Source of the DNA: Rosellinia necatrix
Lineage: Eukaryota; Ascomycota; Sordariomycetes; Xylariales; Xylariaceae
Assembly (NCBI GenBank): GCA_021209875.1
Contig: JAGYVD010000004.1
Span: 62,001-126,000, forward strand
Direction: 5' to 3'
DNA length: 64,000 nucleotides
Part shown: one piece after another, positions 1 to 64,000 of the stretch
Position numbering within the stretch: the first letter of the stretch is position 1
Layout of the letters: each line of letters begins with the position of its first letter
Made by a program: the position numbers and the translations under genes
The notes under the pieces: generated by a model
Told to the model about the DNA's origin: nothing
The model's database searches: none
Seen by the model: the letters and a program-made list of their open reading frames with translations, nothing else

Positions 1-248
1 GCAGTGCCGGCCCTTCCGGTGTATTCCCTGCGACCGGGGTAGTAGGAGATATGTAGGCCTGACTCGATGTAGCTTCTCCCCTCATACGGTGCAGTCGATT
101 GGGATTAATAATGATAATGCCTGCCTGCAAGCGGTCTCCTTTGAGAATGATAAAGGCCGCAGAACGCCTGCCAACCTCAGTCGCTGAGATGTGCATCACC
201 ACAAGGCTTCTTGTTTCAGGACAATAGCCTAATCGTTTCGCGCTTGAT

Positions 249-1895
249 ATGATGCTTCCTATACTCGGGATTTACCTGGCCTTCGGGGGCTTATTTCCGA
301 CCTGTCTGGGCGCCGGCATCTCCCCTACAGTACCTTGCTCGTCATTGACTGTGACACCCCCGGATGGAGCGTCTCTCATTAACGCCACGGCAACGGAGCG
401 CTACAACGTTACGTTCGAAGGTTCCACGTACAACGGTGTGGCCGGCAGCGTTAATATCTGCGATGTTGAGGTCTATCTAACTCACGGTGACGCGGGCGAT
501 GCCGTCTTATTTGCCATCTATCTCCCGCTGGAGGGGTGGAATGGCCGGTGGCAGGGGACCGGGGGTGGTGGCGTAAGTCCGCCCAGTGACGCCCTACTGC
601 CCCCGTAATGGGACCTTCACTAACGGTGCCGGTATCAGTTCGTGGCAGGCGCATTTGACTTCGAACTCGTGCCAGCGGTGACCAGCGGGTACTCGGCCGG
701 AGCGACAGACGCCGGCGTGGGCCTAGCGGGTAACACTGATGCGTGGTATGACTCGACTCAATTAATCGAGAACTTCGGTGCGTCTGCATGATAACGCACG
801 CTTGGTGGCAATTACAAGAGGCTAACTTGGCGCGTCGCAGTACACCTATCCTTGCACGAGATGACCGTCCTCGGTAAAGACTTATCCGAGAAGTTTTACG
901 GGAAGAAGCCAGAGTATAGCTATTGGTTCGGCTGCAGCACCGGCGGGCGCCAGGGCATGATCGAGGCTCAGCGCTATCCAGAAGACTACGATGGTATCTT
1001 TGCTGGTGCCCCGGCGATCAACTGGGATAAGCTTCTCGTAGCGGACTACTGGCCCCTTGCGGTACAGAACCAAGGCGACGAGCCTGTCCCATTGTGCAAG
1101 CTAAGCGCCATCGGAAATGCCAGCGTAAACGCCTGTGATTTACTCGACGGCGCCGCTGACGGACTGATAAGCAATCCCCTCAAGTGCCAATTTGACGCAA
1201 ACAGTGTAGTGGGCATGGAGGCACAATGTGATGGGGGCATTACCGGTACCATTACTGAGCATGATGCAGCCGTCTGGAACAAAATCCGAGATGGTCCCAA
1301 AGACCAAAACGATAGCTTTTTATGGTACGGAATGCAGCCAGGAACGAACGTGCAAAACCTGGCGATACAGCCGGGCTTCCTTCTCTCAAAGCAATGGATC
1401 AGGGATTTCATACTACAGGATCCAAGTCTCGATGTTAGCGATATAAAAGAGGACGAACTTGCGGATTTGTTCCATCTATCGGTATCTGGATTCAATAACC
1501 TCTGGGGCACCGATAATCCTGACCTCTCGGCATTCAATGCGCATGGTGGGAAGATACTAACGTGGCATGGGTGGGCGGATGACCTCATCGCCCCTCAGGG
1601 GACTCTGGATTATTGGCAACGGGTCGTAGACCTAGCGGGGAGCGAGGAAAAGACAGACGAGTTCTACCGTGTTTTCATGGCACCTGGTCTAGGCCACTGT
1701 GGGAATGGCCCTGGTCCTCAGATTCCAGTTGATAGTCTTGTACCCCTCGTTGAGTGGGTTGAGAGGGGCAACGCACCTGAAACAATCTTGTTTTCTGGAA
1801 ATGGGCAGTCGAGATATGTTTGTAAATTTCCAAAGGAATTGGAATATAGTGGTAGCGGGAATGTGAGCGACGCGGCAAGCTGGCAGTGTGTATAG
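249..1895 (+). CDS. Secreted tannase/feruloyl esterase-family hydrolase
   Basis: I read three exons (249-572, 639-777, 841-1895) that join in frame into about 505 aa. Both introns have good signals: GTAAGT to TATCAG with a CTAAC branch, and GTGCGT to CGCAG with GCTAAC. The N-terminus looks like a signal peptide (hydrophobic core ending near CLGAG). The nucleophile motif GCSTGGRQG places Ser at about residue 187, Asp lies in GWADDLIAP (about 401-402) and His in GLGHCGNGPG (about 440). The Cys next to Ser and the Cys next to His match the disulphide that ties the triad in this family (PF07519). Members cleave ester bonds of feruloylated polysaccharides or gallotannins outside the cell, and substrate cannot be told from sequence. 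The apparent stops between the pieces are explained by the introns, so I consider the gene intact. It has no visible link to the cluster at 17-42 kb. Confidence 0.88.
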
Positions 1896-3149
1896 GCTAG
1901 GATATAGTATAGGATGAGATATATGCTGCCAGGCCACTGCAATCCCGTCCTGCTGTCCTATAGCTTCTGTGCTACCAACGTAAGTAAGTGAAGATTATCT
2001 ATGCCGATCGGTTCTTCATCCCGATCACTCAAGTTAGAAGTAGTGAAACGAGTTCCAAGGCCCATTATAGCGTGTTTAATTATTTTTATTACTCCAAGTT
2101 TGATTATATCAATTTTACCTCAGCTATGAAGTCACATATTGAATGGGTATGCTAGAGTCGCATTATTCAACTATTATAGTTAATTACAAACTATTCGAAG
2201 ACGTGCGATCAGGTCGGAAGATCTATATTATTTTATGCCCAGATACCATATTTAATAATATACACTGTTCTTGTTTGTGTAGCCACCTGGGCCTGTTATT
2301 CCCATCTCGTCCTAAAAGCCTTATCTTTAATGAGCCTTAAATTCGGTTCTCTGTCGTATGATCGCAGCTCGCTAGATTGGAAGTCGGTTTAGTCCTACCG
2401 ACCTGGTACGGTGATAACAACCGCCCGTGTTAAGCAGGTCTTATACATAACCAAGCAATACCCTCACGAACACGGGCTTACCATGAATTTTATGCCACGT
2501 AACGATGGCTTAATGTAGAGCAACCACAGGCCTGCCATAGCCCTGACTTTCTATTCGGCTAGCTTAAACTGGTATAGCTTCGACAAGGCAACAAGCAGCA
2601 AATGTCGAGACCACGATTACAAGATTATGTCATATCTACTAAGCGACGCCTTAGCAACTTTAGGACTGTACATTTTAGCGGTTACTTACCAGGTGACATG
2701 GTGATCTATAAGCTGTGAGAAAGGTAATCGGCACATATGAATCAAATGACTCGACCTTCCCACACCCCGTCAGTCAGGAGTATTCCTCGGGTTTTCAAGT
2801 GCTGACTGCCCCATACCAACCGAAAGTGAAAATGCTGTGATCAAAAAAATACATACTTTTTGCCTAAATAAATCACATCATGGGATGTTAAGCGATGACC
2901 AATTTGTACTACAATGTGAGGGGTAAAGAGATAGCTTATTTTTAGCACACGCCAACACATAGTGAAATGCGAACTCTGAGATCTGATAGCTGAACAATGG
3001 CCTGCAGAATTAAACTTAAATTAGGTGAAAATTTAAAGGTTAAATGCTAAAATGAAAGCGCGTATGTGTGTTTACAGGGACGCAATAAAATCTGCTCCTA
3101 TAATATAACCGGGGAACATATGCTATTGTGAACCGGAACGCCAGTTAGA
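1896..3149. other. Intergenic DNA, no gene seen
   Basis: This stretch separates the esterase from the transposon. Composition becomes more AT-rich to the right. Short open frames, for example at 2143-2340, have no recognisable domain and fungal-like codon use is absent. I see no RNA gene. Confidence 0.6.
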
Positions 3150-3151
3150 TA

Positions 3152-3193
3152 AGCTAACCACACAGGCCACGGGCAACATCTTCACGGGCCACT
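3152..3193 (+). repeat. Left terminal inverted repeat of the 3.1-5.4 kb element
   Basis: This 42-nt sequence is the reverse complement of 5321-5362 apart from three C/T differences clustered at about 3179-3182. It keeps normal GC content while the interior is AT-saturated. Confidence 0.8.
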
Positions 3194-4564
3194 TAACGCC
3201 ACTTTATTAACGCGTTAACGCGTACTTTAGCAATTTTATTTAATTTATTTAATTTATTTTTAATTTTTATTTAATATTTAATTTATTAATATTATTAGAA
3301 TCGCCTGTTTTTTTTTTTTTAGCGATGCCGGCTTTATTTTAAAAAAATATATGTAAAAGTTATAATTAGCGACGTTTAATTTAATATGTTTATCTGCAGA
3401 ACAGTATTTAAATAAAATATATAATATATTTATTTATAACGTTATTTTTAAAATATTCTAACTTAAAAAAAAACTAATAAAAGCTTTTAAGCTTTATTAT
3501 TATATTTAAAATATTAGTTAGCTATTTAATATATCGGCTAAGCTAAATTAAATTATATATTTAGCTTAATTAAGTTGTAAATAATAGTTTAATAAGCTTT
3601 AGCTGCTTTATTTAGCTTTTAAACATTTAAGCCGATATAACATTACTAATTTTTAGCCTAAAACTTATTTATATAATTAATAAAATATTATATTATTAAT
3701 TATTAATATATAAACAGAGCTATAGCTTAAAATATATACGTTTTTTTTAACCGCTTAAATATAAAAAAAATAGCTAATATTTTATTAAGCTGTATATATA
3801 ATATAAATAAAATAAGTATTAGTTAAAATATTAATAGCAACTATTAAGTTATTATATTAAATAATTAGCAAAAGTATTTAAAAAACTAAAAAAATAAAAA
3901 TAAATTATTACTTTAAAATATATTAATGTTTTTAATAATAGTTTTTACTGCTTTTAATTTTTAAAAGCGTTAATATATAAAATTAATAGTTTTTAAATAA
4001 TAGCGTTAAAATATAAAATAACTATCGGTTTTAAGCTTTATTTAATAAATAAACTTATAACTAAATAAATATAAATTAATTTAAAAATATTTTTATTTTA
4101 TATATTTAAAGCTTTTATAGTAATATATAAATAGCGTTAATATATAATAAATATAATTTATATATAAATAATAAATTTTTAGTTTTTTATGTAATAAATA
4201 AAGTTTAGCTAATATTTTATAAGTTTTATTATAATTATATTTTATAGTTTTTAAACGTTAATATTTTTCTGCAGTTAAAAAAGCTAAAAAGCTGCTATAA
4301 AAACTTTAAACGTAATATTTAATATTATAAATATAAAAACAAAACGTTTTATTATATTATTAGCAGGCTAACTTTAAAACTTTAAATATTTAATAAATTA
4401 AAAACGTTTAAAAACAGTTAAAATATATTTAAAAACTATTTAAAGCTATTATTATTAAAATATATAATATTAAAAATAAAAAAAGTTTTAAAAGTTAGTT
4501 TTAACAGCTTTTTATTAATTTAAAAGCTTTTAATATTAGATTTTTTAAATAAAATAGTTTTAAT

Positions 4565-4858
4565 ACTGTGATGGCTGCAATAGCGGCAATTGGGACAAAG
4601 CCCAACTATACCTATGTATTGGGAAGAAAAACTAAGGTTGAGGAAAGAAGAGAACTATATACAGGGCCGACGGCCAGAATTCCTACTTGTACATACTACT
4701 GGCCATTCACTACGTGACTGGCCTACCGCATTCACCACCTCGTACTTGTACCCACTTAGCCGGGGAACCAATCAGGGGCCGCCAGGCCGCTTATTCATCC
4801 AACCAATCAGGGCCCTCATGGCTGTGGGCCATGACAAATACCGCTTATAACACCTGCT
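4565..4858. other. Non-RIPed island inside the AT-rich element
   Basis: About 290 bp of ordinary composition interrupts the AT-saturated interior with sharp edges. It contains a direct repeat of AACCAATCAGGG (about 4767 and 4801). Its ends show weak inverted similarity (AATAGCGGCAATTGG against ATAAGCGGTATTTG read from the right on the other strand), which would fit a later nested insertion, possibly a MITE. An 86-aa open frame at 4590-4850 has no recognisable homology and I do not call it a gene. Confidence 0.45.
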
Positions 4859-5320
4859 AATAATTAAAAACTATATAAAATAAGCCGGAAATTAAATATT
4901 AAAATATTTTTAGTTTTTAAAGCTTTATATAAGCTGTTAATTTATAAAGCTTTTAAAATTTTAAATTAACAGGCTTAAAAAAATTATTAATTTTTAGGCT
5001 TCAGTTAATTTTTATAAAAAAAAGCTTTAAAAAATATTAAACTAACTTATTAAATAATTAAATAAACGCTTAAAAAGCAGTTTATAATTATAACTAATAT
5101 ATAAAAAGCTAAACAAATATTAAAAAAGTTAAGTTATATATATAAATAAAGCTAGCAATTATAACGTAGTTTTTAACTTTAAAACTATAAATAGCGGCTT
5201 AATCAAGCCGGCAAATAAAACATAAGACTGTATTATTATTAAAACAGCCGATTAAAAGTGTATTATTGTTAAAATCGGTTAATTAGCTAGTTTTTAATTA
5301 AATTAGTTGTATTTAGGTGG

Positions 5321-5362
5321 AGTGGCCCGTGGGGGTGTTGCCCGTGGCCTGTGTGGTTAGCT
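5321..5362 (-). repeat. Right terminal inverted repeat of the 3.1-5.4 kb element
   Basis: This is the partner of 3152-3193. It carries CCCC where the left copy has TCTT, so it is the less mutated copy. Confidence 0.8.
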
Positions 5363-5454
5363 TAAACCTCATACTAAAGAAACTGGCCGGGAAGGCTATC
5401 AGCCACCCAAAGCGGCACATATAATATAGGGCTGAAGGTGCATTAATACATCAC

Positions 5455-5614
5455 GTCACAGAACTAGTTCTAACCTAAGGACTCCATTAGGGCACGGGCC
5501 AGAATACTGTATACAAAAAGAGCGAGTAGCTGGTAACTAACCAAATAAGAAGTCTTCCCTCCTTATGCAATAACATAAGTCATTTCTGGAACTACCAGCA
5601 GTACGAACTGTGAC
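5455..5614 (+). repeat. Left 160-bp inverted arm
   Basis: It starts GTCACAGAACTAGTTC and ends ACGAACTGTGAC. It matches the reverse complement of 6026-6185 along its full length with scattered transitions. Confidence 0.75.
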
Positions 5615-6025
5615 ATATTGCCAATCGTCACATCTTACTTATGACATATAATTGATCAGACGATCAAATCAGGACCCCTTTGGTGTTACCTTTTCTCATC
5701 AGTAGGGACGATATTATCCCGTTGTGCAATGGTTCCCTTCCATGACATTGCTAAACCTCCCGTTAAAGATCGTCGTCATTTAAATAGCTCGGGTCAGTAT
5801 AGGTCATCAGCCCGAATTCTTTCCTTTTGGGAGGAAGTACCCTCATATCATCAATCTCTATTGGGTATCACGCAAGGGACCGAAAGAAAAGAAGGGGAGA
5901 TGGTTTTTGGAAGTTCTGTTATTTCCCTCGTTTTTTTCTGCACTCCCGATTGCGTTTAGGCATTTATTTAGGTTGAAATATCCGGCCCTCGCGCCCTAGA
6001 GCAAATTGACTAGATTTTACGTAGT

Positions 6026-6185
6026 GTCACAGTTCGTACTGCTAGTAGTTCCAGAAATGACTTATATTATTGCACAAAGAGGGAAAACTCCTCACTTAGT
6101 CAGTCACCAGCTACTCGCTCTTTTTATATATAGTATTCTGGCCCGTGCCCTAGTAGAGTCCTTAGGTTAGAACTAGTTCTGTGAC
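6026..6185 (-). repeat. Right 160-bp inverted arm
   Basis: This is the inverted partner of 5455-5614. Immediately outside, TTTACGTAG (left) and CACGTAAAG (right) extend the symmetry imperfectly. Confidence 0.75.
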
Positions 6186-6437
6186 ACGTAAAGTCTGATT
6201 TTCCCTCAATATATGCGTTCGGACCGGCGTGTGCTTGCCTTCATTAAATAGACTCCAGCTTCGTCCATTTTTCTCGAGAAGTACCTAGCTGACAACAGTG
6301 TCTAAGGGAAATATGAACATGAATGACAGACTGGCTCCCGATAATTGCTAAGGAAATGTCAAGTGCAGCATATAATCATCAGTTATCCGAAATAACACAC
6401 ACTGCGCTGACCGAGAAAATCCTTCTCAAGTACACAA

Positions 6438-8570
6438 TTGAAGTGTTTCAATTATCCCGACATATTATACCAACCGTACGTTTTCTCACTAATCAATGAG
6501 CTCAATTCTTTGACACTCTTCGCCGCAACGCCTTCATTAATCGCTAACTTCATCTTAGAATCATGCTGGCCCTACAGTTGCGGACTGGGGGACTTCCAAG
6601 TAGGAGAGCTCCTCAGATGTATGATAGGCGGGTGTTCCGTCTGTGGATTACATGTCACAATTGCAACGTTCATCTTTGGCTCAAAACCACCTAGTAATGC
6701 TCGGTTTTCAGTCCACTGGGGTAATAACAGGGGACTTAAAGGACTCAGTATCCAACTAACCGTCAATAGAATATCCAGTGCATATGAATTAATTAAGACA
6801 GCCGGTTTGTTATCTAGTGAATTTCAGTAATAAAATTTGCCGTCTTACATTATAAGAGATGGTTTGAACAATTCAGGAGCAAGGCAACGTCTCGACAATA
6901 TCCCTCCTGGCCTTCCACTCCCCGCCACGACGGGATCTGACGACACTTTCCTGAAAATACACTCCTGGGTCAATGACCGTACGACGCTTCACTCCAATAT
7001 AAAGTGCTGTTCATCTCTGATCGCGGGTCTACCAACCCGCGTCGTGCATATTGGACAGAAGTTCGGTGACTCTATTTCACTCTGGGAAACAAATGGTGCC
7101 AAAGAAAAGCATACTTGTCTTAGTTGGTGTTGGGGGCAAACTTTGTCATTGAGAGCAACACAGCCAAATATTTCTTCCCTCAAGAACCAAATTGCCTGGG
7201 AGCATCTCCCACATACTTTCCAAGACGCTAATTATCGAGATTAGTAGATGATTGGGCATACGCTATATCTGGATTGATGCGCTTTGCATCATTTAAGACG
7301 ATACTGGAGATTGGGTTAGGGAATCAGCTAAGATGGCTGAGATATATGGCAACTCTTTCATCACGATTTGTTCCACCGCTGGCGTTGATTCATCCGACAC
7401 GATTTTCGAAAGATTACCAGGGGATTTTGTTCAACAACCGTTAGCTGACACGAGTAAATTAATTATCCGGACTCCGATTTCGCATGGTGGCATTACAGAA
7501 CTGTCCGCATCTGGCAATGATTTCGACGACCGGCGGAAAAGGGCTCCTGTGTTTTGGCGAGCATGAACTTTCCAGGAGATGTTGCTTTCTCCGAGAGTTC
7601 TTTTCTTTGGGCTCTATGAGGCATCTTGGAGATGTGTGAGCTTCAATATTTGCAACTGGTAGGTATTACACTAGCAGGTGAGATCAACTATAAACTAAAC
7701 GAAATCTTTAGTTCTCCTTTACTGGTCGCTATCGCCGGTCAGTCGGGCTCGGGATTCTTCGATGACATTTTTCAGCTCCAAAGATTGGGCCAGTTACCAT
7801 TTACACAACCCAAGAGCTTATGGCATCGATTAGTTGAGCGATATTCTACCAAGGAAATCACAAAACTCCAAGACACCCTTCCAGCAATATCTGGAATAGC
7901 CAGGAGGTTCCAGTCAACCCGGAAATGCCAGTATCTTGCTAGTTTATGGGAGGATAACCTTATTGAAGATCTATGTTGGGAATGCAAAGTATCACCTAAT
8001 CGTAATAATTTCCTGATGGCAAGAGATAGAGTGGTTCCCAATTACATTGCACCTAGCTAGTCATGGGCTTCTCGCCTCCAGCCCATTCTTTATCGACATG
8101 GAACACGGCCCATAATGCGTCAGCGCATCGAGGTCAAAAATGTTTCGTACAGGAGTGGGTCGACTGATCCCACTGGAAGCGTTGAAACTGCTCTTTTGAG
8201 TCTGAGAGGCGAGTTGCTTGAGTTATTTATTACGCCAGAACAAATCAACGACGAGAGTCAAGAGCAGCCTATCCAATGGCCAAACCATCCTACTAACTTG
8301 GGCCGGGCTTCTTTCGTCTCGGATTATCCCTCAATCGATCTACGTAGGATGTTTCCAATGAGATCTAAAGTATTTGCCTTACCACTGATCACTTACGAGG
8401 AAGAGTACGATTCGTCGCACTCTCTCACAGCATTCCTTGTCCTAAGGCGCCGAGACGAACCGCGATATTGCACGGCCGATCGTACACAGACCTTTGAAAG
8501 AATTGGATTTTCCAGCATTCACCAACAGATCGGTTCTAATTACGAAAAGAGAGAGCTTCTTCTAATATGA
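6438..8570 (+). pseudogene. Decayed HET-domain (heterokaryon incompatibility) gene
   Basis: Broken reading frames still spell HET-family landmarks in order. An N-terminal Cys pattern (GGCSVCGLH) is followed by a segment with ETNGAKEKHTCLSWCWG (about 7087-7140), then TFQDA, then RYIWIDALCII followed by DDTGDW, then KMAEIYGNSFITI, then TFQEMLLSPRVLFF. Continuity is destroyed by stops at 6828 and following, a one-base shift near 7226, TGA near 7246, TAA at 7294 where Gln is expected, TGA at 7564 where Trp is expected in RAWTFQE, and TAG at 7660. CAA-to-TAA and TGG-to-TGA changes are what RIP produces. Intact members trigger non-self recognition and cell death on hyphal fusion. C-terminal remains run to about 8567 (8115-8570 open). 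It sits next to RIPed repeats, which may explain the mutations. Confidence 0.8.
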
Positions 8571-9966
8571 CTCACAAGAAGCTTCGACGACAGGGACAGG
8601 GAATGTGAAAAGGAGCGCTGGGCTGTAGCCAACCCGAGGGCTGGAAAGGAGCAAGGTATGATTTACATATAATTACACCATGATTAGATAGCCTATATTA
8701 TCGTCTCGTCTCTTTCTGCACTCCTATCTTTTCTCCGCCAAAATCTGCCGAGACAGTAACTAGTAACCAGTAACCAGTAGGTACGAAACCCGACAGCCCA
8801 GCGGACCCTGCCAAGCGGCACCAGCCAAGCCACAGATAAATCCGCTTGTAGAACGTCACCCCAAACAACCGAGACGCAAACAGCACCTAAAGGGAACCCC
8901 GCCAACGGTCGTCTGATGACGGGAGCCAGGGGTTTGGCATGCACAGCGACACGCGACACGCGCCCTGACGTAAGATACCTGACTTGGTGAGATAATGGTT
9001 ACAGCAGCCAATGGGGTCTCTATGAGGGCGGCAGGGGACCTCAGACATGGGAATTCCCCCATCATGTGAAGTTGTGTCGATACAGTCACGCACACATGTT
9101 GTCCCCTCGCTAGGCCAGCGCAGACTAGCGCAGAGGCCAGCTTTATACCCCGTAGAGGGTCAACGGGACTGGCAACAGGGAGGGGTGATGGAAGCGAGGC
9201 ACTACCCCTGGCCCTGCCCTCTCAACTCGGCCCTGAGACCTACGTAACTGTGCTTCACTCGGCGAGAGAGAGCAGCTGAACCCCGACCAGTGGCAGGGTC
9301 TTCTGCGAGACTGATAGGCGGAAGCCTACCGCAAAAGGCAGAATGCCGCCCCCCTCCCTGCATCGCCCTACATTACGTGGTAGTGCCAAGAATATTCGAG
9401 CCCCAATCAGGATCTATGTTTAGCCCACCTTGGAAGATCCGTCCTAGGATACGTCTCGTCCCCAGCCCGCCCTGGTGTTTGTTTTTCGCGTCTTCTCTGG
9501 CCGCTCGCTGCTGACACGTGCAAGTGAGTGCGATGTCCCCAATACGCGTTGCTGACCGTCTTTTCCACACGCGAGGGGGGAGAAGGAAACGCTGCGCCAC
9601 GCGATGGGATCGCTTACGCCGGGCGTGACCTGACGTCAATCGGATAGCAGAGCCGTGCTGGGCCGCGCTGGGCCACCGCTGGACCACGCTGGACCTCGCT
9701 GGGGTTGCCTTGAAACATTTTTAATCTCCGTCTTTCTGCCAGTCTTGCGCCCTGCGCCGTGGCGCAACATTGGTCCCCCTCCGAGGCACAATCATGCTGC
9801 TGTAAGACCTAAAGGCGAAAGGGGCATAGATAAACTGTCCGTCAGTCACGCGACGCGCCTCCAATCTAGAAAACCCCATCTGTCAACACGATCAACACAA
9901 TTAACACCACAAACTCTTCGGCACCCTCGTACTCTCAACACACCCAAATTCACATTATTGCCAACC
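8571..9966. other. Intergenic region upstream of the J-domain gene
   Basis: No gene is supported here. Several overlapping open frames on both strands lack domains. Base composition is higher in GC than the preceding repeat region. A short tandem decamer array lies at 9653-9703, and the last 150 bp are AC-rich, as is usual for a fungal 5' leader. Confidence 0.5.
9653..9703. repeat. Degenerate decamer tandem repeat (about 5 units)
   Basis: Five adjacent units share the form CC-N-CGCTGG-R (for example CCGCGCTGGG and CCACGCTGGA), one unit being 11 nt. The function is unknown. Confidence 0.6.
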
Positions 9967-10735
9967 ATGGTTGCTGATCACCCAGACCACTGCGCTACTC
10001 TCGGAGTGAAGCGAGGCGCATCCAACGAGGAGCTCCACGCTGCCTATCGCCGGCTTGCGCTTCTTCACCACCCCGACAGAAACAGAGGGAACGAGGAGGT
10101 CGCGACGGCAAGATTCCAAGAGGTATGCAATTTTTCCATTACACGAATCAAACGTATGTTTTTTTTTTGTTTTTTTTTGCTTTTATCTCCGTTGCGCCGG
10201 CACCCTTGCTTGCGGTGGTCGAGTCTGAGGTCTCCGACCAACATGCGCGCGTGAAAGACACCGGCGGCCATGGAGCAGGCAGGCGTTCGTATTAACACGT
10301 TGCTAACGTCTCCATTAGGTCCAGCGAGCATTCGAGGCGCTCAGAGACACAGATGAGCGCCTAGCACACAGCGCTTCCGAAAGCGCGCAATCCGACACAA
10401 CAACAACAACGACACCCGGCACCAAAAGCAGCGGGGGCGACCCGTTCGCCTGGTTCGACGCCAGCTGGGGTCCGAGTTTCAGTCGGAAATGGAACGAGTC
10501 GGCCGAAAGGCGCGAGGCGAGCAGTACATTTGGGACCACCGACTGGTTTGACGAAAAGAATTGGCGGTCTCGGGGCTCCTCGTCCACATCACAACACCCC
10601 GGCTTTGGCGTCTTTGGCCGACTCTTCACCCAGCTACCACCGATGCCCCCGCTCGAAACTAGGGTCGAGCGCAACCGGCGCGGCAACAATTGGCGTGAGA
10701 CGCGGAGATCGTTCCGGCTATTTCGTGAAATTTGA
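9967..10735 (+). CDS. Small J-domain (DnaJ-like) co-chaperone
   Basis: Two exons (9967-10122 and 10319-10735) join in frame into about 190 aa. The 196-nt intron uses GTATGC and ends CATTAG after a GCTAAC branch, and it includes long T runs. Residues 1 to about 65 form a J domain: [16 protein letters not shown], then [15 protein letters not shown] with the invariant HPD tripeptide, then [10 protein letters not shown] across the splice junction. J domains stimulate the ATPase of Hsp70. The remainder is Ser/Thr/Trp-rich, with no zinc-finger or C-terminal substrate-binding domain, so this is a class C-like J protein whose client is unknown. The start is favoured by the CAACCATGG context. Confidence 0.85.
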
Positions 10736-12523
10736 ATATACCTTGGTCTTGGCGTTAAAGGGAGTTGCTGGCGGATGGGATTGATACTTAGCGAGGGCTC
10801 GGGGGGAAAATCGGACGGCGATGTTTACTGGGTTGCAACCACAAGTCAATCAGATTAGCAATCATATTAACAACCATATTAATGGCGAAATTACACTTTC
10901 GTAATCTATTCAAAGACAGACCCGCGCTGCCTTTGGCCCGCGGAGCCGCGAGGCGCGGGGTGTTGCTGTCATCATCATTCTCGCGATCCCTCTTCTGGCT
11001 TTCCCAAGTTTGCGCGCCCTTGTTCTGCCTCGGGTCGGCGAACCCCTCGTTCGGAACCCTTGGCAACAAGCGGTAAGAATATGCTCTTACTGGATCGGGT
11101 CACGAGCATATGTGGCATACCTTGCGTATATACTTCGTATTATGTATTGGTGTCAGCAATGTGCGGGGGATGCAAGGCGCCTCCTCCAAAGCTGCTCTCG
11201 GTCTGGTGCCGCTTTCAACGGAGTTCTGCCGCATGAAAGTCGCTGTCGCGGAATAACATGGCAAATTCGTTCACTCATGCTCAAATGACAATTGCTTTAA
11301 TTGATCGAATGCCAAATCATACACTAAGCGATAGCATCCTGACAAATGGCTAGAATTTCCCTCTTATGCCATTGTCAGCACGCTGCCCCAAATAGCCATC
11401 CCACGTTTCGTTTCATATAGACACCCTGAGGGATACCAAACGGCGTTGCTAGCACTTATGCTCTGTCGTGTCCGCACAGGCTGGATCAAGAGATTACCTA
11501 GTCACGATAATGCAAGAGGCACGAAAGTGTACCGTCTGCCCCCCATGTCTTGTCATGTCTCGTTGTAACGGCAAATGACCATTGTGATCCCTGGATAAAC
11601 AGGGCCGAGAGGAAAGACGGGCCACTGGCAGAACCAGATTTGCCGGTTCTTCCCCTGGCGCCTTGTATTTCTAATGAAAGCCGTTGTGTAGAGAGAATAA
11701 AGGCTGCTTTGCTTGTGACGATTGGTGTAGGGAGTCTGTCGATCTATCGCGCGATATCGTTCCGTGTGTATCAGAGGCGCAATGAGCGTATGGTCCTGGT
11801 CGCCGTTCTAGATCTTGGGTCGCTTGTGTCGTAGAGTCATGGTTTTTACTGTTGCCGTGTGAGCCTAATCATACTGAACCCACAAACTCGCCGTGTGTCA
11901 ACAGCAGTGGTGTTCCAGAGTTTAGTCGCTTGCGATTCTTCGTCCCTGTTGGCGAATTGCCTTGTCGCTGTGGCCAACAGTCTTGGAGCCAGTTGATTAT
12001 GCCAATTATGATAGGAGGCGAAGAACAAGCGGCGAGAGGCCAGCCTAGTTTCGGCCACGATTTCACCTCGGCACCAGTAGAGAAGAAGAAAACGCGACTT
12101 AGTTATTGGCTGATCGCAAAGACGTAGTGTACATGCACCCGTTCGTATGAACGCATTTCAACAGCGCTAAGGGTTGCTCTAGCAACTTGGCGCAGATTCC
12201 CGAATGCATAACTACATCTTATCGATAATCGATAATTGATCAAAAGTCCATGACTACCTAGGTAGGTACCTACCCCGCAGACCTCCTAATAGGTAGGACT
12301 GTGTACACTCATGACTTATATGTATGTAACTACTGCCTAGGTGGGTAAGTACCTAGTTAGGTAGTTATACATTATGCAGCGCTTCGTCTAGCTCTTACCC
12401 AAGTATCTATCTACAATCTGGTGTACGTGCTTGGGGTCAACAACACAAAAGGGTATCGAAATTGCGCTGACATGCAACGTGGTAGCAGCATGATTTGACT
12501 ACCGAGTGATGCATGTTGCCCCG
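10736..12523. other. Intergenic region, no supported gene
   Basis: Open frames here are short and overlap on both strands without domains. Runs of TACCTAGGTAGG type occur at about 12254-12365. Nothing else is recognisable. Confidence 0.5.
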
Positions 12524-13018
12524 TCAGTTTGGGAAGCCCGCCTTGCAGTTGCCACACCGACCACAGGACCGGCTTGCCCAAATGAAAGCGTTCCAACTCC
12601 TCTGCCATTGGTTACCCGAATCCTTCTTGCGCCAAGACCTCCGTGCCGGCATGATGCGCTCTTCGTATGCCAGCGACCCCAGTGAAACGTCGAAGGATTG
12701 GGACTCGATCATGATCTCCGGCACTATCCGAAAGGCGGACTCGAACACTGCGATTTCGGGAAATGCGCATGTCGGCTGGTGGTTGTCGTTGCCCCTGTAG
12801 TAATATGGGAAAGACCAGGTAAGCTTGACCCCCTCATGCGTCCCCCGGCCAACCGAGATAACTCCGGTCAGCTTTTCGAGAAAAGAGGCCGTGATCCTGC
12901 TCTCCGCACTGTCGAAATCCCACATGAATAGCGTTACCGGCCGGATGGGTGGGGGATGCATGTGGATGCCTACATCTTTGAACATGTCCGAGCCTTGGCC
13001 ATGATCGTAGAGGTACAT
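12524..13018 (-). CDS. Unrecognised open frame, possible separate exon or gene
   Basis: A 164-codon frame lies just downstream of the HET-like gene on the same strand, 58 bp after its stop. It is Trp/Arg/Cys-rich near its C-terminus and I do not recognise a family. It could be a short hypothetical protein, a 3' exon of the HET-like gene (no convincing donor was found), or chance. Confidence is low. Confidence 0.25.
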   Translation of the reverse strand: MYLYDHGQGSDMFKDVGIHMHPPPIRPVTLFMWDFDSAESRITASFLEKLTGVISVGRGTHEGVKLTWSFPYYYRGNDNHQPTCAFPEIAVFESAFRIVPEIMIESQSFDVSLGSLAYEERIMPARRSWRKKDSGNQWQRSWNAFIWASRSCGRCGNCKAGFPN

Positions 13019-13076
13019 AGGCTGGGGACCCCAGTCCCTTGGCTCCTTATGCTCATGTTAGCCATAGTGTAGTTAG

Positions 13077-15767
13077 TCACTGTAAGTTAGATCCGATTCT
13101 CAATCGAAGGTCCCGGCCACGTACCAATGCTCCGGGGACGCCATCCATACCCACCGACAGCATCCACATGGTGCCTTCTTTGAACTGTGAATTCCATTCC
13201 GTGAGAAGCATGGACCGGGAAAGAAGGTCGAACGTCAATGGGTACAAGGGGGTACCCGCGGCCGTTGCGTCGTTGCCGAATTCAAATTCTATTGACAAGG
13301 TGTTCAGTCCCGCAGTGCGTAGCTCCCTTCTGCCACCATTTTTCATCTCCGGTAGCTCAGAGGCCGGTCCGCGCTTTGGGTTCGACGGGGATTGCATCTG
13401 AACGCACCCGACCCACCGGACGCTGATGGTAACTTTATTGATAAAAACAGCTTGGGTGAGGATATATATTGGCTGGTCGTCCTGGATGCAAGGCGTTGAC
13501 AGTAATAGACAAGCCCTCCTGTTAGATAGCGCGGCAGACACTTTGGCTCGGATGGCGGGATGTGAACCACACGAACTAATCACGTCATCTTCTAGAACCT
13601 CATAAGCCTGTAGCCGACAAGATATTCTCCCATTCGGAAGTATTGTGCAATCTGTGTCTGATACGCGGGATGAATGGTATAGCTGACCGAATTGGAAGAC
13701 GGATTGCGGGCACCACGACCATGGCCCATGGGTTGTGATAGGAACCTCACTATGCACGAAATCGGTTACCCGGATCTTTTCGAAAGTTACTGAAAGGAAT
13801 TTCATGATCTCCGGCCCTGTCATCGTCGAATCAACCAGCCCTTTAGCGCGGTTCTTATCCTGGCACATAAGTGCAGCAATAAGCATTTGATCTTTTGTCC
13901 AGGACGTCGTCCTGCGCGATAGTACCTTGAGGAGGTCGGATAAGTTCGTGATCTGGGTGCTCTCTCGGAGGAAAGGATGACGCAATATTTTGACGATTTC
14001 GGCGGCAACGAAATAACCCTGTCTCGGGATAGTGCCGGTGGGGTTGATGACATCGCGACTCCGATGTCCGGGGAAATACTTGCGACGATGATGCGGACTC
14101 ATCCACTCTCCCACATCTGCGGCGAAGATATCACTATCCCAGTCTTTTATCAACGGGGTTCCGCCCGGGTTGGCTGGGTCGGCATATAAAACCTTGACAG
14201 AATGATGCCTCGACGCGAACAATTCTGCAGCCGTCCATCCTCGAGTAAACCACGAGGGTAAAACCAGTGCAATGGCAGGGCTTCCATCGTCCCGCCAGGG
14301 GAACCTCACGAGATCGTCATCGTGAACAACCGTGACCTTTGCGTGCTCAAAATTTTCTAGCATGCGCTCAATCGCAGTCGCACGAGCTGTGCGCTCAAGC
14401 GGGATGGAGATGGCGTCCCACCATAGTCCATCGCAGCCGAGTCTACGGGCAATACTCTCGAAGTAGGTATACAAGCATTCGTTAACTTTCCCAGGTGGCT
14501 TGAGGCCAACACCCGTCCCGTCGGACCAAACGTGCGAGAGAGCCATATAGTTCTTTTCTTTCCAGGTCATGACGTGCGGACCAGTGCCCGGTCGTAGCAT
14601 GCGGTATATGCGGCCGTTGCCGCTCCTGCTCTTCTGCAAACTCCAGGCGGTATTGAACCAGACTCCGCTTGCTTGGTACGGACCCTTGCTTGCTCGGTCA
14701 AGTAAACCCGCATCAAAACTCACTTCTTTGCTACACTTCTGGTTGGCGCACTTGTGCGCCTGGTGAACTAGCGTGCTGTTTTCATGAGCGCGCAGGCAGT
14801 ACTGCGCCGTGCAGTCCACATGTTGGTCTCTTGAGCCTAAGGGGGGCAATTCTAGTGTTGATTTTCCAAGATGGCATACGCCGACGGCGGTGTCCGTGTC
14901 ATGAAGCGACGCATTCCATAGTCGGTTCGGGCATAACCCTCGGTCATGGCACTTTTGAGAGATAGTGACGGCGTCATATTCGTAGTTTGCTAGGATAATT
15001 CGCCAGAAGCTCGATATCTCATTGCTCTTCTGCCGACCCATCTCAAGATTCAGGCGCGGGTCTTCTTCATCTACATATTGTCGTGCTATAGAACACGACC
15101 ATACATAAACATCAAGGCTGCCACGGATATCGAGGCAAAAGGCTCTTGGGATAGCCGCCCCGTGTGTTTCGAAAAGAAGGTCTCCGATAAACGCCCACTC
15201 TGACGCACTCACCATGCAGGCAAGGCACGTTAGCATGAATTCCCGAAAGACAACCCATCTGCATGAGGGAGCGGCAGTGTCGTAGGCCTCCTTCCGCTTC
15301 AAACATGCCGGGTTGTCACAAATCGTTATCCCCGAGTAGAATGCGGTGTTGAAAATTGCGGTGAAGATAACCTGCCCAAGACATCGCGACTCCACGTCAA
15401 AGCCCCAATGCTTCGACCCAGGTCCAGTTTCGCCCAGCCAAGCTCGCCATTCGTGCCATTGCCACACACCGCCTCCCTCCTTTCGCGGATATTTCTTGTG
15501 TTGACAGCCCCTATTCTTACAATTTGGCAGCTGTTGGGGCACAAACCTCGACATGCTAGGGTTGATGCTCTGCCCAATCTTATCAGCCCCAGCGACATCC
15601 ACAATCGAGGGGGGAGAGCCCAGTGGGGTGGTATAGTCGACGGTATACGATGGGGGTACCGCTTTGATGCCGGATCTATGTGTGGCAAGATCTACGAAAC
15701 GGAGACCGGTAAACACGTCCGTGCCATGGCTTGACGAATGAATAGACCCCCTCTCCGTTACGCACAT
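13077..15767 (-). CDS. HET-like protein with long Cys/Trp-rich N-terminus
   Basis: A single uninterrupted frame of 896 codons begins with ATG at 15767. A HET-like core starts near residue 408 with YMALSHVWSDGTG and continues with GLWWDAISIPLE, IERMLENFEHAKVTVVHDDD and SWFTRGWTAAELFASR. This is the expected order of the family's three conserved blocks, with WWDAISIP standing for the usual WIDALCI. The roughly 400-residue N-terminal part has many Cys and His residues (for example CKNRGCQHKK and CHDRGLC) and is not a domain I recognise. HET proteins act in heterokaryon incompatibility and cell death after hyphal fusion. Unlike the copy at 6.4-8.6 kb, this one is intact. Further upstream exons cannot be excluded. 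Confidence 0.75.
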   Translation of the reverse strand: MCVTERGSIHSSSHGTDVFTGLRFVDLATHRSGIKAVPPSYTVDYTTPLGSPPSIVDVAGADKIGQSINPSMSRFVPQQLPNCKNRGCQHKKYPRKEGGGVWQWHEWRAWLGETGPGSKHWGFDVESRCLGQVIFTAIFNTAFYSGITICDNPACLKRKEAYDTAAPSCRWVVFREFMLTCLACMVSASEWAFIGDLLFETHGAAIPRAFCLDIRGSLDVYVWSCSIARQYVDEEDPRLNLEMGRQKSNEISSFWRIILANYEYDAVTISQKCHDRGLCPNRLWNASLHDTDTAVGVCHLGKSTLELPPLGSRDQHVDCTAQYCLRAHENSTLVHQAHKCANQKCSKEVSFDAGLLDRASKGPYQASGVWFNTAWSLQKSRSGNGRIYRMLRPGTGPHVMTWKEKNYMALSHVWSDGTGVGLKPPGKVNECLYTYFESIARRLGCDGLWWDAISIPLERTARATAIERMLENFEHAKVTVVHDDDLVRFPWRDDGSPAIALVLPSWFTRGWTAAELFASRHHSVKVLYADPANPGGTPLIKDWDSDIFAADVGEWMSPHHRRKYFPGHRSRDVINPTGTIPRQGYFVAAEIVKILRHPFLRESTQITNLSDLLKVLSRRTTSWTKDQMLIAALMCQDKNRAKGLVDSTMTGPEIMKFLSVTFEKIRVTDFVHSEVPITTHGPWSWCPQSVFQFGQLYHSSRVSDTDCTILPNGRISCRLQAYEVLEDDVISSCGSHPAIRAKVSAALSNRRACLLLSTPCIQDDQPIYILTQAVFINKVTISVRWVGCVQMQSPSNPKRGPASELPEMKNGGRRELRTAGLNTLSIEFEFGNDATAAGTPLYPLTFDLLSRSMLLTEWNSQFKEGTMWMLSVGMDGVPGALVRGRDLRLRIGSNLQ

Positions 15768-17287
15768 TTTGAATTACTCTGTCCCTTGACTGGGAGCCGC
15801 ACGTTACCGGTGTAACAAAATGAAAACACCTCGAATAGAGAACGAAGACTGGATTAAAGCCAAGATAACTACTAACTATGCATGAGAGGGGCTTCATGGC
15901 GGCCACAGGGATCCCTGTAGAATTGCCTTTTTTGGGTACTTATTTTTAGCAGTAACTAGTTATTTCATCAGCGGCATTGCTTAGGTGTCGTCAGCGCTCA
16001 GTCAAGCGTTTTTTGTGTTTCGGCCAATCACCACCGCCCAGCTTCTCCAGGCACCAGTGTAGCAACTTTGACCAGGGTATCTATCCGAGGATGAAATAAG
16101 AGAAGACCTCCAAAGAATCCCTCTAACGGCCTAGAGACACCGATACTAACGAGAAGGACCGTCTGTCCGGGACATCGAAGCGATCACGGATCACGATCTG
16201 GTTGGATTCAAATCGCATCTGATTTTAAATTTGAGCACAACACATCGAAGTATAGCGCTCTCGTCTAGTTGAGCCGATGATTAGTGTGATATGAGTTATC
16301 ATTTTGGGCTGGCCCCAGTAATTCGCCCCTACACCGATTCGGTGCTGTTATGAATGAGCCTCATTGGCAGTTATGTTGCGGTGTGCCGCCAACTCTCCAC
16401 TCGGCCGGCTACCTGAGCTACCGGAAGGCGAAGTGTATTGCTTTTATATTGGTTTAGAGACTTTCACACCGCCGATGAGACCGGCCCTGTCGCGGCATAC
16501 TTCCCCAAACTACGAAGCGAGCCCCATTCCAATGCCACACAACACCAACCAATATAGAGAAGCACAAAATATCCGACGGTCCGGGCAGGCTCCGGATAGA
16601 GCTTGTCATATTATGGCATTCTTAGAGGGGCCAAGGTGACACACGGGATGTCTGGCGCAGCTACATCTTAGTTCTCCAAGAACCTCACTTGGCGACGCTA
16701 GAAGAATTGTAGACCCCCAGTGGCCGTCCCTCTATCCATAATGATGGGTACAGCAATTTCCTATGCTACGACCTTCATTGGCTCTTTGAACACCGAGAGT
16801 TATATCAAAAAACTGCGTAGTGTCAGGGTTCTTTACGTCTCATTCGCAACCGTTCGGATGCCAATCGTAGTCTCCAGATCTGTCATATGAAGAATTCCCG
16901 GAGTGAGGTCTAGTCACTAGGAGGTAGCAGCTGGGTCGCAAGTAGATAGCTAAGTATAGGGGTAGGGCTTAATATCATTGATTCCTGGGCCTACCACCCA
17001 GGTGGGAGGCCTTCAGTCCTTATATACACGAATATGTCTCTAGAGCTACACCATAGGGTAGCTGGTACCTCGCCATGTGCTTTATCCTCCTGACAAGATC
17101 CCACGCAGATGTAAGGCTGAGACTTGAAGATCGGTCGTTACGAGTAGGAAATTGAATGCTTCGTGTTTGACTAGCTGCGAGAGCCAGGTAAAAATAGCAT
17201 TCATATAGATCACGCAGATAGATGGCAGTTCATTTCAGCAATTTCACGTTTAGGAGCAATTTGATCCCATTCGTCCTGTTCTCCCTA
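15768..17287. other. Intergenic region between the HET-like gene and the cluster
   Basis: I see no supported gene. A 91-codon frame at 16364-16639 lacks any recognisable motif. This region forms the left border of the biosynthetic cluster. Confidence 0.5.
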
Positions 17288-19073
17288 TTATAGCATATCG
17301 TTACCTAGATCACCAGTATAGATCTGACCAGGACGCCAGATACGCGCTCCGCCCTCTAAATTTTCATAATCAATATGTTAGTGAGCTCACAAATAATAAG
17401 AGGGTTGACGGGAAATGGTAAGAAGTCTGAGCAGCTGCGCGGCGCCCCAGAACATTGACCGAGAGTACAGATACTAGATCGACCTCGAGGACATCAAAAT
17501 AATTACGTACCTAACATAGCTTCTCGCCAATGTGCCATCAGTCCCTGGGTGCGCGATAATATAGATATCGGTAGAATAAACTCGGGGGGGAATCCGCTAA
17601 TCACACTATCAGCACAAGCAGTAGAGGAATGAAGGATGTGTGAAATAGGAGACAACGTACAGCGCCTTGTATGCCAATGCCGCGTAAAAATCCGCATTTG
17701 GACGGAGTTTCCTTGACGTGAAGTACTCATCTTGGGAGGCTTGACGGTCTAGCTCGAAAGCAACCCGAAGTAGAGGGTCCTGTGATACCTCGGCGGACAG
17801 TTCATCGAGAATGTCGCGGATGAAAGTGAAACGAGGGTCGGTTACACGATAGACACGATGGCCGTAACCATAAAGCCTCTCTTTACCGGCTCTAACACGC
17901 TCCAGTTTAGCTGGCACGTCATCGACAGTGCCAATTTCCTGGATTTGTTTATATGCGACTTCAATGGCGCCACCATGTAAGGGCCCGTACAGGGCGCAAT
18001 ACGCCGATGTAACACATGAGATGACGTCCGGGAGCGCTGAAGCCGTGTGCAGGAGCGCCGCTGTCGAGCATGTCATTTCGTGGTCTGCGATAGTGGCCCA
18101 CAGGCGCTCAAAGACGTTGACATAGCGCGGGTTTGGTACGCCCGTCTGCTCATCTACGAGGCCGACCATAAGCAGGAAGTTCTCAATGTACGAGAAGTCA
18201 GTGCGAGGGGGCGTGAAGGTGATACCCATGTGGTGACAATATGATGCGGCCGTGATTGCCGACAAACTTGACATCACTCTTATAATCTGCTCATCAACGC
18301 GCTCTGGCTGCCCCATGTACAGGTTCTGAGCAGCATGGGCCGGAATGGCATCCATGTCACAAGATTGTAGGGCAGATAAGCCAGCAATCATCATGCCAAT
18401 AATTGATCCATTTTTCCTATCAGCAAAGCTTTTGGGTTAGTTGTCCATGTGTAGGCATATATGGCGGGAAAAATATGAGTTTTTCATATTGCTTACGGGA
18501 ATGAACGGATGACCTGGAAAACCGAGTCATCTGGGAGTGGGACACTATTCAGCTTCTGCTGAAACTTGGCCTTCTCTTCCGGTGTTGGCCATTTCCCCCA
18601 GATGAGAAGATGGGAGATCTCGGTGAAATCTTTTTTCCCAACGATATCCTGAATTGAATAGCCGCGGTAGTAGATTTCGCCCTTGAGGCCGTCACTAGTA
18701 GAGTCGTTAAAAGGGTGTATGACAGCGACAGAGAGAGAGAGAAATTCGGGATGAGATTGAAGTGGGGTAAGAAGCAATTAAATCATTTATAGTCCCAAGC
18801 TTACATGTATGTAATGCGACTCTCGCTCACGACCGTGTTTGAAAAGCCAGGATCGAGGACACGTAGTCCTTGCTGGTTCTGGTATTCCGGGTGGTCCACG
18901 TCCTCTGGCGCCTTGAAACTTTTCAGTTCGTTCGCACTAATAGCATTTTTTTTAATAGGGATAGCCTGATACTGTCCCGTCCGACTATCGATAACATGCA
19001 ACACATTATGTAGTGCTTTTTGGCTGTTTCCGTTGCCGTTAGAGGCTGTAGTGCCGTTCGTAATACTAGGCAT
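17288..19073 (-). CDS. Citrate synthase-family enzyme (putative alkylcitrate synthase)
   Basis: Five exons (19073-18805, 18694-18497, 18416-17661, 17596-17511, 17355-17288) join in frame into about 458 aa. All four introns are GT-AG with preserved phase; the last is 155 nt. Catalytic residues of citrate synthases are present: His303 in GPLHGGA, His342 in GYGHRVYR and Asp398 in NADFYAAL. ITYIDGLKGEIYYRGYSI marks the small conserved N-terminal block, and the C-terminus reads ARIWRPGQIYTGD. The first residues are Ser/Asn/Thr-rich without Arg, so no mitochondrial presequence is evident, unlike the primary citrate synthase. The gene is divergent from FAS alpha with about 595 bp between starts. By analogy with known alkylcitrate clusters I infer condensation of a fatty acyl thioester with oxaloacetate. 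The acyl length is not readable from sequence. Confidence 0.88.
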
Positions 19074-19668
19074 GGTTGGGAAGAATTGGCAATATATTTT
19101 CAATACTCACATATATAATTATCAAGTTCAAAGCCTATCATATTAGACGAGAGTCAATTTTGCTTCTTATAAATGAACGTAGTACTTCCGAAGTGTTCCT
19201 TGTGGCAGTTTGCTCTTCCCGGAGCTCTATCGCGTTGTGTGCTGCCCGAGAGCCCTTCATGAGTGGTTTCGGAATCGGCGACCGAGGCCGAAACATGGCA
19301 CACGGGAATGCCAAGGCTCCCCGGTGGCACTAGCTTGCATAATATCCCTCAATGTACAAACTTCCGGACACCTACGCGCCTCTTCGTTTCTCGGTGCTGC
19401 AAATCCCGAGAAAGTCCATGTGGATTAACTCCCTGCTCGGTGCTGCAGCCGCACCGCGGTATCTATGGCCTCGGACTAATTTTCGAGGCACTTAAACGTC
19501 GCAAGCTACCTTGAAAACTAGCGTACAGATGCAATTAACCTAACTTATTCCCCCATTGCTGTTATATCCAGTTCATCATTCGCATCGTGCGGGAACACTT
19601 AAACGCTCCATCCTTGATATTTACAATTATATTACGTGTGAGGAATTCAATCATCTTCAGAGGTGATC
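19074..19668. promoter_or_regulatory. Bidirectional promoter, citrate synthase / FAS alpha
   Basis: These 595 bp separate the two divergent start codons. A symmetric element TTTCGG-N15-CCGAAA lies at 19267-19293, with an internal GG-CGA-CC symmetric about base 19280. CGG triplets in inverted orientation are the usual contact of Zn2Cys6 regulators, and one such regulator is encoded at 27.1 kb. The octamer GGCCTCGG occurs at 19467-19474 and, on the other strand, at 19282-19289. It also occurs in the FAS beta promoter. The regulatory role is inferred. Confidence 0.45.
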
Positions 19669-22600
19669 ATGACACAAGTACATCCTTCGTCTCTACCTAG
19701 ACATAGCCAGGGACTACCTAGTAGTCGGGATATAGCCCATAAGCTCCTTATAGAACTTTTAACGTTCGTTCTGGTTTCCTTTTTCCCGACTGTGCCCCGT
19801 TATCATCTACTAACTAATTTCTAGGCACCAGTTCGCATTTCCTGTCCAATGGCGAGTAAAACAATGCTTGTTCTGTTCATTTAACGGTACTAACCGCTTT
19901 TTATCAGGATTGACACCCAGAAAGAGTTCCTGGACAATGAAAAACATGTTCGACGCTTCATTGAGATTGGACCGGCGAAGGTTCTAGCGACTCTAGCTAA
20001 GAAGTCGGTAGATAGGAGTGTTGGTGAAAAAGACATGTTACATTCTGTCAACCGAGAGTTCCTCTTCACCGGCGACGAAAATGATTTTAGGAAGATTGCC
20101 TACGAATATGAGGGCGAAAAGAACCGGCCATCCGATACCTCGGAGCCGAAAAATTCCACACCAAAGCCAATATCAAACGTTCCAGAGCCCGTAAAGAGAC
20201 CTGCGGACCCCTTTTTACCTCCGCCAGCGTCCCGTGCCCAGGTAGTTGTGCCCGACGTCGACTTGCTGCCGACAGATGTGATAGTAGCAATTGTTGCACA
20301 GAAATTTAGAAAGGCATTCGATGAGATCCCAGTTGAAACATCAATACGCTTGCTCTCCGGTGGTAAGCCTACACTACTCACAACGCCTAGTCATGACTAA
20401 GAAATTGCTTAATAGGTAAATCTGTTCTTCAGAATGAGATTATAGGTGATCTTGCTGCTGAGTTTGGGGACCTCCCCGAAGGCAGCGAGGATTGGAATCT
20501 TGATGCGCTAGGGGCGAATCTTATTTCGGCGTTTTCCGGGAAGCCGGGTAAACAAATGGGAAAGCTCATTGAGCGGCTATTCGCGTCCAAGATGCCAGGA
20601 GGGTTTTCTCGAGCCGATGCGCACAACTACCTAGAAATGACTTGGGGGTTAGACACCAACCGGCGGGCAGCCGTTCTTTGCTGCTGCGTTACAATGGAAC
20701 CGCCAACTAGGTTATCAGAAATAGAACAAGCCCATGCGTTCATCGACACGGTGGTTACCCGGTATGGAGCGCAGGCTGGAATTTCGCCTCAGATGAGATC
20801 TGCACATGAGATTACAGTACAGCCGAGTGCGGCCATACGCCCGGTCGACGAGGCGAGTCTTGAAGCCATGAAGAAAGATCAGAATGCGTTTCTATATAAA
20901 CAATTCCAGATCCTCGCACGTCATCTTAACATCGAGAAGGTAGTTGGAAATGGCAGTGACCACGTGGCATCCGAGATAGAGAAGCAGGAGGAGGTTGAGG
21001 TCTGGCGAGATGAACTAGGCGACGAATTTCTTGCTGGCGTCCAAGGTGTTTTCAGCCCTCTCCAAGAGCGGCGTTATAAATCATGGTGGAATTGGGCCCG
21101 AGAAGACCTCTCACGTTTATTGAATACCACACCTTCAGGGGAAGCCTATCAAAAAATCTCAGCAACTCGGCTTCAGGCGCTCATCAATCGATGGTCTTCC
21201 ACACTCGAGGATATGTTAATCCATCATTCCAAAGCGGGGGCAACTTCGGACACAGCGAGGCACCTGCTCTCCTATAGACCAACCGCGCAAAACACACCTC
21301 CTGTCTTTCGTTACTGCCAAAAGGCCTTAGGACCCCGAACAATAATCGATGACCAAGGGCAACTGACATACACAGAGGTCCCTCGGAAACAATACCCAGA
21401 CTCAGAAATCCCTATCGGCTACTCTAACCTTTTACGATCAGCAGCAACTAACAACAAGCCATTTGTCAACTTGAGGAAGCAGGCGCATGAGGGGTGGGAG
21501 TTCGATGTGCATCTTACGAATACGTATCTTGACATACTATCCGCCGCAGAGGGCCCCAACGGTTTAAACTTTTCTAACAAAACCGCACTAGTCACCGGCG
21601 CTGGTCCCGGTTCAATTGGTGCAGAGATCGTATGTGGCCTTCTTGCTGGCGGCGCTACAGTTATTGTGACCACTAGTAGGGCGCCATCAGCGGCGGCGAA
21701 ATTCTTTCGACAGATGTATAAGGATTCAGGCGCTCGAGGGTCCGAGCTAATTCTTCTGCCATTTAACGCCGCTAGTAAGAAAGATTGTGAGGCGTTGATG
21801 GCACACATTTACAGCAAAAGCGGCCTTGGGTTAGACCTCGATTTTATCGTACCATTCGCTGCTATTCCTGAAGCTGGACGTCAGCTAGACGGCCTCGATG
21901 GTCACTCGGAGCTCGCTCACCGTGCCATGTTGGTCAATGTGGAGCGGCTAATCGGTCTTGCTGCTCAAGCCAAGGATCGCCAAAAGATCAGGGGTCGGCC
22001 GGCAACCGTTGTTTTGCCCCTCTCACCTAACCACGGCGATTTTGGAGGCGATGGCTTATATTCCGAGTCGAAGTTGGGCTTGGAAACTCTCTTTAGTCGT
22101 TTTCATTCGGAGCGTTGGTCAGCCTATGTCTCCATTATTGGTGCGGTGATCGGATGGACCCGAGGGACTGGCCTCATGAGTGCCAACAACATCGTGGCGG
22201 AGGGCATTGAAGACCTTGGTGTGCTCACCTTTGCACCGACCGAGATGGGATTGAATATCCTAGCGCTTCTCTGTCCCCCCATTTTATCGTTGGCCGATGT
22301 AAGCCCCATTTATGCTGACCTTAGTGGCGGGCTTCTGGGATTCAAGGATTTTGAGAAAATATCTGAAATTCGCAAAAAGATAACTACGAAGCGACGGGTG
22401 CGAAGAGCGTTGGTCGCTGAGCGGATCAAACAAGAAGCGACGCTTAATGGCACGTCGCCAGAACTAAAGAATAACCAAACCCCCAAACCGACCCGGGTGC
22501 GCTCGAACATCCGACAAATGTTCCCGAAACTGTCCGATCACGCATCCATGACCGTAGATGTGGAAAAGCTAGTTGGCGCTGTGGACCTCAGCCGGACTAT

Positions 22601-24689
22601 TGTGATCACCGGCTTTTCGGAGCTTGGGCCGTGGGGGTCATCCCGAACCCGCTGGGAAATGGAAAAGTCTGGCCAACTGAGTCATAATGGTCTCACGGAG
22701 ATGGCGTGGATAATGGGTTTGATTGCACATTTCGACGGGGTTATTCAAGGGAAACCTTATGTCGGGTGGGTGGACAAAGAGACGTCCGAGCCAGTGAACG
22801 AAGCAGATTTTCGGGCCAAATATGAAACCCATATAATGAATCACGCAGGGATCCGTGTTATTGACCTCGAGCGTTTAGATGGATACGATCCGTCGCGCAA
22901 AGAGTTCTTGCACGAACTGGTCGTCGGCGACGATTTGCCGCCCTTCGAGGTTTCGGAGCACCTAGCCAAGGCGTTCAAGCTTCGACACGGGGATAAAGCT
23001 ATCATTTCTCCGAAGCCAGGAATGGATCCGGATACATGGATCGTAACCGTCAAACGCGGCGCAACATTTCTGGTTCCGAAATCAATCCCGTCCGATCAGT
23101 TCGTAGCTGGTCAGCTGCCCAGCGGATGGGATCCAGCTACCTACGGTATCCCGGAGGATATAGTTGCACAGGTTGATCCAATCACGCTGTACGTTCTTTG
23201 CTGCGTCTGCGAGGCCATGTACAGCGCTGGCATCCAGGACCCTTACGAGCTCTATCAATACATCCATGTTTCCGAACTCGCCAACTGTGTCGGTACAGGT
23301 GTAGGTAGCCTTACGGCTGCACGCGCCATGTACCAAAAGCGGTATCTCGAGAAATCCGTGCAGAGTGACATCCTTCAGGAGACCTATCTCAACTCCATGG
23401 CAGCCTGGACAAATATGCTCATTTTTGGGGCAGCAGGCCCAATCAAGACGCCGACAGGAACTTGTGCCACGGCAGTAGAATCTCTTGATGCTGCGTGTGA
23501 GGCCATCCTATCCCGCCGTGTCAAGGCCGCACTAGTGGGTGGTGTAGATGACTTTGCTGAGGAGATGTCTCATGAGTTTCAGAACATGAAAGCCACTAGC
23601 AACGGTAAGGACGAGACTACCCGAGGCTTCCTACCGTCGGAGATGTCTCGTCCGATGGCAAGCTCCCGCGCGGGCTTCATGGAGTCAGCAGGCTGCGGAG
23701 TACAAATCGTTATGACGGCAGAGTTGGCATTGGAAATGGGGCTTCCAATATATGGAATTGTGGCCTACACGCAGTTAGGGGGAGATGGGATCGGCCGGTC
23801 AGTGCCAGCCCCCGGTCAAGGCATCCTGACAGCGGCGCGAGAGGACACGTCTGCAGCACAATCACCCCTTCTAAGCCTACCATACCGCCGAGCCGAGCTG
23901 CAGAAGGACATGGCCGAGATAGATCGTTGGCGTCGCTCACGACTAGAGACGACGATCTCTAACCCGGACGAAACGGCTGACGCGCGGATCATCGAGGCGG
24001 CAGCGAACTGCCGAAAACGCGACGCACAGTGGATGTGGAACGGCAATATTCGGCAGCTTGATCCTCTCCTGTCCCCTATGCGAACCGCACTAACACCTTG
24101 GGGCCTAACAGTCGACGATATCAGCGTCGCCTCCTTCCATGGCACATCGACGAAGGCGAATGACAAGAATGAAAGTCAAGTTATTAATCAGCAAATGAAG
24201 CACCTCGGCAGGAGCAAGGGTAACCCCTTGCTAGTGATCTGCCAGAAGTACTTGACGGGCCATCCCAAGGGCGCCGCGGGAGCATGGATGCTCAACGGTT
24301 GTCTCCAGGTTCTCAATACAGGTATAGTCCCGGGCAACCGTAACCTCGATGACGTTGAGCCGGCGCTCGAGGCCTTCGAGCATCTGGTATACCCGTCGGA
24401 AACAATTCAGGCAGACGACATCAAAGCTTGCATGTTGACCTCATTTGGCTTCGGCCAGAAAGGAGGCCTCGTCATCCTGATCTCGCCACGCATGCTATTC
24501 GCAGCCGTAACACCGGAGCAGTATGGGGACTATCGACAACGCGTCACCACGCGCCGTCATCGAATCGACCGGGCCTTCCAGCTAGCCATGATGCAGAATG
24601 CCGTCTTCAAGGCCAAAGACGAAGGGCCGTGGCCGGATTCCCGCAACTTGAATTTGCTAGAACCGCAGGCAAGATTACCTCGAGTATAG
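19669..24689 (+). CDS. Fatty acid synthase alpha subunit (ACP-KR-KS), secondary-metabolism type, lacking PPT domain
   Basis: Four exons (19669-19763, 19825-19851, 19908-20362, 20416-24689) give about 1616 aa. Exon 2 is only 27 nt, and intron 2 (19852-19907) fits only as a GC-AG intron: the joined reading ELLTHQFAFPVQWIDTQ matches the start of fungal FAS alpha, while the nearby GT donor leads to a stop. The ACP domain carries LLSGGKSVLQNEIIGDL with the phosphopantetheine Ser at 195. The ketoreductase has TGAGPGSIG near residue 587. The ketosynthase has Cys1209 (PTGTCATAVES), His1434 (FHGTSTK) and His1475 (GHPKGAAGAW). The protein stops about 140 residues after the last His, so the C-terminal phosphopantetheinyl transferase domain of primary-metabolism FAS (about 1850-1890 aa) is missing. 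It partners with the beta subunit at 35.5 kb. Confidence 0.92.
19852..19907 (+). other. Probable GC-AG intron in FAS alpha
   Basis: The donor is TG|GCGAGT, the branch region is TACTAACC at about 19888-19895 and the acceptor is ATCAG. Use of the GT two or three bases further on would shift the frame into an immediate TGA. Only the GC donor restores the conserved VQW-IDTQ reading. Confidence 0.7.
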
Positions 24690-27126
24690 GCGCAGCATAG
24701 CCGCAAGAATTTGATGATTCCATTCAACCAAAATTCGACTATGCACCCAAACAGTTAAGCCCTTATTATTAGTGCCCATATATGGGTCTTTCGTGCCTCT
24801 CGGATTGGTTTGCAAGTGTTGCTATCACGGATATGGATTAGGAGGCCGGCTGTTGAGATCCATTCGGCTAAACCGACGGTAGCTAAACCTAGCCAAGTAA
24901 AGCCCCTCAACACACCTACAGCAGTTCACGCTAGTCATAGTAGCACTGTATTCAAGGACAACTTTTTCACCAAAAAACCCCCTGAACATGCTTGGTTCAA
25001 TAACGCTGCAACGTTGCTGACGATGCATGTCATGAGGCTAAACGGACTAATATCAGAACTACATACACACATAGATAACAGGTATGGAATCAATCTTGAT
25101 AAGCACCCTCACTAAAAAAAACATTAATCACCGCCATCGACCGATCAAGAGCGAATGCAGCAGAAGAAATATCCAAGCCGCTTCTCGAGCTATTCATTCA
25201 GTGCAACATAGCTAATTGCAAGATCAGAGCTGGCTATTAGACATCCAGAAGAGAAGAAAAGGGTGCTGCATATTCGGGGTTAGCAAAGATACCATTAGAA
25301 AACCAACTCAGCTAAATGGCAACCGATCAGGGCTTGAAGGATTAACCTCCCGAGCTGCACATCTCTACATGCTTATTCTCATGGTACAGGTTGAGGCTAA
25401 AATAGCTATCGTCGGTTTAGCAAACGCGGTCTATGAGCAATGCCGAGGTACATATTGCGTGCGACAGCGTAGATGTTCACCATCGAATAGCTGCTTGGCA
25501 GTCAACCAATAATTTGAATTCTGCTCATCAATTGTGTCTATAACTAAGAGCCAGGCCGAAAAGGTAACCAGAGCAACGTATTGGTATACGATATGCGTGA
25601 AGGGCTAAGGTAGAGCCTCGAAATTTGATATACTGGGGCCGGCTAAACACAAAGCGGGCAAAATCGACAACCGACTTGTGAATGGTCCCTGCTAGTCGTC
25701 TTGTTTGGGACAGAGGACGACGCCAAGCTGTTGAAGCCTGCGACAAGTCGCATTTGGATAGAGAAATAAGATGATGATAGCACCATAATAGAATGACAGC
25801 ATTTCTAATAACACTATTGCGGGGTACCAACCTGTGCTCCTGGGCGCCGCGGGGTAAAGGATGATAGCACAGGGGGGATTCTCTCCCCATAATAGGGAAT
25901 ATGCTGAGCGTGATGATAAATAAGCTTTTCGAATTTCAAACAAGAGTATACATAGCATAAAACTAGGCTGGTTACTAGCCCCAATCGGTGCGTAGTCAAC
26001 ACCTAGACCAAAAATTCTGCCTCGTTCTGTGGATATTAATCTTTGAAATACATTCTATACTAACTACCCTCAACAGCAAAAACTACCCATGAGTTGGTAG
26101 AGTTCAGAGAGGGAGAAATACTTAATCACATTGCCGGCGCTAACACTCCACGGCGTTATTAGCCATTTCGCTCTCGAATCATGATAAGTCCGAGGTAGCT
26201 AAAGAAAATTGTTACAGATTTTTCAATACCGATAATTACCGTCTCTTCCTGATTGCGGCTGTTCGGGTGACATCACAAAAAGTCAGCCCAATGCGTGCGC
26301 TTTGTCAATTAGATGGTGCCTTGCTTTAGAATATACGGATGTAGTCAGCAACGAACTTAGGCTATGAAACCTGCATGCAGCAAGTTGGCGCCAAAAGGAT
26401 AATTCTCAAACCCCTAGCTTAACAGAAGTTGAGGTTTGATGGTATATGCCATCACCGTGGCCGGTTTGATTTACTATAACGTTCCTTGCTAGACTTAAAA
26501 CAACTATGGTGTGTTTAATATTTTCTTGGATTTAAGTATATATCTCTCGTGGGAGGTATTATCGTTCCTTCCCTAGACGTAAGTGTTAAGAAACGTGTAG
26601 CTTGGCAGTCAGCAACGGTGGCGATCATATCGCATTTGAGCCTTGAGAAATCTAGAATAGTTTAAGAAGGGTATAGGTTCGAACCAACCATAGACTCCAT
26701 CCGTGACGAAATAAGTCTTCAATTCCCCACCAGGTTGAACTGCAGGGACCTGCAGGTGACAAGCATGCATACTGTAATTTATCCCTGCTGTATAATCGTA
26801 CTATCGCCTCAAACGTCGGTGGCGAGTGTGAGTTTGACAGGGCAGAATAGGCGTAAACAGCAGATATATGCTCGTCATTAGCATTCGGAGTCCGGATATA
26901 CGATATCTGCAGAAGCGTGCAGTAAGTAAAAGTCTTAGCACGGTCGAACCCGTTGATACATCGGTAAACATTTGAGATCCACGGTCAAGGGAGTGGCGAT
27001 TTAAATATCCACCTGAGTTGGGTTGTATTCTTTGTTATGACCCGATGTCTAATATTAAGTGCTAATTATATTCTTATGCCACCTACCTCGATATTCGACA
27101 TGCGATAAATCTCATCATTTTTATTA
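24690..27126. other. Gene-poor gap inside the cluster
   Basis: About 2.4 kb separate FAS alpha from the regulator. Frames such as 24810-25115, 25216-25512 and 25528-25890 are open by chance or are remains of something decayed; none has a motif I recognise. No phosphopantetheinyl transferase remnant follows the FAS alpha stop. Nothing like a tRNA could be folded. Confidence 0.5.
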
Positions 27127-29729
27127 ATGGCGTGCGCCCAGCGAGGGCGTCGTTGCAGCCAGGCTGCAAATGTTGCAGACTATCACAGCAACAGTGACAC
27201 TAGCAGCAATAAAAGCAACCCCAACACAACCGCCAACACCAGCATAACTGGGGGTTCAAGCCGTGATACCACGAAACGACAACGGTCCCGCAACGAAGAC
27301 AACCTCCCAGCGGCCTGTGATCAATGCAGGTCCAGGAAAGTTCGCTGTGATCGTCAGCAACCGGAATGTTCCAACTGCCGAAAAGCCGCCGCCTTCTGCA
27401 GTTGGTCAAGCACATTTAGGCGTGTGAATCACACCAAGCAACTCCGAGATGATTTCACCAGTGTCATGGACCGCCTCGACGAGGTGCATCAGACACTTAA
27501 CCAGTTAACCAATATGACTCGAGATATCGTGGCTAGGCCGTGTTGCCATGATGATGCCTATATTTCAGGTATCACTACCGGCAGTAACCGCAGCACGAAC
27601 TTAAATACAGCTGCAATAATTACGACCGCAAGCAATTCACCATCAAGGACAGCCGCGTTAGCCGCCATACGAGCCGGTTTCGAGAACAATAATCATTTCA
27701 TTCTTCCACATTCTAATGATACAATATTCGACCTACCCAATAATAAGCGCGGCTTGACAGACAATAGCTATTTCCCACGTGAAAGCTCTACTCATAACAA
27801 CGGCGAACAGAGTGTCATCGGCTCACCAGATTCTTTGACGTTAATACAGGGCATAGCAGGACAGATTTCTGGCATGCTGCGACATCATGATGGAAGGGAA
27901 GCTTCCCACGACGTCCGAGACGCTGGTACGCGAGTCGCTCTGCATCGCCTGCGAAATTCGTTCCCCTTTGACAGGCCGTGCCATGACTCAGATGTTATCG
28001 ATGATGGCCGCCCTGTCTCCACGCCACCTCGTTTAATGGTGGATTTATTTATCGAAAGCTTTCTCTGCAGCTTCAATGCCTCCTTCTCGATATTTGACGA
28101 GGAAGAGCTTCGCAACGCCGTGGATGCACATTATGCTGCGGAGCAGCCAAATGACAACAGCCCATGGGCCTTAATTTTTACGAATATTGTGGTATTGGGT
28201 CTTGGACTCGAAGCCCAAACTGCGAGCGCCTCTCGGTCACATACCAAAAGCATGCATCATGAGTTAATGGCCTCCTTTCTTCGCAATTGCGATCGCGCTA
28301 TTGCCAATCTTGATTCATTCACGCGCCCTTCGGTTGTTAACATTCAAGCCCTATTAACTCTGGTACGTGGCCCTTTGCCTTCATTGCCTGAACGTCCTAT
28401 TTGGATATGTAGGCGGAGTAGAATGATAAACTGACATTTACTACGGACTAGGCCCTCGTAGGTCGGGAGTTCTATGGGAATACCATATTTGAGAAAGCCT
28501 GCCAAACTGCTTGCCACCTTGCAAGTATCGTGGGACTCCATCGGTCGAAACCTTCTCGAGGCGATATACAAAGCCCAGACATAAGTGATCGACAACGACT
28601 TTTTCGGGCGTTATATACTATTGACAAATATCGTACATTTCTATCTGGCCATCCATGCGATTTATACCTCTTCGACTCTGAAGCGCAACCTAATAGTGGT
28701 GCCGAGGAGTCGTCACCCGTTATACAATTAGACTCAGCATTCTATGAAATGATGCGTATTTGGGAGGAGATATACCTTACCCTTTATTCAACACGAGCGT
28801 CACTCGCTAACATAAATATCCGTTTGCAACGGGTTTCAGCCATGAGCGAGCTGGCAACATCTTGGGCCCAACAGCATAGCGGACTCGTTATATCGTCCGA
28901 TTCTGCTTTTGAATCGGGTACCGAACCTCGACGGCTCGAGCTGACATATTGCTATCACGTCACTCAAGTTCTAATACTGCGATGCGGTGGAAAGGACCAT
29001 AAAAAGAAACTTCTTGATCATGCACGCGCATGTCTGAGAGTGATGGCCACCGTCATCAACATGCCCGCCACCGTCCTGAGTCTGGCGTCACTAGCTCGTA
29101 TGCTGCAACACTACCCTATTGCCTCATTCACCGAGTTACTTCGATTCCATCTACTCAATCTGAGTAGGGATATACCTCTAGACGACCTAGTAAACAAGGA
29201 CGTCGAATTACTCCGGCATATCAATAATTCTATAAAGGCCATGCAACATCCTGACTTACCCCAAACATACCTTAGCCGACTAGGGGTAGGTATAAATTGG
29301 TTATTAGGAGTCCTTGAAGCCATCACAAATACCACAAGCGGGTCACCATCTGCATCTGATGGCAAAGCGGGGCATACATCTACGGCTAACGCCAACGCAC
29401 CGATTTCTCGCCCGTCTAGCAATGCCTCTCCAGTGGCCGTGATGCCGACCGTTGGTGATAGTGTCTGGCGTCAACGGACTAGCCGCGGCTTCTCACTCCC
29501 TTCGTCGATATCGTCGTCTTCAGAAAGGGGGCATCGGTATCTACCGAATGAAGCCGAGTTGCCATCTTTCGAAGCGCCCACTCCATTCCCCGACCCCGTA
29601 AGTATAAATATGGGTCGAAAGGCATCTTCTAGCGGTTGTCTTTACCTAGATGGGCCTCAATTCGATACGGCCATGATTGATGACGAAAGTTGGGGGGTAG
29701 ATCTCTGGAAAGATGTATTCCCCTCATAG
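27127..29729 (+). CDS. Zn2Cys6 transcription factor (putative cluster regulator)
   Basis: Two exons (27127-28362 and 28452-29729) join in phase 0 into about 837 aa; the 89-nt intron runs GTACGT to ACTAG. The DNA-binding motif lies at about residues 64-91: ACDQCRSRKVRCDRQQ, then ECSNCRKAAAFC, with spacing C-x2-C-x6-C-x6-C-x2-C-x6-C. A heptad-like segment follows (DDFTSVMDRLDEVHQTLNQL), suitable for dimerisation. A middle region (VDLFIESFLCSFNASFSIFD, later VGREFYGNTIFEKACQTACH, then RLFRALYTIDKYRTF) matches the fungal-specific regulatory domain. The N-terminal 50 residues and a segment near 520-580 of the second half are Ser/Asn-rich. Lying between FAS alpha and the decarboxylase gene, it is the likely pathway activator. 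Confidence 0.9.
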
Positions 29730-31205
29730 ACCACGGTCAAGTATGGATAGATTAGCCGTATCTCCCTCAACACATAATTCCAGAAAATGTTAAGCAACGA
29801 TTCTAGCCCCTTGAATTCTAAACCCTTGTGCAAGTAGACGTTTGAATAGTAAACACAAACTAAGAGTAAAATCTGTGGCTTTACTCCATGTCGCTTCGGG
29901 TTCTATCGCTCAGTCGAGTATGGGTTAAAGATAGGGACGGAATATTCCAAAATGTAAATTACCCACTCGTGTTTACTCTCGCCCGCGGATAAGATGTTCA
30001 TGTCTCCCAAGGAATTATCGGGCGGAAAGCCGTCAGGGGCAATAGTTGGGCTCATCCGACTGTTGCTTGCTCCCATGCAGCGAAACGCTCTCGCTTATGC
30101 AATGAGACGGCAGAGAAACCCGGGGCCCCGGATACATGGTCCATAGCTACCTACCATCTTAGGCAGGTGCATATGTCGCAGATGTTCGTGTATCGGTCGC
30201 CGGCGAGTGAATCATCAATACACTATGTATATTTATACATAGGTAGTAAGTTGATCTACTTGCGATTAGTCATGGGTCCACCAACTTATCTGTTACCTAA
30301 AATATCATATAGCGATCTCGATACGGTTCCCAGCACCGATGAGAGTAACAAATGCATTTTCGCTGTATTTAAATGTCATCCCAGAGTATGAGAATTAAAC
30401 TAGTCCCTGATAAGCTGGGTCATGTTACAGTTCTCAATGAGCAAACGCCTTATACATACTCTGGAGTAGCCGTTAGCTTTTGGGACGGCCAAGACGCTAT
30501 TCAAAAACTGCACGCGCATACCTGACGCGACGCGGAACAGAACCTTGCTGGAAAGAACAGGGTCCCCTTAGTCGATCTGGGGACCTGGCTGGGTGGTGTG
30601 TATGTAACCATGCCTTCTTTTCAAATCCGCTCTGACTGGTTCTTTTCGGTGCTCGCATGCCGACGCCGAGCTACCCTAAGCTCGCCACGGACGGGTAGTG
30701 CCGCAAGACAAATAGCAAATAGCGCATGATAAGCCATAACTTACCTCTGCAATTCTTAGGGGTATTAGTGGTTCTCATGCCAAGTTTAGTTGTGCAGCGT
30801 TGTTCCGCTTAGGTATCTGATAGCCTAAGCGTCGTCCTTCAGCACTATAGTGATTATTAGTCAATCTTCACATACCCTATCAAAAATCGAATCGGCGCCG
30901 GGCGTGCTTCCCGCGCACAATCGTCTACCGCACCGGAGATTTTGCGAGGGTCATCCTCAGGGATCGGAACTGGACAGTTACGAGCGACTGCGGGCGCCGC
31001 AAGCCGAGTACCATTGACAATTCAACATGTTGTAAAACTTAACTCATTTGGGCTAGGCCAGGTGGTGTCGTAGATATCTCGTTTTGGTTCAGTATCTTGG
31101 TTGCACTGCGATGAATGGTAGAACCGAAATCTCACTTTCTAACGGGAGGTTTATCTCAATTGAGCAAGTTGACCAACATTCAGCGCAGCTACACACACGA
31201 TCAAA
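29730..31205. promoter_or_regulatory. Intergenic region and promoter of the decarboxylase-like gene
   Basis: This 1.5-kb stretch holds no supported gene. CGG and CCG triplets face each other at 30893-30900 (CGG-N2-CCG), about 300 bp before the decarboxylase-like start. The gap is large for a simple promoter and may include a lost gene. Confidence 0.4.
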
Positions 31206-32777
31206 ATGGTAGCCCCTGCACCCAACGATGGCCATCCACAGGATCCGGCTTTGGATGAGAACAATGGGGTAACTTCTCAACTTTCACAATGGATCACGAA
31301 TCTTGAGTGGGATGAGATACCTTCGGAAATACGCGAGCGTGCGAAGCATCTAATCCTAGATGGTATCGTCAGCGGGCTTGTTGGCGCTCGAGTGCCCTGG
31401 TCTGAAGAATGCGTGAACGCTGTTCTGGAATTTGAGCCACCAGGATATTGTACTGTCATCGGATATGAGAAGGTGAGACTCACCGTATCCTACTTGTTAT
31501 ATTTCGCGTCTGTTAACATCCGATGTGAACAGGCCTTGGGTCCTCTGGCTGCAGCTGTGTTAAATGGTGCCTTCATTCAAGCCACCGAACTCGATGACTA
31601 CCACAGCGGGGCACCGCTTCACTCAGCTGCGGTCGTCTTACCGGCCCTATTCGCTGCAGCCCAAGTAATCACCAGACCAGCAGGTGAGGGGCAAAAGGGC
31701 GCCGCCGGACGTGTCTCGGGGCGCGATTTTCTTCTCGCAGCTGTTGCTGGATTCGAGACCGGGCCTCGAGCAGGCCTCGGCTGTGGAGGCACTGACTTAC
31801 TTAAACGCGGATGGCACTCCGGTCCTATCTTCGGCTGCCCTGCCGCAGCCGCCGCCTCATCAAAGCTATTGGGTCTCTCAGCCGACGACGTAGAGTCCGC
31901 AATCGGAGTTGCATGTACCCAGGCCGGTGGCCTCATGGCAGCTCAATACGAGGGCATGGTCAAACGTGTGCAACACGCCTTTGCGGCACGCAACGGTCTC
32001 TTCGGGGCCTTGCTCTGCCGCAAGGGCTATGTCGGCATCAAAAAGGTGTTCGAGCGCCGCTATGGTGGGTTCTTGAGTATGTTCAGCCAGGGAAATGGAC
32101 AGACGCCACAATATGATTCCCGTAGGGTGGTGGAAGAGCTGGGAAGCACTTGGCAGTTGATGAATATCCGAATCAAGTTATACGCCTGCGTCGGTGGTTG
32201 CCATGGCCAGATCGAGGCACTGGCGCAATTGCAGGCGACATACCCGGAAAGATTCGCGCCCGAGAACTTGACACGGATAGAAAAAATAGAGGTTTACCTG
32301 TCCGGTGCTATCTTTGCCCATGATGGATGGGCCCCGGAAGAGAGACCCATGACTGAGACTGGCGCGCAGATGAACGCCGCCTATATCGGTGCGGTGCAAC
32401 TGATAGATCGCCAAGTTCTCTTGGCGCAATTCGCGGCCGATACTCTCAATCGCGACGAAATCTGGAACCTGGTTTACAAGACAACTTGCTACCACGACAC
32501 TCACTTCGACAAGCCTCATCACGTATGCGGCGCTCGGGTTGTGGTAACGTTTGACGACGGCACTCGAGTCGAGGAAACCGTCAACATGCCAAAAGGGTAC
32601 GATCCCCCTATCACTGACGAGGAGATCCGGATGAAATATCGCCGGCTTGCTGCTTCGGCTATCGATCAAGACCGAATGGAGAAAATTGAACAGTTGGTGG
32701 TAGGGTTAGAATCTCTTGAGGATGTGTCTGAGCTCCTGGATCTCCTACCCGCCCCAACGAGGCGAGTTTTAGGATAG
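31206..32777 (+). CDS. cis-Aconitate decarboxylase-like enzyme (MmgE/PrpD family)
   Basis: Removal of an in-frame 60-nt intron (31473-31532, GTGAGA to AACAG) leaves about 503 aa. That is close to the 490 aa of the Aspergillus itaconate enzyme CadA, which it resembles along its length (SEIRERAKHLILDGI, ARVPWSEE, FIQATELDDYHSGAPLHSA). Residues corresponding to the known decarboxylase active site are present: Thr107, Asp110/111 and His113 in ATELDDYH, His184 in RGWHSGPIFG, Lys233 in MVKRVQH and Tyr306 in IKLYACVGG. CadA converts cis-aconitate to itaconate. Beside a citrate synthase homologue and a dedicated FAS, I infer an alkyl-aconitate substrate and an alkyl-itaconate product. A dehydratase role cannot be excluded. 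No targeting signal is evident. Confidence 0.9.
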   Translation: MVAPAPNDGHPQDPALDENNGVTSQLSQWITNLEWDEIPSEIRERAKHLILDGIVSGLVGARVPWSEECVNAVLEFEPPGYCTVIGYEKVRLTVSYLLYFASVNIRCEQALGPLAAAVLNGAFIQATELDDYHSGAPLHSAAVVLPALFAAAQVITRPAGEGQKGAAGRVSGRDFLLAAVAGFETGPRAGLGCGGTDLLKRGWHSGPIFGCPAAAAASSKLLGLSADDVESAIGVACTQAGGLMAAQYEGMVKRVQHAFAARNGLFGALLCRKGYVGIKKVFERRYGGFLSMFSQGNGQTPQYDSRRVVEELGSTWQLMNIRIKLYACVGGCHGQIEALAQLQATYPERFAPENLTRIEKIEVYLSGAIFAHDGWAPEERPMTETGAQMNAAYIGAVQLIDRQVLLAQFAADTLNRDEIWNLVYKTTCYHDTHFDKPHHVCGARVVVTFDDGTRVEETVNMPKGYDPPITDEEIRMKYRRLAASAIDQDRMEKIEQLVVGLESLEDVSELLDLLPAPTRRVLG

Positions 32778-33211
32778 GAGCGAAATGCATGGGCGATAAA
32801 AAATAGCTTTGATACTAGCCAATAACTAAAGTTCGGTCACGGTATTACATCAGCTCGCATGTAGCGTTACATATGTGAGTAAATAATAAACTGGTGAAAT
32901 ATTGGTTTCCAGTGCCTAATTCACAGCACTTCAAGTATACTATGATCTGCCTATTAGTTGCTGATTATGCCGTGACACGTGCCTCCTCAAACCACCGATC
33001 TTTAAATGTGGCGTGGTTATTTCCATGTTCATGCGATGAGTTGGGTCAAGTTACTAGTCATATGCATGTTTTTATTTAATTTACTATCACAGGTCATGGT
33101 ATAAATACTATGGTGATGTCTCATAATAGCTAACAAAGACTCTAAGTACTTTGAGAGAAGTCAGCTACAACTAGATATCAGCTTAGCTATGGTGCAACTT
33201 AGCCAAATCTA
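32778..33211. other. Convergent intergenic region
   Basis: These 434 AT-rich bases separate the 3' ends of the two MmgE/PrpD genes. No gene or clear repeat is seen. Confidence 0.5.
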
Positions 33212-34763
33212 CTAAGGCTGGAATAAGTCCATGAATGTGCTAGCCGGGGTGTCCTCAAAACCTGAGCTATCTATCAAGTCAACGATGGTGTTGACCCTGC
33301 TCTCCGGAAGCCCAAGCTTAAAATTGCGCAGTGTCTTCTCTCTCACAAGAGGGAGCGTTTTCTCATGTCTAACATGGCCAGCGGGAAAGTCAACGCGGGC
33401 ATCTAGCTTCGTACCGTCGTGGAATGTGATCTCAATTTGATTCGCGAGGCTGCGGATGTCCTGGTTATGGTAATCCCTTGTGAACTCTTCTTCTTCCGCC
33501 ATGGTGATTTTGGACCGGAGCTCATCGACCCGGGGATCGCTGCTCCAAGGGCTATCGTCTTGATAATCCTGGACCTCGATGACGTCGCCCTTGAGGAGCA
33601 TCACGGCGATAATGTATCGCATGCAGTGGTCGCGGTCCGCGTAATTGTGAAGCGGACCTTGCTTATTTATGATGATCATAGAGGCATCCGTAGTCTTAAC
33701 ATGGATGCCCTTGATGTCGCGCATAGCATCGAGCCCGCGTTCTTGCATCTGCTGATAGAGAATTACGGTCGCATCGACCGAAGTTAGGGCATGACCCTCC
33801 ACAGCCATGACCTTGAACAAGACGTTCTCCATCACCCAGCTGCCGAATGGCCGGGGGAGCTCAAATTTCTGATCGCGATAGAGCACTTGGTAGAACCCCC
33901 ACCGTGGCGCGGTCAACACCGTTCGTATTCCGGGTTGCCCAGCACGAGCCAATGTCGCTAGATGTACCGCGCGCATGCATGCATCGCCGGCAGCCCAACC
34001 CTTCCGGGGCCCAGCATTTGGGGCTTGACGATAGACACGCAGAGGATGGCCGTCAGCCCAAGCGTGAGAGACAGCCGCCCGCGCCTGGTCTTTGCTGAGA
34101 CCCATGAGCCATGAGACTACGGCGGTGGACGCTACCTTGACCAAAATAACATGGTCAAGTCCCACCCGATTGAATGCATTGCGGATTTGGAAGCAGCCCT
34201 GGATCTCATACGCTTTAACCCCTGCTAGTAAAATCTGCTTTACGGTAATGACAGCTGAAGCGTCTTGACGTTTAAGTGCGTTTCTGGTTAGGATATCCGC
34301 AGTAGCCAGAATAGCGCCAAAATTGTCTATAGTGATCGGTTGTTAGCTTAGTTGCTGCAGGGTTAATATAGAAAACCAAGTTGGGAGCCCGATGAGGCCA
34401 CGTACCGGATGGATGCCCCCATTCGGCCCCGGGGAACGCGTCGTTGTGATCAAGGTAGCGTATCATGGCGCCCATGTCGAAGGCGCCTTTGAGAAGGTCT
34501 AGCGAGTACTCTGTGCCCGGAGGACGGAAACCGTCGGGGATAGACGAAGAAGTCGGCCATTGCGGCCCAAGTAAGTCTCTGCATTCCTTGCTCGTATGGA
34601 AGCTTTCAATTGCCGATCCGATAGCGTCTAGCAAGGTCGCTTTCGCGCGAGTCCACGCAGCGGGAGAGGGATCGGTATAGTCATAAGCATAGTTGACTAT
34701 TAAGTCAATCACCTCGTCATATGCTTGCTCGGCGTTATTATCGGGTGCCGGTGCTCCTCCCAT
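33212..34763 (-). CDS. 2-Methylcitrate dehydratase-like enzyme (PrpD; putative alkylcitrate dehydratase)
   Basis: Two exons (34763-34406 and 34326-33212) join into about 490 aa; the 79-nt intron runs GTACGT to CTATAG and the junction spells GHPSDNFGAILATADIL. The start at 34763 is the first ATG after an in-frame stop. Conserved features of the PrpD branch are the segment IRYLDHNDAF, GHPSDN, and HALTSVDAT further on. This branch differs clearly from the decarboxylase-like neighbour, so the two are not a recent duplication. PrpD dehydrates 2-methylcitrate to 2-methyl-aconitate. Here I infer dehydration of the alkylcitrate made by the 17-19 kb synthase. No mitochondrial presequence is visible. 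It shares a promoter region with FAS beta. Confidence 0.9.
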
Positions 34764-35499
34764 TTTCAACTATGCGATGGTAAGAGTAATCGAAGTGAAA
34801 GAGGGACACAGACGTGGCAATGCGGGCTAGGAATTTTCCATCTTCTCAAAGGATGCAATCCTCAAGTCGGGGATTGGTATGTTTATGCTGCGGATGTCAT
34901 CACTATCAACGGCCGATAACCACGCCTGTGAGCCAAGGGATGTTGGCTGTTCCGACGGTACAGGGCCCCAATAGCGTGCGATCGCTTCTCGGCCTCCGAG
35001 CGCGAGATTTTGACCGGTGCCTGATTTCGGGCAGATGCCGACGGATACGACCAGAATACCGGCCTCGGTGCACAGTAATGACAGGCGAGCGGTGGGAAGA
35101 TCTCGGGTATGTCTTAGGGTGGTTTTTTTGTAAGACGCGATCTCATCGGTTAGTTACTTTAGCGGCAGCGCATCATGGCTTCGACGGCAGGTATTACATT
35201 ACCCTTTGAATATATTCCATCTAAAGTAGCTAACCAGCCCTAATGAAATACACCCCATACAGGCGGCTATTCCGAAACATATTCGTGGACCAGCTGTGTA
35301 GATCAACTTTGTGCTTCGATCGTAATGGGCATGAAGTGGCCCATATCCACTTGCAACATATCAACGGTTCCAGTTCATAGCGCTCAAGGCAAAGGCTCCC
35401 TGCGCTGACATATTCGTCTGATCTCACTCTCATGCTCGGGTAGCATCCATTCTCAAGCGAGCCAGACGTGCACAAGTATAGCCGTGTTGGAACGACAAA
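34764..35499. promoter_or_regulatory. Bidirectional promoter, PrpD-like dehydratase / FAS beta
   Basis: These 736 bp lie between divergent starts. TTTCGG at 35025-35030 faces CCGA at 35038-35041 (spacer 7), and GGCCTCGG occurs at 35061-35068 with a near copy GGCCTCCG at 34991-34998. The same octamer and the TTTCGG half-site occur in the citrate synthase/FAS alpha promoter. This suggests, but does not prove, shared control by the Zn2Cys6 protein. Confidence 0.45.
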
Positions 35500-38400
35500 A
35501 TGGCCTTAGCCATTAGCTCTAGGAATAGTGTATGCTCGACACCGTTCGAGCTAATGAGCTTCACGCCAACTACCCCAGAGACATCCGCCTCTCCGGTTAC
35601 TGAACTCCTCGTTCCTTTCACCATCAAATCCGGCGAGGCCACTTACAGCTTCATATTGGAAAGCCAACATGCACAGTACCTCAACATTTATCGAGATCAG
35701 TTTCTCAGCATCGGCGCCGAATCCATAGCGGAAGGGTCTGGTTCGGTAGCTGAGTCAACTGCGTCGCTCATCCTGCGGTTCATCCAATTCCTGTCTGACC
35801 AGAATGTACCAGTTAGATGGCTGGCATACCTGTTCCGCAGCGCCCGGGCTGAGCTCGACCATGACGATATACACACTTTCATTAGCCAGCAGCGTGGAGG
35901 TGCCGAGGCACGCAAAAGTATGCTGCGAACTTTGGTCAGTCTGCTGGACTATTCCCCGAAACCCGCCTCCCGTCTCCCTGGTGCCCTGGTCTCGGCTGTT
36001 ATGAAGAAGGAAGCATCGATTTTGTTAGCCTTCGGTGGTCAAGGAGCAATAAATCCATCTTGTGTCGACGAGTTAGCGGAGCTCTACACCGTTTATCGCC
36101 CTCTTATTGAGCCTCTAATCTTCATAATCGATCCAATCCTTAAGAGCTTATGTCGCCACCCTGGGACGTCATACTTTTACCAAGATCGCGAGATTAAGTT
36201 ACGCGAATGGCTCGAAGGCCGCGAATCCCGGCCAGAGACGGCTTTCATTTCCGCAGCAGCGACAAGTTTTCCGATCATCGGCCTCATCGATCTGGCTCAC
36301 TACTGCATTATGTGCAGAACATTAGACAAGACCCCGGGCGAAGTAGGACAACTACTCTTCGGCGTGACTGGTCATTCCCAAGGAATTATCATCGCTGCCG
36401 TGGTAGCGCTATCCGATTCGTGGGACTCCTTCTTTCACCATGCTAGATGGGCAATTGAGCTCCTCTTTTGGCTGGGTTACCATTCCCACCGAGACGCACC
36501 GCAGCCAGCGCTTGACATGGCCGCCGTCGGCGACAGCATCCGAGAGGGTGAAGGCCAACCGTCCCATCTGCTTGTAGTCCGTGGGCTACAAGAGGAAAAG
36601 CTGAAAGATCTACTAACTAGTTGTAACCAGCACCTTAAATCTAATGAGCACCTGTACTTGGCCCTCAAAAACGGACCTCAGAACTACGTGATTGCAGGCA
36701 GTCCGCGCTCTCTTCGGGGTCTGACTCTCCGCCTACGGAAAATGCGAGCTCAGCAAGGCTCCGATCAGATACGTATCCCACACAGTCAACGACGACCAGA
36801 GGTCCAATGTCAATTCTTACCAGTCAGCGCGCCTTTCCATTCCGACCATCTTGTTCCTGCCGCCGATCGGGTCAAAGAAATCTTTGTGGAAACTTCAGCG
36901 TCTCCCAAGTCTACTGATTTGCGGACGCCCCTGTTCCACACAGAAGCCGGACTCGAAATGCGTGGAGTAATGAACACGGAGTCCTCGCTCACCCACACCT
37001 TAATCGACGCTATCGCATCAAAGGGGGTAAATTGGCCCGCGTCCCTTCAGTTGGGTCAAGACAATTGTCCAACCCATTGCCTGGTATTTGGAGGTGGAAG
37101 GCTTAGCGATCTTGTCCATCGTGTTGTCGACGGCCGTGGGATCCGTGTCATTGACGGCACGAGTCTTGAACCATCTTCAACCACTATTGGAACGAAGGCA
37201 GATATTTTCACACCGATCTTAGAGCCGTGGCAGCTTACGACTCCATCGTGGAAAGACGCATACAGACCTAAGACCAAGAAATCCGCGGGTGGTCTAGTGA
37301 ACCTGGAAACTCGGTTAAGTAGGCTCCTCAAGACCCCGCCAGTGATTACGGCGGGAATGACGCCCACCACTGTCCATTGGGATTTCGTCTCCGCTATCAT
37401 TTGTGCGGGTTATCATGTTGAATTCGCCGGGGGTGGCTACTTCGATGCAGCAACTATGGAGATGGCCATCGAAAAGCTTGCCGCTAGTATCCCGCCCGGC
37501 CGCGGCATAACCATTAATCTTATATATGCTAGCCCAAAGACGCTGAGCTTCCAGATACCCTTGATGCGTCGTTTAATTAATCAGGGTATCCCTGTAGAGG
37601 GGCTTACGATCGGCGCCGGCATCCCATCTCCCGACATCGCGGCTGAATACATAGAGTCACTCGGAATCAAGCACATTTCTTTCAAGCCGGGATCCTCTCG
37701 GGCTATAAGGGAGGTAATTGCGATTGCTAAGGCGCATCCACTCTTCCCTGTAATCCTGCAGTGGACGGGAGGCCGCGGCGGAGGCCATCACTCTTGCGAG
37801 GACTTCCACGAGCCTCTTCTTGAGACATACGGTGAAATTAGGCGTTGCCAGAATTTGTATCTGGTAGTAGGCAGCGGGTTCGGGGATGCCGCAGGAGCTC
37901 TCCCATACTTTACAGGGGAGTGGGCGCTCCAGTTCGGGAGGCCTGCAATGCCTTGCGATGGAATTCTATTAGGAAGTCGGATGATGGTTGCTCGCGAGGC
38001 ACATACTTCTCCGCAGGCTAAGAGCCTCCTTATCCAAGCCCCCGGTGTCGAAGACGAGGACTGGGAGCGTTCTTATAATCAAGACGGTGAGAAATGTGGT
38101 GTTTTAACGGTAGTTTCTGAAATGGGCCAGCCCATTCATAAGGTGGCAACTCGGGCGGTTCGCCTATGGAAAGAATTAGATGACACCGTGTTCAGCTTAC
38201 CTAGAGCAGAACGTGTTCCCGCCCTCATGAGACGGAAACAAGAGATCATTTCGCGACTTAATTCCGATTTCGCTAAACCATGGTTTGGTGAGGACTCTAC
38301 CAGGAAGCCCGCAGATCTAGAAGATATGAGCTATGTTGAGGTGATTTCGAGACTGGTTGAATTGATGTACATTGACCATGAGAAAAGGTGGATCGACGCA

Positions 38401-41400
38401 TCTTATAAGGGTGTTGTTGACGATTTCGTCGAACGGGCATGGGAGAGACTAGGAGACGGGTCATGCCCAAGTAACTGGGACCCCTCAGTTCTTGACGAAC
38501 CTCAATCCGTGGGATCTCTTTTGTGCAGTGCCTTTCCGGATACCGCCTCTCAACTTTTGCACCCCGAAGATGTTCGATTTCTTATCAACGCCTGCAGAAA
38601 AGGAGGTCGAAAGCCCCCAAATTTTATTCTAGCATTCGATGAAGACTTTGAATACTGGTTTAAGAAGGATTCACTCTGGCAGTCCGAGGACGTAAACGCG
38701 GTATTTGGTGGGGATCCAGAACGTGTCTGTATCTTACAAAGCCCAGTATCCGTTCGCTATATCACGAGAGACGACCAGTCAGCGAAAGAGATCCTAGATG
38801 AGATCCACGAAGGTTTAACCAAGATGCTCGAAGGCAGCGAGGAACAAGTCATTGTCGTGCCGACTGGTGTGCCGAACGATTCCTCGTCTCCCCACGCGAG
38901 CCTCGACGAAGAAATAGGGGCGCCCATCGTTTTTCGAGCTTCCGAATCTTCAAACGCTCTCGCATGGGGGAAATACGTTGAACGATATGCCCTTCCCGCT
39001 ATCATGGCAGTTTTCTTCAATGCCAGTGTATTTACTGTATCCCCCGACAACTCTGTACGAAGCCAGCCTAACCCGTTTTACGACCTTGTCCCGCCCCGTG
39101 ATGGTTGGTCGGTACATTTAAGCCAGGATGGAAAGGAAGCGTTATTGGTTGATGAGAAAGATGATACAACACTAGCACGGTTCTTCTCGAGAGAGGGCAG
39201 GTATATCCAGGTATCTCTGTATCATCATGATGCAGTGCCCTCCATTCCAGCTGTTCTTGACTTAGAATGGGAATTCCAAGAGGCGACGACACGGCTCGTT
39301 GAAGTTTCGAAAGCGAGAGGCCAGAGTGTTCGGGGATTTTACGCCCAGCTATGGCTCGAGAGGCATGATGGGCTAGTCCCCGGCTGTCTAACAGATATCT
39401 TCCACAGCGAAGAGGTAATCTTGTCGCATCACTTGCACAACTCGCTTAATGTTGCTATTGCGCATTCATTTCGAGACACAGCGGTAGTCTACCACACGCC
39501 AAATATTGCGACTGAAGCCGCCGTAATCGCAGCTTGGGATGTATTGATTCATCCACTGCTCCTACCCGAACTTCAAATCGACTTGTTGCGTCTCGTGCAT
39601 CGCTCGATTGACATTGCTTATACTCCAGGGGCATCTCCCTTGCAGGTTGGCGATGCCATCCGCGCTACATCGTCCGTACGATCCATTTTGATAGAGCCTT
39701 CGGGCAAATCAGTGACGGTTGAGGCGCACTTAATACGACATGGACAGCGCGTGGTCACTATTGCTTCCGAATTCTTTATCAAAGGGAAGTTCACAGACTA
39801 TCACGCCACCTTCCAGCAGCATGACGATCCTAGCATCCAACTTCACATAGAAACGGATGAAGATGAAGCCGTCCTACTAGATCGCAATTGGTTATTTTTC
39901 GACGACACATCTCAAAGTTTGAAAGGCTCAAATCTTGTGTTCTGCACGGCTACGCGGATGATCCCCGAAGGCCCGTCGAGGTATGCCAGCATTAAAACGG
40001 AAGGAAAGATATACAATCAGCTATGGAATAAAACCCGTGTTCTCATCGGCACAGTTTCTTTTGAAGCAACCCACTGCCAAGGCAATCCTGTAACCGAGTT
40101 CCTCCGGCGCAAAGGAACCGTGATTGACGCCACGATCCCTCTGAAAAATCCAGGGTGGACAGGTGATTCAGAAAGAATCGCGACGATGCCACGGCAAAGT
40201 CAACTTTACTCCACCATCTCGAAAGATTGCAACCCCATCCATACCTCGCCGGTCTTCGCTGCAGTCGCCGGGCTACCTGGTACTATTACCCACGGCATGT
40301 ATATTTCCGCAGTTTGCCGCAAGGTCGTCGAAGAGCTTGTTGTAGCCGGCGATATAGCACGACTCAGGCGATTCACATCTTCCTTCGTGGGCATGGTTCG
40401 TCAAGGAGAACAGATATCTGTGGGGGTCACTCATGTAGCCATGCGGGAAGGACGAATGGTGGTCGAAGTCTCGGCACGCCTCGTTCAATCCGGCGAAGAA
40501 GTATTACGAGGCGAGGCTGAGGTTGAGCAACCCTCAACCACCTACCTTTTCACAGGGCAAGGCACCTCGTCAAAGGGCATGGGTATGGCGTTGTACGACT
40601 CTAGCCCTGTCGCGAGAGCTCTATGGGACGAGATGGACGCCGCTTTAATGAATCAATTCGGTAAGTAACGGATATAGAAGTAACCGTATCGGTTGAGGTA
40701 GTTTTGCTAACACTGAGAACTAAACGTAGGGTGGTCAATATTGGATCTCGTCAGGGAAAACCCCAAGGAACTCACCATTTACTTTCGTGGGCGCGAGGGG
40801 CGAAAAGTGCTCGACAGTTATCTTGCGATGAAAACAGAAGTAGTCTCCCCCGATGGGTCAACCCGACTTGTACCCGTCCTTCCCGGTCTAACGCCCTCAT
40901 CGACGTCGTATACCTTCTCTGACTCGCGCGGCCTACTGCATGCAACAGCGTTCGCGCAACCAGCGATTGTGCTGCTCGAAAAAGCCACCATGCAACACAT
41001 GCAAGCCAGCGGCCTCGTTCAGGACGGTGCCTCATTTGCCGGGCACTCCCTGGGTGAATACGGGGCACTGTACTCGCTCGCTGAGTTCGTTGAGCCCAAG
41101 TTGATGCTCAGCATTATTTTTTATAGGGGGTTGGTTATGCAATTTGCGGTCCAAAGGGACGAGGATGGGAATTCGGGCTACTCGATGGTTGCGGCCAACC
41201 CGACACGGGTTGGTAAATGTATGAAACCCCTGGTCCCCATTTGGCAGCACTGACTAATATGTTTCTGGATCTAGATTTCAATGAGGAAGCACTCCGACGA
41301 GTGGTTGATCTGATCAGCGAGCAAAGCGGAGAGCTCCTTGAGATTGTCAACTTTAACCTCCAAGACGAGCAATATGTGTGCGCTGGCCATGTGAGTATTC

Positions 41401-41892
41401 AGGAAATCATCGCCGTACGAATCAGGGACTCGCGCGTTTCTAACGATTGATTGCACCACACAGGTACGCAATATTCGCACCCTCACCGGAATACTGGACT
41501 TCTTGTCGGGGAAGGGCAAGGCGGGAGCAGACATGGTCAAAGAGTTGCTGGTGGCTGAAGATGGACTCGCATCGGCCATTGGACACGCAATATCCGCACA
41601 CGTAGCCCAGTCGCTGGCATTCCCGCTCGACATGGAACTGAAACGAGGAAAAGCGACAATCCCACTCGTGGGGATTGACATCCCCTTCCACTCAAAGCTC
41701 ATGCGTCCCGGTATCGCAGCCTACCGCAGGTTCCTACAGCAATGCATCAAAGCCGAGGACATACATCCCGAGAACATGATTGGGAGATTTACGCCGAACG
41801 TCACGGGTAAGCCGTTCTCGGTCGAAACATGGTATATCGAAGAAACTGCCCAGCGTACAGAGAGCGCTGTGCTGAAGGAATTAACTGCCTAG
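35500..41892 (+). CDS. Fatty acid synthase beta subunit (AT-ER-DH-MPT), secondary-metabolism type
   Basis: Four exons (35500-40660, 40730-41212, 41275-41390, 41464-41892) join in frame into about 2062 aa, the normal length for fungal FAS beta. Introns are 69, 62 and 73 nt, all GT-AG. Domains in order: acetyl (starter) transferase with GHSQG, Ser293; enoyl reductase from about residue 610 (VITAGMTPTTVHWDFVSAI, GLTIGAGIPSP, GGRGGGHHSCEDFHEP); MaoC-type dehydratase near residue 1577 (NPIHTSPVFAAVAGLPGTIT); malonyl/palmitoyl transferase beginning YLFTGQGTSSKGMGMALY with GHSLGEYGALYSL, Ser1827. The C-terminus is slightly short after GKPFSVETWYIEE. All catalytic landmarks I looked for are intact. 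It assembles with the alpha subunit at 19.7 kb, and the two are 11 kb apart, separated by the regulator and both MmgE/PrpD genes. Confidence 0.93.
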
Positions 41893-42771
41893 AGGGCGGG
41901 AACAGATTCGCTAGGGACCTGCCTCTGACTACTATAAATGTATGTTCTAGAAGAGCAGTAGAGTCATCAAATGAGCAGAGAGATACCCTGAAATGCATGA
42001 GTCTTGGGATGGGAGTCTCATCGGCGCAATGACCCCGAGGCGTACGGTTAAGTTCTTTGGATATGACATATGACAAGGGGGATTCGAGCTTTCATTTACG
42101 ATCATCTAAGCGAGCAATGCAATAAATATACCATGCAAACCACCTATTTACTCGATATAGACTAGCATCGACTCGCCATGTTTTAGTATGCATACAAGGT
42201 TCTGACTCAGATTATACTTGTAGATCGAAGTTATACACATACATACTGTCAACAGCATGGACCCTTTCCCGGGTTCGTTGATTAGACTTTAAAAGGGAAA
42301 AAAGCGCAGAGGCAAAACGCAAATAAACCATCAACAGGAACATTATATCCCATCACCGTTGAACTGTGGATTTGCGGCATCGTTGTTCCCGTATGCGCAT
42401 CAAGATATTCACAGTCTCTATATTCGCGTTTATAGAGTCTAACGCAACGGATACACGCCCCCTTTACCACAGACAAATTTAACGCGTCCCCGTCATGTCC
42501 CGGCCAATTAAAAGAAGCAGGCAAGAAGCAACCTGCAATGGTCACAACTGCGACGTGCCGGAGTATGTCGATCACGGCACATCTATACCGATCTCTCATC
42601 TACCAAACCAATTCCGCCCTCCGAAGCCACTGCTACACTCCCGGGGCAACACGGCTTACATGCTACATATGGATCCCCCGGCTCATTCGCCTCACCATAT
42701 GAGCAACCGCTGCCCCCAATCTCCCTCTGGTCGCTGCTACCACTGGGACCCTGGGGCCGGCATACATTCAC
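41893..42771. other. Intergenic region at the right border of the cluster
   Basis: No supported gene is seen. An open frame at 42495-42788 overlaps the next entry in another phase and has no recognisable domain. Confidence 0.45.
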
Positions 42772-43212
42772 ATGCTATCACGACTTGACGAGAATGCAAT
42801 GCGGGTTACTCTCGCCGGACTAGCAGCAGTGTCTCCTGCGGCACAGGCCGCCATCACATCATCGTACGAGCAACAAACGCAGGCGCTGCGAGAACACGTG
42901 ATAGACTTCAGCGAGTACGCCGAGAAGGCATGGGACGCGCTCGATACGAACTCAACGCGCCGGCGCAGAGCCTCGAGAGAGGAAGGTGGACGCGCTCGAC
43001 GGCGAGGCGCGCAAGTGGCTCCAGGACAAGTGCTCGCTGCCGCAGGTCGCGTCGAAGATCATTCTGTCGATGACGCCCCAATGAGCGGCACCTCGCCGAG
43101 CCGGACGGCTCGTTGGCGTTTCAGTTCACCTTCTTGGACGGGGTTTGATGGTCTCCCCCATCTTGCGGCGGGCCGAGGAAATGATTACGGCTCGGATGAC
43201 TCTGAGGATTAG
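42772..43212 (+). CDS. Hypothetical open frame, possibly frameshifted
   Basis: A 146-codon frame begins MLSRLDENAMRVTLAGLAAV and includes a helical stretch (EHVIDFSEYAEKAWDAL) that looks like real protein. After the Thr at about residue 60 it becomes Arg-rich, while another phase over 42990-43080 reads as plausible protein (KVDALDGEARKWLQDKC). This suggests an intron I could not place, or a frameshift. No family is recognised. Confidence 0.35.
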   Translation: MLSRLDENAMRVTLAGLAAVSPAAQAAITSSYEQQTQALREHVIDFSEYAEKAWDALDTNSTRRRRASREEGGRARRRGAQVAPGQVLAAAGRVEDHSVDDAPMSGTSPSRTARWRFSSPSWTGFDGLPHLAAGRGNDYGSDDSED

Positions 43213-43646
43213 ATGCACGTCGCGATGAGAGCCTGGGTACGGGTTTATATATCACACGTATTATCACGTACTGCACGACATCGCGCATCCACCTCGTCGG
43301 CTAATAGCGGCACGCTCCAGCTGCAATGGTTCTTTTCACGGTTCCCCTTAACTAATGCATCTGACCAGGTCAGCCCCGAAAACTAGAGGCCAATAGAAAA
43401 CAATATGTCTCACATAAACGGGGTCGTGTATAACTGACCAAGGTCCATGTAAAACATCTCCGCCACCATTACCTAGCCCCCGAAATTCAGTCACGATCTC
43501 TTGGACGATTAAGCCACTCATCATCCCATCGTCCGATCGAAAATTGCAATGGTATTGTCCAACTACGCGGACGAAGCCAATTCAAATCTGATATCTCCTC
43601 GACTGGTATCAAATAAAAGGTGGCTAACTAACCCGTTTCGCTTCTA
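43213..43646. other. Intergenic region
   Basis: No gene is seen between the hypothetical frame and the 3' end of the methionine aminopeptidase gene on the other strand. Confidence 0.45.
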
Positions 43647-45138
43647 TTATATGGGAGACCCGCCATCCTCGACCGTCGGCATAGGAACCGGCCCTCCGGG
43701 AGAATCCCCATTCCTCGCCGTGAGGACCTCGACACCTGTTTCCGTGACAAGAAGGGTATGTTCTACAACCAGCGATCGTTAGTAAGTACGTAGCGAAGCA
43801 TCACTCAGGGGGTGTCGGTAACCGATCCGAGCGTAACGGAACGGAACGTAACGTACCGAACTGCGCCGTCCGCCTCCCGTCGACGGTGACGTTGGTCCAC
43901 TCGTCGGGCCAGTACTGTTCCCTGGGCCGCCCGAGGGTGAGGATGGGCTCGATGGTGAAGGCGAGGCCCGGCCGGCAGACGCCCGCGGCCTTGTTCTTGG
44001 CGTAGTGCGGGATCCAGGGCGGCGGGTGGAACTCGGTGCCGATGCCGTGGCCGCCCCAGGTGGCGACGACGGCGCACCCCCTGGCCTTCGCGCGCTTCTC
44101 GATCGCCCGGCCGAACTCGCGGATCGGCGTGCCCGGCTTCACCAGCCGGATCGCCTCGTCCAGGCATTCGCGCGCCGTCTCCACGACGCGGACCGAGTCC
44201 GGGTCGGCCCTGGCTCGGTCGCCGACGTAGTACGTCTCGTTCACGTCGGCGTGGTAACCCCCGTGGTACAGCGAGATGTCGAGGTTGAGGATGTCGCCGT
44301 CTTCGAGGATCCGGTGGTCGGGTATTCCGTGACAGACGACTTCGTTCGGGGAAGTACACAGCGACTTGGGAAAATGATTGTAGTTCAGCGGAGACGGGTA
44401 CGCCTATCACGGTCAGCTATTGCCAATTTTTTTTTTTTTTTTAGTTTCTTGGGACGGCTGTGCATACATCCCGTTCTATGCAGGCCCTGTGGCATATATC
44501 ATCGAGGTAATCTGTGGTGATGCCGGGGCGAAGTTCTGCAGCCACGATGTCGAGTACCTCGCGAGACAACTTGCAGACCTTGCGCATCGCCTCCTGTCCC
44601 TCCGCGTCTAGGATAGACCATTTCGCCCCGTAACGCTGTTCGCCTACCGGTATGCCGGTGTCGGCCCAGTCAGGCCGCTTGATAGATGGTGGAACTATGC
44701 GCCTGGGGGAGAGCGGGTAGACTGGCCGAACAGTACCGGTAAATGGGTATGCCGGGAAGGGATTATGAAGCCCTATCATTCATTGTATTAGATCTCTCTT
44801 GCAAGGTCTGGGAGCGGCCTTTCGTAACACCGCGGTAGGGATGCAGTACCATTTTCTGGCTTCGCTCTCTCTCGTGCTACCTTGTGTTGGCTTTTATGTT
44901 GGCTCTATACTCGACCAACTGATCAGCCCAAATTTCAGGTCAGCGGGAAGCCATGAAGTGCACAAACCCAGTTTCGCTTAAAGCAATCTTGGGAACAGAA
45001 GAAGCTCTGCAGCTCCAGCTTCAGGCATGTTGGGCATTGCAAAGTTCCGGCACTATTTTCACAATCTGCCCCGGCGCATTTCGTCTCGGTTCCGGTCGTT
45101 ACCATCTCGTCAGCTGTATTCGTATTGGCGGGTCCCAT
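43647..45138 (-). CDS. MAP1: Methionine aminopeptidase type 1
   Basis: Five exons (45138-44968, 44880-44850, 44772-44468, 44403-43857, 43762-43647) join in frame into about 389 aa, close to yeast Map1 (387 aa). The second exon is only 31 nt, and the third intron contains a run of about 17 A on the coding strand. The N-terminus is the eukaryotic-type zinc-binding region (KCAGADCENSAGTLQCPTC, then FFCSQDCFKRNW), which docks on ribosomes. The pita-bread catalytic domain has its metal ligands in DILNLDISLYHGGYHADVNE, GGHGIGTEFH, FTIEPIL and RTAQFEHTLLVTE. The enzyme removes initiator Met from nascent proteins in the cytosol. Coding GC is markedly higher in exon 4 than in the flanks. It is probably the constitutive housekeeping copy. 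If instead linked to the cluster it might be a resistance copy, but nothing here supports that. Confidence 0.92.
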
Positions 45139-45655
45139 TTCGCAAGATAGGACGTAGGGAAAAACTTCTAAATTGATAGCGCATCGGATTAATGAATGAG
45201 TTTGAACTGTGAACTGTTTAGGCAGACAATCGAGTAAATGTCTTGCTTTCTTTGGCGGCTGGAGCTAGTTATGCCCTGCAGGCAACCTATAAGTCAGCCC
45301 TATGGATTCTGCACGCCCTTTGAACGACAAGTTAGGCCTATTTAGTTAGTACCTAGGTACTGCGCCCCCAACTGCATTCCCAAGACATGCCTTTGGCACT
45401 CACTGATGCAGGACGTCCTATCCAAGGAGACAAAGAAAGTAGTGTGTAGGCAGGGTCAGGGTACTGATAACATTAATAGTATAACGCGTAATTAACTAGT
45501 TATTTAATACTTAATTTTGCTGTTGGTTTCCATTTCTGGGCCCCAAATTGGCACTTTGCCTACGCAATTGTTAGCTAGGTACCTTAGCATCTGCATCTAA
45601 CCACCCTAAGCAGGTATGTACCTACCTACATGGCTAAATAGAATAACGCCTTGAT
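45139..45655. other. Intergenic region
   Basis: No gene is seen. TACCTAGGTAC-type low-complexity runs occur near 45350 and 45580-45630. Confidence 0.45.
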
Positions 45656-46435
45656 CTACTGCGACGATATACCTCCCTCATGATCCCCCTTCTTGATAGT
45701 ATGCTTTTCCAAGAATGCCACCGCATCATCCATTCCGGTGGGCGAATGGAACCAATGCCCACCATCCGGATACTCCTTCCATTCGACGTCGCAGCCAAAC
45801 CCTCGCAGCGTATCCCTGAGGCCGCGGCCGGTCTGTATGCTGACCAACGGATCATCGACACAATGCTGCAGTAGCACAGGCGTCCTCCTCAAGACCTCAT
45901 CATGCTCCGGGACATGATCAAGCTGCAGGACCTCCCTTATCTGCGCCAGCGACCTCCCGGCGAACGGGCACCGCCCGGAGAACCCCATGAAGGCGCCGAG
46001 GGGCTCCGCGAGGTTGAACAGCAGATGCGCGCCCGTCGCGGCGCCCATGCTGATGCCCGCGAGCACGACGCGGTCGCGGCGGCCGCCGAGGAGCGCCGCC
46101 TCGTCGGCCAGCATGCGTCGGAAGACGGGGACGACCTCCCTGAGCCCGGCGGCCTGGAGCCCCTCGTTCTGGGTGAAGTCGCGCGAGTTCCAGGTGTCGA
46201 ACCACTGCGGCCAGCTCTGGGAGGGGGAGGAGGCCAACCGCCTCACCGGTGCCTGGGGCAGCACCCACCGGAAGGTGGGGAACGCGGCCGCGAGGTTGCG
46301 GCCCCGGGAGTCGCGCCAGTGGTCCAGGCCGGTGGCGAAGGACTGGGCGTTGTCGCCGCGGCCGTGCAGGAAGACGACGGTATGGGTGTGGCCATGTCCC
46401 GACGCGGGGCCCGTAGTGATGCAGGGGATGTTCAT
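45656..46435 (-). CDS. Acyl-protein thioesterase / carboxylesterase family hydrolase
   Basis: A single exon encodes 259 aa of the phospholipase/carboxylesterase alpha/beta hydrolase family (PF02230). An oxyanion block HTVVFLHGRGDNAQSF near residue 18 is followed by the nucleophile GISMG with Ser129, Asp in VDDPLVS and His in PDGGHWFHSP. Usual family length is 220-250 aa. There is no signal peptide, so it is probably cytosolic. Family members remove palmitate from proteins or hydrolyse small esters; substrate cannot be assigned. The gene is strongly GC-rich compared with its flanks. Confidence 0.85.
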   Translation of the reverse strand: MNIPCITTGPASGHGHTHTVVFLHGRGDNAQSFATGLDHWRDSRGRNLAAAFPTFRWVLPQAPVRRLASSPSQSWPQWFDTWNSRDFTQNEGLQAAGLREVVPVFRRMLADEAALLGGRRDRVVLAGISMGAATGAHLLFNLAEPLGAFMGFSGRCPFAGRSLAQIREVLQLDHVPEHDEVLRRTPVLLQHCVDDPLVSIQTGRGLRDTLRGFGCDVEWKEYPDGGHWFHSPTGMDDAVAFLEKHTIKKGDHEGGISSQ

Positions 46436-47686
46436 CGTGATATCATAGTAGATGCAAGGAGACGGGGGGCTGGGTATCTGCTAAAGTAGTGGCAGCAATA
46501 AAATGGGCGAGTGAGTGGTTGAGTAGGTGAGTAAGTATGCTAAGAGATTATGCTGATAATGAAGGGATCAGGCCCCGCAGTCCCGGACACATGCGGGCTC
46601 ACCGTGCCCTGCGTCTAACCGGCACTCCCTCGCATATCAAGCGCCCTATGTACATATAATGAGTTACCCGGCCTCCTCGATGATATATCCACATGTTTAG
46701 CTTCCATCATTTAAGAATTAAGAATTGAGTTATAACCAGATGTGAGAGACCCTGTCTGATACGACGCCTTCTATTCCGAAGGCTTCCTGTAGACGCTTTC
46801 ATCACGACGCCTTCTTTTAGAAGGCTTCCTGACGACGTCATCGACACCAACAATGTCAACCAACTTGGAGATCCTACCAGGCGTAAGCGATTGCCTTCAG
46901 ACCCGTAGGAGACATCAATGCCTCAAGAGCTCCCCTAACTTCAGGTGCCAACATTTAATCCCGACGGGAGTTGTTGCTGTCTAGCTATAAGAGGTCGGCA
47001 TATGCTACTATTATTATCGTTATATAAGGGGGTAACTATTGCTATATTCTTAGTCGTTATTACATGTCGACTTCAAAAATTCCCAATTTCGGCATGTTAA
47101 CTATTTCTCCCATTACATTGAGACTCCAACCACCGAGGAAATTGAAGCCCTACGCATCTTTGGCAGTGTCGAACATGGTTTCGATACCCTACCGAACCAG
47201 ATTGGGTATTTGCTTGCCTACACAGGTTTGGGATGGCTATTCAACTCGGTACCTACGCAGCCGCGTGGAGAATGAGGTGCGGAATTAAATCCAGCGAAGC
47301 GAACTACTTCGCCTATTTACTTCCCTGTTATCGAGTCTACGCGTTAATTATCATTGCAGCTATCTGTGTGCCATGTCTCTTATTTCTAGATTATTTCTAG
47401 ATACTTCGGGTCCCCAGTCGGCTTCTGTTGAACAACCACCGTAACCCCGGGAAATTTGTAGATCAGCGCCGCGAGAGAAAGAGCCATTATGTAAGATACG
47501 TAAACTAAATGTCAATAGCCGGAATCTCTGGTAGAACAAAGCCTGACGGCGTACTGAGGCTGTGGAATGCAGCATAGGACACAATTCTCATAAGAGATAG
47601 AATAGAAAAATTTGCTATTAGCGTAGAACGTGAAGATGAAAGCCTCGGGAGATCGCAACCGTAAAGATAGGGAGGCATCATCGCCG
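46436..47686. other. Intergenic region with a pair of short hairpins
   Basis: No gene is supported. Two near-identical stem-loops, each with stem GCCTTC/GAAGGC, lie at 46766-46783 and 46809-46825. Each is preceded by ACGAC and followed by TTCCTG. They may be repeat remnants or transcription-termination structures; neither is shown. Confidence 0.45.
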
Positions 47687-49292
47687 TTACGATGCATACG
47701 GCACCTTCGTTGCCCCATTTGGTAGAGGTGCCCTAAATAAACCAAATGGCCGCTTCTTCTGACTCTCTAGGAGCTGGTTCGATGTAAAGTACAGGTAACC
47801 GTCGGCAGCAACTGACACTATAAAGGTCACATTGTCAGCACTCACTTGAAAACCGAAACGGAAGAGTCAGGTGGCAGTGTACACATACTTGTGTCAACCC
47901 AATTTATCCTCGGATCTCGCACAAACGGGAATGTGGTTCCGTTCGTTGGATTGAAAATGTTAATGGCATTCAGCTCGTTATTACCAACATAGATGAGGTT
48001 GTTGCTGTCTGTCTCAAAGCCATCGCTCGCGCCCTTCTGGCCGTGGTTGACAACGGACTATACGAATCAAACCCAACATCAGCATTGGGCTTCAGGCGCT
48101 ATTCGAAAGTGGAATCTGACTTACCTGCTGTGCCAAAAGCTCGCTCGTTAGGCTTCTATCACGAAGCCGCGAAGTTGGCACGCTATATAGATACCGCGAC
48201 GCAAATGGCCCGAAATAGAGCGTTTCGCCGTCAGCAGACAGGGCGATTCCATCAGCACCGGTGGGGTTTGTGCTTAGAGGGCCGCTCCCTTCCGCGTAGT
48301 AAGTCGGCTGGCCCCATATGAACGAGATAAACTGCGATTCGCTGCGCACGGAGCGCGACAAGCCTAGGTGTCGCCAGCTTTCGCCCGTGCCGAGATCAAC
48401 AACGATGATAGCATTGCGGCCTTGAGAGCTGCTATCCGTGATGTATCCAACACCCTGACCCGACTCACTAATGCCGGAGCGAAGGTCGAGGCGTATATCG
48501 TTGAGATAGCTGTCTGGATACGCTACATCTGGCGGGAAGACAATCGTCTTAAATACTTTGTTCGTCGCGAGATCAACGCCGACCAACTTAGGCCCTCCAT
48601 ATGCGGCCGGCAATAATATGCCGTCGGGTGTCTGAACCCGACCTGTGTCAAGAATCCAAAGGCGATCCAGAGAATCAATTACAACAGATTGTACGCCAAT
48701 CAGGTATTCTTGGTAATTGACGGCGGCTAGGCTGTATGTTAGCTTCACGTCTTAAGCTATCAAGTTACGAATATTGCTCACTTGGGGGTGTGGTGGTATA
48801 GTTGATAGCTCCGCCTGGAGGGTGGTTCATTTCCAGACTCGGGTACGCCACCTCAGCGGTAAGAGAGGTATGTTCAGCAACTTGGAAGACATTATTTGAG
48901 CCATTGTAGACATTCGCCTTGTCAAGACCTTGGAGGGGCAATCAGCTTTTCGTAAAAAAGAAATTGCTTGGCGGTATTAGGAACATTACCGCCAGGAAAA
49001 TTAGAGAAGATGCGTCCGGTGCTGGACACGGTAACACCTATGGCGAGGGTTAGCACATGCAACACCCAGCGTGGTTGGGATGGAGCGAGCCTGACCTGTC
49101 GGCCATTGTCCGTAATATGCATGTACAACTTCTAACGGGGGACCATAAACCTAGTGCAAGGCGGTGTCAATAAACGATGACAATACGCATTCAAGCACAA
49201 CGCTTTACCCCGGAATCTATGACAAACTGGATCTTGTCAGCTGAGGCATGGCCGATGATCGCTATAGTAATCGCTTGTGGAATGAATCTCAT
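47687..49292 (-). CDS. Secreted MRJP/yellow-family protein
   Basis: Seven exons (49292-49209, 49150-49096, 49037-48990, 48928-48782, 48726-48125, 48057-47889, 47817-47687) join in frame into about 411 aa. All six introns are GT-AG, 55-71 nt. The N-terminus MRFIPQAITIAIIGHASA resembles a signal peptide. Family blocks are VHAYYGQWPTGVTVSSTGR, FPGGLDKANVYNGSN, DRLWILDTGR, VAYPDSYLNDIRLDLR, GVGYITDSSSQGRNAIIVVD, and GADGIALSADGETLYFGP, which together indicate a six-bladed propeller of the major royal jelly protein type (PF03022). Fungal members are secreted and of unknown function; lactonase-like activity is sometimes proposed. The fragmentary look of the locus is fully explained by the introns. 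Confidence 0.88.
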
Positions 49293-52200
49293 GATGCTCA
49301 AAATGGTCGATATCACTAGCGTAGGTGGTAGCTATTCTGTATAACGGGTGGTGGTGTGAATTGGTATGCGCAAAGAACCTCGCTTGGGCCCCCTCAAGGC
49401 TCGCTGAAAGCGAAAAATTATTGGCCGCAAAAAAATATTGACACGATCTTTTGCTGCCCTCCGATGACACCATAGGTTGCCTATTTCCCCACGATACCTG
49501 TATATATACTCGAGAATAACATTTGATTGATGACACCATCCTACAGGGACCCAACTGATGATGTCTCCACAGAGCAGGCGGGTCATCGATAAGGCGAGAA
49601 AGTCATCACAGCCATTACTGTGTATGTAAACTCCGAGCACAACTCATTATCCTAGCTTATTCTTCGCAACAATTATTCCCGGTCGCGGTCCGCGCCCGGT
49701 TGCAACGGTTGCTCTGATATAGCTCCAGCGTCCCATAGCAGCATTGAATCTGGATTCAGTATGCTGCCCAGTACATCGGCATTAACATTAAGGGGAACGG
49801 CTCTAATAAATTAACATTATTATGAAAGCTTTAGTCAGTATACGCGGGATGTGAGTGTTCTGTGCTGTGTTCTGTGCTGTGTAGTGTGGCACGCCTCAGT
49901 ATGTATCCTAGCCCGACTTTACCTACAGCTCGGCTCACCATGTTCCTCTCGGGACTAATAAGCCGACGAGTCGCTAAATAGGTTAGCCTATAATTTTAGC
50001 TCCCGCATGGGGTAACAATAGCCTCAATAGGCATGTAAAAACATCGCATCTTGTCATGGAGGATGAACTTTATCGTGCGATATTTGCTTACTGGCGAAAT
50101 CCCAACCCCAGCTATTCCGAGAACGAGATACGGCCAAATACCCGCCATGACGGGACGAGAGACTATAGTTTAGATGGGACGAACTCCTTACGTAATAGGA
50201 GCTTGGACGTGTAAATACACACAAGTCGTCGGAGCTCACGGATCAATCTTTGTGTGTATGTAAGAATAAGCGCAGAGCTATAGTTAGCTATGGTCAATCG
50301 ATGGCCCACCAGCAACAAGGGCCGCCGGTCCGGCTTACAAACAGCCGCAACGAACGTCCAGCAGCATCTTGGAAAGAAGAGTTAACCGTATCGCCCACTC
50401 ACAGATCTCCCCTAGTTAAAAGCGTTGGGCCCACATGGACCGTATAGACGCGCTCAGGTGAGAGCTTCGCGACTATTTATAAAGTCGAATAACTGATACG
50501 GCCATCTTAACGCGCTTATCAGCACACACCAGTATAGACAGTACGAGATCTTTGGCGCGTATGTATAGCCGACTACAACGATTGAATCAACATGTCGAAA
50601 TAACTATATCAGCTAATCATCTTATCCCAAATCCCAGCTGTTGAAATATGACAGATCAATCACATAGCCCCATTTTAACCCTCCTGCCTGTCTCAAATCT
50701 AAGACGACATCATCTGCAGACTAAGGCTTTATTCCGCAAACAATCATCGATTCCAACGTCGAACTCATGATAGGGAATAGTAGCAGGACAAGAGGCCATA
50801 AGAAAAGAATGAAAGCGGAATCCTTTTAAGATAAGTGGCATCCGAAGTTAGTAAGTAAGAAGAGCGACATTCGTTATGTAAGTAGGTTACATCTAGTCTG
50901 GGTCAAGTTCTTGGCCATTTACCTTCATGAGATTACTTATCACGTACTCTTAATTCTCAGTTCCATCCGCAGTCTACTATCAAGAGGATCACCTACTGTG
51001 ATAAATGGGCGATGAGTGTTATAGCTCTGCATCACTGTGCTTGTGATCGGCTGACGTAGACTTTAGCTAGCCAAGGCTTCGAATCGTCGGGCTAATGGAT
51101 CGGACACCTACTGACCAGACATGACACGCGGCCACGACCATGTAGATCCTGTGGCTGTACACCCTGTGTCATGCCGTATGGAGTTTAGCTCACCCACGTT
51201 GGTCTTGAGAGTTTGCCTGTCCAGCTGAAGACAGCCATCATGCTCATGCAACTCATAAGTGAACCTAACGTATATTCATGAACTAAGATGAATCTCAAGG
51301 CGCGATGTCACATCCACGACTCTGCAAGACAAACACAGCATACTCGAATAGAGAAGCGCCAAGGAACTGCAACTGATCCACACTATGGCATGAAGAAGTC
51401 AAGCGGTCAATGAGAAATATTCTCAGCACGTCAAGCTATATACTGGTCTTTGATCACCGAACGCGAAAAGATTTGCTTGTCTTATAAACAACTCCAGTAT
51501 TCCTCAATCGAGAGCAGCATATCAAGCGCTTGTAAGCGTGATGCAGGAACTCTGTTGATGCCCATATTCATAGACTAAATAACTACACTAGTATGCGATG
51601 CGATTCTTAAACCAAGTGCCGGATACCTTAAATGCCTCAACTCTGGACGACGCTCGGATCGGTTCCTGGCATGCCCCTGACTATGGATGAGGAAGCGGAG
51701 CGGCCTATCTACTTCGGTTATGTGGTGTATATATATAACACAGACCGTGGCTGGGCGGCGACCGCTTGACTGCTGCAGAGGGATCTTGGCTCAGCTAGGT
51801 GATGATGGCTGTGTTCCCCGGTGCCCCAGAATCGACGTATGCCATCCTCGATCTCATCTTGACGCGGCGATCTCATTCGTTTCATCCGCAGAAAGCCCCC
51901 TTGTCGGCCCTGCGGCTCTACCCGCATCGCATCGGTAGGCACATCCATGGCCACGATTGCCGTTGCGCCAAGGTCGCTGCGGTGACCGGAGAATGAGTTG
52001 ACTCGCGCGAAAATTCGACAAAGCCAAAGCATCGAGGGGGGGTCAACCGCTGGATCGTCACGTAGGTCACGAGGTCCAAGTCCGTGTTCGTGCAGGAGAT
52101 GGTTGTTCGACAAGGCTCTCGCAGTGGTTTATATAAAACCATGGGCTCCCTCAATTCCATCCCATACATCATCATTCTCGTCACCAACATTCGCTATCCA

Positions 52201-52330
52201 ACCCTGACGTTCGCTACTGCAGCAAAGACACACATACAACCTTTCAGGTTCCCGCCTACCTACGTCACATAGCGCAACTCGCCTCCGCCACCAAATAAGC
52301 TCCTCCCTTCGCTCGCGAATCCATCCAAAG
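49293..52330. other. Three-kilobase gene-free stretch
   Basis: No frame here shows a domain or continuous coding character. A minus-strand frame at 51718-52113 and its overlapping plus-strand frames look like chance. A short tandem TGTGCTGTGT motif is at about 49861-49885. The last 200 bp are C-rich leader of the next gene. Confidence 0.5.
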
Positions 52331-52663
52331 ATGCAGCTCCAACAGGTCCTCGCCATCCTCGCCGCCGCGACCCTGGGCGCGGCAGAGAACAACGTCGGGG
52401 CCAGCGACGTGCCGAGCGCGTGCCTGCCGGCGTGCCAGTTCACGATCGACCTGAGCGCGCGGTGCGACCGGGAGACGAGCGACGACGACGGGTACACGCC
52501 GTGCGTGTGCGGGGCGGCGGACTCGCAGCAGCGCCTGACCGAGTGCGCCAGCTGCGTCAAGGACAACGGCCGGTCGGACCCGGACGACAACGACGTCGCG
52601 GACCTTATGGACGACTGCGGCTGGGACTTCAACGACGCCGATGTGCCTTGTAAGTAAATGCAT

Positions 52664-52695
<32 letters not shown>

Positions 52696-53114
52696 GTATA
52701 TAGCGCGTCTGGTCTGCTCGTCAAGAGCAGACCAGACGCGCTACCCACCTATCTACGATCCACCATACTAAAGGATGAACACAGATCCCACCTCCGGCAG
52801 CGGCAGCGGCAGCGGCAGCACCACGACCGTTGTCGGCAACCCGTCTCCCACCACGACCGCCGCGGGGGCCACGGTGACGGTGACGGACACGGCGCCGAGC
52901 CAGACGGCGGCGAACCCGGGTTCGACGACGACGACGGTCACGGCGCCCGGGTCCGAGGCCACGAGCCCGGGCTCGACGACGACGACCGTGACGGCGCCTT
53001 CCTCGGGCGCCACGACGACCCCCGCCGGTCTCCGTGGCCGGGGCGCTGAGCGCGAGGGCCGTCGCCGGCTCGCTTCTCGCCGGGCTGTTCGTGGGCGTCG
53101 CCGTTCTGCTCTAA
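52331..53114 (+). CDS. Small secreted Cys-rich, Ser/Thr-rich putative GPI-anchored protein
   Basis: Exon 1 (52331-52649) encodes a signal peptide (MQLQQVLAILAAATLGAAEN) and a domain with Cys at CLPAC, ARC, CVC, CASC, DDCGWD and VPC. Exon 2 begins at 52785 and reads YPTSGSGSGS then Thr/Pro-rich repeats. A hydrophobic tail typical of a GPI signal (AGSLLAGLFVGVAVLL, stop at 53114) follows, but one base out of frame with the repeats near 53018-53022. A sequence error in the CCCCC run, a true frameshift or a missed splice could account for this; without the shift the frame runs to 53260 and lacks the tail. The domain resembles fungal wall-associated Cys-rich proteins and is not a CFEM domain. GC is very high and codon use differs from neighbours. 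Confidence 0.65.
52650..52784 (+). other. Intron with microsatellites and a perfect 19-bp hairpin
   Basis: This 135-nt GTAAGT-ACAG intron holds (CA)n and (TA)n tracts at about 52664-52700. A perfect inverted repeat follows: arm 52701-52719 (TAGCGCGTCTGGTCTGCTC), loop GTCAA and arm 52725-52743. The alternative acceptor at 52773 would give an immediate stop. Confidence 0.7.
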
Positions 53115-53702
53115 ATGCATTTATTGTAAATTGGCGCGGAGATGAAGTGGTTCTCGGATATGGGAATGGGAATGGGTGGGGAAGGGGGGGGGTGTTGGTG
53201 AGAAGGGAGGACGGCCGCACCACTCATTGTGGTAGTTTCCGAGGGCGACGGCGGCGGTAGGATACACGACGTGAATGAAGCTGATGACAGGGTTTATTGT
53301 TTGTTCCCGGCGTCCCCCTAGATAGTCATGATGTTTCTGTTTCCACACGGGGGGAATGAGGCGACGCTGTTTATTGTTAATATGGCATTGAGATCCAACA
53401 GTTGGCTCTTACAACTTGACACAAGATCACGGACGAGACTGCATTTGGGACAAGGTACATGGAGCCAATTCATGCCCTTTGATGAAACCTGCGCTTGACA
53501 ATTAATTGAATTTATTCACTACCGTGCCACTCGGATCCATGGTCCAATGCCGTGTATAGCCCCCCAAATCCTCGCTTAGAGAGAGACTCGGACGATGAAC
53601 GCACTATCCCCCTGCGCACTGTTCTCGGGTAGTAGGTAGCGTTGCCCTTGCCTACACAGATGGATGTGCCACCATCAGGCTACGGTGCCTTGTTGCAGCA
53701 TC
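53115..53702. other. Convergent intergenic region
   Basis: No gene is seen. It is the 3' flank of both neighbouring genes. Confidence 0.45.
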
Positions 53703-54150
53703 TTAGAATCGTTCCTTGTCTTTGATCGGAACATCGGAACCCGTGGTTTTCTTGTATTGGTCCCGAACAAAGTCAGAGATCTTCTCATCCTTGGCCTGTT
53801 CGGCGGCGCTCTCATTGCTCTGGTCACCCTGACCAAGTACATGTTCCTGAACCCAATCGACTCCTATAGATGATCATATTTAGCATTTAGCACCCTGATA
53901 CGTCCGGTTAGGGGAGGAGAGTAGAATAATGAAACCCGCAAAGGGTAAAAGGCAACCGAATCTAATAAAGACAAAGCAGACCTTTGTCAAGAGCGTCTTC
54001 ATTTTTCTCGCTCTCCTTGCCACCGCCGGCCAAGGAATTCAGCTTGTCCATGAATCCGCCACCCGAATTCTCTCCTTGCTGCCTCTCGTTTTCCGACGTT
54101 CTGTCTTCGTTCTTGGAATCTCCACCGACGATCTTGTTCACGAAATCCAT
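53703..54150 (-). CDS. Conserved small fungal protein (109 aa)
   Basis: Two exons (54150-53982 and 53863-53703) join in frame; the 118-nt intron runs GTCTGC to CTATAG. The protein starts MDFVNKIVGGD, has a Gly-rich middle (GGGFMDKLNSLAGGGKESEK) and continues NEDALDKGVDWVQEHVLGQG, then ESAAEQAKDEKISDFVRDQY. It is hydrophilic, low in hydrophobic residues and lacks Cys, as in small stress-related or disordered proteins. I recognise the pattern as recurrent in filamentous fungi but know of no established function. Confidence 0.8.
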
Positions 54151-55346
54151 GATGCCGGGTTATGGTAGTCAGGTGGTTAGCGAGGCCGATGTCTTTCTTG
54201 TCTTGATATTTGCAAGGGGGTAAAGGGGGTAGTTCGGAAGGTGTAAGTGGGAGAGAAATGAAATGATGAATGTGAAGCGTGCGAAGGAGGCAACTTATAG
54301 GCTAGATGATAAAACACAAAACAGTGGTTATGTATTTCTAAATGCGGAGATGATCCATTGTGTGTACCTATCTACCTATCTGCCTACCTCTACCTACCTG
54401 CCAGGGAGTGTTAATGAACCCAAAGAGCTGGAGCTGAATCGTGGCGTTCCACAGATGATGTCACTCGAGACATTCATGAGCGAGGTGAGGCTTCCTTGGC
54501 AGTCCTTGGTACAGCGTAAAACAAGGTATGCATCCATTGATAGGCTTTTGAGCATATGTGATATGTGGTCACCATGCGCATGGTTGACGGCTAGAAGGAG
54601 CACGCCATACCATCTCAGGTAGAGCTAGGTACCACCAATATACGTACCATTTTAGCCCTACAGATCGAGTTAGGTTGAATACTTATTTGGAGCCTGCCGG
54701 TCATACCTACTAGGTAGGCGTCTACCTTCTTACCCCTCACGACAATACCTAGGTATCAGATCTCCAACGATATGTCCATCCACCAACGAGGGCGATCGAT
54801 CCCCGCTTGCCTAGGTAGGTACTTACACTACTTATGCTCTCTTACACAGTGCCCCAAGGTAAGTAGGTACCTACTAAGCTAAGAGGCACCTAGATAGAAG
54901 ATACTTTCGCAACACTTGTTCTCTCTGCAAAGCAGACATGCACTGCCGAGCACCTATCTAAGCACCTAATTATACAGTAGGTAGTGTGCACATACCTGGC
55001 ATCTGACGCCCAAAGGAGATGGAGCACGCAATTAGAAAGAAAGCTCCAGAGCCCTCAAGACATACGGGACATGGAAGATGCTTGGCACGAGAGGGCCGGG
55101 TTCTTGGGCATAATCTGTTATGATCAATATAGGAGAGATGGGTTATTGTTTCGAGGGGTATCAAAATGCCGTGAGACGAGAAACACACCTGTTGGCCCAA
55201 GCTGAAAATCCGGCTCCAAGTATATGCGTGCTGCGAGGAGATAGGTACGCCCAAATATGATACTATCAAAAGAAGCCTGGAAAACTTCACTTATGGTGAC
55301 GGGCTGCGCAAACGACCGGCATGCGCCTGGGGAGTGAAAGGCCTCT
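54151..55346. other. Intergenic region with CTACCTA-type repeats
   Basis: No gene is supported. Low-complexity CTACCTATCTACC runs occur at about 54366-54402, and TAGGTAGG variants at about 54705-54880. Confidence 0.5.
54366..54402. repeat. CTACCTA-type low-complexity repeat
   Basis: Four- and eight-base units related to CTAC/CTAT are repeated imperfectly. The same motif recurs near 12.3, 45.6 and 62.6-62.95 kb. Confidence 0.55.
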
Positions 55347-56771
55347 TTACGCTTCACCAAAGGGGTAATTGAACTTTAGGAGGCCGTTGAGACCACCAAC
55401 CCAGCCGTCGTCATCCTCGCCCGAGTTATCGTTCGTAGGGGATCGTATAACACACGGTACACCACCGGCCCAGCCACCGTCGGGTGTCCGTCCCACCATT
55501 TCGCCCTCGATGCGGATCTCCATTCCGATCGTCACGCCGGTCTTGCGCTTCCCGTCGATGCTCACCTCGAGTTCCCTGCCCCGGTTCTTCTCGCTCAGCT
55601 TCAGGACGACCTTGGAATTCAAGGGCAGACCCAAGGGCCGGAAGCTGAGGCTTCGAGCGCAGATCGGAGTGATGAGGAGTGTCTTGACGAGCGGGTGCAT
55701 GATACTCCCGCCAGCAGAGAGCGAATAGGCTGTGGAGCCTGTCGGGGTGCTGACTAGGATTCCGTCGGCCACCGCCTCGGTCAGAAAGCGGCCGTTGATG
55801 TAAACGTCAATGATCGCAAGGTGGGGGTTGGGTCCCCGGTGAATGACAAGCTCATTGATGGCGTGGAAGGCCGGCGTCATGGGCTCCCCCCGTTTGCTTG
55901 GCGTCTGCGGTGTCGGGGGTGCCGGAGGCAGAAGCTGCTGGGGTTCAGAGGTCGAAGTCGGCATCAATTGGCCATTGATATTTACGCCATCCACGTCATA
56001 GACACCAACTTTCAGTCGGTGTCGAAGCAGGATCTTGCTAGACCGTGTAAGGCCCCCGGGTTTGCCACGGAGGTGGCTCCAAGCGCCGTGAAGTTGATGA
56101 CTCCCTTCGTCTAGCGGATTGCTCGCAGTAGCCTGCGCATGGGGATCCTGCAGGTCGGACACACCAACTTGGCTACCGCTCATATAAACCTGGCGCCAGG
56201 CGCTCTTATGTTCCTCAAATTTCCATTCTCCCAAGAACCCCAGAGAGCCCATACTAAAGGACAGAATCGGGGGGACGGACGAGCGGAGGCTAAAGAGGCT
56301 GGCAGCTCGTAAGATGGTGCCATCGCCACCCAGAGTGGCGACCAAGTCGATCTTGTCATGCAAGGACGAGGAATCGGTGGTGTGTATCGGAAACGGGAGA
56401 GACTCGTGAATCTGGGAGGCGACGCGGCGTTCGAACACCAGATTGACGTTGGGATACTCTTCATGGATGTGCTTGGCGAAGGCGACGGCGGATAAGGTGA
56501 CCTGGGGCGCGTGGAACTTGGGGATAATCAGCAAGTTCCGCGGGGGCTCAGGCCATTGCAACGACAGGAGCGAGGATGTCGGGCACTCTTGGTACTTTGG
56601 TTGGAGTCGAGGAGGTAGGGTCGAGGCATCGAGAATCTCGCGGAGGCTGCTGGTAGCGGAGAAGGACCGGATGGAGGCTGGCGAGAAGAACGAGGACACG
56701 GCTGTAGGCCGTCGCACGTGGAACGGCCGTCGCACAGGGCCCAGGCGAGCTAGGATAGACGGTTGCGACAT
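55347..56771 (-). CDS. POS5: Mitochondrial NAD(H) kinase (Pos5-type)
   Basis: A single exon encodes 474 aa. The first 42 residues are rich in Arg and Ser with no acidic residue (ending RSFSATSS), a mitochondrial presequence. The ATP-NAD kinase fold follows: LLIIPKFHAPQVTLSAV, the diagnostic LGGDGTILRA with Asp150, FSMGSLGFLGEW, INELVIHRGPNPHLAIIDVY and the NAD-binding DGILVSTPTGSTAYSLSAGG. A Ser/Pro/Gln insertion lies between the two halves. The enzyme phosphorylates NADH or NAD to supply mitochondrial NADPH. The symbol is by analogy with yeast. Confidence 0.88.
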   Translation of the reverse strand: MSQPSILARLGPVRRPFHVRRPTAVSSFFSPASIRSFSATSSLREILDASTLPPRLQPKYQECPTSSLLSLQWPEPPRNLLIIPKFHAPQVTLSAVAFAKHIHEEYPNVNLVFERRVASQIHESLPFPIHTTDSSSLHDKIDLVATLGGDGTILRAASLFSLRSSVPPILSFSMGSLGFLGEWKFEEHKSAWRQVYMSGSQVGVSDLQDPHAQATASNPLDEGSHQLHGAWSHLRGKPGGLTRSSKILLRHRLKVGVYDVDGVNINGQLMPTSTSEPQQLLPPAPPTPQTPSKRGEPMTPAFHAINELVIHRGPNPHLAIIDVYINGRFLTEAVADGILVSTPTGSTAYSLSAGGSIMHPLVKTLLITPICARSLSFRPLGLPLNSKVVLKLSEKNRGRELEVSIDGKRKTGVTIGMEIRIEGEMVGRTPDGGWAGGVPCVIRSPTNDNSGEDDDGWVGGLNGLLKFNYPFGEA

Positions 56772-58246
56772 AGTTCAGGTGCTGTTGGCCACACCAACGT
56801 AAGCGTATCGGGCGTCTGGTGGTGACGTGTTGGTGGTAGGGTATGGGAGGTAACGGAAGCGTTGCGGGTTGGTGAGATGTTGCATTCTCCCCGGTGGATA
56901 TCTTCCTCCGAAAAACACGAGCACCGGCCTGCCGCCTGAAGAGAGCATCCGAGCAGTGTCAGAGGCGGGAGGAGGGGGTTTCGCTGTTGGCTCGCGATCT
57001 ACCGGGTCTCTACCGGGTCTCTACCGGGTCTTGTCGGCGATGCACTGACTAGAAGCAGCTCGTTACTATGTAGTTAGCTATGCACGTGGAAGCGCAGCAA
57101 CCGTATGTTAGATCTCAGCCAAACTCCACATATCCAGGCTATAGGCTGTGCAAGAACCCTTAGAGAGATACGCACAATTCGAGGGTTGAAGAAGAAAGTA
57201 ATAAAAAAAAAAAGAAAAGAAAAGAAAAGCAGAGAGAAAGAGGCTCTGTGCGGCGTTAGTGCGGTACGATGACGCTTTACCCGCCCGCCTGCCCCGCATG
57301 CGCCGGAGGCCGGGATCAACTATTCCTAAAAAGGGAACCCTGCTAACCTTCATCACCTCATAACTTGTAGTGTAACTGCATTTTCGGCTATATACACGAT
57401 TATATTTTTAGAGATTATTAAAGATAATGTAACTATTGCATTTAAGACACCTACGATGCCTCAAGTTCGCGGTAACCTTGATGTCAGACGGCGGGAATTG
57501 GCCAATGCGGAATATTCCAGAGAGCTATCCGTGTATATATTCCTTCACCGAAGCTTCCAAGGTTGCTTGTATTAGTTATCACTTGTAAGGTAGATGGCGC
57601 TGTACGTACCTGTTAGTTATTACAATTGTGGTCCCCTAACTCACGTCTAGACAACTAAAAGGTACTAAGTCTGCCAAGTCAACTTGCCCAACGACATCGG
57701 GATTCTTGACATATTCTTCTTATCGCAATACGTGCCTAGGTAGTCCTACACCCAGTATTAAAACTTCGTACATACCGTTCATTGACGGCGGGGCTCCCTC
57801 AAATAACCCCGACTTCGCGATTTCGACTCGCGATTTGTAAAGGCGAAGCTTTCCGGAAACGGTAAAAATGCCCGATTGGGAATTTTTTCCGTGCTTCACA
57901 TGGCTGTATGATTGGCCACACGAACCCCATTCGTGGGCGCTATACTGTCTATGGTAATTATAACAGCTCGTACATGGTGTCGTACAAAGTGTACCCGTAA
58001 ACTACGTAATCTGATGGCCTTAACATCAATCTCGGCGCAATTATATATAGGCCTTCCATGCCATTTTCTGTCTATAAAAGGCTGTTGGGCCAGCCAGATG
58101 AGAAGGCTGTGAATAGTTCATCAGTTCATCAGTTCATCTCTGATTCTCCCTTACCATAGTCACTCTAGAGGTCTTCCCTGAATCTCTCTCCCTAAATCTA
58201 TCTACTACCCCTCCTCCTCAGAGCCATTCGCTTTGCTACCTTCACG
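56772..58246. other. Divergent promoter region
   Basis: The 1.5 kb between the NAD kinase and oxidoreductase starts holds no supported gene. A purine run AAAAGAAAAGAAAAG is near 57206-57240, and a triplicated CTACCGGGTCT motif at about 56999-57030. An ATCAGTTC triplet repeat lies near 58120-58140. Confidence 0.5.
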
Positions 58247-59675
58247 ATGGCACAGGCAGGGCAAAAGGTATTCAACATTGGTATTATAGGCTACGGGTAG
58301 GTCATTATCGCTCCCTCATTTTAGTCTTCTGTCTCTCTCTCTCTCTCTTTCTATCTCCCTCGACTCATACACACACGCACATACACATTTATCCTTTACA
58401 CACACGAACACGAATATATGTGTATACAAATCTATACGCTCACTCTCCCACCCACGTATAAATCTCAGTATCCAATCTTGAAACTACCCCCCTTTCTCCC
58501 TATTCACGAAACCCCCACACTCCCATACTCCCATTTCCCGCTCACCCACTAACACCCCCCCTTACCAAACCAGCCTCTCCGCCAAAATCTTCCAGATCCC
58601 CTTCATAAACGTGACGCCATCCTTCAAGCTGCACTCGATCCTGCAGCGCAACCCGACAGCGACCTCCTCGGCGCCCCGCGACCACCCAGACCTGCAGCAC
58701 TTCCGGGCCGTGGAGCCGTTCCTGGCGGACGCGTCCCTGGACGTGGTCGTCCTCTGCACGTCGCCGGACACGCACTTCGCGCTGGCGCGGTCCGCGCTCG
58801 AGGCCGGGAAGCACGTGTTCGTGGAGAAGCCGTTCGTGCCGACGTCGGCCGAGGCGGACGCGCTGATCGCGCTCGCGGCGTCGCGCGGCCTGCACATCTG
58901 CGTGTACCAGAACCGGCGGTGGGACGGGGACTTCCAGACGGTGCGACATCTCCTCTCGGCCGGGGAAGGGGAAGGGGAAGGGGAGGAGGGCCCGCTGGGC
59001 CGCGTGTTCGAGCTCGAGACGCACTTCGACCGGTACCGCGCGGGGCCGCCGTCGACGGCGACGTGGAAGGGCACGCTGGGGCTCGCGGGCGGCGGGTCGG
59101 CGCTGTACGACCTCGGCAGCCACCTGGTGGACCAGGTGTACGCGCTGTTCGGGATGCCGGCCGGCGTCTTCGCGAAGTTGTCGGATCAGCGCGCAGGCCG
59201 GCTGCTGGGCGCGTCCGACCCGGGCGTCGAGCCCGACGGCGTCAACATGCAGCTCGCTTACCCCGGCCGCGGCGGCCTGGTCGTGCACGTGCGCATCAGC
59301 GCCGTCAGCGCCGAGGCCCGCCAGCCGCGGTTCTGGGTGCGCGGCACCCGCGGGAGCTACCGCAAGCACGGCCTCGACCCGCAGGAGGACCAGCTCAAGG
59401 CCGGCATGCGGCCCGGCGACCCGGGTTTCGGCCTCGATGCCGACGAGTGCCACGGCCGGCTTGTGACCGTGGGCGAGGATGGGACGCCGTCGGCCGAGCA
59501 GGTTTACCCTAACGTCGTGCCCGGGTCGTATCAGAAGATCTATGAACTATTCGGCGAGGCCCTGAGAGGGAACGGCCCGGTGCCCGTCCCCGCGACCGAG
59601 TGTCGGGATGTATTGCGGATCCTCGAGGCCGCGAAGGAGAGCGCGATGACCCTTCGCGAGGTTCAATTATCCTAG
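58247..59675 (+). CDS. Gfo/Idh/MocA-family NAD(P)-dependent oxidoreductase
   Basis: Exon 1 (58247-58296) and exon 2 (58574-59675) join into about 383 aa. The 277-nt intron contains a CT/CA-rich microsatellite and splits the Rossmann motif NIGIIGYGLSAKIFQIPF. Further blocks are VVLCTSPDTHFALARSAL, GKHVFVEKPF with the usual Lys, and the C-terminal beta-sheet domain from about residue 140 (FDRYR, GGGSALYDLGSHLVDQVYAL) with Asp and His at the expected catalytic positions. A GEGEGEGEEG insertion separates the two. Family members oxidise or reduce sugars, inositols or related compounds, and the substrate is not predictable. Exon 2 is extremely GC-rich, which generates long shadow frames on the other strand. 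Confidence 0.87.
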
Positions 59676-60276
59676 AAGTTACGCCTAATTTTAAGTTTCA
59701 AGCATGCAAAAGTTCCGCAAGTCATGAAAATATAGAAGTGAAAATATTGTTAGTTGTTTTCTTCTAAACATATGTGCCACATTTACGAATAAAGCCAAAG
59801 TTATAGTATAGAACCGGCAAGCTCTGCTGCCTCCGTCAACCTGTATTCTCTACCTGCTTGCTCAAGTTAATGTGGACGACAACAGAATCCTAATTCGGGA
59901 CTTTCTACTTGATAGAGCTGTTCAACTGTGATTATTAGATACTTCTCAAGCAAAACCACCTTTTGAGACTGTCAGTACGTTTACTATACTCGAGAACGTC
60001 TAATAGTTCGGCCATATCACCGGTAGGCAGTAGAAAAGTGACAGTGAGCATTGTTCGTTCAAAATCAGCGTAGCCAGTAGATGTATAAAAAGAAATGCGG
60101 CTCTTCCCATAAATCAATGCAATATACCCCGTGCCAAAATGCTACCTCGCTACCCCCTTCGCAGGCTGAGTTCGTCTATATATGTCACCAGTGCCCATCA
60201 CAATCTCTAGCTAAGTGCATACCTGAAGCCAATTCCCCTACTCTGCTAGACCGACAAGCCTCACACCACACCCAGA
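59676..60276. other. Convergent intergenic region
   Basis: No gene is seen. An AATAAA-like signal lies at 59789 for the oxidoreductase transcript. Confidence 0.45.
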
Positions 60277-62211
60277 CTAGTTGCCGTGGAGTTTGAAGCC
60301 ATCCAAGTAACTAGGCTTGGGGTGATCCCCAAACCGGTGCAAGAAATCTGCATCATCCGCTTTCCCTTCCGCCACCTTGAGGAACTCCGCCAGCTTTCTC
60401 CCCCCTTCGGGCCACATGACAAGCTCCCCATCCTTCGTCTTCTCTTTCCCCGCGTCTCCGGTCGGGCGAGTGGGTGCCGGGTGGGAACGGACCCGCCCCT
60501 TCAGGATCCTCTCGACGGTGATCCCGCTCTCGCCGTAGAACGCCACGTTCGCGTCCACACGGGGTACGATGACGGTGCCATCTGCCTGCACGCCGGCGTA
60601 GAAACCGCGCGACTTCACGTAGCTCCACACAGGTTTATTCTCACATCCAGGGCTCGCCCCAACGGGACGTCGGTCCTCTCCGCCCGCACCACCACTGCCA
60701 TTACTGCCGCCAGCAGCATTAACAGCAGCATTAGCAGCAGCAGCGTCATCCACACCAGCGGCGGCAACCGCCTTCCCCTTCCCATTGAAGCCACCGACGA
60801 GGCCTTCGACCACGCCGCCGACGCCCACCGGCCCCGCAGTGACGGTGATCTCGCCACCAATTGAGAGGCGGGCGCGGTGCGCGAACGCGTCCACGGCCGC
60901 CTGTGTCGTCAGCACGCAGACGCAGTCGTACAGGTCGACACCGATCATGAAGCCGACGGCCACTGTATGCACGGTGAACCCGGCCGGTGGCGACCAGGAG
61001 CCGTCCGGTAGACGCGCTACTACCACCCCCGACCCGACCGCGCCCGAGATGTGCAGGCCAGTCCGCAACGTCGTGAATATAGCTAAGCCCCGGGCGCCCG
61101 CGATCACCGACGCCGGGATCTTTACCAAAACCTTGGACTTCCCGGTCGGGGACGAAGGCAGCTTCTGCTTCGCCTGGGCGGGGTTTTTGTTGTGGTTGGA
61201 AGGGGTTGTGAAGAATCCATTTTCTGAGAGAATAAAGTCAACAGATGAGTCCGCGTTCTTGCTCTCTTCTCTCAGCCTTCTTTCTTTGGTGCAAGAAAAA
61301 AATACTGCTAAGTATAGGAGCATAATAGGCCTTAGGGAAGAGAGAGTAAAAAATAAGGAACACCCACTGCAAAAGTCTCTCAGAATGCTTGCTGCCTTGT
61401 CGCATTCTTGATCCATGGTCATGGGCCAGAATGCCTCCGAGCCAAGCTTATTCGCAATCTTATTGACAGGCACACCAGCCTTGATGGACCAGCGGTAAAG
61501 TTTATCTCCGAGCCCATGATCGCTATCAGTAGAACCACCATCCCCGCCATTAACACCACCACCGCTGTTGGGTATTCCCCACGAACTTGCCCCCGTCCCT
61601 TGGGGCGTTTTGGACGGCGAGGTAGGAGGCGGAGGGAAGTACATGCCGGACGAGGTCGGGCGCGGTGGCAATGCAGGGGGGCCGGGAGGCGGTGGTGGAG
61701 GCGGCAGAGGTGACTTTACATCCGCGTCCCCGGACGCCACCGGCCCGTCGCCGAACTCCTCCGCATAACTAGGCGGGGGTGAATCGTAGCCATCGCGCGG
61801 CGGTTCATATCCGATGGCCATGTACGCCTGAGCCTGCTTCGGCGGTGGACCCGGCGGCGGCGGGGGGTAGTAATACGCCGGCTTCTCTTGTGGCTCCCCG
61901 CGGCCGGCCGAGGCCGAAGCTGACGATGGCGACAGCGGCGGCGGAGGGCCTGGGGGTGGCGGTGGGAAGTAGTCTTGTCCCGCTACTGATGGCCGGTCGC
62001 GTTGCGGACTGTCAACGCTGGCATCGGCGCTTACGGGATGCGTTACGGGATGCGACTTTGACTGCGACTGGGGGGTGTCGCCGGCTAACTCTACCGGGGC
62101 GTCGCTGCCGTATAGCTCGGCCGGGCCACTAGGATGTTCCGAGCTGTAGCCTGGGGGGCCGGCATGGCCCGAATTTGTGCCCATGTGTGGCGACTCTGTG
62201 TATGTTCCCAA
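60277..62211 (-). CDS. SYLF-domain (Ysc84-type) protein with proline-rich N-terminus
   Basis: Removal of an in-frame 144-nt intron (61224-61367; GTGGGT to CTCTCAG) leaves about 596 aa and restores the reading ILRDFCKNGFFTTPSNHN. Residues 1 to about 215 are Pro-rich with polyproline runs (FPPPPPGPPPP, YYYPPPPPGPPP, SPLPPPPPPPGPP), potential SH3 or profilin ligands. The SYLF lipid-binding domain follows: IKAGVPVNKIANKLGSEAFW, KVLVKIPASVIAGARGLAIF, SGAVGSGVVVARLPDGSW and VGVDLYDCVCVL. An Ala/Gly/Ser linker interrupts its C-terminal part before RGFYAGVQADGTVIVPR. Yeast Ysc84/Lsb3 bind actin and Las17 at endocytic patches. Here no SH3 domain is present, so the polyproline arm may recruit an SH3 partner instead. 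Confidence 0.88.
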   Translation of the reverse strand: MGTYTESPHMGTNSGHAGPPGYSSEHPSGPAELYGSDAPVELAGDTPQSQSKSHPVTHPVSADASVDSPQRDRPSVAGQDYFPPPPPGPPPPLSPSSASASAGRGEPQEKPAYYYPPPPPGPPPKQAQAYMAIGYEPPRDGYDSPPPSYAEEFGDGPVASGDADVKSPLPPPPPPPGPPALPPRPTSSGMYFPPPPTSPSKTPQGTGASSWGIPNSGGGVNGGDGGSTDSDHGLGDKLYRWSIKAGVPVNKIANKLGSEAFWPMTMDQECDKAASILRDFCSGCSLFFTLSSLRPIMLLYLAVFFSCTKERRLREESKNADSSVDFILSENGFFTTPSNHNKNPAQAKQKLPSSPTGKSKVLVKIPASVIAGARGLAIFTTLRTGLHISGAVGSGVVVARLPDGSWSPPAGFTVHTVAVGFMIGVDLYDCVCVLTTQAAVDAFAHRARLSIGGEITVTAGPVGVGGVVEGLVGGFNGKGKAVAAAGVDDAAAANAAVNAAGGSNGSGGAGGEDRRPVGASPGCENKPVWSYVKSRGFYAGVQADGTVIVPRVDANVAFYGESGITVERILKGRVRSHPAPTRPTGDAGKEKTKDGELVMWPEGGRKLAEFLKVAEGKADDADFLHRFGDHPKPSYLDGFKLHGN

Positions 62212-63313
62212 AGCGCGTGAAGAAGTCCAACCGGCGCGAGGTGAATAATTCGGGGAAGGGGAACGTGAGCTGATTTAACAATACGAGAGATGGGGTAGTG
62301 TGAGAAATAACGTGAGAAAGATATAAGTCAAAGCGCTTAGGGACGGTAGATAGGTGATTCTAAGTCATGTAATTTACAGAGCTCAAGAGTAGATGCGTCA
62401 AAGTTGGGTGTGTAAGTGTGTAAAGTGTAAGCCCAGATACGAAATGCCAGATAGAAGAGGTCAGAAGAAAGAGGTCAGGCCAGGCAAGAGAAGCAAGCAC
62501 GTTATTATCACGGGAAGGGGCAACTGTTGCCGCATAACCGCCAAGCTACCTTAAGTACCTAGGCAGGTAACTACCATCCAACCCAGTAACTGCCTACCTA
62601 CTCCTTTATACCTACCTACCTCTATATGCCCGGGTCCAGGTGACCAAAGTAAAGTAGTACTTACAACATACAACAACTAACGTCATAAGTTTAGAGAGGG
62701 GCACCAAACCCAGTAATTACCTACCAGTCTGATGTCACATGCTATCCACCATCTACCTATACATATTGGGTACATACCTAGGTAGTCTTAGGTAGTGGGA
62801 GCCCTTTTATACTGGGCAATATCTTGGCGCCATATTTATTCTGTTGAGGCACCCTCTGCTTGGGTTGTAGACCATGCCATACCTACTTGAATGCATGCTA
62901 CCTACGATTACATAGTTGTTATAGTTGCAATCGATGTTAGTTAGGTTATATACCTACCTAGATTAGGTAGCCTGTCAACGAGGCTGGCTACTCGCCTTCG
63001 CCCAGCTCTAAATACTTTCTCTACTCATCTCGTCGGATTACTGATACTGGCATTAAAACCGGATTATAAGCGCACCGAGCATATAATATCCCCATAAGTA
63101 GCCCATAAGTGATCGTACCGCGTTTCACCTACCTAGGCAGGCTTGTATGCTATTCCCATGGTTCCAGGGGAGCTCCAGGATGTAGGTACGACGCAGAGCT
63201 GCGGAAAGGACGCGAGAGGATTGGACATATAATACCTTTGCAAGGTTTTACCCGCTGCTCTACAACATGCTCCTCGGCCTATTTATGGTACCTACTAGTC
63301 TACATCCACCGCA
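62212..63313. other. Intergenic region with TACCTAGG repeats
   Basis: No gene is supported. Imperfect TACCTA/TAGGTA units recur between about 62550 and 62960. Confidence 0.5.
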
Positions 63314-64000
63314 CTACAAGTACAGGCCCTCGGGTTCACCCTCCTGTTTGGTACGGAGTACCCTTTCTCTTGCTGCTCGGAAGTCGGCCATCTGCACCCG
63401 CATGCGACGCTCTCGTAGCGCCATCAAACCCGCCTCGGAGCAGATCGCCTTGATATCCGCTCCCGATAGGTCATCCTTCTGGCTGATGAACTCGTCGAGA
63501 TCTACGTCCTCGTTGAGGCTCATCTTACTCGTGTGCAGATTAAAGATCTTGCGCTTGGTGTTTTGGTCTGGGTTCTCAAACAGAATCTTTCGGTCGATGC
63601 GGCCAGGCCGGATCAGGGCCGGGTCTAACGTCTCGATCTTGTTGGTGGCCATGATGACTTTGACGTCACCCCGGTCGTCGAAGCCGTCTAGCTGGTTGAG
63701 AAGCTCCAACATCGTCCTCTGGACTTCTCGCTCTCCTCCGGATGTAGAATCGTATCGTTTTGTGCCGATGGCGTCGATTTCATCAATAAATACAATAGAG
63801 GGGGCATTCTCGGCAGCGACCTGTGCGGCACATGGTCAGTCACGTCGCGGCAAAAAGGGATAGAAAGACCCCATCGTAGGTGGGCAGCATACCTGGAAGA
63901 GCTGGCGAACTAAACGAGGACCATCGCCCAAATACTTCTGGATCAGTTCGCTGCCGACAATGCGTAGGAAGGTGGCTGAGGTCTGGTTGGCGACCGCTTT
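63314..64000 (-). CDS. RPT2: 26S proteasome regulatory AAA-ATPase RPT2 (partial, 5' end outside window)
   Basis: The visible exons (64000-63893 and 63820-63314, split by a 72-nt GTATGC-ACAG intron) encode the last 204 residues. They include the end of Walker A helix ([19 protein letters not shown]), Walker [13 protein letters not shown], the [18 protein letters not shown] and the C-terminal lid. The protein ends EGEPEGLYL, carrying the HbYX-type C-terminus L-Y-L typical of Rpt2, which opens the 20S gate. The sequence is nearly identical to family consensus, so the identity is secure. The start is beyond the right edge. Confidence 0.95.

What the first reader, a model, noticed from the sequence alone, without database searches (positions are those of the whole stretch)
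17288..41892. Candidate alkyl-itaconate biosynthetic cluster built on a dedicated FAS
Six genes that fit one route sit together: citrate synthase-family, FAS alpha, Zn2Cys6 regulator, cis-aconitate decarboxylase-like, PrpD-like dehydratase and FAS beta. Known fungal alkylcitrate pathways (for example sporothriolide) use the same logic. Here no P450, 2-oxoglutarate oxygenase, lactonising enzyme or transporter is visible, so the end product could be a simple alkyl-itaconic acid. This minimal gene set is unusual and possibly undescribed. Gene identities come from motifs seen here; the pathway order is inference.
Basis: partly seen in the sequence, partly recalled or inferred. Interest (0 to 1): 0.88.

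Follow-up and report, generated by a model that had tools for sequence, protein, structure and literature searches.

The report
Known fungal alkyl-itaconate gene cluster
A six-gene cluster in the white root rot fungus (Rosellinia necatrix or a very close relative) looks intact and fit to build fatty-chain relatives of itaconic acid; it is real, but clusters of this kind, and this species' own copy, are already in print.

Summary
All six genes are at the stated place, and each gives an uninterrupted spliced reading frame: alkylcitrate-synthase-like citrate synthase, FAS alpha, Zn2Cys6 regulator, aconitate-decarboxylase-like protein, PrpD-type dehydratase and FAS beta. Pfam scans of the gaps between them and of about 10 kb on either side found no P450, 2-oxoglutarate oxygenase, lactonase or transporter family. 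The pathway reading is well supported: acyl chain + oxaloacetate -> alkylcitrate -> alkylaconitate -> alkylitaconate. The claim 'unusual and possibly undescribed' is not. The window comes from Rosellinia necatrix or a near-identical strain, and Kuhnert et al. 2021 (PMC8403587) already list R. necatrix among Xylariaceae with a 'piliformic acid-type' cluster, a type lacking dioxygenase and lactonase genes. The same core makes hexylaconitic/hexylitaconic acids in Aspergillus niger (PMC7338620), and Apiospora arundinis has it with the decarboxylase in the cluster (PMC10999098). One thing I did not find in print (searches): in trees of two of its proteins, this cluster belongs to a Nemania/Rosellinia lineage separate from the Xylaria/sporothriolide one, and Nemania sp. 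FL0916 shows both. So 'piliformic acid' for Rosellinia is a guess from gene content, not from orthology.

The parts
17288..19073 (-). Alkylcitrate-synthase-like citrate synthase, 458 aa, 5 exons (19073-18805, 18694-18497, 18416-17661, 17596-17511, 17355-17288)
   Evidence: Pfam Citrate_synt 212 bits on the frame of exon 3; model without internal stop; named relatives among the best hits: Rosellinia necatrix 97%, Nemania 85-89%, Hypomontagnella monticulosa 76%
19669..24689 (+). FAS alpha, 1616 aa, 4 exons (19669-19763, 19825-19851, 19908-20362, 20416-24689); no C-terminal phosphopantetheinyl transferase domain; second intron has a GC donor
   Evidence: Pfam Fas_alpha_ACP, FAS_I_H, KR, KS; alignment to solved FAS alpha chain 4v58 stops at residue 1703 of 1878; no ACPS match here but one in the other FAS alpha on C7; model
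27127..29729 (+). Zn2Cys6 transcription factor, 837 aa, 2 exons (27127-28362, 28452-29729)
   Evidence: Pfam Zn_clus 40.9 bits; Fungal_trans 22.1 bits, just under its cut-off of 23; model; R. necatrix match 98% over 86% of the query, on a 99,336-base contig
31206..32777 (+). Aconitate-decarboxylase-like (HadA/SpoK-type) protein, 503 aa, 2 exons (31206-31472, 31533-32777)
   Evidence: PDB best matches are cis-aconitate decarboxylases 7br9/6r6t; 498 of 503 residues identical to R. necatrix P0001; the three histidines aligned with the active-site ones of A. terreus CAD are kept at 119, 184, 352
33212..34763 (-). PrpD-type 2-methylcitrate dehydratase homologue, 490 aa, 2 exons (34763-34406, 34326-33212)
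   Evidence: PDB best match 1szq 2-methylcitrate dehydratase, E 1.1e-103; TIGR02330 395.7 bits on the frame of exon 2 alone, under the whole-protein cut-off of 458; model
35500..41892 (+). FAS beta, 2062 aa, 4 exons (35500-40660, 40730-41212, 41275-41390, 41464-41892)
   Evidence: Pfam SAT, FAS_AT_central, Fas1-AflB-like_hel, FAS_meander, FAS1_thioest_ins, MaoC, Acyl_transf_1; model without internal stop

Best explanation
This is the alkylcitrate (alkyl-itaconate) cluster of Rosellinia necatrix. The dedicated FAS alpha/beta pair makes a medium-chain acyl thioester, probably C8. The citrate synthase homologue joins it to oxaloacetate to give an alkylcitrate. The PrpD-type dehydratase removes water to give an alkylaconitate. 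The aconitate-decarboxylase homologue removes CO2 to give an alkylitaconate such as hexylitaconic acid or its double-bond isomer piliformic acid (that the two are isomers is recalled). The Zn2Cys6 protein switches the genes on. Shown here: gene content, open frames, family membership, conserved decarboxylase histidines, recurrence of the set. Inferred: chain length, step order, product, regulation. Because FAS alpha lacks its own phosphopantetheinyl transferase domain, its carrier domain must be activated in trans, by the stand-alone enzyme or the other FAS alpha found elsewhere in the genome (inference).
For: Domains and open models. The two MmgE/PrpD proteins split into decarboxylase and dehydratase. 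Histidines aligned with A. terreus CAD positions named in PMC11814083 (passages) are kept. Separate FAS, citrate synthase and PrpD-family loci exist elsewhere in the genome, so this set is dedicated. A decarboxylase and a citrate synthase of this family lie on contigs of the same stated length in 21 organism/contig pairs, my hand count over the best 120 rows of each. In A. niger the same functions make hexylaconitic and hexylitaconic acids: overexpressing akcR and hadA gave the acids, resolved by NMR (PMC7338620; abstract and sections 17 and 19 read; deletion of NRRL3_11763-11767 abolishing production is a section heading that I saw). A piliformic acid-type cluster in R. necatrix is stated in PMC8403587.
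Against: No chemistry or expression data were seen for this fungus: the main text of the R. necatrix infection transcriptome paper holds none of the terms citrate synthase, fatty acid synthase, aconitate or polyketide (PMC6933693). The cluster is not on the same branch as the Xylaria rows; the citrate synthase of X. longipes, a piliformic acid producer by PMC7732752 (passage), is among those, so piliformic acid cannot be transferred by orthology.
Confidence: 0.88

Rival explanations
1. The product is an alkylaconitate or an anhydride (maleidride-like) rather than an itaconate, because the decarboxylase homologue acts on something else or is inactive.
For: In the A. [quoted passage not shown] The structural family also holds an epimerase (IDS-epimerase).
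Against: The decarboxylase homologue is open, lies inside the cluster, keeps the three aligned active-site histidines and differs from the R. necatrix database copy at only 5 of 503 residues.
Confidence: 0.08
2. The cluster makes an alkyl-itaconate of another chain length or double-bond position than the Xylaria cluster, since it belongs to a separate lineage.
For: Separate clade in both decarboxylase and citrate synthase trees; Nemania sp. FL0916 carries one copy of each clade in both trees.
Against: Gene content is the same as that described for the X. hypoxylon cluster in PMC8403587; branch position does not by itself predict chain length.
Confidence: 0.3
3. The six genes are not one pathway but a chance neighbourhood of primary-metabolism duplicates.
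For: No co-regulation data were available.
Confidence: 0.02

Closest known systems
Piliformic acid-type alkyl citrate cluster of Xylariaceae (Xylaria hypoxylon; R. necatrix named; PMC8403587)
   Same: FAS, alkylcitrate synthase, dehydratase and decarboxylase without dioxygenase or lactonase; same species reported
   Different: The window's citrate synthase and decarboxylase fall in another clade than those of the Xylaria rows, X. curta's decarboxylase excepted; no row named X. hypoxylon was in the best 120 citrate synthases or decarboxylases, so X. hypoxylon itself was not placed
Aspergillus niger alkylcitric acid cluster akcA-akcB-akcR-akcC-akcD + hadA (PMC7338620)
   Same: All six functions; product class shown by overexpression and NMR
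   Different: hadA is unlinked in A. niger; a 541-aa A. niger homologue is 53% identical to the window's decarboxylase (that this row is hadA is inferred)
Sporothriolide (spo) cluster of Hypomontagnella monticulosa (as described in PMC8403587; the primary paper Tian et al. 2020 was not seen)
   Same: FAS, citrate synthase (76% identical), dehydratase, decarboxylase (348 of 501 aligned residues identical); that these two rows are spo proteins is inferred from organism and shared contig length
   Different: spo adds dioxygenase and lactonase genes; none was found here
Apiospora arundinis alkylcitric acid cluster (PMC10999098, passages)
   Same: akcA-D-like genes, a regulator and hadA in one cluster; hexylitaconic acids C and G annotated in its metabolome
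   Different: Other family; decarboxylase 327 of 502 aligned residues identical
Oryzine cluster of Aspergillus oryzae (PMC6162547, passages)
   Same: FAS alpha/beta, citrate synthase, 2-methylcitrate dehydratase, aconitate decarboxylase
   Different: 18 predicted genes, with dioxygenase, lactonases, transporters and an acyl-CoA ligase

Membership tests
FAS-dependent alkyl citrate cluster (akc/spo/piliformic type) | Dedicated FAS alpha and beta next to a citrate synthase homologue | tested here: met
   separate FAS and citrate synthase loci elsewhere
FAS-dependent alkyl citrate cluster (akc/spo/piliformic type) | PrpD-type 2-methylcitrate dehydratase homologue | tested here: met
FAS-dependent alkyl citrate cluster (akc/spo/piliformic type) | Citrate synthase homologue groups with alkylcitrate synthases rather than other citrate synthases | tested here: met
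   Within the 43-row clade that holds the H. monticulosa, Apiospora and Aspergillus rows on contigs shared with a decarboxylase, cut off by a branch of 2.25 from five more distant rows. Caveat: which rows are alkylcitrate synthases is inferred from organism and contig, and the function of the five is not known to me
Alkyl-itaconate branch (hadA/spoK-type decarboxylase) | Cis-aconitate decarboxylase homologue with active-site histidines | tested here: met
   residues from PMC11814083 passages
Sporothriolide/oryzine type | 2-oxoglutarate dioxygenase and lactonase genes in the cluster | tested here: not met
   No such Pfam family in 7,001-17,287, in the gaps between the genes, or in 42,001-51,990; an MRJP domain at about 48.1-48.7 kb lies beyond two housekeeping-like genes
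Xylaria piliformic acid cluster, by orthology | One clade with the Xylaria cluster proteins | tested here: not met
   AU test p 0.002 (decarboxylase) and p 0.004 (citrate synthase); with the second Nemania copies added p 0.0001 and 0.00003; the groups were named after seeing a tree
Piliformic acid cluster, by product | Makes piliformic acid | not testable with these tools
   No chemistry available
Any of the above | Co-regulation of the six genes | not testable with these tools
   No expression data held

The most novel reading that the evidence does not exclude
The Rosellinia/Nemania cluster is a second, independently evolving Xylariaceae lineage of alkylcitrate cluster, lumped so far with the Xylaria piliformic-acid cluster by gene content, and it makes a different alkyl-itaconic acid (other chain length or double-bond position).
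Probability: 0.3. Interest if true: 0.3.

Novelty: already known. Interest (0 to 1): 0.15.

Why it matters
It gives gene models for an apparently intact six-gene alkyl-itaconate pathway in a crop root-rot fungus, and it warns that 'piliformic acid-type' in Xylariaceae covers at least two lineages that can occur in one genome. The product of the Rosellinia/Nemania lineage is worth one LC-MS experiment; otherwise the finding is ordinary.

Tried and rejected
Considered and rejected: a broken cluster (all six models are open); an undescribed minimal set (refuted by PMC7338620, PMC8403587, PMC10999098); Apiospora as the source organism on genome size, dropped when the decarboxylase proved 498/503 identical to R. 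necatrix; hidden tailoring genes in gaps or flanks (none at E 0.001). From 51,990 to 64,000 only three large reading frames were scanned; 1-7,000 was scanned at one frame (Tannase); 41,893-42,000 and the strands opposite the six genes were not scanned. Led nowhere: expression evidence in PMC6933693; text searches for Rosellinia with itaconic acid (one unrelated paper) and Dematophora with piliformic acid (two papers already seen). No structure prediction was run because sequence matches already settled the families. Tree rows were hand-picked named fungi out of the best 120 hits listed: 46 and 32 for the decarboxylase, 47 and 31 for the citrate synthase, each plus the window.

Full report
What is there. 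The finding's coordinates run exactly from the citrate synthase stop codon (17288) to the FAS beta stop codon (41892). Six genes lie between: citrate synthase (-), FAS alpha (+), Zn2Cys6 regulator (+), aconitate-decarboxylase-like (+), PrpD-like dehydratase (-), FAS beta (+). Pfam supports each; the regulator's Fungal_trans match is just under its cut-off, its Zn_clus match is over it. Removing introns at GT-AG sites, plus one GC-AG site in FAS alpha, gives open models of 458, 1616, 837, 503, 490 and 2062 residues. The nearest GT donor in place of that GC donor throws FAS alpha out of frame; I take the intron as a normal but rare GC-AG intron, which is an inference.

The two MmgE/PrpD proteins are different enzymes. 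The 31206-32777 protein matches PDB cis-aconitate decarboxylases (best E 6e-23) and no PrpD chain within the threshold. The 33212-34763 protein matches 2-methylcitrate dehydratases (best E 1e-103) and TIGR02330 at 395.7 bits from its second exon's frame alone, against 19.2 bits for the other; both are under that model's whole-protein cut-off of 458. PMC11814083 (passages) says His103 and His159 of human ACOD1 are kept in A. terreus CAD and that its His336 is predicted to be the third active-site histidine. The aligned histidines are present here at 119, 184 and 352 (row P0071, a 'synthetic construct' cis-aconitate decarboxylase that I take for A. terreus CAD with one extra residue; the first two also follow from the alignment).

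Dedicated enzymes. The same genome has other loci for the PrpD/MmgE family (2), citrate synthase (4) and the FAS beta helical domain (1, on C7). The FAS alpha carrier domain is also found on C7 and C4. A phosphopantetheinyl transferase domain is found only in the C7 FAS alpha frame and in one 291-aa frame on C1. These searches score only the best candidates, so counts are lower bounds. The cluster FAS alpha has no such domain, and its alignment to the solved 4v58 chain stops at residue 1703 of 1878. Its carrier domain must therefore be activated by another protein.

Surroundings. Six-frame Pfam scans with X at each stop found HET and DnaJ domains on the left. On the right they found a methionine-aminopeptidase-like gene (about 43.9-45.1 kb), Abhydrolase_2 (about 45.7-46.4 kb) and MRJP (about 48.1-48.7 kb), all on the minus strand. 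The gaps between the six genes and 16,991-17,287 had no Pfam match in six frames. No P450, 2-oxoglutarate oxygenase, lactonase or transporter family was seen at E 0.001; a gene of short exons could still be missed.

Which organism. The decarboxylase is identical to a Rosellinia necatrix protein at 498 of 503 residues. The citrate synthase and regulator have R. necatrix matches of 97% over 91% and 98% over 86% of the query, and all three records give a contig of 99,336 bases. The genome held here is 49,113,603 bases in 12 contigs; the R18 assembly of R. necatrix is 49.1 Mb in 11 contigs (PMC10796067, passages). So it is R. necatrix or a very close strain.

What is known. PMC7338620 (abstract, sections 17 and 19) ties a five-gene core akcA, akcB, akcR, akcC, akcD plus unlinked hadA of A. 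niger to hexylaconitic and hexylitaconic acids, and says the decarboxylase gene is in the cluster in A. oryzae and A. flavus. PMC10999098 (passages) reports the set with hadA in the cluster in Apiospora arundinis and two annotated hexylitaconic acids. PMC8403587 (section 27 read whole) describes an X. hypoxylon cluster like sporothriolide's but without dioxygenase and lactonase genes, assigns it to piliformic acid, and names R. necatrix among species with piliformic acid-type clusters. Since one search found only one FAS beta besides the one on C7, the cluster they mean is very likely this one (inference; they worked on another assembly and I did not see their coordinates). The finding is therefore already known in kind and in this species. 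Searches for R. necatrix with alkyl citrate and Nemania with alkyl citrate and gene cluster returned only that paper.

What may be new. Trees of the decarboxylase and citrate synthase put the window with R. necatrix, Nemania, Xylariaceae sp. AK1471 and, for the decarboxylase, Xylaria curta and Hypoxylon argillaceum. This clade is separate from the one holding the other Xylaria rows and H. monticulosa. Nemania sp. FL0916 has one decarboxylase and one citrate synthase in each clade, each pair on contigs of one stated length (140,591 and 914,971). Forcing this clade together with the Xylaria rows is rejected (AU p 0.002 for the decarboxylase; p 0.004 for the citrate synthase; smaller still with the second Nemania copies added), with the caveat that the groups were chosen after seeing a tree. 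The two trees disagree on where Apiospora belongs (next to this clade for the decarboxylase, with Xylaria for the citrate synthase), so the genes of one cluster may not share one history. The published 'piliformic acid-type' label for R. necatrix came from a cblaster search, that is from gene content, so its product is open.

Against my reading: I saw no product or expression data. Regulators 52-63% identical to the window's occur in 11 rows named Xylaria, one of them X. hypoxylon, while no decarboxylase or citrate synthase of this clade is listed for those species; I cannot explain this. It could mean that X. hypoxylon has a cluster nearer to this one than the lists show, which would weaken the two-lineage reading of its product. 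Co-location was judged by equal contig length only, with Apiospora marii as an exception.

Verdict. The novelty claim is wrong; interest is low.

Noticed in passing
G000:C4:3496101 (loci L018, L023, L024): A third FAS alpha-like frame with no phosphopantetheinyl transferase match and no FAS beta helical-domain match on C4; neighbouring frames look like P450s and an FAD-linked oxidase by eye only. Possibly another metabolite cluster.
   Followed up: partly
window 19852-19907: FAS alpha second intron appears to use a GC-AG donor; the nearest GT alternative breaks the frame.
   Followed up: partly
window 2001-6000: AT-rich stretch of about 30% GC against about 50% around it, typical of a mutated repeat region in fungi (recalled).
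   Followed up: no
Protein rows P0244, P0246, P0248, P0250, P0253-P0259: Regulators 52-63% identical to the cluster regulator in 11 rows named Xylaria, whose species show no decarboxylase or citrate synthase of the same clade among the listed hits.
   Followed up: no
window about 48137-48697, - strand: MRJP beta-propeller domain gene 6 kb beyond FAS beta, past two housekeeping-like genes; probably unrelated to the cluster.
   Followed up: no
window about 7.2-7.6 kb (+) and 13077-15773 (-): Two HET (heterokaryon incompatibility) domain matches on the left flank, the second near its cut-off.
   Followed up: no
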